Source: Pseudotamlana agarivorans (GTDB taxonomy: Bacteria; Bacteroidota; Bacteroidia; Flavobacteriales; Flavobacteriaceae). From it: a DNA stretch of 64,000 bases. Position numbers and translations under genes: made by a program. This document shows positions 1 to 64,000 of the stretch, one piece after another (the stretch's first letter is position 1; every line of letters starts with the position of its first letter). The stretch lies in NCBI RefSeq assembly GCF_018860245.1, contig NZ_JAHKPD010000013.1:186001-250000 (forward strand), written 5' to 3'. Below the pieces are notes generated by a model. The model had not been told where the DNA came from. It saw only the letters and a list, made by a program, of their open reading frames with translations, and did not search any database.

Positions 1-2
1 CG

Positions 3-1076
3 CAGCGTTTTTATGGGATGATCACTAATATTGATGACAATTTTAAATTGCTTCAAAAGAAATTAGACGATTTAAATCTAACCGACAATACCATTTTAAT
101 TTTTACTACCGATAATGGTTCTGCGTGGGGGCGTCAAGTTTACAACGCAGGTTTAAAAGGTGGAAAAGGAAGTGTGTATGACGGCGGGCATCGTGTGCCA
201 CTTTTTATTCGTTGGCCCAACGGAAAACTTACGGGTGGTAAAGATATTGATGCCCTAGTGGCACATTACGATTTGCTTCCCACTTTTGTAGATTTATTCG
301 GATTAGATTTTAATCCAGAAAAATCATTAGACGGGAAAAGTTTAAAACCCCTGCTTAATGAAGCCAATCCGCAATGGGAAAACCGCATACTGTATATGGA
401 TACCCAACGTAAACAAAATCTTTTAAAATACAGAACCTATACGGTTATGGATGATAACTGGCGCTTGGTTAATGGCAATGAATTGTACAATATCACAACA
501 GATCTAGGGCAAACAAATAATGTGTTTGATAAAAACCCAGAAGTGGCCCAGCGATTATCTGAAGGTTATGAAGTGTGGTGGCAATCTATTAGGTCTGAAG
601 GGCCAAACGAAAGGTATGGTTATATAAAAGTAGGTTCACCTAAGGAGAATCCGAGTCGAATATCAGCACACGATATGTTTACAGGAAAACATAATGGGGC
701 ATGGCACCAAGATGGTGCTTCAAAAGGCGTTCAGGCCAGTGGGCGTTGGAAAATAGAATTCGTAGAAGATGGTGAATATACCATTTCATTGCGCCGATTC
801 CCTAGAGAAAGCGGTTTGGCTATAAATGCCACTTTTCCAGGGCAAGAAAAAAGGGTAGAAATGCATAAAGTTCTTGTAGGTAGTGAGAAAGCCGATTTTG
901 ATAATGCCTATTTGTATGTGGCGAATATTGAGAAGGAGTTAAAAATTAAACCAGGGCAAGCTGAGGTGACTTTTAAAGGCAACATACCTGCAGGAAAGTA
1001 CGATATGGAAGCGCAATTAGTCGATAAAGACGGGCGTGTGCATCCTGCCTATTATGTCTATATAGAGAAATTATAA
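3..1076 (+). CDS. Sulfatase (S1 family), 5' end outside the window
   Basis: This is the C-terminal part of a type I sulfatase. The reading frame is open from the first bases of the window (codons for QRFYG precede the first ATG at 18), so the N-terminus with the formylglycine site is missing here. Visible family features are the FTTDNGSAWG segment (metal-binding D-N), the GGKGSVYDGGHRVPLFIRWP loop, the DLLPTFVDLFG helix and the LYNITTDLGQTNNV segment typical of the C-terminal subdomain. After about residue 215 comes an extra region of about 130 residues that looks like a beta-sandwich. It ends 8 bp before the GH172 gene, so the two are probably co-transcribed. Sulfatases of this kind remove ester sulfate from polysaccharides in the periplasm or outside the cell. 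The exact subfamily cannot be told. Confidence 0.9.
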   Translation, partial: QRFYGMITNIDDNFKLLQKKLDDLNLTDNTILIFTTDNGSAWGRQVYNAGLKGGKGSVYDGGHRVPLFIRWPNGKLTGGKDIDALVAHYDLLPTFVDLFGLDFNPEKSLDGKSLKPLLNEANPQWENRILYMDTQRKQNLLKYRTYTVMDDNWRLVNGNELYNITTDLGQTNNVFDKNPEVAQRLSEGYEVWWQSIRSEGPNERYGYIKVGSPKENPSRISAHDMFTGKHNGAWHQDGASKGVQASGRWKIEFVEDGEYTISLRRFPRESGLAINATFPGQEKRVEMHKVLVGSEKADFDNAYLYVANIEKELKIKPGQAEVTFKGNIPAGKYDMEAQLVDKDGRVHPAYYVYIEKL

Positions 1077-1084
1077 TAATATTT

Positions 1085-2734
1085 ATGAATAATAAAATGA
1101 TACCAAAACGTTCAAAACTTTTTTTAATGCTCAGTTTATTTTTAACGGCATTTACAGTTTTAACATCATGTGCTTCTAAAGAAACCCCGAAAAAGCCCAT
1201 AACCATTGAATCACTTTTAAATGAAATGATTGATCGTGAAGCAATAGCACGTTTTCCAAAAAACGATTTTCGATTAAAACAGGAGAGTAGCTATAATAGG
1301 GCTTCTACAAGTCCGAAAGATACGATAGGTTGGTTTACTAATAAGGATTTTAACACCAAAGATGACCATCATAATTTTATACGAATTGAAGAAAATGAAG
1401 GCGTAAAAGAATGGGTTTTGATGGATCATGAAGGAGCGGGAGCAATTGTTCGTACCTGGATGCCATTTCGAAGTACAAAAAGACCTGAGACGAACAGTAT
1501 CATTAAAATTTATTTGGATGGAGCCACATCGCCTACTTTAGAAGGGAATATGCTTAATCTTTTAAATGGAACAGGGCTTTTTCCTTTTCCTTTAGCACAT
1601 AAATCGTTGCGTTCGGCAGTGTCATTTTTTCCAATACCTTATGCGAAAAGTTGTAAGGTAACTGTCACCGAACGTCCGTTTTTTTATCAGTTTACTTACA
1701 GAGAATATGATGAAGGAACGGCTATAAAAACATTCACTATTGAAGATTTTTATAAGGCAGAAGATCAAATTAAACAGGTTTGTGAAACCTTACAATCCCC
1801 AAAAAATAAAACAGAAGGCGACCTCGTAAAACTAAATGAAACCTTGGAAGCAGGAAGGGAAACGGCTGTTGTATTACCTCAAGGTACTTCATCAATTCAA
1901 AACCTTTCGTTAAAACTAGACAGTTATACAGACACGACAGTTACGCGTTCTGTAGTTCTTAAAATGGAATTTGATGGGCAGCAAACAGTTTGGTGCCCAA
2001 TTGGCGATTTTTTTGGCTCAGGAATTGGTTTACACCCTTTTCAAGGCTGGTATCGTACCGTAGCAGAAGATGGCACCATGTCTAGTCGTTGGGTCATGCC
2101 CTACCAAGAATCGGCAAAAATATCGATACTTAATCTAGGAGATCAACCCGTGCATTTTAATTTAGAAGCGCGTGTAGGCGATTGGAAGTGGGATGAAAAT
2201 AGTATGTATTTTAATGCGGCATGGCGGGGCCAAAATCCGGTGCCAACACGTCCTTTTTCAGATTGGAATTATGTCACTATAAAAGGCCGTGGAGTTTATG
2301 TTGGAGATGCACTCACTATCATGAATCCTGTTGAAAAATGGTGGGGAGAAGGTGATGAAAGAATCTGGGTAGATGGAGAAGATTTTCCATCTATTTTTGG
2401 AACAGGAACAGAGGATTATTATGGGTATTCGTGGGGTGGTATGAGCACCGATTTTTATGAGCACCCGTTTCATGCGCAACCTCGTAGCCACAAGTACAAT
2501 AAGTTAAACAGAAAAACTAAAATTGGAGAACGAAATACAAAAGGTTATAGTACTGAAACACGAACCCGGGCTTTAGATGGTATGCCATTTGAAAGTTCAC
2601 TTCAGTTAGATATGGAAGTTTGGAGCGGTACAGACTGTGAGATGTCTTATGGTGTTGGGGTGTATTGGTATGGTGATGCGACAACCAAGTCAAATAGAAC
2701 GCCAGATCCAGAGGGAGTAATGACTAATTTTTAG
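1085..2734 (+). CDS. DUF2961 / GH172-family lipoprotein
   Basis: A 549-residue protein with a lipoprotein signal (LTAFTVLTSC, lipid Cys near residue 29), so it is probably anchored in the outer membrane or periplasm. The body matches the DUF2961 (GH172) pattern: WFTNKDFNTKDDHHNFIRIE, the DHEGAGAIVRTWMP segment near residue 120, IKIYLDGA, and later GTGTEDYYGYSWGG. GH172 enzymes known elsewhere act on fructofuranose- or arabinofuranose-type linkages; here the substrate is unknown. It starts 8 bp after the upstream sulfatase and probably shares its transcript. The acidic EDYYGY motif, conserved in the family, is intact. A gene remnant follows in the spacer downstream. Confidence 0.82.
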   Translation: MNNKMIPKRSKLFLMLSLFLTAFTVLTSCASKETPKKPITIESLLNEMIDREAIARFPKNDFRLKQESSYNRASTSPKDTIGWFTNKDFNTKDDHHNFIRIEENEGVKEWVLMDHEGAGAIVRTWMPFRSTKRPETNSIIKIYLDGATSPTLEGNMLNLLNGTGLFPFPLAHKSLRSAVSFFPIPYAKSCKVTVTERPFFYQFTYREYDEGTAIKTFTIEDFYKAEDQIKQVCETLQSPKNKTEGDLVKLNETLEAGRETAVVLPQGTSSIQNLSLKLDSYTDTTVTRSVVLKMEFDGQQTVWCPIGDFFGSGIGLHPFQGWYRTVAEDGTMSSRWVMPYQESAKISILNLGDQPVHFNLEARVGDWKWDENSMYFNAAWRGQNPVPTRPFSDWNYVTIKGRGVYVGDALTIMNPVEKWWGEGDERIWVDGEDFPSIFGTGTEDYYGYSWGGMSTDFYEHPFHAQPRSHKYNKLNRKTKIGERNTKGYSTETRTRALDGMPFESSLQLDMEVWSGTDCEMSYGVGVYWYGDATTKSNRTPDPEGVMTNF

Positions 2735-2820
2735 TTAAGGTAATTGTGAAAGGTATGTTAGGTGTTTATTAAAATAACCTGCAAACATGATGATAAGCAT
2801 ACGATAAATCCATAAGGTAA

Positions 2821-2937
2821 GATCCTAAAGCTAAAGGTAAATATCATTGGTACACAACACGTGAGTTGAGACATACCGATATTAAGGAAAACGAAAATGC
2901 TGGAAAAAATGATCTACTAGATGCGGTGATAGAATAG
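2821..2937 (+). pseudogene. Remnant reading frame (C-terminal fragment) in the spacer
   Basis: The spacer between the GH172 and GH43-like genes holds a 38-codon open frame with no start. It begins just after a stop at 2818 and reads DPKAKGKYHWYTTREL and onward to a stop at 2935. The composition (aromatic, charged, no low complexity) looks like true protein sequence, and a short frame ending HDDKHTINP precedes it in another phase. I read it as the decayed C-terminus of a lost gene, but I do not recognise the family. Confidence 0.4.
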
Positions 2938-3018
2938 TAAGCCAATACTTTAAAGTTGAATTAGTGAATCTAGGTTTACAGAGTAATTGTAAGCTTTAAT
3001 CGATAAATATTTAAACAT

Positions 3019-4065
3019 ATGAAACCATACGTAAAACTCATTTGTATATGCTTAGTTACTCTGCTGTTTATAGCGGCAAAGGGCGATAAGACCATTAAAG
3101 AATCGTCTTTTTCAAAATCATTGGTTCCAGGGAAATTTATTCTTGAAGCTGAAGATGGCTGGTGGAATTGGGGTATGGCACCTATTTACGATAAAAAAGG
3201 AAAGTTGCATGTATTTATGTCGACTATCCCTTATAAAGGACGTTGGGTTACAGATAGTAAAATTGTGCATTTTACAGCAGATCGCCCGGAGGGACCTTAT
3301 ACTTTTGTAGATACCACATTTTCTAGAAATACAGCAAGTTATCATAATCCGCAAGTTTCAAAAGTAGGAGATACTTATGTACTAGTTTACCTTGTAAAAG
3401 AAAAGGGAACACCTCGAATTGCGCAACAAATAGGCATTGCTACAACAAAATCATTAGATGAACCGTGGGTTGAAAGTCCGTACAATCCTATTATTAAAGC
3501 TTCAGGAAAAATGGATGGCGCTAATATCATTCACGCTTCAAATCCTACGTTTTTAGTTGATGAAGATGGTAAATACAGAATATATTACAAATCGGTTACA
3601 GATAAACAAAAGCCTAAACAATTTAGAGAAATGTCTCTAGCCATGAGTGATGCCATTGAAGGTCCTTATCAAAACTACGAAGCCAATCCTTTAATAAGTT
3701 ATGCCGATCAAGGCCGTGATATTGAAGACCCTTATGCGTTTTATTATAAAGGCATGTATTATATGATTGTTGAAGATCGTATGGATATTAAAGGATTGCT
3801 TGAAGGAAACCCAACACCGATTAATAAATTAAAAATGGGAGGCAACAGACCTGGTTTAATTTATAAGTCTAAGGACGGGATAAATTGGGGGAGACCAGAA
3901 ATAGGGTACAACACCAATACACATTACTTTAATAGAGCATTAGCGCGTAGTGAACGACCAAGTATATTATGGAAAGATGGTAAGCCGGAATATCTTTTTT
4001 TAGCTTGCCATGATAAAGATCCTACAGCGGGATATTTTTTAAAGATTGAAGGTTGGAATAACTAA
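3019..4065 (+). CDS. GH43-like five-bladed beta-propeller glycosidase
   Basis: A 348-residue secreted protein with an N-terminal hydrophobic signal (YVKLICICLVTLLFIAAKG). The body shows repeating beta-propeller blades typical of the GH43/GH32/GH117-like fold: WNWGMAPIYDKKGKLHVFMS, YHNPQVSKVGDTYVLVY, ASNPTFLVDEDGKYRIYYKS, IEDPYAFYYKGMYYMIVED and ERPSILWKDGKPEYLFLA. The acidic residues in GRDIEDPYAF and IVEDRMD sit where clan members keep catalytic or pKa-tuning acids. The family is not certain; it could be a GH43-like protein without a defined subfamily. It lies upstream of a GH29 fucosidase and a sulfatase with short spacing, so it is likely part of that operon. Confidence 0.72.
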   Translation: MKPYVKLICICLVTLLFIAAKGDKTIKESSFSKSLVPGKFILEAEDGWWNWGMAPIYDKKGKLHVFMSTIPYKGRWVTDSKIVHFTADRPEGPYTFVDTTFSRNTASYHNPQVSKVGDTYVLVYLVKEKGTPRIAQQIGIATTKSLDEPWVESPYNPIIKASGKMDGANIIHASNPTFLVDEDGKYRIYYKSVTDKQKPKQFREMSLAMSDAIEGPYQNYEANPLISYADQGRDIEDPYAFYYKGMYYMIVEDRMDIKGLLEGNPTPINKLKMGGNRPGLIYKSKDGINWGRPEIGYNTNTHYFNRALARSERPSILWKDGKPEYLFLACHDKDPTAGYFLKIEGWNN

Positions 4066-4081
4066 TAAAAATAATAAAAAT

Positions 4082-5941
4082 ATGAATAAAAATATAAAGG
4101 GTTTTAAGCGGGGATTAATGGTGGCTAGCGCACTTGGAGTGTTGTGTATAGGCTGTAAAAACGAAACCAGCATAGCAACCGATAATGCAGCAATTGACTA
4201 TGTTACTGAAACCGTAGGAGATGTTGATTTCGGAAAAACTAAAATGTCTGATTATACCCCTGAAATTAGGGAGAATATGAAGGCATTGTACCATGATAAA
4301 TTTGGATTATTTGTTCATTTTGGACCCTATGCCCAACTTGGAGGAGAATGGCAGGGAGAACCAGGGGCTGCCGAGTGGATCATGAGACGTAGTTTTATAC
4401 CCGTTGCCGAGTATGAAAAAGAAGCCGCTGGAAAATTTAAACCAGAAAAATTCAATGCTAAAGAGTGGGTTGATATTGCTGAAAATGCAGGTATGAAATT
4501 TATTGTTCTTACAGCAAAACATCATGATGGTTTCGCCATGTATAAATCTAAGCATCCTTATAACCTGTTTGATTTCTCAGGTTTTAATCGTGATATTTTA
4601 AGGGAATTAGCCGAAGAATGTAAAAAACGAGGCATGAAATTGGGTTTTTACTATTCTCAAGATCAAGATTGGCATGAAAAAGGCGGGGCAGGCAACGATT
4701 GGGATTTTGGCAGTGTGATCAAGCCTGAAGCCGAATTTGATGCTTATTTCAGAGAAAAAGCTGTGATGCAAATTAAAGAGTTAACTTCAGAATATGGCGA
4801 TATTTTCATGGTTTGGTTCGATACACCCTTCCAAATTACAGATGAGCAAAGCCAAATGATGATGGATGCCGTTAAGGAAAATCAACCGGGCGCCTTGGTG
4901 AATGCACGACTAGGAAATGGTTACGGGCATTTTGATGTATCGATTGATAATGGTACGACGCCTAGTGTGAGCAAGGCCACATGGTTATCCGATTTAAAAG
5001 TGCCATGGCAAACCCATGAGTCGGTTACAAAAAATGGTTGGGGCTACACCAAACGTGGTGCAGAATTAGACCGCTCTGAAGATTACTCAGATTTCATTTA
5101 TAGCCTTTGTAGAATTATAGGAAATGGAGGCGTTTACCTTTTAAATGTAGGTCCGCGACCTGATGGAACTATTCCAGAAACGCAGGTAAATAGTCTAACC
5201 GCGATTGGAGATTGGCTAAAAGTGAATGGTGAAGCCATTTATGGCGCCGATCCTAGTCCGCTAAAATTCCCACCGTATGCTATTACAAGTAAACCAGGTA
5301 AAGTATATTTACATGTTCAAGATTTTGATAAGAATCAGGTAGCGTTAGATGGGCTTTTATCGAAAGTAACTAAGGCCTATATTTTAGCTGATACCTCAAA
5401 ACAAGCTTTGGTCTTTAATCAAGAAAAAGCACATCTTAGTGTTACAGTGCCTAATGATTTAGTACAACCGCGAGTAACTGTGGTGGTATTAGAAATTGAA
5501 GATGAGCAAGCTAAAGTTATCGATGAAACCATTCAGCAAAAAACAGATGGAAGTATACATTTACCAGTTTCGAAATGTGAATTTTCTATAAGACGCATAA
5601 GCTATGATTATGATAAAAAAGTAACACACCGTTGGGGTGAAAACACAAAACAAGGGTTGATATGGACAGTAAACGTGAAACAACCAGGAAGCTTTAAAGT
5701 GATTAGTGAGGATTCTGGAAATGATGGCCTTATTTATAACTTGAGTAATTCTAAAGACACTTTAATGCTTAATGCAAAAGGTACGATAGGAAAATTAACT
5801 AAGAAGGAACAGGAAGGTCATATTACGATTGATGAGCCTGGCGTTCATAAATTCACGGTTTACCCAAAAGTACCGGCTTCAAAAGCTACAAAAGGAAGTT
5901 ATAAATTTAAAGGCTTAGAACTTATACCCGTTAAAAATTAA
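4082..5941 (+). CDS. Alpha-L-fucosidase, GH29, lipoprotein
   Basis: I place the start at the ATG at 4082 (MNKNIKGFKRG). An upstream TTG at 4046 would overlap the preceding gene and add a non-signal prefix. The protein has a lipoprotein signal (ALGVLCIGC), then a GH29 TIM barrel: KFGLFVHFGPYAQLGGEW, LTAKHHDGFAMYKS, GFYYSQDQDWHEKG and FMVWFDTPF. In the last of these, D247 is the expected catalytic nucleophile. A C-terminal beta-sandwich follows (about residues 400-620). GH29 enzymes release alpha-linked L-fucose by a retaining mechanism. It is 16 bp downstream of the GH43-like gene and 11 bp upstream of a sulfatase, which suggests coupled desulfation and defucosylation. Confidence 0.9.
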   Translation: MNKNIKGFKRGLMVASALGVLCIGCKNETSIATDNAAIDYVTETVGDVDFGKTKMSDYTPEIRENMKALYHDKFGLFVHFGPYAQLGGEWQGEPGAAEWIMRRSFIPVAEYEKEAAGKFKPEKFNAKEWVDIAENAGMKFIVLTAKHHDGFAMYKSKHPYNLFDFSGFNRDILRELAEECKKRGMKLGFYYSQDQDWHEKGGAGNDWDFGSVIKPEAEFDAYFREKAVMQIKELTSEYGDIFMVWFDTPFQITDEQSQMMMDAVKENQPGALVNARLGNGYGHFDVSIDNGTTPSVSKATWLSDLKVPWQTHESVTKNGWGYTKRGAELDRSEDYSDFIYSLCRIIGNGGVYLLNVGPRPDGTIPETQVNSLTAIGDWLKVNGEAIYGADPSPLKFPPYAITSKPGKVYLHVQDFDKNQVALDGLLSKVTKAYILADTSKQALVFNQEKAHLSVTVPNDLVQPRVTVVVLEIEDEQAKVIDETIQQKTDGSIHLPVSKCEFSIRRISYDYDKKVTHRWGENTKQGLIWTVNVKQPGSFKVISEDSGNDGLIYNLSNSKDTLMLNAKGTIGKLTKKEQEGHITIDEPGVHKFTVYPKVPASKATKGSYKFKGLELIPVKN

Positions 5942-5952
5942 AAGAATAAAAA

Positions 5953-7446
5953 ATGCTTAATATGAAAATAATGAAAAAAATAATCACTTTAGTACTGCTA
6001 AGTGTCTGCTGTTTTAATGGTTTGGCACAATCGAAATCATTAAAAAATTCACGTCCTAATATTATATTGGTCATGACAGACGACCAAGGGATGGGCGATT
6101 TGGCCTGTATGGGAAACAAAGTTTTAAAAACACCACATATTGATGCTTTTTATAATGATTCTATGCGTTTTACAGATTTTCAGGTAAGTCCAACATGTGC
6201 GCCAACTCGTGCCGCTTTAATGAGTGGTCGCCGCCCTTTTGAAGTCGGTGTAACGCACACGATCCTGCAACGCGAACGTATGGCTTTAGATGTTTTTACG
6301 ATGCCCCAAGCTTTGCAATCGGCAGGTTATAAAACAGGGCTCTTTGGTAAGTGGCACTTAGGTGATGAAGAAGAATATTTACCAACCAGTCGTGGTTTCG
6401 ATGAGGTACTTATGCATGGTGCTGGGGGAATAGGTCAAACCCGATATGGTGATTTCCCTCCTAATGAAGAGAATTTATATTTTGATAATATCTTGCTTCA
6501 TAATGATAAAATCGTACAAACAAAAGGTTTTTGTACCGATGTGTTTTTTGATGCTGCAGAAGCTTGGATCAAAAAACAAGAAGACTCTGAGCAACCATAT
6601 TTCGCCTATGTCGCTTTAAATGCACCACATGCCCCATTAGTAGCTCCAGAAAAATACAAAAAGCGCTTTTTAGATTTAGGTTATGATAAGGGTACCGCAG
6701 GGCGCTATGGTATGATCGAGAATATTGACGATAATTTTGGTGAGATGATGAAAAAGCTAGAAGCTTGGGGAGCTTTGGATAATACACTTGTTATTTTTAT
6801 GACCGACAATGGCGCAACACACTTAAAAGGATCTTTAAATGGTGAAAAAATAACACATTTTAATGCTAATTTAAGAGGAAGTAAAAACTCGCCTTTTGAA
6901 GGTGGAACACATGTACCTGCATTTTGGTATTGGAAAGGGAAATTAGGAACAGGGGTTGATATTAATGCTTTAACATCGCATATTGATATGTATCAAACTT
7001 TTTGTGAAATGGCAGGCGTAAAATTACCTAAAAAGATGCAAGATTTAAGTGGACGTTCTTTAGTACCACTTTTGGAAAATCCTAAAGCCAAATGGGAGGA
7101 TAGAGAATTGTTTGTGCACTGCGGTCGATGGGCAGCAGGGAAACGCGAAGAAGCAAAATTCCAAAAAGCGGCTATTCGAACTGAAGTATGGCGTTTCGAT
7201 AATAATAATCAATTGTTTAATATCCCTAACGATCCATCGGAAAAGCGTGATGTATCTGCCCAGCATCCTGAGGTTATTGCACAGTTAAGAACAGCCTATG
7301 ATGCTTGGTGGGAAGGTGTTAAGCCATTAATGGTGAATGAAGGTTTACCAAAAGTTGAACCAAAAGATCAGCCGCTAGCCAAACGTTATTACAAGCAGTT
7401 AAAGGCATCGGGTATTCCAGAATGGGCACCAGAAAAAACGGAATAA
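5953..7446 (+). CDS. Secreted sulfatase (S1), CAPTR active site
   Basis: A 497-residue sulfatase with a signal peptide (MKKIITLVLLSVCCFNGLAQ; Mets at 5953, 5962 and 5971 are all possible starts). The metal-binding MTDDQGMGDL segment is followed by the formylglycine motif C82-A-P-T-R. Further motifs are LFGKWHLGDEEEY, HAPLVAPEKY and IFMTDNGATH. It is closely similar along its whole length to the sulfatase at 47001, including the conserved ending KRYYKQLK.SGIPEW.P, so the two are paralogs. The Cys-type site needs conversion by a formylglycine-generating enzyme that is not seen in the window. It is the last gene of its run; a strong terminator follows. Confidence 0.9.
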   Translation: MLNMKIMKKIITLVLLSVCCFNGLAQSKSLKNSRPNIILVMTDDQGMGDLACMGNKVLKTPHIDAFYNDSMRFTDFQVSPTCAPTRAALMSGRRPFEVGVTHTILQRERMALDVFTMPQALQSAGYKTGLFGKWHLGDEEEYLPTSRGFDEVLMHGAGGIGQTRYGDFPPNEENLYFDNILLHNDKIVQTKGFCTDVFFDAAEAWIKKQEDSEQPYFAYVALNAPHAPLVAPEKYKKRFLDLGYDKGTAGRYGMIENIDDNFGEMMKKLEAWGALDNTLVIFMTDNGATHLKGSLNGEKITHFNANLRGSKNSPFEGGTHVPAFWYWKGKLGTGVDINALTSHIDMYQTFCEMAGVKLPKKMQDLSGRSLVPLLENPKAKWEDRELFVHCGRWAAGKREEAKFQKAAIRTEVWRFDNNNQLFNIPNDPSEKRDVSAQHPEVIAQLRTAYDAWWEGVKPLMVNEGLPKVEPKDQPLAKRYYKQLKASGIPEWAPEKTE

Positions 7447-7487
7447 GAAAACCGAACGTTTAGTGCTTTTACACACCATATAAAAAC

Positions 7488-7522
7488 AAAACCCTATAAT
7501 CGCAAGCTTATAGGGTTTTTTA
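7488..7522 (+). terminator. Rho-independent terminator
   Basis: An 11-bp perfect stem (AAACCCTATAA / TTATAGGGTTT) with a 9-nt loop, running into a T-run. It closes the sulfatase-GH172-GH43-GH29-sulfatase transcript. Confidence 0.85.
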
Positions 7523-7718
7523 GAATTATCCTTAAGTATTCCACGTTTAAAAGCCTGCGTAGCTGTTAAAACTAAACATGAAAATCGAGGCAAATAAAAC
7601 AAAAATAAACAGCATGTTTACATTTCAGGGGACGGTGAATATTTGTATTTTGCACACTTTTTTCATATTCATGTGAATAAAAAATTAGTAGAATTCTGAA
7701 TAAAAAAAGTAATAATAA

Positions 7719-10211
7719 ATGACAGATAAATTTCAATTAAAAACAGGTTTTTTGCTGCTGTTTTTATTAATAACAAACCTGGTGTCGGCTCAAGTTACAG
7801 GAAAAATTATAGACTCCAAAGCGCAAAATGCCATAGAATATGGTACAGCTGCATTATATAAAGTTAAGGATAGCACTCTAGTAACAGGCGTTATTACAGA
7901 TGCCGAAGGGCGTTTTCATATCGACAACATTAAAAAAGGTAATTACTATCTCGAGGCTTCTTTTATTGGTTATGAAAAATTACTAACTCCGGTATTTAAA
8001 GTTTTAAAAAATGGTGAGTTAGTAGAATTAGGTACGCTATTGTTAAATCCAAGTTTAGAGCTGCTAAATGAAGTTGTCATTCAGGGTACCACCAGTGCGG
8101 TTATCAATAAAGTGGATCGACAAGTGTTTTCAACTAAAAACTTTCAAAATGCAGAAGGTGGAAATGGGGTCGATATTTTACGAAATGTCCCTTCGGTGAA
8201 TATTAATGGCGATGGTTCTATCGCTTTACGCGGAAGTACAAGTTTTACCTTGCTATTAAACGGAAAACCCATACAAAGTAGTGCCACACAAATTTTAGGA
8301 CAATTGCCAGCCAATGCGATTGAACGTGTAGAGGTTATTACTGCACCTTCAGCAAAGTACGATCCTGAAGGTAAATCTGGTATTTTAAACATCATCACCA
8401 AAAAAGGTGCGGCAAATGGAGCTTTTACACAAATCAATTTAAAATTAGGATTACCAAGTATAGAAGATTATGATAATGAAGATCCTGCTGGTCGTTATGG
8501 TGGTGATTTTATTTATAATTTAAGAAAAGATAAATGGAATATTTCCTTAGGGGCGAGCTATCAACGTAACGATAAATCTGGGCGAAGAGAAGGTGATGTT
8601 TCTACCATTATTAACGATACGCTTACACGTTTTCCTTCAGACGGGGAGCGTAGTTTCGATGAAATAAATTATTCAGGACGCTTAAATTTAGATTACACGC
8701 CTAATGATTATGATAGTTTTTCACTAGGGGTTTATGCCGGAAAACGATCTAAAGACAGACGTGCAAACATCTTGTATTATGACAACCATGCGATAACCCC
8801 AGCAGATGGTGGAGAACAAGATCGTGTATATACCTTTCAGTATTGGAATGATAATTTACGAATTCGTAAAAGTGATTTTGTAGTTGCAAGCTTTGATTAT
8901 AGCCATACGTTTTTAAACGACTCTCAATTATCAACGTCCTTGTTATATGAATATACCTTTTTAGGAGGCCCAACTACTAACGAAAACTTGGGCTATCCAG
9001 ACCGGTCTATCATTTTTCAGGAAGAATTCAATACCAATGATAATCCATTAAACGGAGTGCGTTTTCAAGCAGATTACACCTTTAAACCCTTGGATATAGG
9101 TCAGATTAGTGCTGGTTACCAATACCGTAATTTAGATCATAAAGGTGATTTTATTTATGAGCGAAAAGATTTGAATACTGGCGATTTTATTTTGGTGCCA
9201 GAGTTTTCTAGTACTGTAGATTTAACCCGTGTAATTAATTCTGGCTATGTGCAATTGGATAAATCTACAGAGAAGTTTGACTATAGTGTGGGACTTCGTT
9301 TGGAAGGCATGAATAGAGATTTGTATTTAAAGGATAAGGTTGGTGTTGTAGATACGACATACACTTACGATTTTGTAAAATTATATCCATCGGCATCTGT
9401 TCAATATAAAATAAATGATGATCTTAAGCTAAAGGCAGCTTATAGCCGCCGTGTTGAGCGTACCACCTCTTTTAAAATGAATCCTTTTCCAGAGCGTGAA
9501 CACTCTGAAACTTTAGAGCAGGGAGACCCGACATTGAAACCAGAATTTATAGATTTGGTAGAAGTGGGCGTGGTTAAAGATTTTGAAAATGGAACATCGC
9601 TGTATGGAACAGCTTATTACCGTGATGTTAAAAATTTAGTAAACCGTGTAAACACCGTTTATAACGACACCATATTGAATAGAATCTATTCAAATGTAGG
9701 GAAGGGAAAATCTTTAGGACTGGAACTGGGCTCAGAATTTAAAATCACCGAATCATGGAATAATTTTGTGGGTGCAAACTTGTATAATTTTGCAATTGAT
9801 GGCGCATATAACGGAAACCCTATAGATACCAGTAGTTTTGTGTATTCTTTAAATATTAATTCTACATATAGCTTTTCGGAAACAGCTTCGTTACAATTCA
9901 ACTTTAATTATCTTTCCGATCGTGTAACCGCACAGGGTGAAGATTCACAGTTTTATTCACCTAATTTATCATTTAAAAAGTCCTTTTTAAATAATCAACT
10001 TGTCGCTACTCTGCAATGGCAAAATATAGATATGGGGCTTTTAGATACCAATGAACAACGGATAACCACCTGGCAGGAAGGTTCCTTTTATACCACAACG
10101 AACTACGTGTATGAAGTGGATATGGTGTTTCTTAATTTGACTTATTCTTTTAACAAAAGAAAGAATGAATCGAAATTTATAGAAAGTGAATTTGGTAAAC
10201 GTGAGTTTTAA
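7719..10211 (+). CDS. TonB-dependent receptor-like outer membrane beta-barrel protein (non-SusC)
   Basis: An 830-residue protein with a signal peptide ending at SAQ, then a carboxypeptidase-regulatory-like domain (about residues 25-100: VTGKIIDSKAQNAIEYGTAAL, GRFHIDNIKKGNYYLEASFIGYE). A plug domain follows (about 115-225: VDILRNVPSVNINGDGSIALRG, LLLNGKP, IERVEVITAPSAKYDPEGKSGILNIITKKG), then a long beta-barrel. This is the CirA-like/OMP_b-brl_3 type, not SusC. It has no SusD next to it and its own terminator. It may import a small ligand such as a metal chelate or a short sugar; the sequence does not say which. Confidence 0.85.
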   Translation: MTDKFQLKTGFLLLFLLITNLVSAQVTGKIIDSKAQNAIEYGTAALYKVKDSTLVTGVITDAEGRFHIDNIKKGNYYLEASFIGYEKLLTPVFKVLKNGELVELGTLLLNPSLELLNEVVIQGTTSAVINKVDRQVFSTKNFQNAEGGNGVDILRNVPSVNINGDGSIALRGSTSFTLLLNGKPIQSSATQILGQLPANAIERVEVITAPSAKYDPEGKSGILNIITKKGAANGAFTQINLKLGLPSIEDYDNEDPAGRYGGDFIYNLRKDKWNISLGASYQRNDKSGRREGDVSTIINDTLTRFPSDGERSFDEINYSGRLNLDYTPNDYDSFSLGVYAGKRSKDRRANILYYDNHAITPADGGEQDRVYTFQYWNDNLRIRKSDFVVASFDYSHTFLNDSQLSTSLLYEYTFLGGPTTNENLGYPDRSIIFQEEFNTNDNPLNGVRFQADYTFKPLDIGQISAGYQYRNLDHKGDFIYERKDLNTGDFILVPEFSSTVDLTRVINSGYVQLDKSTEKFDYSVGLRLEGMNRDLYLKDKVGVVDTTYTYDFVKLYPSASVQYKINDDLKLKAAYSRRVERTTSFKMNPFPEREHSETLEQGDPTLKPEFIDLVEVGVVKDFENGTSLYGTAYYRDVKNLVNRVNTVYNDTILNRIYSNVGKGKSLGLELGSEFKITESWNNFVGANLYNFAIDGAYNGNPIDTSSFVYSLNINSTYSFSETASLQFNFNYLSDRVTAQGEDSQFYSPNLSFKKSFLNNQLVATLQWQNIDMGLLDTNEQRITTWQEGSFYTTTNYVYEVDMVFLNLTYSFNKRKNESKFIESEFGKREF

Positions 10212-10220
10212 TGTTTTATG

Positions 10221-10259
10221 ACTAAACACTTTAAATACAGTGTTTTAGTTTTTTTTTTG
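10221..10259 (+). terminator. Rho-independent terminator
   Basis: The stem ACTAAACACT / AGTGTTTTAGT with a short AT-rich loop and a long T-run lies just behind the receptor gene. Confidence 0.8.
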
Positions 10260-10566
10260 TTTGGTAAGCATCCCCTTTTTTAGCATAAGTAAAGGCGGAA
10301 AATGAATTTAATACTTCAGTCCATGTTACCGTTTTTTTTGATTCTATAACTTAGAATGTAATTAAAGATATAACAGGGACTGAATTTATTTATAAACAGC
10401 TGTTTTAAAGCTCGTAATTCAAGTATAAACACGTTCGGGGAGCAATAGTTTTGCAATAGTTACTCCGGATATTGAAGGTAATCATTACCGTTTCCTGTGT
10501 TTCTACAGTGGAAATATATATATCCTAAAAGTGATTGCTTTTCATCTTGCAATCTCGTTTAAAGTG
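10260..10566. other. Convergent intergenic stretch without a clear gene
   Basis: This stretch lies between two convergent genes. It holds a direct repeat GCAATAGTT at 10442 and 10453 (11-bp period) and a 13-bp palindrome GGTAATCATTACC at 10477-10489. A start-less reading frame (NSFAIVTPDIEGNHYRF, about 10441-10491) could be a protein remnant, but I cannot assign it. Confidence 0.3.
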
Positions 10567-11889
10567 TTAATTTCTAATTCGATTTGCTTCTTGAAGTAAC
10601 GTGTTGTAAACCGCTTCTTCTTCCGTAGAAAGATTAGTTAAAAGGTTGTTTGTTTCAAAAGGATCTGCTATTAAATTATAAAACCTTTTAGCGTCATTGT
10701 CTAAACATATGAGTTTATAAATATCGTTTCTAATGGTATACCCAGATTTAGCAGGAACATCATTTAAAACTTCAGAATAATTATAAGTTCTCTTAGTGGT
10801 TGTATCGTCATTAAGCAGACCATAGAAACTTTTGCTATTTTCATAATCGGTTACATTTACTCCAGCTATATTTGCTATGGTCGCAAATAAATCGGTTGAA
10901 GAAATAAGGTTATTATCTCGTACACCAAATCTTGATACCCCTTTTCCAGAAATAATTAGTGGAACGGCTATACCGCCTTGATAAACACTTCCTTTACTGC
11001 GATTGCTTACATAAGGGTTTTGAATAACCTGACCTGCAGTGCCATTATCTCCAATAAAAATAATGATTGTATTCTCTCTTTCATCTTGAGGTATATTATC
11101 TAATAAACGGCCAATTTCATAATCCATGCTTTCTGCCATGGCCATAAAATAAGGTAGAGGGTTAGCATCTATACTGCCTTGGTCTGTAGGTAGGTTGCCT
11201 TGTGAATGCATGTGGTTAGGAGGTAAGTGAAAAGGCGTGTGTGGTACAGTGTATGCCAGCCAACAAAACCAATTCTTATCTTGATTTTTAATCCAATCGA
11301 TAGCTAAATTGGTTGTTTTTGTGGTGATGTATTCTGTTGAGGGATTACTTATTCCATTTTCAACCAAATTCCAACTGTTATAGCTTTTTGTACCCCCAGT
11401 TAATAATCCAGCGAAATAGTCAATACCCATTTCTGTTGGGCGATTGGGCTCTCCATTAGATAAATGCCATTTACCTATAATCGAATGGCTGTAGGTTTTA
11501 CCCAATTGATCATCTAAGTAAGCCTGCAATGTTTTTTCGTTTGCGTTTATTGTCGAAGCATCGGTAGCGTTTAGCACGCCCGTTTTTACACCGTATTTTC
11601 CCGTAAGAATTGATGCTCTAGTAGCAGAACACATAGGGAATGCCCAGCAATTATCGAAGGTTATCCCGTTATTTGATAATTCTTGTAAATGAGGCATATT
11701 AGGTTTTGTCGTACCAACATTATAATTAGGGCTGGCATCTAAACCAAAATCATCAGCAATAATGAGTAATATATTGGGTTTTGAAGTGCTAGCATTAGTG
11801 TCGTCACTCTTATTATGCTCATCTTTAGAACAGGATGTAATCATAATAGCTGTACTAAGTAGGATAAAAAAATATTTAATGTTTTTCAT
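10567..11889 (-). CDS. Sulfatase-like lipoprotein with CSATR site
   Basis: A 440-residue member of the sulfatase/alkaline phosphatase superfamily with a lipoprotein signal (STAIMITSC, Cys20). The metal site IIADDFGLD is followed by C87-S-A-T-R91, where Ala replaces the usual Pro of the C-x-P-x-R formylglycine motif. CxAxR is an accepted variant for Cys-type sulfatases, so activity is likely but not certain. Other family motifs are GKWHLSNGE, IIFIGDNGTAGQ and the KGSVYQGGIAVPLIISG loop. It stands alone on the minus strand, convergent with the receptor gene and apart from the main PUL transcripts. It is shorter than the other sulfatases here and not closely similar to them. Confidence 0.87.
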   Translation of the reverse strand: MKNIKYFFILLSTAIMITSCSKDEHNKSDDTNASTSKPNILLIIADDFGLDASPNYNVGTTKPNMPHLQELSNNGITFDNCWAFPMCSATRASILTGKYGVKTGVLNATDASTINANEKTLQAYLDDQLGKTYSHSIIGKWHLSNGEPNRPTEMGIDYFAGLLTGGTKSYNSWNLVENGISNPSTEYITTKTTNLAIDWIKNQDKNWFCWLAYTVPHTPFHLPPNHMHSQGNLPTDQGSIDANPLPYFMAMAESMDYEIGRLLDNIPQDERENTIIIFIGDNGTAGQVIQNPYVSNRSKGSVYQGGIAVPLIISGKGVSRFGVRDNNLISSTDLFATIANIAGVNVTDYENSKSFYGLLNDDTTTKRTYNYSEVLNDVPAKSGYTIRNDIYKLICLDNDAKRFYNLIADPFETNNLLTNLSTEEEAVYNTLLQEANRIRN

Positions 11890-12170
11890 AATCTATTTTG
11901 TAATGGGCTTTGTTTCTAGAATCGTTTCGCTATGATCTTTGCGGAATGAAATATTATGACTTATTAATAGAAGCACGCGAGCCTACTTCAAGTTGGCCTT
12001 ATTCTTTAGTTTGATGCTTAGACTAGAAAAATGCAAATTGGTTTAATGTTTTTTTTAATATTAGAATGTGTTGGTTTTAGTTTCTGGAAATCAGTGTTTT
12101 GTGAAGTGTTTTTATGTAGATGCTTTTTTATAAAATAAATTGAGTGAATTTAAAATATTTTTCGGATTAT

Positions 12171-12962
12171 TTAATCCATTGAAAAATCTTTCGCTTTAAT
12201 AGAAATGCCGTTCACATATTCGCTTATCATTTGAGCTTTTTCGGCCCATTCGGAACCATTAAAGTTATTAATATCGTCATAGGTCACATTTTCATTGTAG
12301 CATTTTAAGTATTTGCTGGCCAGTGGTAAATAGGACCAATGCCATTTTTCTAAATGATAACCAGTTCGTCCGTTTTCCTTATTAGTATAAACTTGATAAA
12401 ACCCATAGTTATTAGCATTTTTAGTGAGCCAATCGTATGCTTTTTTACCTTTTCCATTTTCAAAATATGAGTTTTTTAATTGAATTAAATCCATATCCGT
12501 TCCCCAATGATGCCTAGACGTAGTTGGCATAGAGCTATATTCTAAAATTTTTTTCACTCTATCTAGAGGTGGTAGGTTTTCATACTTTTTCCATTTTCTT
12601 TCCCAAATAGCTTTTTGCTCGTTAAAATTTCTTGTACCCGAAATAACAACTAAGTTTATGTCTTCCTTTTTTGCTGCATGGTACATTTCCTTAAAGGCTA
12701 GATAAACTTCCTTATTTAGATATATTGTTTTAGAAGAATGGAGGGCATCGATTTTAATAAAAGTGCTATCTTTTTTATAGTCAAACTTGCCTAAAATAAA
12801 ATCTTTATCATAATTATAAGTTGGTTCAACTATAACCTCCTCCTTGGGTACCTCCGCTTTTAGTATGGTGACTTCTTTATGGGGGGCCTTTTTGCAAGAA
12901 CTAGAAAATAGTATTAGCATAAAAATTGCTATTATTTCTAAGGTTTTTATGTGTTGGATCAT
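12171..12962 (-). CDS. M15B (VanY-type) D-alanyl-D-alanine carboxypeptidase-like lipoprotein
   Basis: The frame is open from 13013, but the Met at 12962 gives a proper lipoprotein signal (MIQHIKTLEIIAIF ... SSSC), so I use that start (263 residues). The domain is peptidase M15B. It has VVISGTRNFNEQKAIWERKW, the zinc-site segment SRHHWGTDMDLIQL and the second His motif LEKWHWSYLPLASKYL, all in order. Such enzymes trim peptidoglycan stem peptides in the periplasm. There is no visible link to polysaccharide breakdown. It is flanked by spacers of about 280 and 300 bp and is probably transcribed alone. Confidence 0.85.
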   Translation of the reverse strand: MIQHIKTLEIIAIFMLILFSSSCKKAPHKEVTILKAEVPKEEVIVEPTYNYDKDFILGKFDYKKDSTFIKIDALHSSKTIYLNKEVYLAFKEMYHAAKKEDINLVVISGTRNFNEQKAIWERKWKKYENLPPLDRVKKILEYSSMPTTSRHHWGTDMDLIQLKNSYFENGKGKKAYDWLTKNANNYGFYQVYTNKENGRTGYHLEKWHWSYLPLASKYLKCYNENVTYDDINNFNGSEWAEKAQMISEYVNGISIKAKDFSMD

Positions 12963-13278
12963 GCTATTATTTCTGGGATTTAATTTCAAATAATATGGAT
13001 TATTCTTGTGCATGGCCTTCTATACTTTGATGGTTGCTTGCTTGTTATCCAATGCTATTTTAGTCTAAATATATGGTTTTATATAATGCTCCTTTATTCA
13101 AAAGTAAAAAATGATTTATAGAATGGCTGTTATTTTTAGGAGTTATAAAATTAGGGAAAGAAACACCTCATTTAGCGCTGTATAATTAATAATATTATAA
13201 AAATTTGTTTAATGGCGAGCCGGGGATAAGTTTTACATAAACACGAAATTTTGCATTAATATGCGTTTTATAATTTTT

Positions 13279-15753
13279 TTAATCAACCTCAAAAGTCGAA
13301 AAATTGTAAACGGGAACACCTTCGGTTGTAAGGCCTTCAATTTCTATAGCGTACTTAGTTTTTACTTCACTTGTAAAAAAAGAAACTTCAGCTTTAGAAT
13401 TTTTAGTGATTACTATTTTTGGTTGCCAAAATAAAGTGGTTCTAGTATCTTGTTTTGAAAAGTCATTAAAACTATCTGCATGATTTGGTGAATAAAATTC
13501 TCTAGCAGTATAAAAACCAGGATAGTAAAAATCGATAATGTCTGGTTTACGTTTTACATTTAATAAATTTCCATTACCTAGCTTTGTGTAGATGGCAACA
13601 ACTCCGTTGCCACTATTGCTAACCATCGCGGCCGATGTACCGGTTAAAATATCAATGAACTCAACTTCAGATCCTCTTAAGAAAGTGATGTCACTAACTT
13701 CTACTTCCATACCATCTAATAATATTTTTGGCTGACCACCATTTCTTATGGATATTGAATCATTAAAGGCCCTTACACCAGGTAGCCGATTTAGTAGATT
13801 AAAAATAGTAAAAGCCTCACTATTAAGTACATCATTCATGTCCATACGGTGGGTTGGGGAATTATTATCGGCGCGCTCGTTAAGTGCTTCCTCTCGTTTT
13901 TCGGCTTCAGATCGTTTCTTCGCAATGATGGTAACTTCCTCAAGGCGTTGTGTTTCATTTAAAAACTGAAGGTTATAATTCGATATTTTTTTCGATTGTT
14001 CTACAAAATTTGTGACTATAGAATTATTGAAACTATTTGGCTTTATTATATTACTGCCTGTAACTTGAGGGCTAGGATAAATGGCATTGTTTAAAAAAAT
14101 TTCAACATCTCTATTTTTATTGTAGGGGCTTTTAAATGCTTTTACTCGGGCTTCCACAAGTGTTGAAATGGAATCATAAAAAACAAAGGGCCCAAAATTA
14201 AATTGCCCATTTGCATTAGATTGCGCTGTTTCTTGATGAGGTATAGATCCCATTAAGGTGAGTTTAGTTGCAGCCGAAATACGTTTTCCTTTTTGTTTTA
14301 GGGCAAAAGTTTGTCCAGAAATAATAATGCCATTTTCGATAGCGTAATTTTGTTTAGGTTTGGGCTGATATAAAAGCTCATTCCAAGTAAACCTGCTCCA
14401 ACCATGTGTAAACATGACTAAATCAAGTAAAAACCGCCGCTTTGGGTCATTTTCCTTTTCAAAGAAATAACCAGGGTTTTCTATATGACCCCTTAAATCT
14501 GAATTTAATAATAAATATGTTTTTATATTTTCATTGCTGCTATGCTTGTCAACTAGGTCTAAATCATTGACCGTTAATGATAAATTTCCAGAAACAGGAT
14601 TGCCATTTTTATCTTTTAAATCTAATAAAAGTGTTATTTTTTCTTTTGTATTAGGAGTTTTAGCTGTTGTATCTAAGTTGATATTGATGTTTTTATTTGG
14701 GTTATCAATAAAAACTAGGCGTTCGCACTCCGGTTTACCTTCGTTATTAAACAGTGACACGCTCATAACACCCGAATTTAATTCTGAAGTATTCAATTTT
14801 ATAGCATAAGAATTGGTTGCAGTAGTTTCAAATTTTTGATAAATAATTTTTCCACGTTGGTGAGCAACAAGAAAGGAATGCTTCAGACCAATGTTTTTAT
14901 TAGAGCTTACCTTTATTATAACTTCAGATCCATTGTTTAATAAATTCAAATTAAACCCCAGAGGTAGCGGTTTAGGAAGTTCGTATTTTTCTTCCTTGCC
15001 ATTAATTTGAATACTTGCATAATAGCTGTTGTTTGGTTCGGGAGTGAACATAAATAGTCCCAAACCAAACTCAAAGTTTTTAAAAGTGGTAATGGTATTA
15101 TTCCCTTGGTCTTTTATAACGCCTTCAATTTTTCTGGTTCTATTTTTTTTGTCTTTTATTTTTATTCCAACTTTAGATTGAAGACCATTAACTAAATAGC
15201 CGCCTTCAGGGTAGAACTTAAGATCTGGTCGTTTTGCCATAGATTCCTTTTTAATTGGTGCTGTTTTTGGTATAGAATCTATGGCGGTTTGCTGAGTAAA
15301 TTCTTTTAAACCCCAAATAGGAATTTCTTTTTTAAAGAAAAAATCAGAACTTCTATTACGCATATAGTTTGTGTAGGCTCTTAATATATACGTGCCAGCT
15401 TTCCATTTGTTATTTATTTTAAAATCCCCGGCAGCACTAATATCATTAGTATAGAGTTTTTTTCGAGATACAATGGAGTCTTGGTCGTTCACTAATTCTA
15501 CATAAATCACATTGCTTTTATTAGAAGCTTTATGATTGATCCCATTAACCAAGTATGCCGAATACCAGATGTCCTCACCAATAATATAATAAGGTTTGTC
15601 TGTTTTTACATAAATTTTTTCAGGGTAATCTTTGGAATAGGTCTCTAGTTTTTCAATTACTAATTGACTAAAATTATTTATAATACAAAATGATAAAAGT
15701 GAAATTCCGGCAGCGAAAAGGGCAACTTTTTTAAGCATGTCATAAATGGGCAT
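13279..15753 (-). CDS. MG2-domain protein with C-terminal TonB plug domain
   Basis: An 824-residue protein. After an N-terminal hydrophobic segment (VALFAAGISLLSFCIINNF) comes an alpha-2-macroglobulin MG2-like domain (about residues 40-150: YVKTDKPYYIIGEDIWYSAYL, KAGTYILRAYTNYMRN). Further beta-sandwich domains follow, then a TonB-receptor plug-like domain (about 620-720: NLLNRLPGVRAFNDSISIRNG, ILLDGMEVE, EFIDILTGTSAAMVSNSGNGVVAIYTK). There is no beta-barrel after it. This architecture is widespread in Bacteroidota but its function is not established. It is transcribed divergently from the hybrid regulator, with 209 bp between the two start codons, but nothing else ties it to the PUL. Confidence 0.75.
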   Translation of the reverse strand: MPIYDMLKKVALFAAGISLLSFCIINNFSQLVIEKLETYSKDYPEKIYVKTDKPYYIIGEDIWYSAYLVNGINHKASNKSNVIYVELVNDQDSIVSRKKLYTNDISAAGDFKINNKWKAGTYILRAYTNYMRNRSSDFFFKKEIPIWGLKEFTQQTAIDSIPKTAPIKKESMAKRPDLKFYPEGGYLVNGLQSKVGIKIKDKKNRTRKIEGVIKDQGNNTITTFKNFEFGLGLFMFTPEPNNSYYASIQINGKEEKYELPKPLPLGFNLNLLNNGSEVIIKVSSNKNIGLKHSFLVAHQRGKIIYQKFETTATNSYAIKLNTSELNSGVMSVSLFNNEGKPECERLVFIDNPNKNININLDTTAKTPNTKEKITLLLDLKDKNGNPVSGNLSLTVNDLDLVDKHSSNENIKTYLLLNSDLRGHIENPGYFFEKENDPKRRFLLDLVMFTHGWSRFTWNELLYQPKPKQNYAIENGIIISGQTFALKQKGKRISAATKLTLMGSIPHQETAQSNANGQFNFGPFVFYDSISTLVEARVKAFKSPYNKNRDVEIFLNNAIYPSPQVTGSNIIKPNSFNNSIVTNFVEQSKKISNYNLQFLNETQRLEEVTIIAKKRSEAEKREEALNERADNNSPTHRMDMNDVLNSEAFTIFNLLNRLPGVRAFNDSISIRNGGQPKILLDGMEVEVSDITFLRGSEVEFIDILTGTSAAMVSNSGNGVVAIYTKLGNGNLLNVKRKPDIIDFYYPGFYTAREFYSPNHADSFNDFSKQDTRTTLFWQPKIVITKNSKAEVSFFTSEVKTKYAIEIEGLTTEGVPVYNFSTFEVD

Positions 15754-15802
15754 TTGGAAAAATTAGAATTATAATAGGAGTTAGAACAAAATGTACGTAA
15801 AC

Positions 15803-15830
15803 TTGGACAAGTTAAATTAAAATAGGTTTG
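15803..15830 (+). promoter_or_regulatory. Bacteroidota-type promoter of the hybrid regulator gene
   Basis: A perfect -7 box TAGGTTTG (15823-15830, consensus TAnnTTTG) has a TTG at 15803-15805, 17 nt upstream, fitting the -33 element. No copy of the shared PUL element is seen here, which fits a constitutively made sensor. Confidence 0.55.
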
Positions 15831-15962
15831 GAATATATATATCATGTTTTTTTGAATGAAATGAGTTAATAATGATTGATTTCAGTTGGATCAATTAAAC
15901 CTGAAAAATAGTATGTTTGTTTATGTCGTGTTATTTTTAAGATTTAGCATTTGTTTTTGAAT

Positions 15963-18900
15963 ATGAAAGAATTCCATTTAAATTATATGATAAACCCCAA
16001 GAAAATATTTTTTACTACTTTTTTACTTTTAAGTACGCTTGTTTTTGCTCAAAAAATCGAATATTTTTCCAATAAGGAGGGGTTTAATCAAAATACAATT
16101 AATGCCATTGAAGGTGACCGTTATGGTTTTATTTGGTTTGGAACACCTAATGGCTTATTTAAATATGACGGTTACGCCTTTAAACCTTTTACAGTACATG
16201 CTAACACAAATGGTCGTCTAATTAGTAATAAAATTTCCTCTCTATTTAATGACTCGAATGGTATATTATGGATAGGCACTAATAAAGGACTAAATGTGTA
16301 TATACCCTGGTTGGAAAAATTTCTAAAAGTTCCTTTAGATATTAAAACTAAAATAACGAGTATATATGAAGGGCCTAATAATAACATATGGTTTTCTGGA
16401 AATCATGAATTATATTGTTGCAGGCTAGATGTTGAAAGAGAAGCGTTTATTGTATCGGAAAATTATCTAAAATCAGATTTTTATAATGAAACTATCAATC
16501 AATTTTATGTAAAAGAAAATGGATCCATCCTTATGTCTACTACAAAAGGGTTGAAAATGGTTACTTTCAAAGAAGAAGAAAGTAAAAATAGTTGTCCGCT
16601 TTTAAAAACAATAATTCAATATCCAGAGTTCGATAATCAATATGTTTCAAGTATACTTAAGGTGAACAACGTGTATTGGCTGGGCACAAAAACAGGTTTG
16701 GTTAAGGCTACGTTTGAAGGGACTCAGCTGCATGTTTTAGGAGCGCACGATAAAGATAAAGTTTTACCCAACCGAGCAATTACAGAACTATACAAGGATA
16801 AATTTGGAGATTTATGGGTTGGTACACAAAATAATGGTGTTTTTAAATATAATTCTAACGATGGCTCTTTTTTAAACTACAATTATAATAGGAAAAATAT
16901 TCAAGGATTAAGTAGTAATTATGTCAAATCATTATATCTAGATGAATATGATGTTTTATGGATAGGAACTGCTCAGGGAGGTATTAATAAAATGGATTAT
17001 AATCAAAAAAAATTCATTAATTATTCACATAACCCATACGAGTCAAATTCGCTCCCTGATAACTTAATCACTTCAATATTAGAAGATAAATCAGGCTATT
17101 TATGGGTTACTGGGTACAATGAGAGATTAAGTAAGAGTACTCAAAAAGTGAGCGAAACAACTGTTTCAAACCTTAAGTTTGAAAATTTGTCACATAAAAT
17201 TCCCTTGCCAGAAAATGAAATCATAAGGTGTATTTATGAAGATAAAAAGGGGTTTATTTGGATAGGAGGTTACTCTTCAACGATAGTTTATAACCCTTCA
17301 GATAAGAGTTTTGCTAAAGTGAATTTTGAATATAATGGAGAAGTGCTTTCCAATAGGACTATTCGTGATTTTTATCAGCTTGATGATAATACAATGATGT
17401 TAATTGGCGGTGAGGTCATTGTTTTAGAAAATCCTTGGCAAAATTTTAGCGACAAGATCGTAAAGGTTAACGTTAAACAAACTGTTAAACTAAATACGTT
17501 TCAAATTTTCACTGTGTTTCGTGATCATTTAAAATCCCTATGGTTTGGTACAACAAAAGGGCTTTTTAAAGGTAAGTTTGACGGAGATAAAGTGGAAATT
17601 CAAAATCAATATACAGACGATGAAAACGATAAAATACATTTGAATAGTACGAATGTATTGTCCATTAACCAAGATGCCAATGGGGTATTGTGGATAGGAA
17701 CTTATGGTGCTGGGTTAAATAAAATTACACTAGATGCAAAAGGAATGCCTATTAATGTGGACTATTCTGTAAACAACAAACTCTTAGCTGATGAAGCCAT
17801 TTACAGTATCCTAGAGCAAGATAAAAACCTTTGGTTTAGTACAGATTCAGGACTAATGAAGCTAAATCATGGCAGTAATAAAGTGCACGTGTTTGATGTT
17901 CGTGATGGGTTGAATCATAATAATTTTAGACTAGGCGCATATTTTAAAGGCAAAAGCGGTTTTTTTTATTACGGAGGACTTAATGGTTTAACAGTATTTA
18001 AACCATCTACAATTCAGTTAAATAAGAAACCACCTAAAGTTTTAATTACAGATTTATTAATTAATAATAAGTCGGTGAAAATAAAGGAAGAGTTAAATGG
18101 AGAAGTGGTTTTGGAGAAATCAATTTCTGAAACCAAAGAAATCAAGTTAAGTAAAAACCATAATAATTTAACTTTTAATTTGGCTGTAGAACACACCGCA
18201 ACACCTTCCAAAAATAAATTGGCATATAAATTAGAAGGATTTAATGATTTATGGCTGGAAAGAAATATGGGTAAAGCATTTGTAACCTATACAAATTTAT
18301 CGCCGGGAGATTATGTCTTTAAAGTTAAAGCAGCCAATGGAGACGGAATTTGGAGTAGTGAAACAAAGGCCTTAAAGCTTATTGTTTTACCACCTTGGTA
18401 TAAAACATGGTGGAGTTATCTTCTTTTTACGGCATTAGTAGCTTCTGTTCTTATTGGTGTTATTGTTTATTTTGTAAAGTTAGAATTATTAAAACAACGT
18501 TTAAATTATGAGAAGATAGATAAAGAAAGGATGGAAACCGTTAACGATGGAAAGTTTAAATACTTTACTAATTTATCTCATGAATTTAGAACACCACTAA
18601 CTTTAATCGTAGCTCCCCTGGAGCGCCTTATTGAACAAAACAAAGATGCTTCCAGCGCTAAGTATTTTGAAATCATGAAGAAAAACACCAACCGTTTGTT
18701 AAGTCTGGTTGATCAGTTAATTACGTTTCGTCAGGCCGAAAATGGGGTTGTAAAATTAAAATTATCTAAGACGACTTTAGAAGCATTTATGGATCCTATT
18801 AAAGAAGCATTTGAAACTTATGCCATAGAAAAGGATATAAATTTTGTAGCAAAAATAGAAAGTAATGCTAGTGAGGAAGTCATTGTCGATATTGAGAAAA

Positions 18901-20114
18901 AAGAACGAATCATTTTTAATTTACTTTCAAATTCGTTTAAAAACACCCCCGAAGATGGGACGATAAGTGTTGAATTAAAAACAGTGCTTGTTAATGAGAA
19001 AAAATGGATGAGTATTAATGTTATTGATAATGGAAAAGGTATTGCTCCTGAAAAATTGGATAATATTTTTGAAAGGTTTTATCAATTAGGAAATGAAAAC
19101 AATAAAGTTAGTGGAGGCGGTATTGGATTGGCTTTTTGCAAAACTTTAGTTGATTTGTTAGAGGGGACTATTCATGTTAAGAGTACGCCAAATGTGGAAA
19201 CCTGTTTTTCAGTATTGATTCCTTTAACGGATTCAAAAGATTTGGATCCAGAAATATTAATTGATAACGCCCAATCATTTGTAAAAGATTTTTTACCTGT
19301 TATTTCTGAAAGTAATAATGTTAAAAAGAATAATGTCGCTATAAAGGATGCAGACAAACGTACTATTTTGGTAGTAGAAAATGAAACTGATGTTCAAACG
19401 TTTTTAACGGTTTCGCTTTCAGATACCTATAATATTATTTTGGCGAATAATGGGGTAGAGGGTTTAGAGCTATTAAAGAAGTCTGAACCAGATTTAATTA
19501 TTAGTGATGTGATGATGCCTGAAATGGATGGCTTTGAGTTTTGTGAAAGAGTAAAATCTGATACAGAAATTTGTCAAATACCTGTACTTATGTTAACGGC
19601 ATTGGGTAATGATCAAGATCTAATTAAAGGACTTGAATTTGGAGCAGATGCCTACATTAGTAAGCCATTTACATTGAAGCATTTAGAGTTACGTATAGAA
19701 AAACTTATATCTAATAGCATTAAGTTAAAATCATATTTTGAAAAAAACAGCTCGGTTCCTGATAAGAATAATGATATTGAGATTTCAAGTAGAGATCGAT
19801 TGTTTTTGGATCAAATTACTAGTAAAATTGAAAAAAATATTTCCGATTCTAAGTTTGGTGTCGAAGATTTAGCAAATCAAATAGGTTTAAGTACGTCTCA
19901 GTTTTATAGAAGACTAAAACAACTTACCGGACAAGCTCCTAATGCTTATTTAAGAAATTACCGTTTACAACGAGCGGCAGAATTGCTACAAAATGGTAAA
20001 GGGATGAATGTTAGTCAGGTAATGTATAGCGTTGGGATCGAGTCGAATTCCTACTTTTCATCAGCATTTAAAAAAACACACGGCATGTTGCCTTCAGAGT
20101 TTATGAAGCAATAA
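15963..20114 (+). CDS. Hybrid two-component system regulator (HTCS: propeller sensor, kinase, receiver, AraC HTH)
   Basis: This is a single-protein sensor and transcription regulator of PULs (1383 residues from the ATG at 15963; an earlier TTG at 15951 and a later ATG at 15987 are possible starts). In order it has a signal peptide (FFTTFLLLSTLVFAQ), a periplasmic two-component propeller (repeats such as DRYGFIWFGTPNGLFKYDG and SNGILWIGTNKGLNVY, about 30-700), a Y_Y_Y domain (about 730-800), a TM segment (about 816-840), HisKA with H873 in NLSHEFRTPL, an ATPase with DNGKGIAPEKL and GGGIGLAFCK, a receiver with D1182 in DVMMPEMDG, and a C-terminal AraC HTH. The receiver acidic pair is Glu-Asn rather than the usual Asp/Glu-Asp (ILVVENETD). 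It lies just upstream of susC/susD and is the obvious candidate regulator of the locus. Such proteins sense an oligosaccharide in the periplasm. Confidence 0.95.
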   Translation: MKEFHLNYMINPKKIFFTTFLLLSTLVFAQKIEYFSNKEGFNQNTINAIEGDRYGFIWFGTPNGLFKYDGYAFKPFTVHANTNGRLISNKISSLFNDSNGILWIGTNKGLNVYIPWLEKFLKVPLDIKTKITSIYEGPNNNIWFSGNHELYCCRLDVEREAFIVSENYLKSDFYNETINQFYVKENGSILMSTTKGLKMVTFKEEESKNSCPLLKTIIQYPEFDNQYVSSILKVNNVYWLGTKTGLVKATFEGTQLHVLGAHDKDKVLPNRAITELYKDKFGDLWVGTQNNGVFKYNSNDGSFLNYNYNRKNIQGLSSNYVKSLYLDEYDVLWIGTAQGGINKMDYNQKKFINYSHNPYESNSLPDNLITSILEDKSGYLWVTGYNERLSKSTQKVSETTVSNLKFENLSHKIPLPENEIIRCIYEDKKGFIWIGGYSSTIVYNPSDKSFAKVNFEYNGEVLSNRTIRDFYQLDDNTMMLIGGEVIVLENPWQNFSDKIVKVNVKQTVKLNTFQIFTVFRDHLKSLWFGTTKGLFKGKFDGDKVEIQNQYTDDENDKIHLNSTNVLSINQDANGVLWIGTYGAGLNKITLDAKGMPINVDYSVNNKLLADEAIYSILEQDKNLWFSTDSGLMKLNHGSNKVHVFDVRDGLNHNNFRLGAYFKGKSGFFYYGGLNGLTVFKPSTIQLNKKPPKVLITDLLINNKSVKIKEELNGEVVLEKSISETKEIKLSKNHNNLTFNLAVEHTATPSKNKLAYKLEGFNDLWLERNMGKAFVTYTNLSPGDYVFKVKAANGDGIWSSETKALKLIVLPPWYKTWWSYLLFTALVASVLIGVIVYFVKLELLKQRLNYEKIDKERMETVNDGKFKYFTNLSHEFRTPLTLIVAPLERLIEQNKDASSAKYFEIMKKNTNRLLSLVDQLITFRQAENGVVKLKLSKTTLEAFMDPIKEAFETYAIEKDINFVAKIESNASEEVIVDIEKKERIIFNLLSNSFKNTPEDGTISVELKTVLVNEKKWMSINVIDNGKGIAPEKLDNIFERFYQLGNENNKVSGGGIGLAFCKTLVDLLEGTIHVKSTPNVETCFSVLIPLTDSKDLDPEILIDNAQSFVKDFLPVISESNNVKKNNVAIKDADKRTILVVENETDVQTFLTVSLSDTYNIILANNGVEGLELLKKSEPDLIISDVMMPEMDGFEFCERVKSDTEICQIPVLMLTALGNDQDLIKGLEFGADAYISKPFTLKHLELRIEKLISNSIKLKSYFEKNSSVPDKNNDIEISSRDRLFLDQITSKIEKNISDSKFGVEDLANQIGLSTSQFYRRLKQLTGQAPNAYLRNYRLQRAAELLQNGKGMNVSQVMYSVGIESNSYFSSAFKKTHGMLPSEFMKQ

Positions 20115-20162
20115 TTAACCTCATTGAGTTTGGCTGTTACGACCGCCTTAACGTTTAAATAT

Positions 20163-20198
20163 AAAAGGGTTTGACACTTTGTCGAGCCCTTTTTTTTT
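20163..20198 (+). terminator. Rho-independent terminator
   Basis: An interrupted stem AAAGGG..TTGAC / GTCGA.GCCCTTT followed by a run of T. It ends the regulator transcript. Confidence 0.75.
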
Positions 20199-20594
20199 GT
20201 CCTTTATCAAATGGCAAGACAGGTAATACCAATTTAATTTCACGATTTACTTACACGTTATAATTGATTTAATACCTGAGTTGACCAATTACGTAATGAT
20301 AATTTTTAGAATCTTCTTTTTAGTGAAAATACAGCATGACATTGATTGTGTGTGGCTTATAGGTTTTTGAAGAAAAAAAATTAAAAAAAAAAGTAGTTTA
20401 AATCCAATTATACATAAGACTCAAATAATTAATCATGGTTTCAATAGCCTTCTTAAGATTGTTTGAATAATAAATAGGGCTTTATTGTTGATAAACAGGT
20501 TTTTAGATTATGCGTTTTGATAAAAAAAATATAAATACACATTTTTAAATATCTTATAATCAACATGTTACCCTGTCTTTAATCATGTGCGTGG

Positions 20595-20653
20595 ATTGAG
20601 CAAAAGATAGATAATTATAAATGGTTGGATTTTGAAATAAATAAATAAGTTTG
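20595..20653 (+). promoter_or_regulatory. Shared PUL element plus -7 box upstream of susC
   Basis: ATTGAGCAAAAGATAG (20595-20610) is closely similar to the 40-bp elements at 33794 and 35884 (AGCAAAAG.TAG in common). The start of its GAGC core at 20598 lies 48 nt upstream of a perfect TAnnTTTG box (TAAGTTTG, 20646-20653). The spacing is the same as in front of the fucosidase genes. The rest of the 658-bp spacer (20115-20773) holds only the terminator and AT-rich sequence. It is inferred to be an activator site for the susCD operon. Confidence 0.55.
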
Positions 20654-20773
20654 TTTTCGGATATAAATTCTTACTAAGAATCTGTTAATGTTTTATCAAC
20701 GTAGGCGAGCAGTTTTATTATCTGTAAATATTTAACAAAAAAAATAACTAACCACAAACTAAACGATAATACC

Positions 20774-23700
20774 ATGAAAAAAATTTTAAGCATTTTTTTA
20801 GTTATGGCATCACTATCTCTTTTTGCACAACAGAAGGAGGTTACGGGTAAAGTAACTAATAAAGACGGGGTTCCTATGCCAGGAGCTTCAGTAATTGTAA
20901 AAGGAAGTAAAAGAGGTGCGATGACCGATTTTGATGGAGAATATTCCATATCGGCCCAAACTGGAGAGGTGCTTTCGTACTCCTACATTGGAATGGAAGA
21001 TAAAGAAGTAACGGTGGGTGCCGCTTCTGTTATAAATGTTGCTTTAAATGATTCTAATGAAGAATTAGAAGAAATTGTTGTTGTGGGTTATGGGACTGTT
21101 AAGAAAAGTGATTTAACAGGGTCGGTGTCTCAAGTTAAAGGAGAGGAATTAACAAAAATTGGCGCTATTAGTTTCGATCAAGCCTTGGCTGGGCGAGCTG
21201 CAGGTGTAGTTGTACAACAAAGCTCTGGACAACCAGGTGGTGGCGCGAATGTTAGAATTAGAGGGATTAGTTCATTAAGTGGAAGTGATCCTTTATATGT
21301 AATTGACGGTGTACCATTGGAGAATAACTCATCATCAGGGTTGGGTGATCAAGATCAGGCAAGTGCATCATTAAGCCCTTTGTCAATGATTAATCCTGAA
21401 GATATTGAATCTATAGAAATTCTTAAAGATGCTTCCTCAACAGCCATTTATGGTTCTCGTGGTGCTAATGGTGTTGTTTTAATTACAACAAAACAAGGGA
21501 AAATAGGAAAAGGTGTAATAACCATCCAAACCGATTATGGGCTTACTGAGGTGCCTAGCTATATTGATGTTTTAGATTCTAACAACTTTGTTAGGTTACA
21601 AATGGAAGCCAAGGTAAATGGAGGTGGTACTCTTGAGCCTGAAAATATTACACAACTAGATTCAGCAAGGGCAGGATTGTTACCAACAACAAAGTGGCAG
21701 GAAAGTGTTTTAGGTTTAGGAACAAGGTCTAATACTAATTTAAGTTTTAGTGGTGGTACTGAAGCTATGAATTACCTTATTTCATCTAATTTATTTGATT
21801 CTGAAGGTGTTATTCCTGAAACTAATTTTAATCGTGTTTCAACTAGGATCAATCTTAATGCTAAAGTTAAAGAAAAATTGAAGGTTGGTGTTAATGTAAA
21901 TTATGCACATATAACTTCCGATCAAAGAGCTGTCAATACAGGTGTTAATGAACTTAAAGGGGCGTCAAACGCTATTCGTAGAGCCCTTAGGGCTGCTCCT
22001 ACTAATGGATTGGATGCCGATGATGAAGATTTAGACCCTAATACATTTACACCATTAACTGCTTTAGAGGCTAATAATTATGAGAATGTGTTAACGCAGA
22101 TACAGGGAAATGTGTATTTAGAATATGATATTATAGATGGGTTGAAATTTAGAACGCAATTGGGCTATCAGAATAGAAATACGACACAGCGATACTATCA
22201 GCTAAATACTTTAGGTTTTGGCCTTGAAGGCGGAACCGCAAGAACAGGAGACGGCCGACACCTATCAACGTCAATGACAAATACATTAAATTTTAACAAA
22301 AAATATGGTAAACTACATGCCTTTAATGCAGTTTTAGGTCAATCGTTAGAGTCTTATGAGTCAGAAACGGTACGTGTATCTAATTACGGGTTTGCCAATG
22401 ATTTACTTACCTATTATACACCAGGGCTTGCAACATTTTATGATCCAGATATCGTACAGTATACGAATAATAAGTTAGCCTCTTTCTTTGGAAGGGTTAA
22501 TTATACACTTAATAGAAAGTATTTATTTACTGTTACTGGTCGTTACGATGGCGCTTCAAAATTTGCATCAAATAAAAAATGGGCATTTTTCCCAGCAGCT
22601 GCTTTTGGGTATAAACTTTCTGAGGAAAATTTCATGAAAGATTCCAATGTCATATCTAATATGAAGCTACGTGTTAGTTACGGTACTTCTGGTAACCAAG
22701 CTATTCAACCTTATCAATCATTAGATCAATATGGTAGCGGGATACTTCCTTTTGGAGAACAACCAACAGCCGTATACTACCAACAGCAATTGCCTAACCC
22801 GGATTTAACTTGGGAAACGACAACACAATTTGATGTAGGTTTAGATTATGGGTTGTTACATAATAAAATTTCGGGAAGTTTTGAATATTACGAAAAATTA
22901 ACTGATGATTTATTATTTTCTGGAAATAGAATACCAGTTCAATCAGGTTTTGAAAATTACACTAAAAACTTCGGAACCTTATTAACCAAAGGTTTTGAAG
23001 CAAGTATAACGGCTAATATTGTTGCTACTGAAGATTTTTCATGGACACTAAATGCTAATTTTAGTACGGGTAAAACAACAATTCAAGACATGGCATCTAA
23101 TTATGTGTTTAGCGGATGGGATCCGGGGTATATTTCTGGAGGTTCACAACGCTTAATAATTGGAGAAGAAGTAGGAACATTTTGGGGGTATAAAACACAA
23201 AATATTGCTCAGTTTGATGATTTTGTTGAATTTCAAGGACTTACTGAAGAAGAACGTGTTAATAAATATAAAGCCAATCCTGCTGCAACCTATACTTTTG
23301 TTAATGGATTTAAAGGAGGAGTTCCTGAAAATGGTACTCAGAATCGTCCAGGAGAACAACTTTATGAGGATATAAATGATGATGGGGAACTTTCAGAAGA
23401 TGATAGACAAATTATTGGTCAGGCACAACCAGATTATATGTTTGGTATAAATAATTCATTTACAATTGGAAACATAGACATTAGTATTTTTATCGATTCT
23501 CAATTAAATAAAGATGTTGCAAATATTCCTAATCTAGAGCTATTATCGTTTAATGGAAGTCAGTCAATTACCGATGCTATTGGCAGATGGACACCAGAAA
23601 ACCAAAATAATGAATGGCCAAGAATGGATGCATCCAATGATAGAAGAGCTCCTTTTAGTGATATGGTTATTGAAGATGGTTCATTTGTTCGTATTCAAAA

Positions 23701-23923
23701 CCTAACAATAGGTTATAGTTTACCTAATACGGTGCTTGAAAAGATAAAATTCAAGGGTTTCAGAGTGTATGTGTCAGGATCTAATTTAGCAGTGTGGACT
23801 AAATATACTGGGCTAGGTCCAGATGTGTCTTTAGCGGGGTCCAATGCAACATCTATGGGGCATGACAATGCGGCTTATCCTGTAGGAAGAGTAATTACTT
23901 TGGGTGCTAATATAAAATTCTAA
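20774..23923 (+). CDS. susC: SusC-family TonB-dependent outer membrane transporter
   Basis: A 1049-residue SusC homolog that, with its SusD partner, imports oligosaccharides across the outer membrane. It has a signal peptide (MKKILSIFLVMASLSLFAQ) and a carboxypeptidase-regulatory-like domain (residues about 22-95: VTGKVTNKDGVPMPGASVIV, TDFDGEYSI). The SusC signature EELEEIVVVGYGTVKKSDLTG is followed by the plug (about 115-240: LAGRAAGVVVQQSSGQPGG, IRGISSL, PLYVIDGVP, ESIEILKDASSTAIYGSRGANGVVLITTK). The beta-barrel ends in VGRVITLGANIKF. Length is normal for the family. It is followed after 24 bp by the SusD gene, so the two form an operon. A shared upstream element and a perfect -7 box lie in front. 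Confidence 0.96.
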   Translation: MKKILSIFLVMASLSLFAQQKEVTGKVTNKDGVPMPGASVIVKGSKRGAMTDFDGEYSISAQTGEVLSYSYIGMEDKEVTVGAASVINVALNDSNEELEEIVVVGYGTVKKSDLTGSVSQVKGEELTKIGAISFDQALAGRAAGVVVQQSSGQPGGGANVRIRGISSLSGSDPLYVIDGVPLENNSSSGLGDQDQASASLSPLSMINPEDIESIEILKDASSTAIYGSRGANGVVLITTKQGKIGKGVITIQTDYGLTEVPSYIDVLDSNNFVRLQMEAKVNGGGTLEPENITQLDSARAGLLPTTKWQESVLGLGTRSNTNLSFSGGTEAMNYLISSNLFDSEGVIPETNFNRVSTRINLNAKVKEKLKVGVNVNYAHITSDQRAVNTGVNELKGASNAIRRALRAAPTNGLDADDEDLDPNTFTPLTALEANNYENVLTQIQGNVYLEYDIIDGLKFRTQLGYQNRNTTQRYYQLNTLGFGLEGGTARTGDGRHLSTSMTNTLNFNKKYGKLHAFNAVLGQSLESYESETVRVSNYGFANDLLTYYTPGLATFYDPDIVQYTNNKLASFFGRVNYTLNRKYLFTVTGRYDGASKFASNKKWAFFPAAAFGYKLSEENFMKDSNVISNMKLRVSYGTSGNQAIQPYQSLDQYGSGILPFGEQPTAVYYQQQLPNPDLTWETTTQFDVGLDYGLLHNKISGSFEYYEKLTDDLLFSGNRIPVQSGFENYTKNFGTLLTKGFEASITANIVATEDFSWTLNANFSTGKTTIQDMASNYVFSGWDPGYISGGSQRLIIGEEVGTFWGYKTQNIAQFDDFVEFQGLTEEERVNKYKANPAATYTFVNGFKGGVPENGTQNRPGEQLYEDINDDGELSEDDRQIIGQAQPDYMFGINNSFTIGNIDISIFIDSQLNKDVANIPNLELLSFNGSQSITDAIGRWTPENQNNEWPRMDASNDRRAPFSDMVIEDGSFVRIQNLTIGYSLPNTVLEKIKFKGFRVYVSGSNLAVWTKYTGLGPDVSLAGSNATSMGHDNAAYPVGRVITLGANIKF

Positions 23924-23947
23924 ACAACTAACTAAAAAAACATTAAA

Positions 23948-25597
23948 ATGAATATAAAATTTAAAATAGGCGTATTAGCGATTATAGGAATGATGTCTTC
24001 CTGTGAAGATTATCTTGTTGAAGAACCACCAATTTTTATTTCTGCGAGTAATTATTGGCAAACTGAAGGAGATGCTAGAACTGCTGTTGACGGGGCTTAT
24101 GAGCAACTACACTCACAACATAATAGATGGTGGGCTTGTGTAGATGCATATACTGATGATCAAGTAAATCGGTCTGATGACGATTTTGGTAGCCACACGG
24201 TGTCCTCTACAACCGATATGTGGGAACGTTTTGATATTTATAGAGACTGGTGGAGAGGTATTGGTAGAGCCAATAATGTCATTGAGAATGTCCCTTCTAT
24301 AGATATGGATAATGATGAGAAAAATGCCATATTAGGGGAGGCAAGAGCTTTAAGAGCCCTTTATTATTTTCACCTAGTGAAGAATTGGGGAGATCAACCG
24401 CTTATGGATTCGGCTGTAAAAGTTGAAGCCGATTTTAAAAAACAAAGGGTAGATACAGATATTATTTACGATGATATTATCATACCAGATTTAAAATTTG
24501 CCGAAGAATTTTGTAAAGACCAATTGCATGATGGGCATATCACAAAGTGGTCTGCAAAAATTATTTTAGCAGATGTTTACTTAACCAGAGCGGGTTGGAG
24601 AATGACCTCGAAAGGTGATAAGGTACAAGGAGATCCAGTTAATTGGGAATTAGCAAAAGAAAAAGCTAAGGATATTATTGATAATTCACCACACGCATTA
24701 AATACAGTAGGAAAAGTTGATGGTAAAATTGTTACGCCTGCATATGGCATGTCATGGGATCTTGATAATCCGTTTACGCCAGAGTCTATGTTAGAAATTT
24801 CTTATTACCCGGTACTGGGATTAGGGAATTGGATGAGTCGTGAAAGTAATCCTCATGCTTTTGGGGTAGGATACTGGGGTGGTGCTAATGATACACCATT
24901 AATTTCTGAGGGTATTACTCAAACTGTAAGACAAATGGATTTCCCAGGAAATCCTCCTGGTGTGGGGCGATATATTCCAACTCCAGATTTTTATGATGCT
25001 TTCGAGCCTGGAGATGAAAGACGCGATTATAGTATCTTGACACGTTTCGATACTAATGATGGCGGTACTTATTTATGTCAGCCTACTTTTAGAAAGTATA
25101 TCGATATTTCTTACTATGTTGGTGAGGAAGGAACAAGCTTTCAGTATACGAACTCAAACATTATTCTTTATCGTTATGCAGATGCTCTTTTAATATATGC
25201 TGAAGCTCAAAATGAAGCAGATGGTAGTCCAAATGGAGATGCTTATAATGCTATTAATGAGATTAGAAACAGAGCAGGTTTAGCGAACTTAACACCTGGT
25301 TTAGCACAGTCCGATTTTAGAGATGCTGTATTACAAGAAAGAAGGGTAGAGCTTAATGCCGAGTTTAAACGTAAAAGTGATTTAAGAAGAACAAATAGAT
25401 TGGCTTCTGCAACTGCCAATATAAATCTGGATTGGAGTCCAGCCCAAGGAGCCGCAGGTGATTATAGAAGAGTAGGTGCATTATATTATGCTAACCGTTA
25501 TCCTTATCCTGATCATGAATGGATATGGCCTATTCCAGAATCTGAAATGCAATTAAATTCAGAGAATAACTGGTACCAAAACGCTGGTTATAAGTAG
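23948..25597 (+). CDS. susD: SusD/RagB-family glycan-binding lipoprotein
   Basis: A 549-residue surface lipoprotein (signal MNIKFKIGVLAIIGMMSSC, lipid Cys19). It forms the lid of the SusC transporter and helps bind the glycan. Family features are an N-terminal TPR-like part (ASNYWQTEGDARTAVDGAYEQL, NAILGEARALRALYYFHLVKNWGDQPL), and a C-terminal RagB part (IILYRYADALLIYAEAQNEADG, AINEIRNRAGL, VLQERRVELNAEFKRKSDLRRT). The end WIWPIPESEMQLNSENNWYQNAGY is typical. The operon ends at the terminator at 25612. Confidence 0.95.
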   Translation: MNIKFKIGVLAIIGMMSSCEDYLVEEPPIFISASNYWQTEGDARTAVDGAYEQLHSQHNRWWACVDAYTDDQVNRSDDDFGSHTVSSTTDMWERFDIYRDWWRGIGRANNVIENVPSIDMDNDEKNAILGEARALRALYYFHLVKNWGDQPLMDSAVKVEADFKKQRVDTDIIYDDIIIPDLKFAEEFCKDQLHDGHITKWSAKIILADVYLTRAGWRMTSKGDKVQGDPVNWELAKEKAKDIIDNSPHALNTVGKVDGKIVTPAYGMSWDLDNPFTPESMLEISYYPVLGLGNWMSRESNPHAFGVGYWGGANDTPLISEGITQTVRQMDFPGNPPGVGRYIPTPDFYDAFEPGDERRDYSILTRFDTNDGGTYLCQPTFRKYIDISYYVGEEGTSFQYTNSNIILYRYADALLIYAEAQNEADGSPNGDAYNAINEIRNRAGLANLTPGLAQSDFRDAVLQERRVELNAEFKRKSDLRRTNRLASATANINLDWSPAQGAAGDYRRVGALYYANRYPYPDHEWIWPIPESEMQLNSENNWYQNAGYK

Positions 25598-25611
25598 AAC
25601 TTGAATACTAT

Positions 25612-25640
25612 AAAGGGCATCGAAAGGGGTGCCCTTTTAA
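25612..25640 (+). terminator. Terminator after susD
   Basis: The stem AAAGGGCA / TGCCCTTT has an A/G-rich loop and a modest T-run behind it. It separates susCD from the enzyme operon. Confidence 0.65.
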
Positions 25641-25667
25641 CTTATTTTTTGTTTAGTTTTTTGTCGT

Positions 25668-25688
25668 ATACCAAACGCTAGCGGGTAT
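25668..25688. promoter_or_regulatory. Imperfect palindrome upstream of the 25725 gene
   Basis: ATACC and GGTAT flank the 8-bp palindrome CGCTAGCG (25676-25683), unusually GC-rich for this spacer and 37 bp before the start codon. It could be an operator or a leader hairpin. Function unknown. Confidence 0.25.
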
Positions 25689-25724
25689 GATTCCAATAAA
25701 TTTTTAAAACAAAAGCTTGAGATA

Positions 25725-26852
25725 ATGAAAATGTTATTTGCTTTCTTATGTTTTTTTATATGTTCGATAGCTTTTTCTCAGCATAATAATTATCCAGATT
25801 TTAGTTGGGATAAAGTCCCAGTTGCTTTTCATTTTGGAAAACGAGGACGTTTACTTACCAAAAAGGAGGCGAAATTTGTTGCTTCAAAATCAAATTTCAT
25901 ATGCCTTGAAAAAGCGCATGCTAATGTTCAATTTCAACATACAGAAGATGCCATAGAACATGAGGCTAAACAGCTAAAAAAGTATAATCCCAATATGAAA
26001 GTTATTTTTTATTGGAACACCTTTTTAGACTATCCCATGTTTAAAGCACATGATGAGTATCAAAAACATCCAGAATGGTGGTTGAAAACCACGACAGGTG
26101 CGTTGGATTTAAAAAACGCAAATATTAAAAGATACGATTTATCAAATCCTGAAGTAAGGGATTGGTGGACCGAAGTTGCAAAAAAAGCTGTTGTTAATGG
26201 TAGCTGTGACGGTGTATTTATGGATGCCTTCGCACAAGTTAAAGCAGCAAGGAATAAAAAAATATGGGGTATTGATAAATACAATGCCGTTCAACAAGGG
26301 CTTCATGATATTATCATAGAAACCAGAGAAAAACTAGGGGCAGATAAGCTAATAGTGTATAATGGTATTCGATCGACACCTCAATACCAATTAGGTAATG
26401 CCTATCAAAATGAAACAGATGCAGTTATGATTGAGCATTTCGGGCATTTTAACAGCACTACAAAAGAGAGCATGTTAAAGGATATCCAGGAAATGGTAAA
26501 ATCAGGTAAAGCAGGTAGTATCGTTGTTTTTAAAGGTTGGCCAGGTTTCGATTGGTTAGATAAAGAAATCATGGCAAAGCCCTTAAAAGTAAAGCAAAAA
26601 ATAGCACGTGAAAATATCACGTTCCCTTTAGCGTCTTTTTTAGTAGGCGCCCAAAACAATTGTTATTTCATATATAATTGGGGGTATAGAATGGAAATGG
26701 GCTGCCTTGATTGGTATCCAGAGTTTGAAAAACCTTTAGGGAAGCCATTAAACGCTATGAAAATTAATGGTTGGGAACTCACAAGAAATTATGAATATGC
26801 TTCGGTTTGGGTAAACCTAGAAACAAAAGAAGCTAAAATTAATTGGAAATAA
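25725..26852 (+). CDS. Putative secreted glycoside hydrolase (GHL15-like TIM barrel)
   Basis: A 375-residue protein with a signal peptide (MKMLFAFLCFFICSIAFSQ). It resembles the family called hypothetical glycosyl hydrolase 15. Motifs are KRGRLLTKKEAKFVASKSNFICLEK, MKVIFYWNTFLDYP, the acid-bearing strand GVFMDAFAQV, AVMIEHFGHF, IVVFKGWPG and the C-terminal LGKPLNAMKINGWELTRNYEYASVWV. The same motif order is seen in the proteins at 48864 and 56485 (FTIEKTH, GIFLDGY, GVFIDAFF, EPLGKAVKNGYVYTRVF), so all three belong to one family. The Asp in GVFMDAF and the Glu in MIEHFG are the best catalytic candidates. It heads an operon with GH28, GH29 and GH28 genes. The substrate is unknown. Confidence 0.65.
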   Translation: MKMLFAFLCFFICSIAFSQHNNYPDFSWDKVPVAFHFGKRGRLLTKKEAKFVASKSNFICLEKAHANVQFQHTEDAIEHEAKQLKKYNPNMKVIFYWNTFLDYPMFKAHDEYQKHPEWWLKTTTGALDLKNANIKRYDLSNPEVRDWWTEVAKKAVVNGSCDGVFMDAFAQVKAARNKKIWGIDKYNAVQQGLHDIIIETREKLGADKLIVYNGIRSTPQYQLGNAYQNETDAVMIEHFGHFNSTTKESMLKDIQEMVKSGKAGSIVVFKGWPGFDWLDKEIMAKPLKVKQKIARENITFPLASFLVGAQNNCYFIYNWGYRMEMGCLDWYPEFEKPLGKPLNAMKINGWELTRNYEYASVWVNLETKEAKINWK

Positions 26853-26893
26853 GGATATTAAAATTCATTTGAATTTTACGAAAAAAAAATATA

Positions 26894-28354
26894 TTGATGA
26901 AAAAATGGTTGTTTACTTTTGTTTATTGTGTTGTAATTTCAGGCAGTTGTTTACATGCAATAACGCCAAAAACACCCCTAGATATTACCAATAGGCTATT
27001 TAATGTAAAAGACTTTGGTGCTATTGGAGACAGTTTAGCCATGAATACTAAACCAGTTCAAGCTGCAATTGATGCTTGTTCGAGTAGTGGTGGTGGGACT
27101 GTTTGGGTACCGGCTGGAAATTTCATTATTGGAACCATACAATTAAAAAGTAATGTAACCCTTTCTCTTGATTATGGCGCCTCACTTTTGGGCAGCCAAA
27201 ATATTAAAGATTACGCTACCAATATCACCAAACCAAGAGAAGGCAATGTAGAGTGTTTGATATTTGCTGAAAATGCTACAAACATAACTATAGAAGGCTT
27301 AGGTGTTATTGATGGAAGAGGCACACACATAGCGTTTCCTCGTGGACCTGCTAGGGGGAAAAGAAACCCACGCCCACGCCTTATTCGTATGGAAAATTGC
27401 AATCAATTGAATTTCGTTGGGGTCACATTTCGAAGGCCTGCATTCTGGGGAATTCATCTTATTGATTGTAAGAATGTGCATTTCAATGGTATAACGGTGC
27501 AGTTTAGAAATAATAATTATAATAATGATGGCCTTGATCTTGATGGTTGTCAAAATGTACGTATAGAAAACTGTGATATTGATGCTGGAGATGACGGCAT
27601 TTGTTTGAAAAGCTCCCTAAATCCGTGTAGAAATTTTACGATTCAAAATTGTCGCGTGTCAAGTAACACAGCGGCACTTAAATTTGGATCGTCATCTCAA
27701 GGTGGTTTTATAGACATCAATATGCGTAATTGTTATTTCTACAATTGTCCAATGGGTGGTATTAAACTTCAGTTGGTCGATGGGGGACAATTGGAAAATA
27801 TCACGATTTCAAGAATTGTTATGGAAGATGTTGGAAACCCCATTTTCTTGCGCTTAGGAAATAGAGCACATCGTTTTAACAAGGATGGTAATAATGAAAT
27901 CGCTACGGTAGGTACGCTTAAAAATGTTCACATAAGTGATGTAGTTGCTAAAGTTACTGCTGAGTCTCCTGAGGATGAGGCAAAAGCCGTTTATAAAAAA
28001 AGAGATTTAACCAAACAAAATCAAAACCCAGACGAGTTAGCTAAAAAACAAAAAACAAGAACAGGACCAATAATGATTACAGGAATTCCTGGACATCATA
28101 TTGAGAATGTCACTTTAGAAAATATAGAAATTTCATTCCCTGGTGGTGGAACAGAGCAGGATCGTGCCAACCAAGTTTCCGAAGACGAAAAAAGATACCC
28201 AGAGCAGTTTTACTTTGGTGTCCTACCAGCATGGGGCGCATATGTACGTCATGCGAAAAATATAGAATTTAAAAATGTAAAATTGACTACCAGATCAGAG
28301 GATAAACGTGAGATGATTATTCTTGATGATGTGGAAGGTTTTGTTAATCAATAG
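26894..28354 (+). CDS. GH28-fold (polygalacturonase-like) protein, copy 1
   Basis: A 486-residue secreted right-handed beta-helix protein (signal peptide ending near LHA). The N-terminal FNVKDFGAIGDSLAMNTKPVQAAIDAC is the pectate-lyase-3/GH28 entry motif. The acid motifs are N210-N-D212-GLD and GDDGICLKSS (D233, D234), matching NTDG.D and GDD of GH28. The GHG and RIK motifs of classic polygalacturonases are absent; ALKFGSSSQGGF stands in the place of GHG. It is a paralog of the genes at 29728 and 38133. A role in cleaving a uronic-acid or related linkage is inferred. It is 41 bp downstream of the putative glycosidase and 6 bp upstream of a GH29 gene. Confidence 0.85.
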   Translation: MMKKWLFTFVYCVVISGSCLHAITPKTPLDITNRLFNVKDFGAIGDSLAMNTKPVQAAIDACSSSGGGTVWVPAGNFIIGTIQLKSNVTLSLDYGASLLGSQNIKDYATNITKPREGNVECLIFAENATNITIEGLGVIDGRGTHIAFPRGPARGKRNPRPRLIRMENCNQLNFVGVTFRRPAFWGIHLIDCKNVHFNGITVQFRNNNYNNDGLDLDGCQNVRIENCDIDAGDDGICLKSSLNPCRNFTIQNCRVSSNTAALKFGSSSQGGFIDINMRNCYFYNCPMGGIKLQLVDGGQLENITISRIVMEDVGNPIFLRLGNRAHRFNKDGNNEIATVGTLKNVHISDVVAKVTAESPEDEAKAVYKKRDLTKQNQNPDELAKKQKTRTGPIMITGIPGHHIENVTLENIEISFPGGGTEQDRANQVSEDEKRYPEQFYFGVLPAWGAYVRHAKNIEFKNVKLTTRSEDKREMIILDDVEGFVNQ

Positions 28355-28360
28355 AAATAT

Positions 28361-29701
28361 ATGAGTAAATTAAGAATTGCTATACTGCTTTGTTTTTCAT
28401 TTGTACTTTGTTTTAAGTCCTTCTCTCAAGGGCATCAGGAGGCAACTAAAGGGAAGTTGGTAAACAATCCAGAACGCGATATAGAATTTATGGACTGGGG
28501 CTTGGGTATGTTTGTACACTGGTCTCTAGATTCACAGCTTGGTTCTGTAATTAGTCATTCTATGGTGGGGGCTTCAGATACCTATTTACAACGTTATATT
28601 AATGAAGTCCCTAAAACGTTTAATCCAGAACAATACGATCCAAATAAGTGGATGGAAATCGCAAAATTAGCGGGAGTAAAATACATGGTATTTACAACGA
28701 AACACCATAGCGGATTTAGCATGTGGGATACGAAGACTACCAACTTCAATATAATGAACACGCCTTACGGAAAAGATATCGTAAAGGAGTATGTGGAGGC
28801 TTGTAGAAAATACGACATTAAGGTAGGGTTCTACTTTTCTCCAGAAGATTTTATATTCCTTCATAATTTTGGAGAAACTGTTCGTCGTGTCGGGACTTCA
28901 GGAAAAGAAAAGGCGAGTCTGATGGCTTATAACAAAAAGCAGTTAGATGAACTTTTTAGTAATTATGGCGACATTGATGTGGTGTTTTTTGATGGAGGAG
29001 AAAAGGAAAAACTAACTCAATATGTGCACACATTACAACCAAATTGCTTAGTAACCCGAGGGGAAATGGCTACACCAGAGCAAAGGTTGCCAAAAGAACC
29101 AATTCCTGGACCGTGGGAGTCTTGTTTTACTTTAGGCACGCAGTGGCAATATAAACCTACTAATGAAGATTATAAATCAGGCACAACATTAATAAACATG
29201 TTAATAGAAACCCGTGCCAAGGGAGGTAACTTATTAATTAATGTAGGGCCAGATCCAACTGGAGTGATTCCTTTTGAACAAGAACGTGTTTTTCGTGAAC
29301 TTGGATTATGGATGTTTGTTAATGATGAATCCATCCATGATATTCGTCCTTGCCCAATTATTGGTGAAAAAGGAGTTTACTACACACAATCCAAAGACGC
29401 TAAGTCTGTATATGTTTTTTTTACAGAATTTTCGGGAAAAAACCGTTGGAAATATGGCGAACGTAAAGAGATTGTTTTAAATGAATTGAGAGCAACGAAG
29501 CAAACAGTAATTTCGGTTTTAGGTCATAATGGTAAAGTACTTGAATACCAAAAAGACGTAAATCCAGAGCCTACATTTAAGCAAAAAACAGAAGGCTTGT
29601 TCCTTTCTGTAATGCGTGCACAACGATTATACAACGACAGAAAATGGCCTAATACAGTCGTTGTGAAGTTGGACCATGTAGAGTTTGTAAATAAATCGTA
29701 A
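28361..29701 (+). CDS. Alpha-L-fucosidase, GH29 (compact form)
   Basis: A 446-residue secreted GH29 enzyme (signal peptide ending near FSQ). Motifs are WGLGMFVHWSLDSQLGS, FTTKHHSGFSMWDTKTTNF, VGFYFSPEDF, GDIDVVFFDGGE with D211 as the expected nucleophile, and RAKGGNLLINVGPDPTGVIP. It is shorter than the two other clear GH29 enzymes here and diverges from them around the active site (FFDGG against WFDTP). It may therefore act on a different fucose linkage or sulfation pattern. It is sandwiched between two GH28-fold genes with 6 and 26 bp gaps, so the three probably act on one oligosaccharide. Confidence 0.9.
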   Translation: MSKLRIAILLCFSFVLCFKSFSQGHQEATKGKLVNNPERDIEFMDWGLGMFVHWSLDSQLGSVISHSMVGASDTYLQRYINEVPKTFNPEQYDPNKWMEIAKLAGVKYMVFTTKHHSGFSMWDTKTTNFNIMNTPYGKDIVKEYVEACRKYDIKVGFYFSPEDFIFLHNFGETVRRVGTSGKEKASLMAYNKKQLDELFSNYGDIDVVFFDGGEKEKLTQYVHTLQPNCLVTRGEMATPEQRLPKEPIPGPWESCFTLGTQWQYKPTNEDYKSGTTLINMLIETRAKGGNLLINVGPDPTGVIPFEQERVFRELGLWMFVNDESIHDIRPCPIIGEKGVYYTQSKDAKSVYVFFTEFSGKNRWKYGERKEIVLNELRATKQTVISVLGHNGKVLEYQKDVNPEPTFKQKTEGLFLSVMRAQRLYNDRKWPNTVVVKLDHVEFVNKS

Positions 29702-29727
29702 ACGGTTTTAAAATAAATTTGACATAT

Positions 29728-31188
29728 ATGAAAAACATATTAGTTGCAATTTTTGGTCTATTTTTTAGTAGTATCAGTTTCGCGCAAATGCCTTTCTATG
29801 CCACGAATATCAATTTTAATGATAATGTGATCGATGTTAGAAGCAAGGGTGCAGTAGGTGATAGCATCACTTTAGATACTAAAGCCTTTCAAAAGGCCAT
29901 AGATGCTTGTACGAATTCTGGAGGTGGTGTTGTTCGGGTTCCTGCTGGGAAATACCATATCGGCACCATTATTTTAAAAAACAATGTCACTTTATCATTA
30001 GACTTTGGTGCGCATTTATTAGGTAGTCAGAATTTCGATGATTACCGCCATGACCTTAAAGTTGCAAGAGAAGAGGCCAATTCAATGTGTTTAATTTATG
30101 CCGAAGATGCTTCCAATATTACTATTGAAGGACTTGGTGTTATTGACGGAAGAGGCACTCCAGAAGCATTCCCCAAATGGGGAGAAGGTAAAGGGAAAAG
30201 TAGAAAGCGTTTGCCAAGACCAAGATTGGTACGGTTTGAAAATTGTAATCAGGTGAAATTGTCTGGGGTTACTTTTAAACGTCCAGCATTTTGGGGCGTT
30301 CATATTGTTGACGGTACAAATATTCATATTGATGGTATTACCATACGTTTTGCGGGAAATAACGTTAATAATGATGGATTAGACATCGATGGCTGTCAAA
30401 ACGTACGTATTGAAAACTGCGACATAGAGTCTGGAGATGATGGTATTTGCCTAAAAAGCTCTCTAAATCCTTGTCGTAATTATGTTATTCGAAACAATAT
30501 TGTAAAAAGTCATACTTCTCCACTTAAGTTTGGTACGTCTTCAGCTGGTGGTTTTATAGATATCGATGTTTCTAATAATTATTTTTATGATTGCCCAATG
30601 GGAGGCATCAAACTAGAATTAGTAGATGGCGGTAAAATGGAAAATATTAATATTTCAAGAATCACCATGAAAAATGTGGGTAGTCCACTATTCATACGAT
30701 TGGGAAATAGAGGTAGAATTTATGAAAATTTCACCGAGCAAATTCAAGATGCCGATGCGAAGCCAGAGGGCGCACCAATAGGTTCTGTTAAAAATATTAG
30801 AATAACCGATTTGGTAGCAGAGGTAGTGATTCCTCCGGTTCAAGCAGGGCATTCAAGCAACCCCAATGGATATACAGATAGACAGCGGGCACAGGCAGGA
30901 CCTATAATGATAGCCGGGATTCCTGGTCATTACATTGAAAATGTGGTTCTGGAAAATATCGAGATTTCATATCCAGGTTTAGGCACCAAGGAGGATGCGA
31001 AAAGAGTTGTGGCTGAAGATGTAGCACGTTATCCAGAACAATATTTTTTTGGAATACTTCCATCTTGGGGCGCTTATATTCGACATGCAAAAAATGTGAC
31101 ATTCAAAAATGTGAAAATGACCACGCGTGAAGCTGATAAAAGAGAAATGATTATAGTAGATGATGTAGACAATTTTATTAATCAATAA
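29728..31188 (+). CDS. GH28-fold (polygalacturonase-like) protein, copy 2
   Basis: I use the ATG at 29728 (MKNILVAIFGLFFSSISFAQ, a good signal peptide) rather than the upstream TTG at 29719. The protein has 486 residues. It shares the FGAIGD/SKGAVGD entry motif, NNDGLDIDGCQNVRIENCD and GDDGICLKSSLNPCRN with its paralogs and likewise lacks the GHG motif (PLKFGTSSAGGF instead). The C-terminal AQAGPIMIAGIPGHYIENVVLENIEI and SWGAYIRHAKNVTFKNVKM are nearly shared with copy 3 at 38133, its closer relative. It is the last gene of the 25725 operon, ahead of a terminator. Confidence 0.85.
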   Translation: MKNILVAIFGLFFSSISFAQMPFYATNINFNDNVIDVRSKGAVGDSITLDTKAFQKAIDACTNSGGGVVRVPAGKYHIGTIILKNNVTLSLDFGAHLLGSQNFDDYRHDLKVAREEANSMCLIYAEDASNITIEGLGVIDGRGTPEAFPKWGEGKGKSRKRLPRPRLVRFENCNQVKLSGVTFKRPAFWGVHIVDGTNIHIDGITIRFAGNNVNNDGLDIDGCQNVRIENCDIESGDDGICLKSSLNPCRNYVIRNNIVKSHTSPLKFGTSSAGGFIDIDVSNNYFYDCPMGGIKLELVDGGKMENINISRITMKNVGSPLFIRLGNRGRIYENFTEQIQDADAKPEGAPIGSVKNIRITDLVAEVVIPPVQAGHSSNPNGYTDRQRAQAGPIMIAGIPGHYIENVVLENIEISYPGLGTKEDAKRVVAEDVARYPEQYFFGILPSWGAYIRHAKNVTFKNVKMTTREADKREMIIVDDVDNFINQ

Positions 31189-31509
31189 TATAAAATTGGC
31201 AGTAACACCATCACAGTAAGATGAGCGAATGCGATGAATAACAAGAATTAACAGGTTGCTTTTGAAGGTGAATATGTTCAGTATAATTAATAAATATAGA
31301 TTTCTTAATGAATCTTTTATAAAAATTTTTAGTTAGTTTAGTCTGGAACACTGTCAAGGTCTTACCTCCTTGGCAGTGTTTTTTTTTAGGTTGTTAAAAC
31401 CATTAAAGTATACTATAGATTTTTGAAACGTTTATCAACCTCACGCCATAACATGAATGATTAATGGCCTGTTGGAATTATTAACCTTATATAAATCTAT
31501 AATCATGTC
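31189..31509. other. Intergenic spacer after the GH28/GH29 operon
   Basis: About 320 bp with no gene. It contains a strong terminator (31347-31388). A sequence faintly like the shared PUL element (GATGAGCGAATGCGATGAAT, 31220-31239) has no matching -7 box and lies before the terminator. The promoter of the lyase gene at 31510 is not evident. Confidence 0.4.
31347..31388 (+). terminator. Rho-independent terminator
   Basis: The stem AACACTG.CAAGG / CCTTG.CAGTGTT has an 8-nt loop and a run of T. Confidence 0.85.
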
Positions 31510-33606
31510 ATGAATAAAAGGAATAAATTTTCGAGTTTGTCGTTCGAGCTAGTTACCATTTGGCTTCTTTTTACTGGATGCTGTTGGGGGCAAATGAATC
31601 ATCAGATTTCTCCAACGGAAATTGGACAAGCACTAGGTGAAAACCTTAAACACCCTTACTTGTATTTCTCCTCGAAATCGGTTTCCATACTGCAAGATCG
31701 TGTTACAAATAACCCAAAATATAGCACAGTCTATGATGAACTTCTAGCCGAAACTAATTTTTATTTACACATGCCAGTTGAAAAAAACGCACCGATTCCA
31801 GATAAGAATCCGCGTTATACCGGCAACTGGGATTATCATAAATACATTGATAACAACCGCAAGCGCGCTGTAAAGTTAGCTTTCCTTTATCAAATGACAG
31901 GGGAAGCAAAATATGCTGAAAAGGCTTTCGAATTTGCAGAAGTTGTTTGTGATGTTCCAAATTGGGAAGATCGAGCCCATATGTTTCCAACTATTTATAG
32001 TCGAGTGATGCCTTGGAATGTACCAGATGATCAAGTTGTTTTTAATTTCGACCTTTATGCTGCACATACGGCTCACGGATTAGCCATGGTTTATGATTGG
32101 ATTTATAACTGGATGAATGTGCGGCAACGCGATCGTATTCGAGGGGCTTTACTAGAAAAAGCCATTCTTCGCGTTCGTGGTAATTGGGATTTCCTTTGGT
32201 GGGCATCGGCAGAACGGTGTAACTGGCTTACACATTGTGCCAGTGGTGTTGGAATGGCTTCATTAGCATTACTTACAGAAGACCCACAACTCACAGATGT
32301 GATTTCAGAATCCTACAACCGCATTTGGAGGGCCTATGACAATATTGGGCAAGACGGTGGCTGGCAGGAAGGCACAGGCTATGCTTTTAATAATATTGAA
32401 TGGGCGATATTGTACGGGGAACCGCTTAAACGGCTAACCAATAATAAATATTCTTTACTGGATCACCCCCGTATTCAAAAGGAAGGAGTAAGTTTTTTTC
32501 TTTGGAGCTTATTACCACCAGATCAAAAAGTTAACTTTGGGGATACCAGTAACCGGATCACGCGCAATAGTGCCATATTTAATGCATTGGCCGACCAAAC
32601 GAAATCACCAGAAGCTGCTTGGTACGCTAATAAAATAAACAATCTTTCTAAACATAATTTCTGGGACATTATTTTTCCAGAAACTACTGTTAAACCTGTT
32701 CAACCTGTAATAAAGTCAAGACATTTTCGAAGTATTGATTATGTAGTTATGAGGTCCAGTTTTACCGATTTAGAGACGGTGACTCTAGTTACCAAGGCTG
32801 GACGACATACCGATCCGCATCACGGGCATTTAGACTGCGGCGATTGGGGTGTACATTGGAGAGGAGAAAGTTATATTAGAGGCATAGGGAATATCCCGTA
32901 TGATGAAAAGTCATTTGATGATGCAAGGTGGACCTACCCACAGGCAGGAAGCCAAGGCCAGAATGTGATTTTCGTTAACGGAGAGGAACAAATTCCAGGC
33001 AAATGGAGGGGGGAACCCATGGATGAAGGCATAGGTGGTGATGTGCTAGAATATAATTACAGTGATACTCGCGAATATGTGTTGATGGATGGTACCAATG
33101 CCTACCCCAAGAAAGAGCTTAAATTATGGCGCAGGCATTTAATTCTCGATAAACCTTTGGTAAGTGTTGTGCTTGATGAAATTGAATGTGCTAAAGGGGC
33201 ATTGATAGAGAACCGAATTCACCCCATTGGAGCTATAGAAATATCCGATGATCATGACTTCCTATTACTTAAAGGAGAGAAAGGCATGATGGCACTAATT
33301 ATAATTACAAACGACACTTTTAATTATGTACAGGGCAACCATGCTTATTTACCACTTCAGAAATCGGCAAAGTTAAACAAGATCCCTTATGTGGATGCCG
33401 AATTAATTACCTCAGGAGAAAAAACGACGATGCTTACAATCGTTGTTCCAGTTGAAACTCCACTAGAAGCTAAAGCCATTTCGCAATCTGTGACGCGAAA
33501 AATTGGTAAAGATGGCGCTTTAAATTTTTCTTTTTTGGTCAAAAACAAAAATCATAATTATCATTTTAAAAGCACCTCCCTTGGTCTGGTATTAAATACA
33601 AATTAA
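31510..33606 (+). CDS. Heparinase II/III-family polysaccharide lyase
   Basis: A 698-residue secreted protein. The N-terminal part is an alpha-helical (alpha/alpha)n toroid: RKRAVKLAFLYQMTGEAKYAEKAFEFAE, AHTAHGLAMVYDWIYNWM, ERCNWLTHCASGVGMASLAL, GQDGGWQEGTGYAFNNIEW. The C-terminal half is the heparinase II/III-like beta-sandwich with the signature H437-H438-G-H440-LDCGDW and later RRHLILDKPLVSVVLDEIE. These enzymes cleave uronic-acid-containing glycans by beta-elimination. The presence of such a lyase suggests uronate in the target polysaccharide. The family number cannot be told. It is transcribed separately from the flanking fucosidase genes. Confidence 0.85.
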   Translation: MNKRNKFSSLSFELVTIWLLFTGCCWGQMNHQISPTEIGQALGENLKHPYLYFSSKSVSILQDRVTNNPKYSTVYDELLAETNFYLHMPVEKNAPIPDKNPRYTGNWDYHKYIDNNRKRAVKLAFLYQMTGEAKYAEKAFEFAEVVCDVPNWEDRAHMFPTIYSRVMPWNVPDDQVVFNFDLYAAHTAHGLAMVYDWIYNWMNVRQRDRIRGALLEKAILRVRGNWDFLWWASAERCNWLTHCASGVGMASLALLTEDPQLTDVISESYNRIWRAYDNIGQDGGWQEGTGYAFNNIEWAILYGEPLKRLTNNKYSLLDHPRIQKEGVSFFLWSLLPPDQKVNFGDTSNRITRNSAIFNALADQTKSPEAAWYANKINNLSKHNFWDIIFPETTVKPVQPVIKSRHFRSIDYVVMRSSFTDLETVTLVTKAGRHTDPHHGHLDCGDWGVHWRGESYIRGIGNIPYDEKSFDDARWTYPQAGSQGQNVIFVNGEEQIPGKWRGEPMDEGIGGDVLEYNYSDTREYVLMDGTNAYPKKELKLWRRHLILDKPLVSVVLDEIECAKGALIENRIHPIGAIEISDDHDFLLLKGEKGMMALIIITNDTFNYVQGNHAYLPLQKSAKLNKIPYVDAELITSGEKTTMLTIVVPVETPLEAKAISQSVTRKIGKDGALNFSFLVKNKNHNYHFKSTSLGLVLNTN

Positions 33607-33793
33607 GAATGTAGTTCATTTTCTTTTTATAAAATCGCATATTCTAATAACGACTTGTAACTCATTTTTCTTGAAATAATCTGGTTAAAAACAGTCTTTT
33701 TTATAGTGTTTATAATTTATTTATGGTCCTAATCAATAGGTTTTAGATGGATTTGTTTGTTTATCGTGTTGATTTACAGTTGTTTGGTTAGGG

Positions 33794-33859
33794 TGTCGAG
33801 AATAAGCAAAAGTTAGCAAGAAATGAGTTAAGGGTACTTCTGTTAGGATATTATTTTTG
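33794..33859 (+). promoter_or_regulatory. Shared PUL element plus -7 box upstream of the divergent GH29 gene
   Basis: A 40-bp block (33794-33833) is repeated at 35884-35923 with a single mismatch. Inside it are three related 7-mers, AATAAGC, AGTTAGC and AATGAGT, starting at 33801, 33811 and 33822, one helical turn apart. A TATTTTTG -7 box lies at 33852-33859, 48 nt from the start of the AAGC core, and no -33 TTG is seen. That fits an activator-dependent promoter. The rest of the 300-bp spacer (33607-33909) shows nothing else. Confidence 0.6.
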
Positions 33860-33909
33860 CTACAAACCGAAATTTTAGAGGTGTCTTATCAATTTTAATA
33901 TTACATACC

Positions 33910-35517
33910 ATGAGAAAAACTTTCCTACTACTTTTTACAGCCTGTTTAACCTTATTATCTATTGGGGTAAAAGCACAAGCAGACCCAAACAGTCCTAATA
34001 ATTATGACCAGAAAAGCTATGGCATATTTGTACATTATGGTTGGGGTGGCGATGAAAATGCGCTATATGGTTGTCAGATCACACCCAATCCAGACGGTTC
34101 TACATATCCAAAAAGTGTGGATGAAACAGCTAATAATTTTGACCTGGATGGTTTTGTAGATGATATCGCTGCTATGAGTCCTGAATACTTAATATTTACG
34201 GTGTGGCATTGTGGGATGAATCCACTATACCCGAGTGCTAAAATGGAAGAATGGCTAGGTCCAGGACACAGTTCTCAGCGTGATGTTGTTCAAGAATTGT
34301 TAGATGCCTGTGACGCAAGAGGTATTGATGTTTATTTTTATATTCAACCTTCAGAAGCACATGATTTCTCTCCTGAAGAACAGGCAAAAGTTGGCTATAT
34401 TAATCAAAACAAGCCAGAAGTTAAATACAACGACTTTATCAATGAAGTTATTGCCGAACTTACCGAACGTTATAAGTCACAATTTAAAGGCTACTGGTTC
34501 GATAAAGGTTTAAACTACCGTTGTACTAATACAGAACGTATAGGAAATACAGTTAGAGCGATTATGCCTGATGCAGTTTTAATTGGTAATGGTCATTCTA
34601 ATGTGAGTGCAGATTTTGGAGCGGTTGAAACAAAGAATCCAAAAGTTACTTTCGAAAGAGATGGGTATACTGGTATTAATAATAATGATGAGAATACTTG
34701 GCCGGCCTACGAGCGATCTATTTCTTTTGTGTCTGACAGAAGTTGGGCTGCTGAACCTGGAAGTATTCGCTACTCAAGTGAGCAAATGTATAAATATACC
34801 GTTCTAGAAGCTGGTGTAAATGAAGAAGGTGGTGGAGTAGCTTGGGCTATAGGCCCATATCCAACTACAACCATATCTTGGAATTCGGGTATCGTAGCTG
34901 GCATGACAGGATTAGGCACTTTAATTGATGCCGTAGCAGAGTCTATTAAAAGTACCATACCTAGTGATTCTTGGCCAACACCTGAAGGCACAACCATCAA
35001 CGATTTAACTTGGGGAGTTGCGACAAGATCGGCCGCTGGTAACTTTGAATACCTTCACGTATTGAAAGCCCCGTCTGGAAATACTCTAAGTATCGACGCA
35101 CCTGCCGATGGCAGACAGTACGATACAGCTGTTAACTTGCGAACAGGAAAAACTTGTAGCCTAACACAAACAGCAAACCAATTAACAGTAACCTTAGACG
35201 GGAGTGATTCTTGGGACACGGTAGATTCAGTTATTAAGCTAACGAGTAGCACACTTTCAACAAATAATCAAAAAGAAGTAAAGGAATTTACTATTTACCC
35301 GAATCCAACAAGTGATAAAATTCATATAAGATCGAATCAAAATGGTTCCAGTGATGGTACAGTAGAAATAATTAATTTACAAGGTAAGTTAGTGAACAAT
35401 ATGCCATTGAAATCATTTCCTATGGTTTTGAATACTAGTGAATTGAAAGAAGGGTTCTATGTGTTGAAAATTAAAACAGAAAGCGGTACGTCTATTCATA
35501 AAATAATTAAAAAATAG
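33910..35517 (+). CDS. Divergent GH29-like (alpha-L-fucosidase-like) protein with T9SS tail
   Basis: A 535-residue secreted protein with a signal peptide (FTACLTLLSIGVKAQ). The TIM barrel of the GH29 type starts at YGIFVHYGWGGDENALYGC. The usual KHHDGF motif is replaced by TVWHCGMNPLYPS. The nucleophile strand reads FKGYWFDKGLNYRC (D198). Residues about 455-535 are a T9SS C-terminal domain (FTIYPNPTSDKIHI ... ELKEGFYVLKIKTESG ... IIKK), so it is exported to the cell surface or medium. It has its own promoter with the shared PUL element. Function as a fucosidase is likely but not certain given the altered active-site motif; another glycosidic bond is possible. Confidence 0.7.
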   Translation: MRKTFLLLFTACLTLLSIGVKAQADPNSPNNYDQKSYGIFVHYGWGGDENALYGCQITPNPDGSTYPKSVDETANNFDLDGFVDDIAAMSPEYLIFTVWHCGMNPLYPSAKMEEWLGPGHSSQRDVVQELLDACDARGIDVYFYIQPSEAHDFSPEEQAKVGYINQNKPEVKYNDFINEVIAELTERYKSQFKGYWFDKGLNYRCTNTERIGNTVRAIMPDAVLIGNGHSNVSADFGAVETKNPKVTFERDGYTGINNNDENTWPAYERSISFVSDRSWAAEPGSIRYSSEQMYKYTVLEAGVNEEGGGVAWAIGPYPTTTISWNSGIVAGMTGLGTLIDAVAESIKSTIPSDSWPTPEGTTINDLTWGVATRSAAGNFEYLHVLKAPSGNTLSIDAPADGRQYDTAVNLRTGKTCSLTQTANQLTVTLDGSDSWDTVDSVIKLTSSTLSTNNQKEVKEFTIYPNPTSDKIHIRSNQNGSSDGTVEIINLQGKLVNNMPLKSFPMVLNTSELKEGFYVLKIKTESGTSIHKIIKK

Positions 35518-35600
35518 TTTCAGACAACTTATTACCGTTGTAATCAATAGTGATTTTTGAGTAACTCACTATTAAAGTGATATTTAAAAAGTAATTGGAA

Positions 35601-35640
35601 TAAACCTCGTTTAAGCAGCATTAAAGGAGGTTTTATTTTT
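35601..35640 (+). terminator. Terminator after the divergent GH29 gene
   Basis: The stem TAAACCTC / GAGGTTTTA has an 18-nt loop and a T-rich tail. Confidence 0.6.
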
Positions 35641-35653
35641 TGTGCTAAGCTGA

Positions 35654-35752
35654 AAGGACCACTTGGTTTATGGCTATAGAGGTTTTTTACAGTCTCGATT
35701 TAACCAATATGTAGATCGTCCTAATTTGAAGCATTTCTTTATTAAAAAATAA
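35654..35752 (+). pseudogene. Possible gene remnant (C-terminal fragment)
   Basis: A start-less 32-codon frame after a stop at 35651 reads KDHLVYGYRGFLQSRFNQYV and continues DRPNLKHFFIKK to a stop at 35750. The amino-acid make-up is protein-like and the frame sits in an otherwise empty spacer. It could be the tail of a lost enzyme gene. I do not recognise the family. Confidence 0.3.
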
Positions 35753-35883
35753 AGCCATCAAGTCCAATTATATACTACAAAATGTATCGATATTAAGCGT
35801 TAATGTTGATTAGAAGTGGCTTTTACGATAAAAACCATTACATAATTCATCTAGATCGTTGTTTATTAGCTTGTTGTGAGAGA

Positions 35884-35949
35884 TGTCGAGAATAAGCAAA
35901 AGTTAGCAAGAAACGAGTTAAGGATGTACTTTTTTGTGTGCTAGATTTG
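35884..35949 (+). promoter_or_regulatory. Shared PUL element plus perfect -7 box upstream of GH29
   Basis: The second copy of the 40-bp block (35884-35923, 39 of 40 bases equal to 33794-33833) is followed by a perfect TAnnTTTG box (TAGATTTG, 35942-35949) at exactly the same spacing as the first copy. Outside the element the two spacers differ, which argues for selection on the block itself. Confidence 0.65.
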
Positions 35950-36099
35950 CTTAAAACGCAGTCCGTTTTAATGTCAATAGGCATTTGAATACATTTTGAT
36001 TAGAAGACGGCAACGACGGGTGAAAGGGAGATAATGAAATCTAAGCTTTTTAGATTTTTTGTGATAATTAAAATTTAGAATAGAATAAAAAATAAAAGA

Positions 36100-37890
36100 A
36101 TGAAGAGAAAATTAATTGCCTTGTGTTTGCTAGCCACGATAAGTTTAGTACATGCACAAAAAAAAGGAAAAAGTAATGAAAGCATGGATAAGTTATGGGG
36201 TGAAACAGGTGTTTCCTCTGATGCACTTAAATCTGGAAAAGCAAAACTTTTTGATGAAAGTAATTTTGGCATGTTTATTCATTGGGGCTTATATTCCCAC
36301 TTAGGTGGTGTATGGAATGGTAAAACCTATTATGGTATTGGAGAATGGATAAAATCTAAAAATGTAGCCAGTATTCCAGATGATGAGTATATGGCTGTGG
36401 CCAAAGAATTTAATCCTACAAAATTCGATCCTAAAGCCATTGCAAAATTGGCTAAAGATGCAGGTATGAAATACATTGTCATCACTAGTAAACATCATGA
36501 AGGTTTTGCGATGTTCGATTCAAAAGTAAATGATTTTAATATTGTTAAAGCCTCACCTTATGGTCGTGATCCTATGAAAGAATTATCGGCGGCTTGTCGA
36601 GAAATTGGACTAGGTTTTGGGTTTTATTATTCTCATAATCAAGACTGGACAGCCCCAGGAGGACATAAAGGTCCAAAGGTTGATGAAAACGGAAAACCAG
36701 CAACTTTTAAAGATTATTTCTATAATAAATGTAAACCTCAAGTAAAAGAAATCTGTACTAATTATGGCGAAATCGATTTTGTTTGGTTCGATACGCCAGG
36801 GAAAATGCCTAAGGAATATGTGCTTGAATTGGAAAAGATGGTACGTAAATTACAACCTAATGCGATGCTAGGAAGTCGTATTGGATATGGGTTAGGAGAT
36901 TATGCGAGTGAAGGCGATATGGAAGTACCAAATCGAAATATTGAAGGCTTATGGGAAACTTGCGATACCAACAACGACTCGTGGTCTTATGCGTGGTACG
37001 ATAATAATTTTAAAAGTCCTAAACTTATTTTAGAACGTCTTATCGCTACGATCGGTCGTGGAGGCACTTATTTATTTAATGTAGGGCCAGATGGTACAGG
37101 AACGATTCCCGAAATTGGGCAAAAATTTTTACGAGAAGCTGGTAAATGGATTAAAAAACACCCGCAAGTTGTTTATGGTGCAGGAAGTTCTCCTTGGAAA
37201 CATGCTTTAGCCTGGGGTGATGTCACCACTAAAGGGAATTCTTTATTTCTATCGGTTTACGATTGGCCACAAGATAAAAAATTGTACTTGCCAGGATTGA
37301 AAACAAAAATTCTATCTGTAAATGCGGTGGGAGGTACAGCTGCAGAGAAAATTACTTTCGATCAGCAAAAAGATTGGACGGTTTTAAATGTGCCTTATCA
37401 ACCTATAAATGATTTGATTTCTGTTATTGAATTAAAATTAGATACTAAGGTAGAGGAGGTTTCTGTAGATTCAAATTATGGGGTTTATCCAAATATTGAA
37501 AATCACTTATTGGCTGAATTCGCTGAGGTAACAAACGCAGAAAAGAAGGAAATTAAATGGATGGAGAAATTTGGAGAATGGATACATGTGAAGCAAATTA
37601 GTAAATGGAAAAAAGATAGTAAAGCAGAATGGACCGTGAATGTGCTTAAACCAGGTTATTATTACTTAGATTTAAAATATAAGGGCAGTGGACGATTAGT
37701 TTGGAAAACCATTACAGATGAAGGTGTTTTGGTACAAAATCAACAAGCGGCTACCGAAAAATTCGTGTATTATAACATGGGTATTTTAGAGTTTAAAACT
37801 GCAGGAATGCATAAGATTTCAGTGTCTTTAGTTGAAGGAGATCCTGAAACCTCCAGCCTTGAGGCTGCTAAAATTACGCCAATTAAATAG
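36100..37890 (+). CDS. Alpha-L-fucosidase, GH29
   Basis: A 596-residue secreted enzyme (signal peptide MKRKLIALCLLATISLVHAQ). GH29 motifs are NFGMFIHWGLYSHLGGVWNG, ITSKHHEGFAMFDSKVNDF, GFYYSHNQDWTAPGGHKG, EIDFVWFDTPGKMP with nucleophile D231, and GRGGTYLFNVGPDGTGTIPE. A C-terminal beta-sandwich (about 400-596) follows. It resembles the fucosidase at 4082 in the WFDTP and YYS.(N/D)QDW motifs, so those two probably share a specificity distinct from the one at 28361. There is no lipobox, so it is probably periplasmic. It is preceded by the shared PUL element and is likely co-transcribed with the GH28-fold gene at 38133. Confidence 0.92.
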   Translation: MKRKLIALCLLATISLVHAQKKGKSNESMDKLWGETGVSSDALKSGKAKLFDESNFGMFIHWGLYSHLGGVWNGKTYYGIGEWIKSKNVASIPDDEYMAVAKEFNPTKFDPKAIAKLAKDAGMKYIVITSKHHEGFAMFDSKVNDFNIVKASPYGRDPMKELSAACREIGLGFGFYYSHNQDWTAPGGHKGPKVDENGKPATFKDYFYNKCKPQVKEICTNYGEIDFVWFDTPGKMPKEYVLELEKMVRKLQPNAMLGSRIGYGLGDYASEGDMEVPNRNIEGLWETCDTNNDSWSYAWYDNNFKSPKLILERLIATIGRGGTYLFNVGPDGTGTIPEIGQKFLREAGKWIKKHPQVVYGAGSSPWKHALAWGDVTTKGNSLFLSVYDWPQDKKLYLPGLKTKILSVNAVGGTAAEKITFDQQKDWTVLNVPYQPINDLISVIELKLDTKVEEVSVDSNYGVYPNIENHLLAEFAEVTNAEKKEIKWMEKFGEWIHVKQISKWKKDSKAEWTVNVLKPGYYYLDLKYKGSGRLVWKTITDEGVLVQNQQAATEKFVYYNMGILEFKTAGMHKISVSLVEGDPETSSLEAAKITPIK

Positions 37891-38070
37891 GCTGTTCGCT
37901 TATAAAATAATTTGAAAACCTCAGTATTTATTAAAATAGCAGCATATTAATATTTTTTAGGTGCTGGGTCTATTCAAAAAAAAAGCCCTGAGTCTTATTC
38001 AAAAAAGAGGTCAAAAATGTAGATGCAACGTTTAATTAATCTATTAAAACTGGCATAACTAGCCTTCAAT

Positions 38071-38090
38071 AATTCAAGCATTGACTGTAC
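38071..38090 (+). promoter_or_regulatory. Partial match to the shared PUL element upstream of GH28 copy 3
   Basis: CAAGCATTGACTG (38075-38087) differs by one base from CAAGTATTGACTG in the GH95 element (44332-44344). However, it is only about 45 bp from the start codon and has no well-placed -7 box. It could be a degenerate site or chance. Confidence 0.25.
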
Positions 38091-38132
38091 AGTATTTTAA
38101 TCTAACTGTTGAAAAACAATAATTATAAACAC

Positions 38133-39581
38133 ATGAAAAATTTAATTTTATCACTTTTTCTACTCGTTTGTTTTGGCTATGGGCATGCACAATTCAACCA
38201 GAACAACCATAAAATAACTGTTTTCAATATAAAGGATTTTGGAGCTATTGGAGATAGTGTGACACTAGATACAAAAGCGATTCAAAAAGCTATTGATGCC
38301 TGTACAGCCAAAGGGGGTGGTACAGTAAGGGTTCCAGCCGGTAAATTTCAGGTAGGTACTATTATATTAAAGAATAATGTCACCCTCTCTTTAGATTATG
38401 GTGCTTATTTGTTGGGAAGTCAAAATATAAATGATTACGATGCGACGCTTAGAGTGCCTCGTGAAGAATCTAATAGTCAGTGTTTAATTTATGCTGAGGA
38501 TGCTACTAACATTACTATTGAGGGATTAGGTGTTATCGATGGTCGAGGAACAAATAAAGCATTTCCAGCAGATAAATTTAACAAAAATGCGCGTCCGCGG
38601 TTAATTAGAATGGAAAATTGCAACCAAATTAGCTTGCAAGGCGTGACCCTTAAACGCCCAGCATTTTGGGGGTTACATTTAATAGATTGTACCAACATTC
38701 ATATTAATAATATTACCATTCGATTTCGTAATAACAACGTTAATAATGATGGTATTGATATCGATGGTTGTCAAAATGTATTGATTGAAAATTGTGATAT
38801 CATTTCAGGCGACGATGGCATTTGTTTAAAAAGTTCTTTAAACCCTTGTCGAAATGTAATCGTTCGTAATTGTGTGGTGAGTAGTGGTACAGCACCATTT
38901 AAAATAGGGACTTCTTCAAGAGGTGGATTTATGGATGTGAATGTGTCGAATTGCTATTTTTATGATTGTCCGATGGGAGCACTTAAAATAGAGTTGGTAG
39001 ATGGCGGAAGATTGGAAAATATTGATATCTCAAGAATTACCATGAAAAATGTAGGTAGTCCAGTTTTTATTCGACTGGGAAATAGAGGACGGGTGTATAA
39101 AAATTTTAAGGCGCAAATACAAAACGCAGACGCTAAGCCCGAAGGCGCTCCCATTGGATCGATTAAAAACGTACGAATAAGTGATATTGTTGCAGAGGTA
39201 ACCATTGAGGATCTTAATGAAAGAACTCCAGGGATTTACCATCCGCCAACATTTATTAAAGAATTTCCAGACCAAATGATGGCGCAGGCCGGTCCTATTA
39301 TGATTACTGGGATTCCAGATCATTATATTGAGAATGTTACCCTTGAGAATATCGATATTTCTTTTCCAGGGTTAGGAACAAAAAAGCATAAAAAGAACAA
39401 AGTGGCTGAGGATATTGCCCGCTATCCAGAACAGTTCTTTTTTGGTATTCTACCTTCATGGGGCGCTTATATTCGTCATGCAAAAAACATCACCTTTAAA
39501 AATGTGAAAATGCAAACCCGTGAAGCTGATGCTCGCGATGAAATTATTACAGATGATGTTATCAAATTTGTAAATAATTAA
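38133..39581 (+). CDS. GH28-fold (polygalacturonase-like) protein, copy 3
   Basis: The start is the ATG at 38133 (MKNLILSLFLLVCFGYGHAQ); an upstream TTG at 38109 is less likely. It has 482 residues in a beta-helix fold, with FNIKDFGAIGDSVTLDTKAIQKAIDAC, NNDGIDIDGCQNVLIENCD and GDDGICLKSSLNPCRN. As in its two paralogs, the GHG motif is replaced (PFKIGTSSRGGF). It shares GSIKNVRISDIVAEV, AQAGPIMITGIPDHYIENVTLENIDI and SWGAYIRHAKNITFKNVKM with copy 2. It is followed 8 bp later by the PhoD-like gene, so the two are likely co-transcribed and act on the same product. Confidence 0.85.
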   Translation: MKNLILSLFLLVCFGYGHAQFNQNNHKITVFNIKDFGAIGDSVTLDTKAIQKAIDACTAKGGGTVRVPAGKFQVGTIILKNNVTLSLDYGAYLLGSQNINDYDATLRVPREESNSQCLIYAEDATNITIEGLGVIDGRGTNKAFPADKFNKNARPRLIRMENCNQISLQGVTLKRPAFWGLHLIDCTNIHINNITIRFRNNNVNNDGIDIDGCQNVLIENCDIISGDDGICLKSSLNPCRNVIVRNCVVSSGTAPFKIGTSSRGGFMDVNVSNCYFYDCPMGALKIELVDGGRLENIDISRITMKNVGSPVFIRLGNRGRVYKNFKAQIQNADAKPEGAPIGSIKNVRISDIVAEVTIEDLNERTPGIYHPPTFIKEFPDQMMAQAGPIMITGIPDHYIENVTLENIDISFPGLGTKKHKKNKVAEDIARYPEQFFFGILPSWGAYIRHAKNITFKNVKMQTREADARDEIITDDVIKFVNN

Positions 39582-39589
39582 TTGAGGGT

Positions 39590-41089
39590 ATGAAGATCGA
39601 TAAGCAACTTTTTTATTTAAGCCTTTTCGTTTTAATTTTAACGCGTTATACTGCTTTTAGTCAAGTTAGCATGGTACCAATAAGGCACCAGATTACTTTA
39701 AAAGAAGCACATCAAGGTAGTTTATCCATTGACACCATGTTGCTGAATAGTTATCAGGTCATGCCATCAAATATTAACAAGTTTTATTTAGATGCTAGGC
39801 GTGTTTTTGCTCGAGATCAAGATAATTTCACAGACAGAAAAGTAATTAAGTCCGCACAACAAAATGATATAAAATTAATGGGTGGGCCCATGTTAGGCGA
39901 TCTCAAAGAGCATGGGGTAAGCATTTGGTTTAGACCTTCAAATATTTTGGCCGTTCAAATAAAAGTGCGTTCAAAAAATGGTAATCAAGAAACCAATTAC
40001 TCGTTACAACCTATTGCCGCAGGTGCAGATCATCGTATCGTTATAGACGATTTGCAACCATCAACGCAATATCATTATTTTATGAGTGTACAAGGGCTGC
40101 AAATTGCTAAAGGATCTTTTAAAACGACAGCAAAAAATAGGGGGAATGAGGAGGTTAGATTGGCTTTTGGATCAGGTTTTCACAAAATAGGTCTTCATAA
40201 TCCTAATCTAATTCATGCTATTTTAGAAAGAAAACCAATGGCAATGATGCTATTAGGGGATATAGCCTCCGATGGTCGGAAAAATAATTTGGGCTTACTT
40301 CAATCCGATTATTTGCTAAGAGATCTCTCAGAACCTTGGCAAAAGCTTTCTGCAAATGTACCTTTATACGCCATTTGGGATGATCATGATTATTTTGGTA
40401 ACGATAGTGGTGGGGTACCTAAAAATTTTACCAAAGATGATAGGGCACACCTTCGAAAGCTATGGAAACAAAACTGGAATAACCCTCCAAATACTGTCAA
40501 TGGACTTTATTTTAATACGCGTATTGGTTCAATAGAATTGATTATGCTTGATACGAGATCATATCGAACCAATGAAAATCAAGGAGATTATGGATCGTAC
40601 TTGGGAAAAGCACAACAAAAATGGTTAAGTGATGTTCTCAAAAAATCAACTGCTACTTTTAAAATAATTTCTAGCGGAACTATGTGGAGTGATTATGTAA
40701 CCAATGGTAAGGATTCATGGGGAGTTTGGGATATCAAAGGCCGTGAGGAAATTTTACAGTGTATTGAAACCAATAAAATACCAGGTGTTTTATTAATAAG
40801 CGGGGACAGGCATGGTGCCCGAGGATTTACTATTCCTAGAACTTCTGGATATCAATTTTATGAGTTTGAACCTGGGTCGCTAGGAGGTGTGCCCGGACCA
40901 CCAGCGATAGCAGAAGATGCCTCACACCAATTATTTGGTTATAAAGGTTCAGGGTTATTTGCTTTTGGTGAATTTACCTTTAATCTTGACGGGGTCAAAA
41001 GCCAAGTAACCTTCCGTTTAATCAATGAATTAGGGGAAATTATGGAAGAAAATGAGTTGTCGTTAAACCAATTGACACCCAAACAATAA
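39590..41089 (+). CDS. PhoD-like metallophosphoesterase
   Basis: A 499-residue secreted protein (signal peptide ending near AFSQ) of the PhoD/alkaline phosphatase D type. An N-terminal fibronectin-like domain (GVSIWFRPSNILAVQIKVRS ... STQYHYFMSVQG) is followed by the metallophosphatase domain. Its motifs are MMLLGDIASDG, the metal-binding W263-DDHD267 (YAIWDDHDYFGNDSGG), IMLDTRSYR and LISGDRHGARGF. PhoD enzymes hydrolyse phosphodi- or monoesters with Ca/Fe. Its place right behind a GH28-fold gene (8 bp, with a GAGG ribosome site) makes a role on a substituted glycan possible. The ester removed, phosphate or other, cannot be told from sequence. Confidence 0.82.
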   Translation: MKIDKQLFYLSLFVLILTRYTAFSQVSMVPIRHQITLKEAHQGSLSIDTMLLNSYQVMPSNINKFYLDARRVFARDQDNFTDRKVIKSAQQNDIKLMGGPMLGDLKEHGVSIWFRPSNILAVQIKVRSKNGNQETNYSLQPIAAGADHRIVIDDLQPSTQYHYFMSVQGLQIAKGSFKTTAKNRGNEEVRLAFGSGFHKIGLHNPNLIHAILERKPMAMMLLGDIASDGRKNNLGLLQSDYLLRDLSEPWQKLSANVPLYAIWDDHDYFGNDSGGVPKNFTKDDRAHLRKLWKQNWNNPPNTVNGLYFNTRIGSIELIMLDTRSYRTNENQGDYGSYLGKAQQKWLSDVLKKSTATFKIISSGTMWSDYVTNGKDSWGVWDIKGREEILQCIETNKIPGVLLISGDRHGARGFTIPRTSGYQFYEFEPGSLGGVPGPPAIAEDASHQLFGYKGSGLFAFGEFTFNLDGVKSQVTFRLINELGEIMEENELSLNQLTPKQ

Positions 41090-41211
41090 GCTTTAGTTTG
41101 GATAATAATCTTCCTGAGGTAACCTTATTTAATGTGTAATGTATCAGTTGGTAGAAAATTCATGAAATAGAACATTAATTTTTGAGTAAAATTAAATTAA
41201 AGCATCAATTT

Positions 41212-41242
41212 AAATCCTCAAAACTGTCTTGAGGATTTTTTT
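41212..41242 (+). terminator. Rho-independent terminator
   Basis: The perfect stem AAATCCTCA / TGAGGATTT with a 9-nt loop is followed by a T-run. Its stem sequence recurs in the terminator at 44092. Confidence 0.8.
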
Positions 41243-41353
41243 GTGAGTTGGATTTTTACAAATGAACGTTGTTTACCTCGAGGCATTTTGTACTTATTGA
41301 CTTTTGTATGGTTTGATTACTTGTGATAATACTAAAATTCACCTCTTATGAGT

Positions 41354-41413
41354 GAAATGAGCAAGCAATGAGCTGTTATCGAGGCTAATGAGAGGTGTTG
41401 TTTGATAATATTG
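41354..41413 (+). promoter_or_regulatory. Shared PUL element plus -7-like box upstream of the small T9SS protein
   Basis: GAAATGAGCAAGCAATGAGC contains an exact 7-mer direct repeat AATGAGC (41356 and 41367, 11-bp period). The -7-like box TAATATTG (41406-41413, one mismatch to TAnnTTTG) lies 47 nt from the start of the first GAGC core. The spacer 41090-41455 otherwise contains only the terminator. Confidence 0.5.
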
Positions 41414-41455
41414 TAAGTGTTAAAACAAGAATCCTTAAACCAAAACTTTTTTATT

Positions 41456-42265
41456 ATGAAAAAACAATTACTATTATCAATGGCAGTTTTATTTGGGTCA
41501 TTAACAATGACGGCTCAAAATATCGTTACGACAACAATGGATAATCAGGCTTTTGCAATGGGAACGAATACAACGTTACCTGTTCATACCTGGGCGGCAA
41601 CTTCCGGTAGAGCAAGCGTTATAGGAGCGGGTCATCAATTGAGAGGTACTTCAAATACTAATATGGATCTCGCGGCTACACTGGAATTTGATCTTCAAAC
41701 AGCATCGGGTACTGTAGATGGCAAACTTTCATTTGATTTTGGTAAAGTTGTAGATACTGAAGTGCAAATAGAAGTTACTGTAGGTACACAAGCGACACAA
41801 ACTTTTACGTTTACAGGAAATAAGGGAGAAACTAATCTAACAACCTACGAGTTATTTCCTGTCGAGTACAATGGCGATATAACCTTTTCGACAACACCTA
41901 TTCATGTTAAATTTGACATTATTGATTTAGATAAAAGCCCTGATGTTAACAATACTACTTTGCCAGGAGTAAGGATATATAGTGTTAACGTAGATAAGAG
42001 CAATGGGACTCTGGCTACAGAAGGTGTTATAGCAAACGAAAACAAATTCACCTTGTTCCCTAATCCTACAAAAGATAGTTTTCAGTTAAACGCAAAAGCG
42101 AATCAAAACGTAAAAAATGTAGCTGTTTACAATATGGTTGGTCAATTAGTAAAATCTTTTGCACCTTCTTATAAATACGACACAAGTAGCCTTGCAAGTG
42201 GCGCTTATGTTATTAAAATATCGACCGATAATGGTTATGATACAATTAAGCTGCTTAAAAATTAA
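41456..42265 (+). CDS. Small secreted T9SS-tail protein of unknown function
   Basis: The start is the ATG at 41456 (MKKQLLLSMAVLFGSLTMTAQ, a clear signal peptide); a GTG at 41417 is open upstream. It has 269 residues. Residues about 22-190 form one beta-rich domain (TTTMDNQAFAMGTNTTLPVH ... LEFDLQTASGTVDGKLSFDF ... VQIEVTVGTQATQTFTFTGN ... PGVRIYSVNVDKS) that I do not recognise. It could be a carbohydrate-binding beta-sandwich. The last 75 residues or so are a T9SS sorting domain (FTLFPNPTKDSFQL ... YNMVGQLV ... LASGAYVIKISTDNG). It has its own promoter with the shared PUL element and a downstream terminator, so it is monocistronic and probably induced with the locus. Confidence 0.75.
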   Translation: MKKQLLLSMAVLFGSLTMTAQNIVTTTMDNQAFAMGTNTTLPVHTWAATSGRASVIGAGHQLRGTSNTNMDLAATLEFDLQTASGTVDGKLSFDFGKVVDTEVQIEVTVGTQATQTFTFTGNKGETNLTTYELFPVEYNGDITFSTTPIHVKFDIIDLDKSPDVNNTTLPGVRIYSVNVDKSNGTLATEGVIANENKFTLFPNPTKDSFQLNAKANQNVKNVAVYNMVGQLVKSFAPSYKYDTSSLASGAYVIKISTDNGYDTIKLLKN

Positions 42266-42286
42266 GATATAAACTTATTGAATAAA

Positions 42287-42318
42287 AACAATCCTCAGGT
42301 TATCTTGGGGGTTGTTTT
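42287..42318 (+). terminator. Terminator
   Basis: The stem AACAATCCTCA / TTGGGGGTTGTT (with G-T pairs) lies just behind the T9SS protein gene. Confidence 0.6.
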
Positions 42319-42468
42319 GTAGTTTATAATAATTAGTTAATAATAGTTTTATTTATAGGAAAGAATTTTTTAGCCTGTTGTATTAAAACGTAATATTGTT
42401 GTCGACTAAAGTGTTCCCAAGGAAATGGCCTTCAACCCTAATAAAGAAAGAACTTATTATAGAATGCT

Positions 42469-44034
42469 ATGTTTATAAAAAATGTAAAAATTAAAGTGTT
42501 AAGTGCTTTATTGCTAATGTTTTGCGCACCCATGTGTTCCGCACAAAAAAACAATCCCAATATCATTATTATTTATACCGACGATCAAGGGTATGGCGAT
42601 GTTGGAGCATTAAATCCAGAAGCAAAATTTAAAACACCAAACATGGATCGGTTGGTGGATGAAGGTGTCACTTTTACAGATGGCCATAGTAGCGATGCTG
42701 TATGTACCCCATCAAGGTATAGCTTGTTAACCGGTCGCTATAGTTGGCGTACATCCCTTAAGAAAAATGTACTGGCTGCCGATGGCCCTTGTTTGATTGA
42801 AGATGGCCGTGTAACCATGGCTTCTTTATTACGTGATGCGGGCTATAACACGGCCATGATTGGGAAATGGCACTTGCAAATGGAATTTGTAGGCGAAGTA
42901 AATGGTGGTCGCGATTGGTCGAAACCATTCACTGATGGTCCTATTGAGAAAGGATTTGATTATTTTTATGGCATTCCTGCCTCTATGAATTATGGCATTT
43001 TAACTTATTTGGAGAACGATCGTGTCCTTGAGCCACCAACATTATATACTAAAAGAAAGGTAGGTGTTACACCTCGAACTTATAGAATAGCGCCACCTTA
43101 TGACAAGGCATATAAAGAAAAGCTCATTGAGGTTGCTCCTTCATTTATAGATGAGTTAGTATTAGAAACTCTTACCAATAAAGCTGTAGAATATATAAGG
43201 AATGCGACTAAGGATGCAAAAAAAGGCACCCCATTCTTTTTATACCTGCCTTTAACGAGTCCGCACTTACCGCATTGTACACATCCTGATTTTCAGGGTA
43301 AAAGTGACTGCGGTAATTATGGTGACTTTATGCAAGAAACAGACTATCGTGTGGGGCAAGTTTTAGATGCTTTAAAAGCAAATGGCATTGAGGACAATAC
43401 TTTGGTTATTTTCAGTTCAGATAATGGTGCAGAGAGTAATTATAAATACCAAAGAGATACCTACCAGCATTATAGTTCGTTGCATTTTAAAGGAGGAAAA
43501 CGTGATATTTATGAAGGTGGTCATCGTGTTCCTTTTTTAATGCGTTGGCCTAAAGAAATAAAGGCAGGAATTAAGGTGAATACGCCGGTTTGCCAAACCG
43601 ATTACTTGGCCACGGTTGCAGATATTATTGGCGCTAAATTACCCGATGATGCTGCCGAAGATAGCTACAGTTTGTACGAAATGATGAAAAACCCAAAAAC
43701 TGTGATAACGGATAAACCTTTGGTAAATCACTCATTTACTGGGCATTTTGCTATTCGAGAAGGGAAATGGAAATTGAATATGTTAAGAGGTTCAGGAGGT
43801 TCGTTGAAACCAGTAATAATTAAACCAAAAGTAGGTGAAGCCCTTTACGAATTGTATGATTTAGATAATGACCCTGGAGAAACTAAAAACTTATATTTTG
43901 AGCACCCAGAAGTCGTGAAGAGACTCACTGATAAAATGACTCAAATTATAAAAAATGGTCGGTCTACAAAAGGCGAGCCACAGCCATTTGTTAAAGAAAA
44001 CTGGAAGCAGTTAACATGGATGACTTTGGATTAA
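42469..44034 (+). CDS. Secreted sulfatase (S1), CTPSR active site
   Basis: A 521-residue sulfatase with a signal peptide (LSALLLMFCAPMCSAQ). The metal site IYTDDQGYGDVGALNP is followed by the formylglycine motif C79-T-P-S-R and GRYSWRT. Further motifs are MIGKWHLQME, YLPLTSPHLPHC, IFSSDNGAES and KGGKRDIYEGGHRVPFLMRWP. It is of the same type as the sulfatase part of the 52113 protein (VCTP[ST]RYS.LTGRY.WRT), but without lectin module or T9SS tail. It lies upstream of the GH95 gene, separated by a terminator. The sulfate position it removes is unknown. Confidence 0.9.
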   Translation: MFIKNVKIKVLSALLLMFCAPMCSAQKNNPNIIIIYTDDQGYGDVGALNPEAKFKTPNMDRLVDEGVTFTDGHSSDAVCTPSRYSLLTGRYSWRTSLKKNVLAADGPCLIEDGRVTMASLLRDAGYNTAMIGKWHLQMEFVGEVNGGRDWSKPFTDGPIEKGFDYFYGIPASMNYGILTYLENDRVLEPPTLYTKRKVGVTPRTYRIAPPYDKAYKEKLIEVAPSFIDELVLETLTNKAVEYIRNATKDAKKGTPFFLYLPLTSPHLPHCTHPDFQGKSDCGNYGDFMQETDYRVGQVLDALKANGIEDNTLVIFSSDNGAESNYKYQRDTYQHYSSLHFKGGKRDIYEGGHRVPFLMRWPKEIKAGIKVNTPVCQTDYLATVADIIGAKLPDDAAEDSYSLYEMMKNPKTVITDKPLVNHSFTGHFAIREGKWKLNMLRGSGGSLKPVIIKPKVGEALYELYDLDNDPGETKNLYFEHPEVVKRLTDKMTQIIKNGRSTKGEPQPFVKENWKQLTWMTLD

Positions 44035-44091
44035 TATATTTAGGTTATAAGATTAAAAAGTGAAATTGGACATTTAGATATTTGGCTACAA

Positions 44092-44122
44092 GAATCCTCA
44101 AGTTTATTTTGAGGATTTTTTT
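44092..44122 (+). terminator. Rho-independent terminator
   Basis: The stem AATCCTCAA / TTGAGGATT is followed by a T-run. The stem is nearly the same as in the terminator at 41212. Confidence 0.8.
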
Positions 44123-44323
44123 ATGCATGACGATTAAGAAAATCGCTTGGTGTTATTTACAAAAAAATTAGCCCGAAATTTGGTTTAACAGCGGTTTTTG
44201 GAAGGGTTTGTTTTTGGTAAATAGCACGTGCTAAAGGTTACAGTTTTCATCAAAAAAACGCAAAAAACAGGGTGTCTAAGCCTCAAATAAATGACGTATA
44301 GCGCAATATTATAGCGCATAGTT

Positions 44324-44383
44324 GAAATGAGCAAGTATTGACTGAATTGAGAGGTTCGTTTATAGCCATATTCTATATTATTG
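44324..44383 (+). promoter_or_regulatory. Shared PUL element plus -7-like box upstream of GH95
   Basis: GAAATGAGCAAGTATTGACT followed by GAATTGAGAGG (44324-44354) shows three related repeats about 10 bp apart. A TATTATTG box (44376-44383) lies 47 nt from the start of the first GAGC core. The 368-bp spacer also holds the terminator at 44092 and a TAGCGCA direct repeat (about 44298 and 44312) of unknown meaning. Confidence 0.5.
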
Positions 44384-44402
44384 TCTGGATAAAATTGTCA
44401 GA

Positions 44403-46895
44403 ATGAAAATAGTAAGTTATAGAATATTAGGATTCCTTACCTTAATATTACTCTTAAATTGTTCAAGTGTTACAAATCCAGAACCGCCTAAAGAGACTAG
44501 TCATAGTATGACTATGATCACACCTGCTAGCCAATGGAGAGAGGGTTTGCCTTCTGGAAATGGAACAGTTGGGGCTTTGGTTTATGGGGCAATTTATCAA
44601 GAACGTGTACTATTTAATCACAACAAACTTTGGTATGGAGGTAAAACTGATGATTTACCCGATTTATCTGCAGAACTTCCTGTGGTAAGAGCATTAATGC
44701 TTAATGGTGATTACTTGAAAGCTAATAAACATTATAGTAACAAATTAAAGCAAGCAGGTTTTTCGGCTAAAGCTGGACGTTTTCACCCTGCATTTGATTT
44801 ATTACTTACTACCGAAAATGAATTCATGTTTCAGGATTATTCAAGAACCCTAAATTTTGAAACTGGGGAGGTTGCCGTAAATTGGCGCGATGGCGAAACC
44901 AAATTTTCCAGACGATTGTTTGTCTCTATTCCAGATAATGTTTCAGTAATGTCTATTCAGGCAGATAAAAAAAATGCAATTTCTGGAAAGGCCACTTTAG
45001 ATATTCATGATTTGAATGATGCCATTGATAGAGAAGGGAATTTATTTGACCCTGGCTTTAAATATATAACAACTACTGAAGGTGAATTTGTGAAATTTAA
45101 ATCTACAGGTTCAGATGGTGGTGAGTTTGGCGGTGTTATGAGGGTGCTTACAAAAGGTGGCGCTGTACATACAGAATCTAAAAGTATTTCATTTGATAAT
45201 ACAGATACTGTCACTTTAATTATAAGTTTTTTTGCTAATGAAGATAGCGAAATTGCTTTTCCAAGATTAAAGAAGGAATTATTAGAAATCAATACAAATT
45301 ACGAAACACTCTTTAATAGACATAAGGCATTACATAGCGAAAGGTTTAATGCTATGGGGGTCCATATTAACCAAAGTAAAGAAAATAACACTCCAAATGA
45401 ATTATTGCTTTTAGAGGCTTATCAAGGCGATATTTCTACCGAATTAAATCAGAAACAATTCGATTATGGGAGATATTTACTCATATCTAGTAGTCGAGGC
45501 GGGGGGTACCCTGCGAACTTACAAGGCATTTGGAACGGTGATTATCGTCCGCCTTGGAATTCATTTTATGGTATTAATGAAAATTTGCAAATGAATTATT
45601 TGCAAGGACTTCCGGGGAATCTTAAAGAATCCATGATGGCATTCTACGATTATTTTGATGCCAATATGGATGAGTTTAGAACCAATGCCAAACAGCTTTA
45701 TGGAACTCGCGGGATTTTTATTCCACCATTCATGTCTCCAGAATCTGCTAAACTACGTGTTACAGCACCACATGTTATTTATTGGACTGATGCAGCAGGG
45801 TGGTTAGCTTCCTTTTATTATGATTATTATTTGTTTACTGGCGATGAAGAATTTTTGAAAAACAGAGCCATTCCTTTTATGAAAGAAGTGGGGCTTTTTT
45901 ATGAAGATTTTATAGTGAAAGATAAACAAGGGAAGAATATGTTTTTTCCATCGCAATCACCCGAAAATCAGCCAATAGATAAAACGGTTATTGATCCAGA
46001 AACGGGTAGGTTGTCTAAAATTAAAGTTCAGATGAATGCTACCATCGCAGTGGCAGTTTCAAAAGAAGTGTTTACAAATCTAATAGCCTCATGCGAACTT
46101 CTAGGCATAGAAAAAGACGGGGTTTCAAGATGGAAAAATATTTTGGAAGCTATGCCAGATTATCAAATTAATGAGGATGGTGCTTTGAGTGAGTGGATGC
46201 ACCCAGATTTTAAAGATAATTACGAGCACCGCCACCAATCGCATATTTATCCTTTGTTTCCAGGACATGAATTTAGTCAAGAAAAAACACCAGAATTATA
46301 CAAAGCCAGTAAGGTAGCCATTGAAAAAAGATTGCGTATCGGACTTAAGTCACAAACGGGTTGGTCTTTGGCACACATGGCTAATGTTTATGCGCGTTTA
46401 GGCAATGGGCAAAAGGCTAAAGAGGCTTTAGATATTCTAGTTAGAAGTTGTTTAGGTAAAAATTTGTTTACCTACCACAACGATTGGCGAAATATGGGCG
46501 TTACAGTTTCTCTTAAAAATGGTAATTCTGCACCTTTTCAAATAGATGCTAATATGGGTATAACGGCTGCTGTAACAGAAATGCTTTGTGGTTCGGATGC
46601 CAAAATGTTACGCATTTTACCAGCATTACCTTCCGAATGGGCAAAAGGAAATTTTCATGATATGCTTACGCGAGTGGGAGTTAAAACTTCAGTGGAATGG
46701 GATATGAATGAACATAAAATTACTATAACGCTTGTCGCGGAAAGAGATACCCAATTTGATTTGAAATTTTCAAAAGCACCAACCGAAATTAATTGTAATA
46801 CAGAGGATGTGATTAAAGAATCAAGTTTTGGAAAAGAATATAGATTATTGAATTTAAATAAAGGGCAGGAAATAAAGCTGAATGTTACTATATAG
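44403..46895 (+). CDS. GH95 alpha-L-fucosidase/galactosidase lipoprotein
   Basis: An 830-residue lipoprotein (LTLILLLNC) with the full GH95 layout. The N-terminal beta domain begins MITPASQWREGLPSGNGTVGALVYG and continues FNHNKLWYGG. The (alpha/alpha)6 catalytic domain has SSSRGGGYPANLQGIWN, YGINENLQMNYL (N392 and N394 probably match the two catalytic Asn), FMKEVGLFYEDF, QSPENQP and the conserved HRHQSHIYPLFPG. A C-terminal beta domain follows. GH95 enzymes are inverting; known members cleave alpha-1,2-L-fucose or alpha-L-galactose. Together with the GH29 genes it supports a fucose-rich substrate. Its promoter carries the shared PUL element. Confidence 0.93.
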   Translation: MKIVSYRILGFLTLILLLNCSSVTNPEPPKETSHSMTMITPASQWREGLPSGNGTVGALVYGAIYQERVLFNHNKLWYGGKTDDLPDLSAELPVVRALMLNGDYLKANKHYSNKLKQAGFSAKAGRFHPAFDLLLTTENEFMFQDYSRTLNFETGEVAVNWRDGETKFSRRLFVSIPDNVSVMSIQADKKNAISGKATLDIHDLNDAIDREGNLFDPGFKYITTTEGEFVKFKSTGSDGGEFGGVMRVLTKGGAVHTESKSISFDNTDTVTLIISFFANEDSEIAFPRLKKELLEINTNYETLFNRHKALHSERFNAMGVHINQSKENNTPNELLLLEAYQGDISTELNQKQFDYGRYLLISSSRGGGYPANLQGIWNGDYRPPWNSFYGINENLQMNYLQGLPGNLKESMMAFYDYFDANMDEFRTNAKQLYGTRGIFIPPFMSPESAKLRVTAPHVIYWTDAAGWLASFYYDYYLFTGDEEFLKNRAIPFMKEVGLFYEDFIVKDKQGKNMFFPSQSPENQPIDKTVIDPETGRLSKIKVQMNATIAVAVSKEVFTNLIASCELLGIEKDGVSRWKNILEAMPDYQINEDGALSEWMHPDFKDNYEHRHQSHIYPLFPGHEFSQEKTPELYKASKVAIEKRLRIGLKSQTGWSLAHMANVYARLGNGQKAKEALDILVRSCLGKNLFTYHNDWRNMGVTVSLKNGNSAPFQIDANMGITAAVTEMLCGSDAKMLRILPALPSEWAKGNFHDMLTRVGVKTSVEWDMNEHKITITLVAERDTQFDLKFSKAPTEINCNTEDVIKESSFGKEYRLLNLNKGQEIKLNVTI

Positions 46896-47000
46896 AAACG
46901 TTTAGTTGTTGAGAAAAAAGGTTTGTCATTTTCTTTATGCTAATAAGTGGTAAAGGTTGAGAAAAAATAATAAGTAATAATTAGTAACACATAAAGCGTC

Positions 47001-48482
47001 ATGAAATTTAATATGAAAATTATAATATTCACATTATCATTTTTATCGATGTTTAAAACTGAGGCACAAGAACTCAAGAACAGGCGTCCAAATATTATTA
47101 TGGTAATTACCGACGATCAAGGCATGGGCGATTTGTCTTGTATGGGGAATCCCATACTGAAAACGCCTCATCTTGACAAATTCTATAAAACATCAACCCG
47201 GTTTACCGATTTTCAAGTAAGTCCTACTTGTGCACCAACACGCTCTGCTATTATGAGTGGTCGGGCGCCTTTTAAAAATGGTGTTACGCATACTATTTAC
47301 CAAAGAGAACGTATGGCTCTAGATGTTTTTACAATGCCTCAAGCCTTACAAAAGGCAGGTTATAATACAGGTCTTTTTGGGAAATGGCATTTGGGTGATG
47401 AAGAGGTGTATTTACCAGGGAACCGTGGTTTCGATGAGGTTCTAATGCACGGTGCAGGGGGTGTTGGTCAAGTGCAATATGGCGATTTTCCTCCAAATGG
47501 TGATAATCCTTATTTTGATAGTGTATTACTTCACAATAAAACTATAGTACAAACTAAAGGTTTTTGTACCGATTTGTTTTTCGAATCTACGTTAGCATGG
47601 ATAAAAGAGCAAGAGAAAGTTGAAAAACCATATTTCGCTTATGTGGCTTTAAATGCTCCCCATTCGCCATACATTGCGCCAGAAAAATATAAAAAACGTT
47701 TTCTTGAAGCTGGATTTGATGAAAAAACCGCTGGACGTTATGGTATGATTGAAAATATTGATGACAACTTTGGTGCGTTTATGAAAAAACTAGAATCTTG
47801 GAAAGTTCTTGATAATACACTCGTAATTTTCATGACAGATAATGGTATGGCCAATGGGTTTATGTTAAATCGAAATGGTAAGAAAGAAATGCCTTTTAAT
47901 GCAGGTTTAAAAGGTGTTAAAAACTCGCCTCATGAAGGCGGTACCCATGTGCCAGCTTTCTGGTATTGGAGAGGGGTTTTAGGGGAAGGTGTAGATATAG
48001 ATGCTTTAACAGCGCATATCGATTTATATCCAACATTTTCTGATTTAGCTGGAGTGGAACTGCCTTCTCATATGCAAGATTTAGATGGAAAATCGCTTGT
48101 GCCGTTACTGCAAAATCCAAAAGCTACATGGCCAGATCGTGAATTGTTTATTAATTCTGGTCGATGGGATGTAGGGGAGCGTGAGGCTTCAAAATATACA
48201 AATAGTGCTGTGCGTTCACAAAAATGGCGCTTTGTAAACAATAAGGAACTTTATAATATTTCAATTGATCCGGGGGAAACGACTAATGTAGCCAGTGCTA
48301 ATCCTGTAGAACTGACGAAATTTCGCAAACTTTATGATCAATGGTGGGCGTCCACTTTACCGTTATTGGTAAACGAAGGGTTGCCTTTGGTTAAACCCGA
48401 AAATCAACCTTTTGCAAAGCGCTACTACAAACAGTTAAAGGAAAAGGGCATTCCTATTTGGGAGCCAGCTAAAATAGATTAA
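47001..48482 (+). CDS. Secreted sulfatase (S1), CAPTR active site, paralog of the 5953 gene
   Basis: A 493-residue sulfatase (signal peptide ending near TEAQ) with ITDDQGMGDLSCMGNP, C77-A-P-T-R, LFGKWHLGDEEVY, HSPYIAPEKY and IFMTDNGMANG. Long stretches are the same as in the 5953 protein (QRERMALDVFTMPQALQ, GFDEVLMHGAGG, GRYGMIENIDDNFG, KRYYKQLK), so it arose by duplication. The two probably remove the same type of sulfate, or have diverged in the region around the NGMANG/NGATHL loop. It lies about 105 bp behind the GH95 gene with no terminator between, so they may be co-transcribed. Confidence 0.9.
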   Translation: MKFNMKIIIFTLSFLSMFKTEAQELKNRRPNIIMVITDDQGMGDLSCMGNPILKTPHLDKFYKTSTRFTDFQVSPTCAPTRSAIMSGRAPFKNGVTHTIYQRERMALDVFTMPQALQKAGYNTGLFGKWHLGDEEVYLPGNRGFDEVLMHGAGGVGQVQYGDFPPNGDNPYFDSVLLHNKTIVQTKGFCTDLFFESTLAWIKEQEKVEKPYFAYVALNAPHSPYIAPEKYKKRFLEAGFDEKTAGRYGMIENIDDNFGAFMKKLESWKVLDNTLVIFMTDNGMANGFMLNRNGKKEMPFNAGLKGVKNSPHEGGTHVPAFWYWRGVLGEGVDIDALTAHIDLYPTFSDLAGVELPSHMQDLDGKSLVPLLQNPKATWPDRELFINSGRWDVGEREASKYTNSAVRSQKWRFVNNKELYNISIDPGETTNVASANPVELTKFRKLYDQWWASTLPLLVNEGLPLVKPENQPFAKRYYKQLKEKGIPIWEPAKID

Positions 48483-48537
48483 TGAATAGGAATTTTTAAT
48501 AAAATAAAAAGAGAATTTAATTTTTAAAAACTTGATA

Positions 48538-48795
48538 ATGAATTTAAAGTTTAACATCATCTTTTCAATGCTAATTACTGTAGGAATAGCCACCCAAATG
48601 GTTGCTTGGCTCGGTTATGCAAGTGAATGGAAAAAGACTTGGCTTTACCGAACTTTTTAATAACAAAATTGTGGCTCACGAAAACACCTTACCCTTGGAA
48701 TGGAAACGGTTTATAGGAGCCACATGTATTGATGGAATACCATGAAGATTATGACAAAGAGAAGGGGATCCTCTCTAAGAATGACCCCAAAAAAA
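48538..48795 (+). pseudogene. Decayed copy of the 48864-type putative glycosidase gene
   Basis: A 40-codon frame (48538-48660) begins MNLKFNIIFSMLITVGIATQ and continues GYASEWKKTWLYRTF before a stop. It parallels the start of the intact gene at 48864 (MNLKLNSIFAIVFIAGFFAQ, GYAGEWKKTRLYGHSF). Right after it, in another frame, comes IVAHENT (48668 onward), matching YLIVAHENTYYRW near the C-terminal part of the intact protein. DYDKEKG (about 48748) then matches DVFDKEMGEPLGK. The middle of the gene is therefore deleted and the rest frameshifted. This is a third, dead copy of the family in this cluster. Confidence 0.7.
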
Positions 48796-48801
48796 TAAGG
48801 G

Positions 48802-48822
48802 AAACCCGTAACGGGTTTTTGT
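48802..48822 (+). terminator. Terminator-like hairpin
   Basis: The stem AAACCC / GGGTTT with loop GTAAC is followed by T's. It lies between the decayed copy and the intact gene. Confidence 0.55.
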
Positions 48823-48863
48823 AAGAAAATAATAATTTTGCAATCCAAATTAAACCAAACAAC

Positions 48864-50162
48864 ATGAACTTAAAACTTAACTCTATCTTCGCCATAGTTT
48901 TTATAGCAGGATTTTTTGCACAACTCCATGCGCAACCTGGCTACGCAGGTGAATGGAAAAAAACGCGACTCTATGGGCATTCTTTCAATAGTGGAGATTT
49001 CACCGATCAAGAGTATGATTGGATTCGGGATCACTTCGAGTATTTTACTATTGAAAAGACCCACCGCAGATCTACTTACGGAGATCCATCGCACGAGATC
49101 ACGAGCCGAGAGACTGCAACAAAATTAATTCAGGCTAACCCGAGATGTAAGCCTCTTATGATTTATAGTATTGGGAGTGCATATCCACACTTGTTTGAAT
49201 CGGAGGCTGCCATACTACAAACTAATCCTGAATATTTTTTATATGACGCGGCCGGTGAACCGGAGGATATGAATCTTGAAAATCCTGGTGAAAATGACTG
49301 GTATATTCAAACTACAAATTGGAATACCGACAACAGTGATCTTCATGGGATTTTTCTAGATGGTTACAAAGGTGCTTATACTGCGCATACGGCACCTGTT
49401 CAATATATAAGTGATAGAATGACCGGTTATAGACTGGTTAACGGAATGGATTTCGCTCCAAACGGATTAACGATCCGTGGTTGGCCTGAATGTTTGAATT
49501 ATTCGGATGGCGTATTTATCGATGCCTTTTTCCGTAGACGTGTTATGACCAAAGACGCTGGAGTTGTATTGATCGATGCTTGCCTTAACATTCCAGAAGA
49601 TCAAATGTTTGTTTGTTTTTCTGCTTACGATGGATATAGTCCTACTTTCGAATTTAGTCATGCCGCTTACCTTATTGTTGCTCATGAAAATACCTATTAC
49701 CGATGGGTTGACTCAGGTCACCTATGGAATTCTTCGTCACTTATGACTTGGCATGATGTCTTTGATAAAGAAATGGGGGAACCTTTAGGTAAAGCTGTGA
49801 AAAATGGCTACGTGTACACTAGAGTATTCCAATATTGTACGGTGACTTTAGATGTTGAGAATATTACGTCTCATATCGAATGGGGTCAAAATAATACGCT
49901 TGGATTAGATGCAGATTTGAACGCTGAGGACAGGACGTTATTAATTTACCCAAACCCTGTTATAGATACGGTAACTTTTAAACTAAAAACTTCTGAACCT
50001 GCTGAATATAAAATTGTTAATAATATAGGTCAAGTAGTCCTTACTGGCATAATTAGTAATGGTTCAACCTCTGTAGATTTAAGTAGCTTATCATCTGGCA
50101 TTTATACGGCTAGAGTGAATACCGGATCTAAAACACAAAGTAAAAAAATTATTAAAGAATAA
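48864..50162 (+). CDS. Putative secreted glycoside hydrolase (GHL15-like) with T9SS tail
   Basis: A 432-residue protein with a signal peptide (IFAIVFIAGFFAQLHAQ). It is a paralog of 56485 and more distantly of 25725. Shared motifs are WIRDHFEYFTIEKTH, NPEYFLYDAAGEP, GIFLDGYKGAYTAH, RGWPECLNYSDGVFIDAFFRR, FSHAAYLIVAHENTYYRWVD and DKEMGEPLGKAVKNGYVYTRVFQYC. The two Asp in GIFLDGY and GVFIDAF are conserved and are candidate catalytic acids on barrel strands. Residues about 350-432 are the T9SS sorting domain (LIYPNPVIDTVTF ... LSSLSSGIYTARVNTGS). It has no lectin module, unlike 56485. It is followed after 30 bp by the esterase gene, forming the first copy of a two-gene cassette. The substrate is unknown. 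Confidence 0.65.
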   Translation: MNLKLNSIFAIVFIAGFFAQLHAQPGYAGEWKKTRLYGHSFNSGDFTDQEYDWIRDHFEYFTIEKTHRRSTYGDPSHEITSRETATKLIQANPRCKPLMIYSIGSAYPHLFESEAAILQTNPEYFLYDAAGEPEDMNLENPGENDWYIQTTNWNTDNSDLHGIFLDGYKGAYTAHTAPVQYISDRMTGYRLVNGMDFAPNGLTIRGWPECLNYSDGVFIDAFFRRRVMTKDAGVVLIDACLNIPEDQMFVCFSAYDGYSPTFEFSHAAYLIVAHENTYYRWVDSGHLWNSSSLMTWHDVFDKEMGEPLGKAVKNGYVYTRVFQYCTVTLDVENITSHIEWGQNNTLGLDADLNAEDRTLLIYPNPVIDTVTFKLKTSEPAEYKIVNNIGQVVLTGIISNGSTSVDLSSLSSGIYTARVNTGSKTQSKKIIKE

Positions 50163-50192
50163 TCTACTAATTTATTTTCAACCTTAAATCTC

Positions 50193-52094
50193 ATGTTTAC
50201 AAAAAAAATAATAAGAACCTTATTATTGGTTCTATCGGTCACAATAAGTACAATGGGTTTTTCCCAAACCGTTGGTCCCTGGGATCTAGATGAACTATAT
50301 AAAGTTCCAAATTGGGAAGTCACAACCCTAGCACAAAAAGCTGGAGTAACGAGTCTATTGTTTAGCTCCATTGATTACAAAGGCAATCCAGTACAAGTTT
50401 TTGCGTATTACAGTGCGCCTAGCACAGGAACTATGCCAGCAGGAGGGTGGCCAGCCATGGTACATGCTCATGGTGGTGGTGGAACGGCTTACTCGCAATG
50501 GGTAAGTTATTTCAACGATCAAGGTTATGCAGCTATAAGTTTAGACTTAGAAGGGCATATCCCAACAGAAGATGCCAATGGTAATTACCTTTCTTCTCCA
50601 AACCCTGGCCCGAGTAGAAGCGGCGTGTTCAATGATTATGGGAACCCTATTGAAGAGCAATGGTATTACCATGCGATATCACAAGTAATCCTTGGACATA
50701 CCTTAATCGCTTCTTTTCCTGAAGTAAATGCTAATAAAATAGGACTTAGTGGCGCAAGTTGGGGCGGTACGATTACAAGTACAGCTATGGGCGTTGATAA
50801 CAGATGGTCATGGGCAGCACCAGTATATGGAGCGGGCTATTTAGATGATTCTGATGGGGCTCAAGGTAATAACATTAGCGGTGCTAAAGCGGATTTCGTA
50901 AATCAATATTATGATGCCTCGGTGTATTTTGATAGAGTAAACTTTCCTGTTTTATTTATTAACGGAACGAACGATTATAATTTTGCGATGCCGGTTACCC
51001 AAAATTCAGCTAAACATGTAAATGGAAATATTCTGTTTTCATTGCGTTTTGGTCACAGTAATTTAGCACCATTAAGACTGGATGAGCTTTATACTTTTGC
51101 CAATCAAGTGACTTATGGAGCTGATGCTTTACCAACTTTTGGAGATCCGAGTTTTGATAGTGCCGATGTCGCTTCTGTAAGTGTCGCTTCTGAAGCAGGA
51201 TTGAGCAGTGCCGAATTACTCTATACCCTAAATGATGGTAAATGGTACGATCGATTATGGGAAGCTATTCCAGCGACTATAAACGGTAATACCATCACAG
51301 CTAACCTTCCAGCGAATACAGAAGCTTTCTATTTTGCAGCCACCGATTCACGTGGATTAATGACAACCTCAAAGTATGTAGAAACGATTAACGGATCTAT
51401 TCCTGCTGGCAATCCTAATATTGCCGTTTATGGTACAGCCTCACAATCTACAACAGACTATTCCGGAGATGCATCATTAGCGATAGACCAAAATACAAGT
51501 GGTGCTTGGGCCGATGGTTCTGTATCTCATACAGGTAAAGCAACCGATGAATGGTGGATGGTAACTTTAGATAATATTTATACTATTAATGATATTCATG
51601 TGTACAACCGTACAGATGCCGCTTATATGAATCGATTAAATAATTTTACTGTAGAAGTTCTCGACAACAACGATCAAGTGGTATTTACGCAAACTATTAC
51701 AACAACACCTAATCCGTCTGTAACTGTTAATGCAGGAGGCGTTGTTGGTAGTAAAGTTAGAATCCTTCAAAATAAAACAAACACGGCATTAGCCCTAGCA
51801 GAGGTTGAAGTTTATGGTACGGCTTATACATTATCCGCAAATGAGGCGTTTTCGGAGGCTAATGCAGTTTTTATTATGTACCCAAACCCAACCAGCGATT
51901 TATTGAATATTAAATTAGGAACTACAGAGTCTGTGGCCTACCAAATTTTTAGCACAACTGGAAAAGAATTACTTTCTGGAACGTTTGCTAACGGTACCGC
52001 TGCGATCGATTTAAGCACATTAACCAATGGTTTGTATCTCATCAAAGTTTCTGGAGTGTCCATATCTCAAGTTAAAAAAATAGTAAAGAAATAA
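50193..52094 (+). CDS. Secreted alpha/beta-hydrolase (carbohydrate esterase-like) with fucolectin-type module and T9SS tail
   Basis: A 633-residue protein with a signal peptide ending at FSQ. Residues about 25-310 are an alpha/beta-hydrolase of the acetyl-xylan-esterase/dienelactone-hydrolase type, with MVHAHGGGGTAYSQW (oxyanion side), the nucleophile elbow GLSGAS189WGG, FINGTNDYNFAMP (acid) and LRFGHSN (His). A beta-rich linker (about 320-400) is followed by one F5/8 C/fucolectin-like module (about 407-541: AVYGTASQSTTDYSGDASLAID ... DEWWMV ... YNRTDAAYMNRLNNFTV). A T9SS tail (about 553-633) ends it. It is expected to remove acyl groups from a surface-bound glycan. It is very similar to the first 400 residues of the 58755 protein. 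Confidence 0.8.
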   Translation: MFTKKIIRTLLLVLSVTISTMGFSQTVGPWDLDELYKVPNWEVTTLAQKAGVTSLLFSSIDYKGNPVQVFAYYSAPSTGTMPAGGWPAMVHAHGGGGTAYSQWVSYFNDQGYAAISLDLEGHIPTEDANGNYLSSPNPGPSRSGVFNDYGNPIEEQWYYHAISQVILGHTLIASFPEVNANKIGLSGASWGGTITSTAMGVDNRWSWAAPVYGAGYLDDSDGAQGNNISGAKADFVNQYYDASVYFDRVNFPVLFINGTNDYNFAMPVTQNSAKHVNGNILFSLRFGHSNLAPLRLDELYTFANQVTYGADALPTFGDPSFDSADVASVSVASEAGLSSAELLYTLNDGKWYDRLWEAIPATINGNTITANLPANTEAFYFAATDSRGLMTTSKYVETINGSIPAGNPNIAVYGTASQSTTDYSGDASLAIDQNTSGAWADGSVSHTGKATDEWWMVTLDNIYTINDIHVYNRTDAAYMNRLNNFTVEVLDNNDQVVFTQTITTTPNPSVTVNAGGVVGSKVRILQNKTNTALALAEVEVYGTAYTLSANEAFSEANAVFIMYPNPTSDLLNIKLGTTESVAYQIFSTTGKELLSGTFANGTAAIDLSTLTNGLYLIKVSGVSISQVKKIVKK

Positions 52095-52112
52095 CGTGTC
52101 ATTTTAAAAATT

Positions 52113-54353
52113 ATGAAGACAGATTATAAAATGAGCGTACGTTTGATACTGCTTTTTTTAACAATAAGTTTTACGAGTTATTCACAAACCGGGCAGTCAC
52201 CAAATATAATTTACATATTAACGGATGACTTAGGTTATGGCGATGTTTCTGCCTTTAATAGTAATAGTAAAATAAATACGCCTAATATTGATAAGCTAGC
52301 ATCCGAAGGGATTATGTTCACAGATGCGCACACAACTTCTTCCGTTTGTACCCCTACCAGGTATAGCATTTTAACAGGTAGGTATAATTGGCGAACGCCA
52401 TTAAAATCTTCCGTTTTAGATGGAGAATCAGAAGCGCTTATTCCAAATGATAGAGCAACAGTTGCGTCTATTTTAAAGGATAATGGCTATGCAACAGCCT
52501 ATATTGGCAAATGGCATTTAGGATGGGATTGGGCAAAAGCAGCCAATGGTGATATAGATTTTTCAAAGCCTCTAACAAATGGGCCTAACGATTTAGGGTT
52601 TGATTATGCATTTGGTCATTGCGGATCCTTGGATATGGGGCCTTATGTCTATGTTGAAAATGGGATGTCTACAAGCATACCCACCGTGTATACTAATAAT
52701 ACTGGTCAAGGTTATTGGAGAAATGGCTTAACCGCCGAAGATTTTGTGCATGAGGATGTGACACCAAATTTTATTAACTATGCGATAAATTATGTTGAAG
52801 CAAATGCAAACGCTTCCAAACCTTTCTTCTTGTACCTTCCGTTGCCATCACCACATACGCCTATTTTACCAAGCGCGGAATTTGCTGGTACTAGCGGACT
52901 AGGAAATCCGTATGCAGATTTTGTTATTATGGTTGATGACTATATTGGTAGATTATTAGATCAAATAAAGGCATCAGGGATAGAAGATGATACGATGGTT
53001 ATTTTTACTTCAGATAATGGCTGTTCCCCAAAAGCTATAATACCCAATTTGACTAAACAAGGACACAATCCCAGTGGGATTTATCGAGGGATGAAATCGG
53101 ATATTTATGAAGGCGGACATCGCGTGCCTTTTGTGGTAAAATGGCCCAATGGGATACAGCAAGGTTTGGTATCAGATAAACTGGTTTCTACGGCAGATTT
53201 AATGGCTACATGTGCCGATATCGTAGATTATGATTTAAAAGATAATGAAGGCGAGGATAGTTACAGTATATTACCATTATTTGAGAATAATCCTGGAGGG
53301 TATTTAAGAGAAGCGTCAATCACACATTCAATTGACGGTGAATTTGCTATTACGAAAGACGGATGGAAACTTATAATGTGTCCAGGTTCTGGAGGTTGGA
53401 GTTTTCCTGAAGCTGGACAAACCGACGGGTTACCAGCTTTTCAGTTATACGATTTAACCAATGATCCATCAGAAACTAATAACCTTGAAGCTACTGAGAC
53501 TGATAAAGTAACAGAATTAGGAACCTTATTAACGAAGCAAATATTAGACGGAAGAAGTACGCAAGGCGCTAATCAAGAAAATGATCCAATTGATTTTGAA
53601 TGGACACAAATAGATTTTATCAACGCCTTTGAATATACCGAAGATGATGATAACGGGGATGATGCTAATAACCAAGTGAATCTTGCTTTAAACGGAACTG
53701 CAACACAATCTTCATTAGCTTCAAGAGGAGTGGCCTCCCGTGCAATTGATGGCGATAGCAGAGGCGCTTGGGCTAGTGGAACAGTTACGCATACCGCTAC
53801 CGAAGTTGATCCATGGTGGGAAGTTGATTTGGGGGCTGCTAAAAGTATCGGAGATATCGTGGTTTATGGTAGAACAGATGCTTGTTGCATCGCAAGGTTA
53901 AGTGATTTTACAGTTACCGTACTGGATGCGAATAGAAATGTCGTGTATTCACAATCATTTACGGCTTATCCAGATCCATCGGTTACCTTGAATGCAGGGA
54001 ATATAGCCGGGCAAATTGTTCAGGTTAAAATAAATGGTACCAATGCGCTGTCATTATCTGAAGTTGAAGTGTATGGCTCGGCTTATACGTTATCAGCAAA
54101 TGAGGCGTTTTCAGACGCTAACGTGTCTTTAATTATTTCCCCAAACCCTACTAATGACTTCATGAATATAAAATTAGGAACTATGGAATCTGTAGCATAC
54201 CAAATTTTTAGTACAACTGGAAAAGAATTACGTTCTGGAACGATTAATAATGGTGCTGCTGCGATCGATTTAAGTCAATTAGCGAATGGCTTGTATTTAA
54301 TTAAAGTTTCTGGAGCGTCTATATCACAAGTTAAAAAAATAGTAAAGAAATAA
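52113..54353 (+). CDS. Sulfatase with fucolectin-type module and T9SS tail
   Basis: A 746-residue multi-domain enzyme with a signal peptide (LLFLTISFTSYSQ). The S1 sulfatase domain (about 30-500) has LTDDLGYGDVSAFN, the C79-T-P-T-R formylglycine site, YIGKWHLGWDW, IFTSDNGCSPKA and DIYEGGHRVPFVVKWP. A fucolectin-like F5/8 C module follows (about 520-657: NLALNGTATQSSLASRGVASRAID ... DPWWEVDLG ... YGRTDACCIARLSDFTV). The tail is a T9SS sorting domain (about 668-746). It lies 18 bp behind the esterase gene and is likely in one transcript with it and 48864. The lectin module should hold the sulfatase on a fucose-bearing glycan at the cell surface; this is inferred. Confidence 0.88.
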   Translation: MKTDYKMSVRLILLFLTISFTSYSQTGQSPNIIYILTDDLGYGDVSAFNSNSKINTPNIDKLASEGIMFTDAHTTSSVCTPTRYSILTGRYNWRTPLKSSVLDGESEALIPNDRATVASILKDNGYATAYIGKWHLGWDWAKAANGDIDFSKPLTNGPNDLGFDYAFGHCGSLDMGPYVYVENGMSTSIPTVYTNNTGQGYWRNGLTAEDFVHEDVTPNFINYAINYVEANANASKPFFLYLPLPSPHTPILPSAEFAGTSGLGNPYADFVIMVDDYIGRLLDQIKASGIEDDTMVIFTSDNGCSPKAIIPNLTKQGHNPSGIYRGMKSDIYEGGHRVPFVVKWPNGIQQGLVSDKLVSTADLMATCADIVDYDLKDNEGEDSYSILPLFENNPGGYLREASITHSIDGEFAITKDGWKLIMCPGSGGWSFPEAGQTDGLPAFQLYDLTNDPSETNNLEATETDKVTELGTLLTKQILDGRSTQGANQENDPIDFEWTQIDFINAFEYTEDDDNGDDANNQVNLALNGTATQSSLASRGVASRAIDGDSRGAWASGTVTHTATEVDPWWEVDLGAAKSIGDIVVYGRTDACCIARLSDFTVTVLDANRNVVYSQSFTAYPDPSVTLNAGNIAGQIVQVKINGTNALSLSEVEVYGSAYTLSANEAFSDANVSLIISPNPTNDFMNIKLGTMESVAYQIFSTTGKELRSGTINNGAAAIDLSQLANGLYLIKVSGASISQVKKIVKK

Positions 54354-54571
54354 ATTATCATTTAAAATTTAACAGTAAAAAGTTAAAGAGCGCTAGATTT
54401 TCAGGCAATTAACACAATTATGAATACGTAAACCTCGTGGTGTTATATTAAAATTTGTTGCATGGTAACCTGTGCATTGTTTACGAAGATTTGAAAATCA
54501 TTAAGTGTGTAATTTCAATTTGAGATGCACAACCGGTATTCGTTACACGTATCAATAAATAAAAAATAACA

Positions 54572-55897
54572 ATGAACTACGTATCATTAATTGTGTTTTG
54601 TCTCGGCCTCTTTTTGTCACAAGAAAAGTTAAATGCACAACCCAATATAGTTTTCATTTATGCCGATGATTGGGGTTGGGGCGATTTATCTTGCCATGGA
54701 AGTAAATGGCTTAAAACACCAAATATAGATAAACTAGCCAGTGAAGGTATCGACTTTCAGCAGTTTAATGTTTTAAATCCAGTTTGCTCCCCAAGTAGGG
54801 TAGCCGCACTAACCGGTCGCTATCCTTCTCGATTTGGTATTAATAGCGTTTTTTATGCCAAACGCAAGGGACCAGAGCAACCCGATTGGCTAGATGTTCG
54901 TGCGCCAACTACTGCTCGTTTTCTTCAAGAAGCAGGTTATCACACTGGCCATTACGGTAAATGGCATATGGGGCATAAAGACGATAGTCCGAAAGTTACC
55001 GCCTACGGATTTGATGAAGCAGCAATTTATCATGGGCGGGGTGAAAAAATTCGTGACAGTAAGATTGCCGATAGTGCCGTTGCCTATATTAAAAGAAACA
55101 AAAACAAGCCTTTTTTCTTAAATGTATGGATTCATGAGAGTCATACAGCACATGCGCCATCTCATAAAGCGAAGAAGCTATGGGAAAATGAAACCGATGC
55201 CCAACGAAAAATCTATGGTGCCGTAATTAGCGACGGCGATTTAAAGGTTGGCAAGGTGCTTAAGGCACTTGATGATGCTGGAATAGCTGATAATACCATT
55301 GTTGTTTTTTCAAGTGATAACGGTCCTGAAAGAACCAGTACGAATAAGGGTAGAGAAAATAAGTGGGGCTCTTATTATAGCATTGGTGAAACAGCAGGTT
55401 TTCGTGGGCGTAAGCGTAGCCTATACGAAGGTGGGGTTCGCGTTCCATTTATTGTGCGTTGGCCAGGACATACACCTAAAGGTATTAATAACAGGAGTAC
55501 CGTAATTTCTGCCGTAGATTTATTACCAACGTTTTGCGAAGCAGCTGGAGTTACTGTACCTGAAAGTGCAGCATGCGATGGAGAAAGCCTTTTAGCAGCC
55601 TTTAATGGAGACACAATAAAACGTACTCGTCCGCTATTTTGGTTACATACTGGTGCTAATTCTTTACCAAACAAATGGCCAAGACTGGCTGTTCGTGAAG
55701 GCGATTGGAAATTAGTGTCAAACTTTGATGGCTCCAAAATGGAGCTTCATAATATGAAAACGGATGCGTTTGAAAAAACGGAAAATGATCTATCTAAAAA
55801 ACAACCAGAGTTGGCTTCTAGGTTGTTTCAAATGGTATCCACATGGTATAAAGAATTACCAAAAACGGTCGACCCTTCTTGCTTGTCAGCAAAATAA
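54572..55897 (+). CDS. Secreted sulfatase (S1), CSPSR active site
   Basis: A 441-residue sulfatase with a signal peptide (LIVFCLGLFLSQEKLNAQ). Motifs are IYADDWGWGDLSCHGS, C72-S-P-S-R, HYGKWHMGHKDD, NVWIHESHTAHAP, VFSSDNGPERTS and KRSLYEGGVRVPFIVRWPG. It resembles the sulfatase at 62315 (DDWGWGDLS.HG, VCSPSRAA, LYEGG.RVPFIVRWPG, AVDLLPTFCE), so these two form a subgroup distinct from the CAPTR and CTP[ST]R types in the window. No T9SS tail or lipobox is present, so a periplasmic location is likely. Confidence 0.9.
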   Translation: MNYVSLIVFCLGLFLSQEKLNAQPNIVFIYADDWGWGDLSCHGSKWLKTPNIDKLASEGIDFQQFNVLNPVCSPSRVAALTGRYPSRFGINSVFYAKRKGPEQPDWLDVRAPTTARFLQEAGYHTGHYGKWHMGHKDDSPKVTAYGFDEAAIYHGRGEKIRDSKIADSAVAYIKRNKNKPFFLNVWIHESHTAHAPSHKAKKLWENETDAQRKIYGAVISDGDLKVGKVLKALDDAGIADNTIVVFSSDNGPERTSTNKGRENKWGSYYSIGETAGFRGRKRSLYEGGVRVPFIVRWPGHTPKGINNRSTVISAVDLLPTFCEAAGVTVPESAACDGESLLAAFNGDTIKRTRPLFWLHTGANSLPNKWPRLAVREGDWKLVSNFDGSKMELHNMKTDAFEKTENDLSKKQPELASRLFQMVSTWYKELPKTVDPSCLSAK

Positions 55898-56484
55898 TAG
55901 TATGGCAAGTTTGCAGATAAATACAGGTTTTTAGTGAAATGTTTGTTCGAGAGAAGCGGGCATTCATATCATTGAAAATGATCACTGTATTGTAATTAAA
56001 ACTGGTTATTCTGATTAATTTCAGATTCTCTTCATCTTAATAACCAGTCATTATAAGAACCTGATTCAAGTTTGGGTAGTCCAAAATTTAACTTTAAGAC
56101 CATTTCGGACGAGCCTTTCTTGATGAAATTTTTTTGAATACCCTCAATGTGTTATAAATATTGAGAATGTCACCGTGAAATTGTTTCGGGGTCACATAGA
56201 GATACTCATATATGGTCTGATGGGTGCTGAAATCGAAGATTTAACCGAGTTAAATGAATTCAGCACGACGCAAAGACAAGAATATGATATTAAATGGATA
56301 ATCAAAAAGAGTGTTTAATACCATAAATTTTCAAAGAAAAAGCAGCCTTAAAAGCAGGTGCTCTTATCACATTAACTCTAAAATTAAAATTACGAAACAG
56401 ACACACAAAAAAAATCATACTAACCATATGATTCTTGTTTGAATATCAATTCAAACGCAGTATAAACTAGTAAAACTAAATAAG
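55898..56484. other. 587-bp spacer with inverted repeat, no clear gene
   Basis: No gene is supported here. A 10-bp perfect inverted repeat (ACTGGTTATT at 56001, AATAACCAGT at 56039) encloses a smaller hairpin (TCTGA..TCAGA, 56010-56025). A start-less 63-codon frame ends at 56318 and contains INIENVTV, faintly like the GH28 motif YIENVTLENI. I cannot claim it as a remnant. No copy of the shared PUL element is seen. Confidence 0.35.
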
Positions 56485-58656
56485 ATGAATTTAAAACTGA
56501 ACACCATTTTTGCCATTGTATTTATGGCAGGATATTTTACGCAGCTCCATGCGCAACCTGGCTATGCCGGTGAATGGAAAAAAACACGCCTTTACGGACA
56601 TTCATACAACAGTGGAGATTTTAGCGATGAAGAATATAATTGGATTCGCGATCACTTTGAATATTTCACCATTGAAAAGACACATCTAAGGTCAATTTAT
56701 GGTAATCCTTCCCATGAAGAGACGAGTAAAATTACAGCGACAAAACTGATCGAGGCAAACCCACGTTGCAAACCGCTTTCAATCTATAGTATTGGGTCTG
56801 GATATCCGCTTCTTTTTGAATCCCAAGCTGAGATACTACAAACAAATCCTGAGTATTTTTTATATGACGCGAATGGCGATGTAGATGCGTTGAATCTTGA
56901 AAATTCAGGTGAAAATGACTGGTATGTTAATACAGTAAACGATCTAGTCGAGTCTAGCGACCTTCACGGCGTCTTTCTAGATGGCTATAAGGGAGCGTAT
57001 ACAGCACATACAGATAATGTACAATATATGAGTGATAGAATAACTGGCTATAGACTGGTTAACGGAATGGATTTTGCCCCAAACGGTTTAAGCATACGAG
57101 GCTGGCCTGAGTGCTTAAATTATTCAGATGGTGTATTTATTGATGCCTTTTTCCGTAGACGTGTTATGTCCAAAGAAGCGGGTGTTGTACTCCTTGACGC
57201 TTGTCTTGAAATTCCAAATGATCAGATGTTTGTGTGTTTTTCAGCCTACGATGGCTATAGCTCAACTTTTGAATTTAGCCATGCTGCTTACCTTATAGTG
57301 GCGCATGAAAACACGTATTACCGCTGGGTAGATGAAGGTGATCACCTTTGGAACTCTTCGTCACTAATGACTTGGCATGATGTATTTGATAAAGAAATGG
57401 GTGAGCCGTTAGGTAAAGCTGTCAAGGATGGCTATGTGTACACCAGAGTTTTTGAATATTGTACCGTGACCATCGATGTAGAAAATATTACTTCACATAT
57501 CGAATGGGATCAAGACAATAGACCCGATACAGGAGATGAAAATTTAGCATTAAGCGGTACGGCATCGCAATCTTCTACAGCTTATACAGGCGTAGCTTCA
57601 CGTGCTATTGATGGTAATACCGGTGGTACTTGGTCTAATGGATCAGTTTCGCATACAGCTAATGAAACAAATCCATGGTGGGAATTAGATTTGGGCGCTG
57701 TTAAAAGTATTGGCGAAGTTGTTGTGTATGGCAGAACAGACGCTTGCTGTAAAGCGCGGTTAAATAATTTCACAGTAACTGTAATGGATGCTAATAGAAA
57801 TACTGTTTTTTCACAAGGTTTTACATCCTTTCCAGATCCTTCGACGACTATTGATATTGGGGATGTGTTGGGTCAAATAATTCAGATTCAACTAAACGGT
57901 ACAAATGCATTGTCATTGGCTGAAGTTGAGGTGTATGAAGGAGCGTATAATCAGATTTCAAACCTTGCTTTAAGCGGAACAGCATCGCAGTCTACTACCG
58001 CATACAGTGGGCCAGCATCACGAGCTATTGACGGTAATACCAATGGGGTATGGAGTAATAGTTCTGTGTCGCATACCGCAGCCGTAAATGATTCATGGTG
58101 GATGGTAACTCTTGATAATAACGCTTTTATTGAAGAAGTAATCGTGTACAACCGTACAGACGTTGCTTACATGGACAGATTAAATAATTTCACCATAGAA
58201 GTGCTAAATAGTGCGAATGAAATCACATTTACACAAACTATTACGACGGCACCAAATCCTTCAGTGCTAATTAATGTTGGCGGTGTAGAAGCGAATCGCG
58301 TACGAATAATACAGAACAATAATTCAACGGCGCTTTCATTGGCAGAGGTTGAGGTTTACGGTACAACATCTTCAGCAACAGCTAAATCAAGCAGTAATAA
58401 AAATATGCTGGAAGCCGATTTTACCAATGTGTTTAAGCTCTATCCGAATCCTGTAAAAGATTTTGTCACTATTCAACTTGATACCATAGAACCTGCTAAT
58501 TATCATGTGGTAAACATGTTAGGTCAAGTAATGCTTTCAAGTACAATTCATCAAGGAGCCAATGTTGTTGATTTGTCTAGTCTGCCTACTGGGATTTATA
58601 CCGTTCGTGTGTCTAATGAAGTGACTTCACAAATGAAAAGAATTATAAAAGAATAA
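56485..58656 (+). CDS. Putative secreted glycoside hydrolase (GHL15-like) with two fucolectin-type modules and T9SS tail
   Basis: A 723-residue paralog of 48864 (nearly the same motifs: FEYFTIEKTH, GVFLDGYKGAYTAH, RGWPECLNYSDGVFIDAFFRR, YLIVAHENTYYRWVD, DKEMGEPLGKAVKDGYVYTRVF), extended by extra domains. The catalytic part is about 20-345. The first lectin-like module (about 352-488) has WWELDLG and YGRTDACCKARLNNF with an adjacent Cys pair. The second (about 492-628) has WWMVTLD and YNRTDVAYMDRLNNF without the Cys pair. The T9SS tail is about 648-723 (KLYPNPVKDFVTIQL ... LPTGIYTVRVSNE). It is followed about 100 bp later by the enlarged esterase, making the second copy of the cassette. Confidence 0.68.
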   Translation: MNLKLNTIFAIVFMAGYFTQLHAQPGYAGEWKKTRLYGHSYNSGDFSDEEYNWIRDHFEYFTIEKTHLRSIYGNPSHEETSKITATKLIEANPRCKPLSIYSIGSGYPLLFESQAEILQTNPEYFLYDANGDVDALNLENSGENDWYVNTVNDLVESSDLHGVFLDGYKGAYTAHTDNVQYMSDRITGYRLVNGMDFAPNGLSIRGWPECLNYSDGVFIDAFFRRRVMSKEAGVVLLDACLEIPNDQMFVCFSAYDGYSSTFEFSHAAYLIVAHENTYYRWVDEGDHLWNSSSLMTWHDVFDKEMGEPLGKAVKDGYVYTRVFEYCTVTIDVENITSHIEWDQDNRPDTGDENLALSGTASQSSTAYTGVASRAIDGNTGGTWSNGSVSHTANETNPWWELDLGAVKSIGEVVVYGRTDACCKARLNNFTVTVMDANRNTVFSQGFTSFPDPSTTIDIGDVLGQIIQIQLNGTNALSLAEVEVYEGAYNQISNLALSGTASQSTTAYSGPASRAIDGNTNGVWSNSSVSHTAAVNDSWWMVTLDNNAFIEEVIVYNRTDVAYMDRLNNFTIEVLNSANEITFTQTITTAPNPSVLINVGGVEANRVRIIQNNNSTALSLAEVEVYGTTSSATAKSSSNKNMLEADFTNVFKLYPNPVKDFVTIQLDTIEPANYHVVNMLGQVMLSSTIHQGANVVDLSSLPTGIYTVRVSNEVTSQMKRIIKE

Positions 58657-58754
58657 TAATCATATAAAAGAGACGGTTTAAATAAAGGCTAAAACAGAAT
58701 TTTTCTGAAAGTACAATTTTTGAATAGTCTCTTTTATTCTAACATTCAACCCTC

Positions 58755-61700
58755 ATGTTAAATAATAAAATAATAAAAAAAATTTTAGTGATTTTATCAA
58801 TCACATTAAGTATGCTATGCTTTTCTCAGACTGTTGGACCCTGGGATTTAGATGAGCTATATGAAGTACCTGAATGGGAAGCAACCACGCTTGCCCAAAA
58901 AGATGGCGTTACGAGTCTATTATTTAGTTCTCTGGATTATCTGGGGAATCCCGTGCAAGTCTTTGCCTATTATAGTGCACCTAGCGGTACCATGCCTGCG
59001 GGCGGTTGGCCAGCAATGGTTCATGCCCACGGCGGTGGGGGTACGGCTTACTCACAATGGGTGAACTACTTTAACGACCAAGGTTATGCTGCTATAAGTT
59101 TAGATTTAGAAGGCCATATTCCCACAGAAGACGCGAATGGCGCCTATCTGCCTTCTCCAAACCCTGGCCCAAGCAGAAGTGGTGTGTTTAATGATTATGC
59201 CAACCCAGTGGAAGAACAATGGTTTTATCATGCCATAGCACAGGTTATTATCGGCCATACCTTAATAGGGTCTTTTCCTGAAGTAAATGCCAATAAAATT
59301 GGACTTAGTGGTGCCAGTTGGGGAGGTACCATTACAAGTACAGCAATGGGTGTTGATAACAGATGGTCATGGGCTATTCCTGTATATGGGGCAGGCTATT
59401 TAGATGATTCTGATGGTGCTCAAGGAAACAATATTAGCGGTGCTAAAGCTGATTTTGTAAATCAATATTATGATGCTTCAGTGTATTTTGATAGGGTGGA
59501 CTTTCCTGTTTTATTTATTAATGGAACAAACGATTATAATTTTGCGATGCCAGTAACCCAAAATTCAGCAAAACATGTGAATGGTAATATACTATTTTCA
59601 TTACGCTTTGGACACAGTAATTTGGCACCTTTAAGACTTGATGAGCTTTATACTTTTGCCAATCAAGTGACTTATGGTACTGATGCCTTACCTGCTTTTG
59701 GATCGCCAAGTTTCGATGCTTCGAATGTGGCGACTGTAAATGTCGCTTCTGAGGCAGGATTAAGCAGTGCCGAATTGCTTTATACACTTGATGATGGTTA
59801 TTGGTACGAGCGTGAATGGTTAGCGACAACAGCAACAATATCCGGAAATATACTTTCTGCTACATTGCCAGAAAACACGGTGGCTTTCTATTTTGCAGCT
59901 ACAGATTCACGTGGTCTAATGACGACTTCAGAATATGTTGAAACGCATGGTGGAACAATTCCTTCAGGTAATCCTAACGTTGCTATTTATGGTACAGCAT
60001 CTCAATCGTCAACCGATTATTCTGGTGAAGCTTCAAGAGCCATAGATCAAAATGCAAGTGGGGTATATTCTGATGGTTCTGTATCGCATACTTCCGCAGA
60101 AGATAATGCTTGGTGGCAAGTCGATTTGGTTGGTTCTCATAGCATAGATGAAATTGTTGTTTTCAATCGAACTGATGCTGGCTATCAGGCAAGAATGACA
60201 AATTTCACGGTATATATTATTAATAGTGATGATGAAATTACTTTTTCTCAGTCATTTAATAATTATCCAGACCCTTCAGTAACTATTGAAGCCAATGGCG
60301 CTGTTGGAAGTGTCGTAAAAGTACAGTTGGACGCTACCAATACGCCGTTAACCCTTGCTGAGGTTCAAGTATATGAAGTTGAAAACACGCCTGTTTCGGT
60401 GACTTCAGTGGGTGTTTCTCCAGAAAATGCATCCGTAGCGGTTGGAAATTCATTATTATTAATGACAACTGTAACGCCCTTAGATGCCACCGATCAAACT
60501 GTAAATTGGAGAAGTAGTAATTCCGCAGTTGCAACGGTTAATGAAACCACTGGGTTAGTAACGGCTTTAAGCACTGGTTCTGCCATAATTACGGCAACAA
60601 CAACCGATGGTGAATTTACAGATAATAGTTTTATTACAGTTACCAGTACATCATCTGGTAGCGATAATCTTGCCATATACGGTACGGCATCACAATCTTC
60701 AACGGCATATGGGGGGCAAGCTTCACGTGCTATTGATGGCAACAGTAGCGGTGTATGGTCAGAAAGTTCAACGACGCATACAGCTAATGAAACTAACCCT
60801 TGGTGGGAAGTTGATTTAGGTTCTGCTAGAAGTATTGGTGATATTGTCGTTTTTGGAAGAACAGACTCATGCTGCAAGACGCGTTTAACAAATTTTACGG
60901 TTACGGTTATGGACGGAGATCGAAATACCGTTTTCTCACAAGCGTTTACTGCCTTTCCAGATCCTTCAATCGCCATTGAAACTGGTGATGTCATCGGGCA
61001 AATCGTTCAGGTTCAGATAGACGGAACAAATCCATTATCATTAGCTGAAGTTGAGGTGTATGCCGGAGTATATGAAGTGTCAAATCTTGCGTTAAACGGG
61101 ACAGCATCGCAGTCTACAACTGCTTATACTGGCGAGGCTTCACGTGCTATAGACGGGAACACGACTGGGGGATGGAATGCTGGTTCTGTAACACATACCG
61201 AAGCTATAAGTAATTCGTGGTGGATGGTTAACCTAAATGGTAATTATACCATAGAGGAGGTAACGATTTTTAATCGTACCGATACGCGTTACATGAGCAG
61301 GTTAAATAATTTCACTTTAGAGGTGCTAAATAACGAAGATAATGTGGTCTACACACAAACAATCACAAGCACGCCTAATCCTTCAGTAACTATAAATGTT
61401 GGTGAGGTTACAGGCAATCGCGTGAGAATATCACAGAACAAAGCATCCACAGCCTTATCATTAGCTGAGGTTGAAGTATATGGTTCTGCAGCTTCAGTAA
61501 CAGCCAAATCAAGCCTTGATAAAACCAACATGAAAGCCGAATATGAACCGGTATTTAAAATCTTCCCAAATCCAGTTGAAAATTTTGTGACTGTTAAACT
61601 AGAAATGGCAGCGATTTCAGCATATAAATTAATTAATATCACAGGGCAAGTCGTTCTTTCGGGTGTTATAAACCATGTTTCAAATGTGCTGGATTTAACA

Positions 61701-61778
61701 AGTTTTACACCTGGTGTTTATTTTTTAGAAGTGTCAAACGGAACAATAACACAAAGAAAAAGAGTAGTTAAAAAATAA
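58755..61778 (+). CDS. Large secreted alpha/beta-hydrolase esterase with three fucolectin-type modules, a Big_2 domain and T9SS tail
   Basis: A 1007-residue protein. The first 400 residues or so are almost the same as the esterase at 50193 (AHGGGGTAYSQW, GLSGAS188WGG, FINGTNDYNFAMP, LRFGHSN). Then follow a fucolectin-like module (about 406-545, NRTDAGYQARM), a bacterial Ig-like Big_2 domain (about 546-634, VTSVGVSPENASVAVGNSLL ... STGSAIITATTTDG), a Cys-pair module (about 636-772, GRTDSCCKTRL), a further module (about 776-912, NRTDTRYMSRL) and a T9SS tail (about 930-1007). It is expected to deacylate a fucose-rich glycan while held to it by several binding sites. The catalytic part is well supported; the acyl group and sugar are unknown. 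Confidence 0.8.
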   Translation: MLNNKIIKKILVILSITLSMLCFSQTVGPWDLDELYEVPEWEATTLAQKDGVTSLLFSSLDYLGNPVQVFAYYSAPSGTMPAGGWPAMVHAHGGGGTAYSQWVNYFNDQGYAAISLDLEGHIPTEDANGAYLPSPNPGPSRSGVFNDYANPVEEQWFYHAIAQVIIGHTLIGSFPEVNANKIGLSGASWGGTITSTAMGVDNRWSWAIPVYGAGYLDDSDGAQGNNISGAKADFVNQYYDASVYFDRVDFPVLFINGTNDYNFAMPVTQNSAKHVNGNILFSLRFGHSNLAPLRLDELYTFANQVTYGTDALPAFGSPSFDASNVATVNVASEAGLSSAELLYTLDDGYWYEREWLATTATISGNILSATLPENTVAFYFAATDSRGLMTTSEYVETHGGTIPSGNPNVAIYGTASQSSTDYSGEASRAIDQNASGVYSDGSVSHTSAEDNAWWQVDLVGSHSIDEIVVFNRTDAGYQARMTNFTVYIINSDDEITFSQSFNNYPDPSVTIEANGAVGSVVKVQLDATNTPLTLAEVQVYEVENTPVSVTSVGVSPENASVAVGNSLLLMTTVTPLDATDQTVNWRSSNSAVATVNETTGLVTALSTGSAIITATTTDGEFTDNSFITVTSTSSGSDNLAIYGTASQSSTAYGGQASRAIDGNSSGVWSESSTTHTANETNPWWEVDLGSARSIGDIVVFGRTDSCCKTRLTNFTVTVMDGDRNTVFSQAFTAFPDPSIAIETGDVIGQIVQVQIDGTNPLSLAEVEVYAGVYEVSNLALNGTASQSTTAYTGEASRAIDGNTTGGWNAGSVTHTEAISNSWWMVNLNGNYTIEEVTIFNRTDTRYMSRLNNFTLEVLNNEDNVVYTQTITSTPNPSVTINVGEVTGNRVRISQNKASTALSLAEVEVYGSAASVTAKSSLDKTNMKAEYEPVFKIFPNPVENFVTVKLEMAAISAYKLINITGQVVLSGVINHVSNVLDLTSFTPGVYFLEVSNGTITQRKRVVKK

Positions 61779-61848
61779 GTTGTACATATAAAAACCATAT
61801 TACATTTTAGGTTAAGCATTAAAACCCAAGATGATTTGAATTATGTAG

Positions 61849-61883
61849 ACCGTCTAAAGAGTCATTTTTAGGCGGTTTTTTTT
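61849..61883 (+). terminator. Rho-independent terminator
   Basis: The stem ACCGTCTAAA / TTTAGGCGGT (one G-T pair) is followed by eight T. It ends the second cassette. Confidence 0.85.
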
Positions 61884-61984
61884 GCCATATAATGTGCATG
61901 CCTTATTGGGGTTGTTGTGTCTTTGTCGCCTTGAATCACTAATAATGGCGCACTAAATGTTTTCATGGCTTTGCTCAGACTGGT
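61868..61984 (-). pseudogene. Remnant of an alpha/beta-hydrolase gene (C-terminal piece)
   Basis: A 38-codon minus-strand frame after an in-frame stop at 61985 contains [20 protein letters not shown] and ends at 61868. The [10 protein letters not shown] pattern is the strand with the catalytic acid of alpha/beta-hydrolases. The frame continues upstream through that single stop as another protein-like stretch (about 61988-62070), which suggests a broken gene. It overlaps the terminator of the + strand cassette, so it is not expressed as a normal gene. Confidence 0.45.
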
Positions 61985-62080
61985 CTAGATTGCTAAGATG
62001 TTTAAGGTTTTAAATTTAGTATTGTTTTTTAAGGATTGATTTTCAGATGTTTTGAAATAGTATGGTTTTTTACTCAAGTC

Positions 62081-62140
62081 AAAATGAGCAAATATTGACT
62101 GATTTCGGTCTAATAGGTTTCTATTATTGTTTTATTTTAG
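62081..62140 (+). promoter_or_regulatory. Shared PUL element upstream of the last sulfatase
   Basis: AAAATGAGCAAATATTGACT (62081-62100) matches the GH95 element (44324) in 18 of 20 bases. A TATTTTAG box (62133-62140) lies 47 nt from the start of the GAGC core. A TATTATTG box, the same as at GH95, lies 11 bp closer (62122-62129). The rest of the 536-bp spacer holds the terminator and the minus-strand remnant. Confidence 0.5.
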
Positions 62141-62314
62141 CAAGCATATAAACATGAATTAAAATTAAAATTTAATGCGTTTTTTAAATTGTTTTCTAAC
62201 ACTCTAGTCCAAAATGGGACTTTAAAAAAGGACTGTGTAAAATGGTAATGATTTGTAAACCTTATCTGATTAAAAGAGAAATTAAAGCGCTAAAAAAAAT
62301 ATAAATATCAAATT

Positions 62315-63739
62315 ATGAAAATTCTTAAACTTATTACATGCTTTTTTATTACAATGGTGTGTTTTACAGCCTGTAAAAAAGACACTGAAACACCTCGCGA
62401 TAAACAAGAGGAAACTAGACCTAATATCGTATTCATTTTTGGCGATGATTGGGGCTGGGGAGATTTAAGCGCACATGGTCATCCTTATGTGAAAACACCA
62501 AATATTGATCGTTTGGTAGCCGAAGGTACCGATTACCAAAGATTCACGGTGGCCAGTGGTGTGTGTTCACCAAGTAGAGCCGCCGTAATGACGGGGCACT
62601 TCCCAGCAAGGCATAATGTTGATGGTCATTTCGCCTGGGTAAAAGATAATGCAAAACGCAATATGCCAGATTGGTTAGATCCAGACGTGACATTATTGCC
62701 AAGATTATTGCAAAAAGGGGGCTATGCTACCGCGCACTTTGGTAAATGGCATCTGTCTAATAATATGGTTGAAGATTCGCCAGCTCCAGGAGTTTATGGT
62801 TATGATGAATATGGTGCATTTAACTGTTCTGGAGAACAAATGCCTGTACATAATGATGCGAATAGAGCGATTGCATTTATAGAAAAAGCCAATGAAGAAA
62901 ATAAACCTTTCTTTATTAATTTATGGATACATGAGCCACATGCACCACATCATGTGGTTCCAAAATATCAACAACGTTTTCCTGAATTACCTGAAGATGA
63001 TAACATTTATGCTTCGATTTTATCTCATGCCGATGATAGAATTGGAGACGTACTGGACGCTATTGATCGTTTGGAACTGGCAGATAATACACTTGTAATT
63101 TTTAGTTCAGATAATGGCCCAGCAAGAGCAGCCTACGACGTAAAAGAATTAAAATTAAAATACGATTCGGCTACAGGGGCAGGGTATGATACGAGTGCAT
63201 CAAAAGGTATAACAGGCGGTAGAAAGGGCTACAAAGCCTCTTTATTTGAAGGTGGTATAGGCGTGCCGTTTATTGTGAGGTGGCCTGGAAAGGTGAAAGC
63301 TGGAGTTATTGATAATACGTCTTTAATGTCGGCTGTAGATTTACTGCCAACATTTTGTGAATTAGCCAAGGTTACATTACCAGAAAATTATGAGTCAGAT
63401 GGTATAAGTCAAGTAGCCACATTAGAGGGGGCAGAATACCCATTAAGAACAAAACCACTTTTTTGGAAATATAATGCAAGGTGGCCTGCCAGTAATAGAA
63501 CGCCAGATCATTGGGTGTCTTATGCCATTGTAGATCAGAATTGGAAATTGGTTGCTAATTACGATTTAAGCTATGTTGAGCTGTATGATATCACAAAAGA
63601 TACTTACGAAAAAAGCGATCTTAAAGAGGGAAATGCAGCTGTTGTAGAAGCATTGATTAATAAAATAAAAAAATGGCAAGCGGAGTTGCCAACAGGACCA
63701 GATTCAAAATTATTCTCTAAAGAAAGGGAAACGATTTAA
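62315..63739 (+). CDS. Sulfatase lipoprotein (S1), CSPSR active site
   Basis: A 474-residue sulfatase with a lipoprotein signal (TMVCFTAC, Cys20). Motifs are IFGDDWGWGDLSAHGHP, C84-S-P-S-R, HFGKWHLSNNM, NLWIHEPHAPHH, IFSSDNGPARAA and KASLFEGGIGVPFIVRWPG. It belongs with the 54572 sulfatase by sequence, but it is lipid-anchored and stands as a single gene behind its own shared PUL element. It probably acts at the outer membrane or in the periplasm on the same glycan. A terminator follows. Confidence 0.9.
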   Translation: MKILKLITCFFITMVCFTACKKDTETPRDKQEETRPNIVFIFGDDWGWGDLSAHGHPYVKTPNIDRLVAEGTDYQRFTVASGVCSPSRAAVMTGHFPARHNVDGHFAWVKDNAKRNMPDWLDPDVTLLPRLLQKGGYATAHFGKWHLSNNMVEDSPAPGVYGYDEYGAFNCSGEQMPVHNDANRAIAFIEKANEENKPFFINLWIHEPHAPHHVVPKYQQRFPELPEDDNIYASILSHADDRIGDVLDAIDRLELADNTLVIFSSDNGPARAAYDVKELKLKYDSATGAGYDTSASKGITGGRKGYKASLFEGGIGVPFIVRWPGKVKAGVIDNTSLMSAVDLLPTFCELAKVTLPENYESDGISQVATLEGAEYPLRTKPLFWKYNARWPASNRTPDHWVSYAIVDQNWKLVANYDLSYVELYDITKDTYEKSDLKEGNAAVVEALINKIKKWQAELPTGPDSKLFSKERETI

Positions 63740-63800
63740 GTCGCTTTCCTTTTGGGCTAAATTGAATTATGGGCTGTATCTCATAAACTGTGTGAGTTTT

Positions 63801-63837
63801 AAAATCTCGGGTTAAATATTAATCTGAGATTTTTTTA
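63801..63837 (+). terminator. Rho-independent terminator
   Basis: The stem AAAATCTC / GAGATTTT has a 17-nt loop and continues into T's. It closes the last sulfatase transcript. Confidence 0.75.
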
Positions 63838-63838
63838 T

Positions 63839-63973
63839 TTAAAGTTTTAGAGGATAGTAGCTGGTGACCAATATCAGGTCGTGCGCCGTGGGGATCTCAT
63901 TTTTTTCACCAAAAAGTTCTTGACTGCGAACGAACGAACTAACTAACAATAGAATTACATACAGCCTTCTCAT
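63839..63973 (-). pseudogene. Short secreted ORF or truncated gene start
   Basis: A 44-codon minus-strand frame begins MRRLYVILLLVSSFVRSQ, a convincing signal peptide, continues ELFGEKNEIPTAHDLILVTS and stops soon after. It looks like the 5' end of a secreted protein gene cut short by a stop codon or deletion. It could also be a true small exported peptide. I do not recognise the mature part. Confidence 0.4.
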
Positions 63974-64000
63974 TTTCAAATTTATTCTGAGTTTAAATTA

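Follow-up and report, generated by a model that had tools for sequence, protein, structure and literature searches.

The locus raises the question of whether its genes are governed by a common operator and, if so, which regulator reads it. The window, a stretch of 64,000 nucleotides of Pseudotamlana agarivorans, carries susCD, four GH29-family genes, one GH95 gene and eight sulfatase genes (one of them truncated at the window's left edge), a gene set that looks aimed at a sulfated, fucose-rich polysaccharide. Hybrid two-component systems (HTCSs) are a main route of polysaccharide sensing in Bacteroidota, and the window encodes one: a single polypeptide that combines, by Pfam, a sensor, a histidine kinase, a receiver and an AraC-type DNA-binding domain, with ATG at 15963 as its likely start.

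An earlier note on this DNA had placed related elements at 20595, 33794, 35884, 41354, 44324 and 62081, and all six are found there, with RAGCAA starting at 20598, 33804, 35894, 41359, 44329 and 62086. As claimed, the 33794 and 35884 blocks are alike over 40 bp with one mismatch, and the distance from RAGCAA to a TAnnTTTG-like box is 47‒48 nt in all six cases: 48 nt at the susC site and both GH29 sites, where the box is exact, and 47 nt at the other three, where it has one mismatch (TAATATTG, TATTATTG and TATTTTAG). TAnnTTTG is the sigma-A box, located at -12 to -5 relative to the transcription start (PMC9723704). For the gene of the small T9SS-tailed protein, ATG 41456 is compatible with the box and the listed GTG start at 41417 is not. 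Features are collected in Table 1.

Table 1 Predicted operators, promoter boxes and associated genes (window positions).
Feature	Position	Strand	Details
Tentative operator-like element before HTCS gene	15858..15919	+	GAAATGAGTTA...GATTTCAGTTG and TATGTTTG, 49 nt apart
HTCS gene, proposed regulator	15951..20114	+	Pfam: Reg_prop, Y_Y_Y, HisKA, HATPase_c, Response_reg, HTH_18/AraC
Predicted operator before susC	20593..20624	+	GGATTGAGCAA at 20593-20603; half-site at +21 degenerate
-7 box	20646..20653	+	TAAGTTTG; 48 nt past RAGCAA
susC and susD	20774..25597	+	Pfam
Predicted operator before GH29 gene	33799..33830	+	Half-sites AGAATAAGCAA, GAAATGAGTTA; spacing 21 bp
-7 box	33852..33859	+	TATTTTTG
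Alpha-L-fucosidase-family gene with T9SS tail	33910..35517	+	Pfam
Predicted operator before second GH29 gene	35889..35920	+	
-7 box	35942..35949	+	TAGATTTG
Alpha-L-fucosidase-family gene	36100..37890	+	Pfam
Weak candidate operator before small T9SS-tailed protein	41354..41384	+	
-7-like box	41406..41413	+	TAATATTG; 47 nt past RAGCAA
Small T9SS-tailed protein	41456..42265	+	Pfam
Predicted operator before GH95 gene	44324..44354	+	Half-sites GAAATGAGCAA, GAATTGAGAGG; spacing 20 bp
-7-like box	44376..44383	+	TATTATTG; 47 nt past RAGCAA
GH95 gene	44403..46895	+	Pfam
Predicted operator before sulfatase gene	62081..62111	+	Half-site spacing 20 bp; half-site 2 degenerate
-7-like box	62133..62140	+	TATTTTAG; 47 nt past RAGCAA
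Sulfatase gene	62315..63739	+	Pfam

The predicted operator consists of two copies of the 11-bp half-site GAWWWRAGMAA in direct orientation, set 21 bp apart, and it stops 21 nt short of the box. The half-site spacing is 20 bp in some copies, and at 44324 and 62081 it coincides with the 47-nt distance, which is otherwise 48. Judged by the box, the downstream half-site is predicted to span roughly -44 to -34 relative to the start of transcription, next to -33. The repeats of 10‒11 bp described earlier have a counterpart in relatives, where a G is conserved at each of -46, -36 and -25 relative to the box; the main repeat, however, is the 21-bp one. In the P. agarivorans genome half-site 2 is degenerate, and the exact two-half-site pattern has no match there; the form of an HTCS operator, two direct copies whose centres lie about 21 bp apart, is seen in relatives, in the 48- and 27-nt distance peaks described below and in the 48-site matrix. 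Among the papers that searches of one open-access library brought up, we recognised none on GAWWWRAGMAA.

That the motif exceeds its random frequency holds for the exact 48-nt form but not for the relaxed one. RAGCAA followed by TAnnTTTG at 48 nt has three matches in the window versus 0.06 expected, and 0 of 100 dinucleotide shuffles (mean 0.06) reached three. Across the 3.73-Mb genome the pattern has seven matches, four of them upstream of genes on the window's contig (C24:206598-251480, within 45 kb of the locus), one of these beyond the window. The other three were rejected as promoters, two lying inside reading frames and the third in a spacer with no same-strand frame after it within the 3-kb stretch examined. 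With one mismatch allowed anywhere in core and box, 98 matches were obtained genome-wide versus 98 in the reversed control, so that this test gives no support to 41359, 44329 and 62086.

Matrix scans grade the six sites individually. With matrices built from the other five sites, the ranks among 367,932 positions were 6 (susC), 5 (33794), 6 (35884), 108 (41354), 7 (44324) and 6 (62081), the places above being mostly training sites and the near-identical GH29 pair boosting each other. A profile from relatives only (near-identical sites G335 7830 and G345 37219 left out) ranked susC 2, the GH29 sites at 33799 and 35889 3 and 6, and GH95 11, the last with a score close to background, among about 368,000 positions; 41354 and 62081 were not in its top 30. 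In a flexible scan of the window's contig with a 48-site matrix (sites more than 80% alike removed), the ranks were 3 (44324), 5 (33799), 10 (35889), 15 (62081) and 16 (susC), and rank 2 was a match within a reading frame (C24:178668). The GH95 site, at 23.0, was the only one of the six above the reversed-control maximum of 16.8; 62081 fell within the control range, and 41354 was not in the top 22. The pool for this matrix took in 12 further sites from G002:C14, G212 and G195, loci picked for motif matches, and these sites are therefore not independent. The 41354 element is the outlier of the six and is poorly supported.

The strongest evidence for the operator comes from relatives. We collected 616.5 kb of sequence surrounding homologous HTCS genes, 17 loci in all, picked by HTCS similarity alone. 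Homologues were detected in at least 5 of 199 and at least 14 of 397 genomes (two to three candidates per genome scored). The G170 HTCS (43%) was retained, and homologues at 39‒42% identity were kept out; matches above 8 bits near the latter numbered 0 (own paralogue), 0 (G345:C1), 2 (G383:C1:1842139) and 1 (G389), none above 10.3. A matrix from seven own sites, namely the six and the HTCS leader, transferred badly to the relatives and was set aside. The motif in relatives was first recognised by reading spacers, when the set comprised seven loci (G129, G173a, G173b, G002, G170, Wenyingzhuangia and Winogradskyella), and then tested without the own-site matrix; 13 of the 20 distinct sites belong to the ten loci added afterwards. 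In noncoding sequence of the 17 loci, the distance from RAGCAA to the box has two peaks, at exactly 48 (13) and 27 (8), and every remaining value between 1 and 130 occurs at most three times. Among all pentamers and distances at the 187 boxes of these loci, AGCAA at 47 (16) and AGAAA at 26 (13) come out on top, whereas AGCAA occurs twice at 47 and never at 26 for the 404 boxes in 78 loci of other HTCSs.

A leave-one-locus-out profile found 45 sites above 12 bits in the 17 loci versus 2 on reversed sequence, and 2 versus 2 in the 78 other loci, an unmatched control since these come mostly from other families. Above 8 bits the counts were 59 versus 7 and 4 versus 9; the 12-bit threshold was chosen after the 8-bit results were known. 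Thirty-nine of the 45 sites are noncoding and at most 500 nt from a start, including G129_15139, which was flagged as coding through an early GTG start and hand-counted as noncoding; of the remaining six, five lie in frames or have no following gene and one is 6.7 kb from a start. Counted sites are conserved in 12 of the 17 loci of orthologous regulators; in the sequence covered, none above 12 bits was present in G207a, G207b, G229, Wenyingzhuangia and the 5.7-kb G170 fragment. Across 397 genomes, the exact two-half-site pattern has 20 matches versus 3 reversed, 17 of them in genomes with an HTCS homologue and 13 at most 30 kb from it; one-mismatch matches occur in 108 of the 397 genomes, mostly without a detected homologue.

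The genes preceded by the operator are SusC-type, sulfatase, GH29, GH95 and T9SS-tailed ones, and in the window it stands before susC and further genes of the locus that encodes the regulator. Genes with predicted sites also include a SusC-like one at C24:170358 and the gene at C24:250519-251388. SusC-type genes 49‒62% identical to the window's SusC have the site in four loci of the clade (two near-identical) and in G002:C14. With recurrence of element and distance beside the same sensor gene, the same kinds of genes downstream and control-level counts near other HTCSs, the regulon under an AraC-type HTCS proposed earlier is the best reading. We consider it very probable that the six elements are operators of the HTCS at 15951‒20114, acting as a class II-like activator, an assignment to which co-occurrence leads; the architecture in common with Bacteroides HTCS operators also makes this HTCS the likely activator. 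The missing -33 elements, previously taken as a sign of an activator, are no such evidence, because a -33 motif was not identified in Flavobacterium johnsoniae promoters in the part of PMC7366714 drawn on here.

In the mechanism we propose, the periplasmic propeller of the HTCS would bind an oligosaccharide, leading to phosphorylation of the receiver domain, which would free the AraC-type domains. Two of these may then occupy the two half-sites on the same helix face, the downstream one touching RNA polymerase, and susCD, the GH29, GH95 and sulfatase genes and accessory genes would be turned on jointly. The motif cannot be predicted from the recognition helix by itself, since a paralogous HTCS of the same genome (42%) has the recognition-helix motif GIES in common, among the best 75 matches listed, and no operator above 8 bits lies in the 60 kb around it. 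Autoregulation through the tentative 15858 element is unsupported: the element is absent from the top 22 of the flexible scan, and autoregulation is doubtful because none of the 49 Pfam-scanned genes following sites in other loci (of 51; G002c14_19758 and G195_15812 left out) is an HTCS.

Three other explanations can be weighed against this regulon. The resemblance of the elements might reflect recent duplication of promoter segments and imply no common regulator, as the 40-bp likeness of the GH29 blocks could suggest, but this seems hardly credible: what the sites of 12 loci, spread over nine or more genera, have in common is mainly the half-sites, a central TG and the box, with little between, the pattern of a binding site under selection, and the distance peaks, the matrix and the leave-one-locus-out profile already largely contradict it. 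It is a more serious, if still doubtful, possibility that only the exact 48-nt sites (susC, the two GH29 genes and the gene beyond the window) are real, and that 41354, perhaps with 44324 and 62081, arose by chance. The one-mismatch counts fit this, as do the scan results for 41354 and 62081, and the body of the T9SS-tailed protein following 41354, with its tail removed, has no significant match among the genes after the relatives' sites (best E 0.016), so that we rejected orthologues there. Against it, 44324 ranks high and above the control in the flexible scan, the 39 genes after the clade's sites include one GH95, eight sulfatase and 14 T9SS-tailed genes, and at 44324 and 62081 the shorter distance to the box pairs with the shorter half-site spacing.

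Another regulator travelling with these loci (a stand-alone AraC, SusR-like or LacI protein) might own the motif, leaving the HTCS a bystander or second input. Two strong sites precede a sulfatase and a GH29 gene in G212, which lacks any HTCS DNA-binding domain more than 45% identical; in G195, two exact sites adjoin a 348-aa AraC-type frame, only 39% identical; and a LacI-family gene (C24:252477-253556) adjoins our locus. LacI operators are usually palindromes. We judge this explanation improbable, since the 17 loci were picked by HTCS similarity and yet hold 45 sites versus 2, the loci of other HTCSs show no such excess, and the direct repeat of about 21 bp matches the published HTCS form (PMC3878776).

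Recurrence near the same sensor gene in relatives points to one sensor-regulator that would switch the gene set on. More broadly, we lean towards the view that one HTCS group in many genera of the family reads a 21-bp repeat of GAWWWRAGMAA, fixed at 27 nt from the -7 box, and uses it for targets both next to the regulator and on separate contigs. If true, the operator alone could predict scattered flavobacterial genes that answer to one sulfated, fucose-rich glycan. An operator with an exact promoter register is checkable, offers a means of defining regulons, including genes distant from the regulator, and allows the positioning of an HTCS on a Bacteroidota promoter to be tested.

This kind of control is already known, and the P. 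agarivorans locus adds a new example in another family. For gut Bacteroides, Ravcheev et al. (2013) predicted 16 HTCS regulons whose operators are direct repeats in which the conserved sites lie on average 21 bp from each other (PMC3878776). As there, an AraC-type HTCS lies beside susCD, and repeats of about 21 bp are found in front of several operons within a single polysaccharide locus; unlike there, the half-site is GAWWWRAGMAA, and the HTCS group and the family differ. The constant register relative to the -7 box that our sites show is not described for the Bacteroides operators in the portion of PMC3878776 used here. The HTCSs BT0366, BT4124 and BT4663, of the same domain order as ours, bind their PUL promoters by EMSA, whereas binding is predicted here, and the BT4124 and BT4663 promoters drive susCD homologues, as in our locus (PMC5061871, PMC11253607). 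CgrA of Zobellia galactanivorans, an AraC-family positive regulator for carrageenan, is not described as an HTCS and is given no operator motif in the part of PMC5698469 used here, but it resembles our case in that a dispersed regulon for an algal polysaccharide is governed in a marine member of the same phylum.

All six elements that the earlier note had placed in spacers of the window were recovered, and their claimed distance of 47-48 nt from the RAGCAA core to a -7 box (TAnnTTTG), as well as the claimed quality of each box, was borne out (Table). The window, C24:186001-250000 of a 3.73-Mb genome, encodes by Pfam four GH29-family, one GH95 and eight sulfatase genes. Genes of the GH28, GHL15 and heparinase II/III types also occur, as do several proteins with a T9SS tail. 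Its hybrid two-component system (HTCS) joins sensor, kinase, receiver and AraC-type DNA-binding domain in one polypeptide.

Features of the locus (window coordinates unless prefixed with the contig, C24)
Feature	Position	Strand	RAGCAA core	Core-to-box distance (nt)	TAnnTTTG box	Basis
HTCS gene	15951-20114					Pfam
susCD	20774-25597					Pfam
Element, susC	20595		20598	48	exact	
Element, GH29a	33794		33804	48	exact	
Element, GH29b	35884		35894	48	exact	
Element, small T9SS protein	41354		41359	47	one mismatch	
Element, GH95	44324		44329	47	one mismatch	
Element, sulfatase	62081		62086	47	one mismatch	
GHL15-type and AXE1-type gene pair	48864-52094					Pfam
Second such pair, with additional F5/8 type C domains	56485-61778					Pfam
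Extra site just past the window end	C24:251425-251480	minus		48	exact	

The exact pattern RAGCAA-N42-TAnnTTTG matches three times in the window against a shuffle mean of 0.06, and none of 100 shuffles reached three. Four of its seven matches in the whole genome fall within C24:206598-251480, the fourth being the extra site just past the window end. Of the others, two lie within reading frames; the third is in a spacer, and the 3-kb stretch examined shows no same-strand frame after it. With one mismatch allowed in core and box, the 98 genome-wide matches equal the 98 of the reversed control, so this test is uninformative for 41354, 44324 and 62081. When each site was scored with a matrix from the other five, the ranks among 367,932 positions were 6, 5, 6, 108, 7 and 6 in positional order, with 41354 as the outlier and the two GH29 sites nearly identical to each other.

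The structure of the element became visible in relatives. At E <= 1e-200, a protein-similarity search of 397 genomes of the family, own included, found HTCS homologues in at least 14, and Wenyingzhuangia sp. 2_MG-2023 (52%) and Winogradskyella arenosi (50%) were added from among named genomes; the scanned set comprised 17 HTCS-homologue loci (616,503 bp). RAGCAA precedes a noncoding TAnnTTTG by 48 nt 13 times and by 27 nt eight times, and by any other distance from 1 to 130 at most three times. These matches represent 20 distinct sites in 10 of the 17 loci, 13 of them from loci added after the motif had been recognised by eye in the first loci. When every pentamer was tallied at every distance, AGCAA at 47 came first (16 of 187 boxes) and AGAAA at 26 second (13); AGCAA at 26 was found nine times. 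AGCAA occurs twice at 47 and never at 26 in 78 loci of other HTCSs (1,469,430 bp, 404 boxes), which come mostly from other families, so that composition is better controlled by reversed sequences.

Since the two distances differ by 21, the operator consists of a pair of half-sites spaced by 21 bp, and 21 nt separate the end of the second from the box. In a matrix from 48 sites, for which 12 of the pooled sites came from loci chosen for containing the motif, GAWWWRAGCAA occupies -53 to -43 relative to the box start and GAWTWRAGMAA -32 to -22, with a central TG at -37/-36; no -33 element is conserved between half-site 2 and the box. The conserved G of this matrix at -46, -36 and -25, spaced 10 and 11 bp, accounts for the helical repeats of 10-11 bp noticed earlier. 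Half-site 2 is degenerate in most copies of the own genome; in 44324 and 62081 the half-sites are 20 bp apart with a core-to-box distance of 47, so the downstream half-site stays in place.

In the 17 loci, 45 sites scored above 12 bits with a profile trained without the scanned locus (G323, G335 and G345 were all excluded when any one was scanned), against two on reversed sequence; the 78 other-HTCS loci gave two against two. At 8 bits the counts were 59 against seven and four against nine, respectively. Of the 45 sites, 39 are noncoding and less than 500 nt from a start; they lie in 12 of the 17 loci and at least nine genera. G207a, G207b, G229, Wenyingzhuangia and the short G170 fragment had no counted site. 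The HTCS homologue at G345:C4:250573-254730 was recovered with one in-frame TAA, yet its locus holds eight counted sites.

Applied to C24:126001-310000 (about 368,000 positions), the relatives-only profile scored highest at C24:169964, followed by susC (rank 2), GH29a (3), GH29b (6), the site beyond the window (7) and GH95 (11); 41354 and 62081 were missing from the top 30. In a flexible-spacing scan, the site beyond the window ranked first (28.2) and a match within a reading frame next; GH95 (23.0), C24:169964 (18.8) and GH29a (16.7) came third to fifth, and the sulfatase site and susC 15th and 16th. Because the reversed control reaches 16.8, the GH29a, GH29b, sulfatase and susC sites fall within control range here. 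The C24:169964 site, 16 kb before the window, lies 394 nt 5' of a SusC-like TonB-plug gene (C24:170358) with a SusD-family gene after it, and perhaps marks a further member of the regulon. The site beyond the window has two GAGCAA half-sites 20 bp apart; the gene downstream (C24:250519-251388) is without a Pfam match. At C24:252477-259970, a LacI-family gene has members of the UxuA, UxaC and KduI families and a gene for a DctP-type binding protein as neighbours; this is uronate catabolism adjoining the PUL.

The 39 Pfam-scanned genes after clade-locus sites comprise eight sulfatases, four SusC-type receptors, three GH29, one each of GH2, GH95, AXE1-type esterase, 3-keto-disaccharide hydrolase and aldehyde dehydrogenase, five without family, and 14 for T9SS-tailed proteins that lack an enzyme domain. 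Ten of 12 genes from G002:C14 (a contig of genome G002), G212 and G195 yielded four sulfatases, two GH29, and one each of GH95, SusC-type, T9SS-tailed and without family. No HTCS was among these 49 genes. The SusC-type genes share 49-62% identity with the window SusC; the window's small T9SS protein (41456-42265; no enzyme domain) gave no significant match to the relatives' T9SS-tailed proteins outside the tail.

Across the 397 genomes, the exact two-half-site pattern with box matches 20 times against three for the reversed pattern; 17 of these matches come from genomes that encode an HTCS homologue, and 13 lie less than 30 kb from it. Allowing one mismatch brings the number of genomes with a match to 108 of 397, so the pattern is then mostly background; the 14 HTCS-positive genomes have 49 matches against seven in the reversed control. 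Two genomes count against a simple pairing of operator and HTCS: in G212 strong sites occur without any HTCS DNA-binding domain of more than 45% identity, and G195 has two exact sites beside an AraC-type frame of 39% identity; the operator grammar is perhaps read in G195 by a different AraC protein. The G195 matches (C1:465804-467254) directly follow this 348-aa frame. G002 has nine sites on contig C14, where none of the HTCS-type DNA-binding domains was found in the 55 kb examined; its HTCS is on C8 and a separate DNA-binding domain (59% identical to that of the window's HTCS) on C12, and the regulon may therefore extend past the regulator's neighbourhood. The C12 frame (1628863-1629213; 224 aa) is apparently without the kinase part.

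The second recognition helix holds GIES in 16 of the 18 HTCSs of the group (17 loci and window) and, among the matches listed, elsewhere only in the 39-42% paralogue group. The own-genome paralogue (42%, C24:69974-74023), in a second locus with GH29-, GH95-, sulfatase- and SusC-like matches, has GIES and no operator was found at its locus, which makes the helix weak evidence. We consider that the HTCS at 15951 is likely the activator of these genes, and we infer its binding, phosphorylation and activation, and the glycan.

For Flavobacterium psychrophilum, the position given for the TAnnTTTG box is -12 to -5 (PMC9723704). With the box so placed, the upstream half-site would cover about -65 to -55 and the downstream one about -44 to -34, where it would abut the -33 position in the manner of a class II activator. 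We recognised no description of the half-site GAWWWRAGMAA or its exact -7 box register in the accessible portions of the open-access literature searched. The architecture itself is of a known kind: purified receiver and AraC fragments of HTCSs bind their own promoters (PMC11253607, PMC5061871), and Bacteroides HTCS operators are direct repeats with a mean spacing of 21 bp, read as a dimer on one DNA side (PMC3878776), the same architecture as the half-sites 21 bp apart found here.
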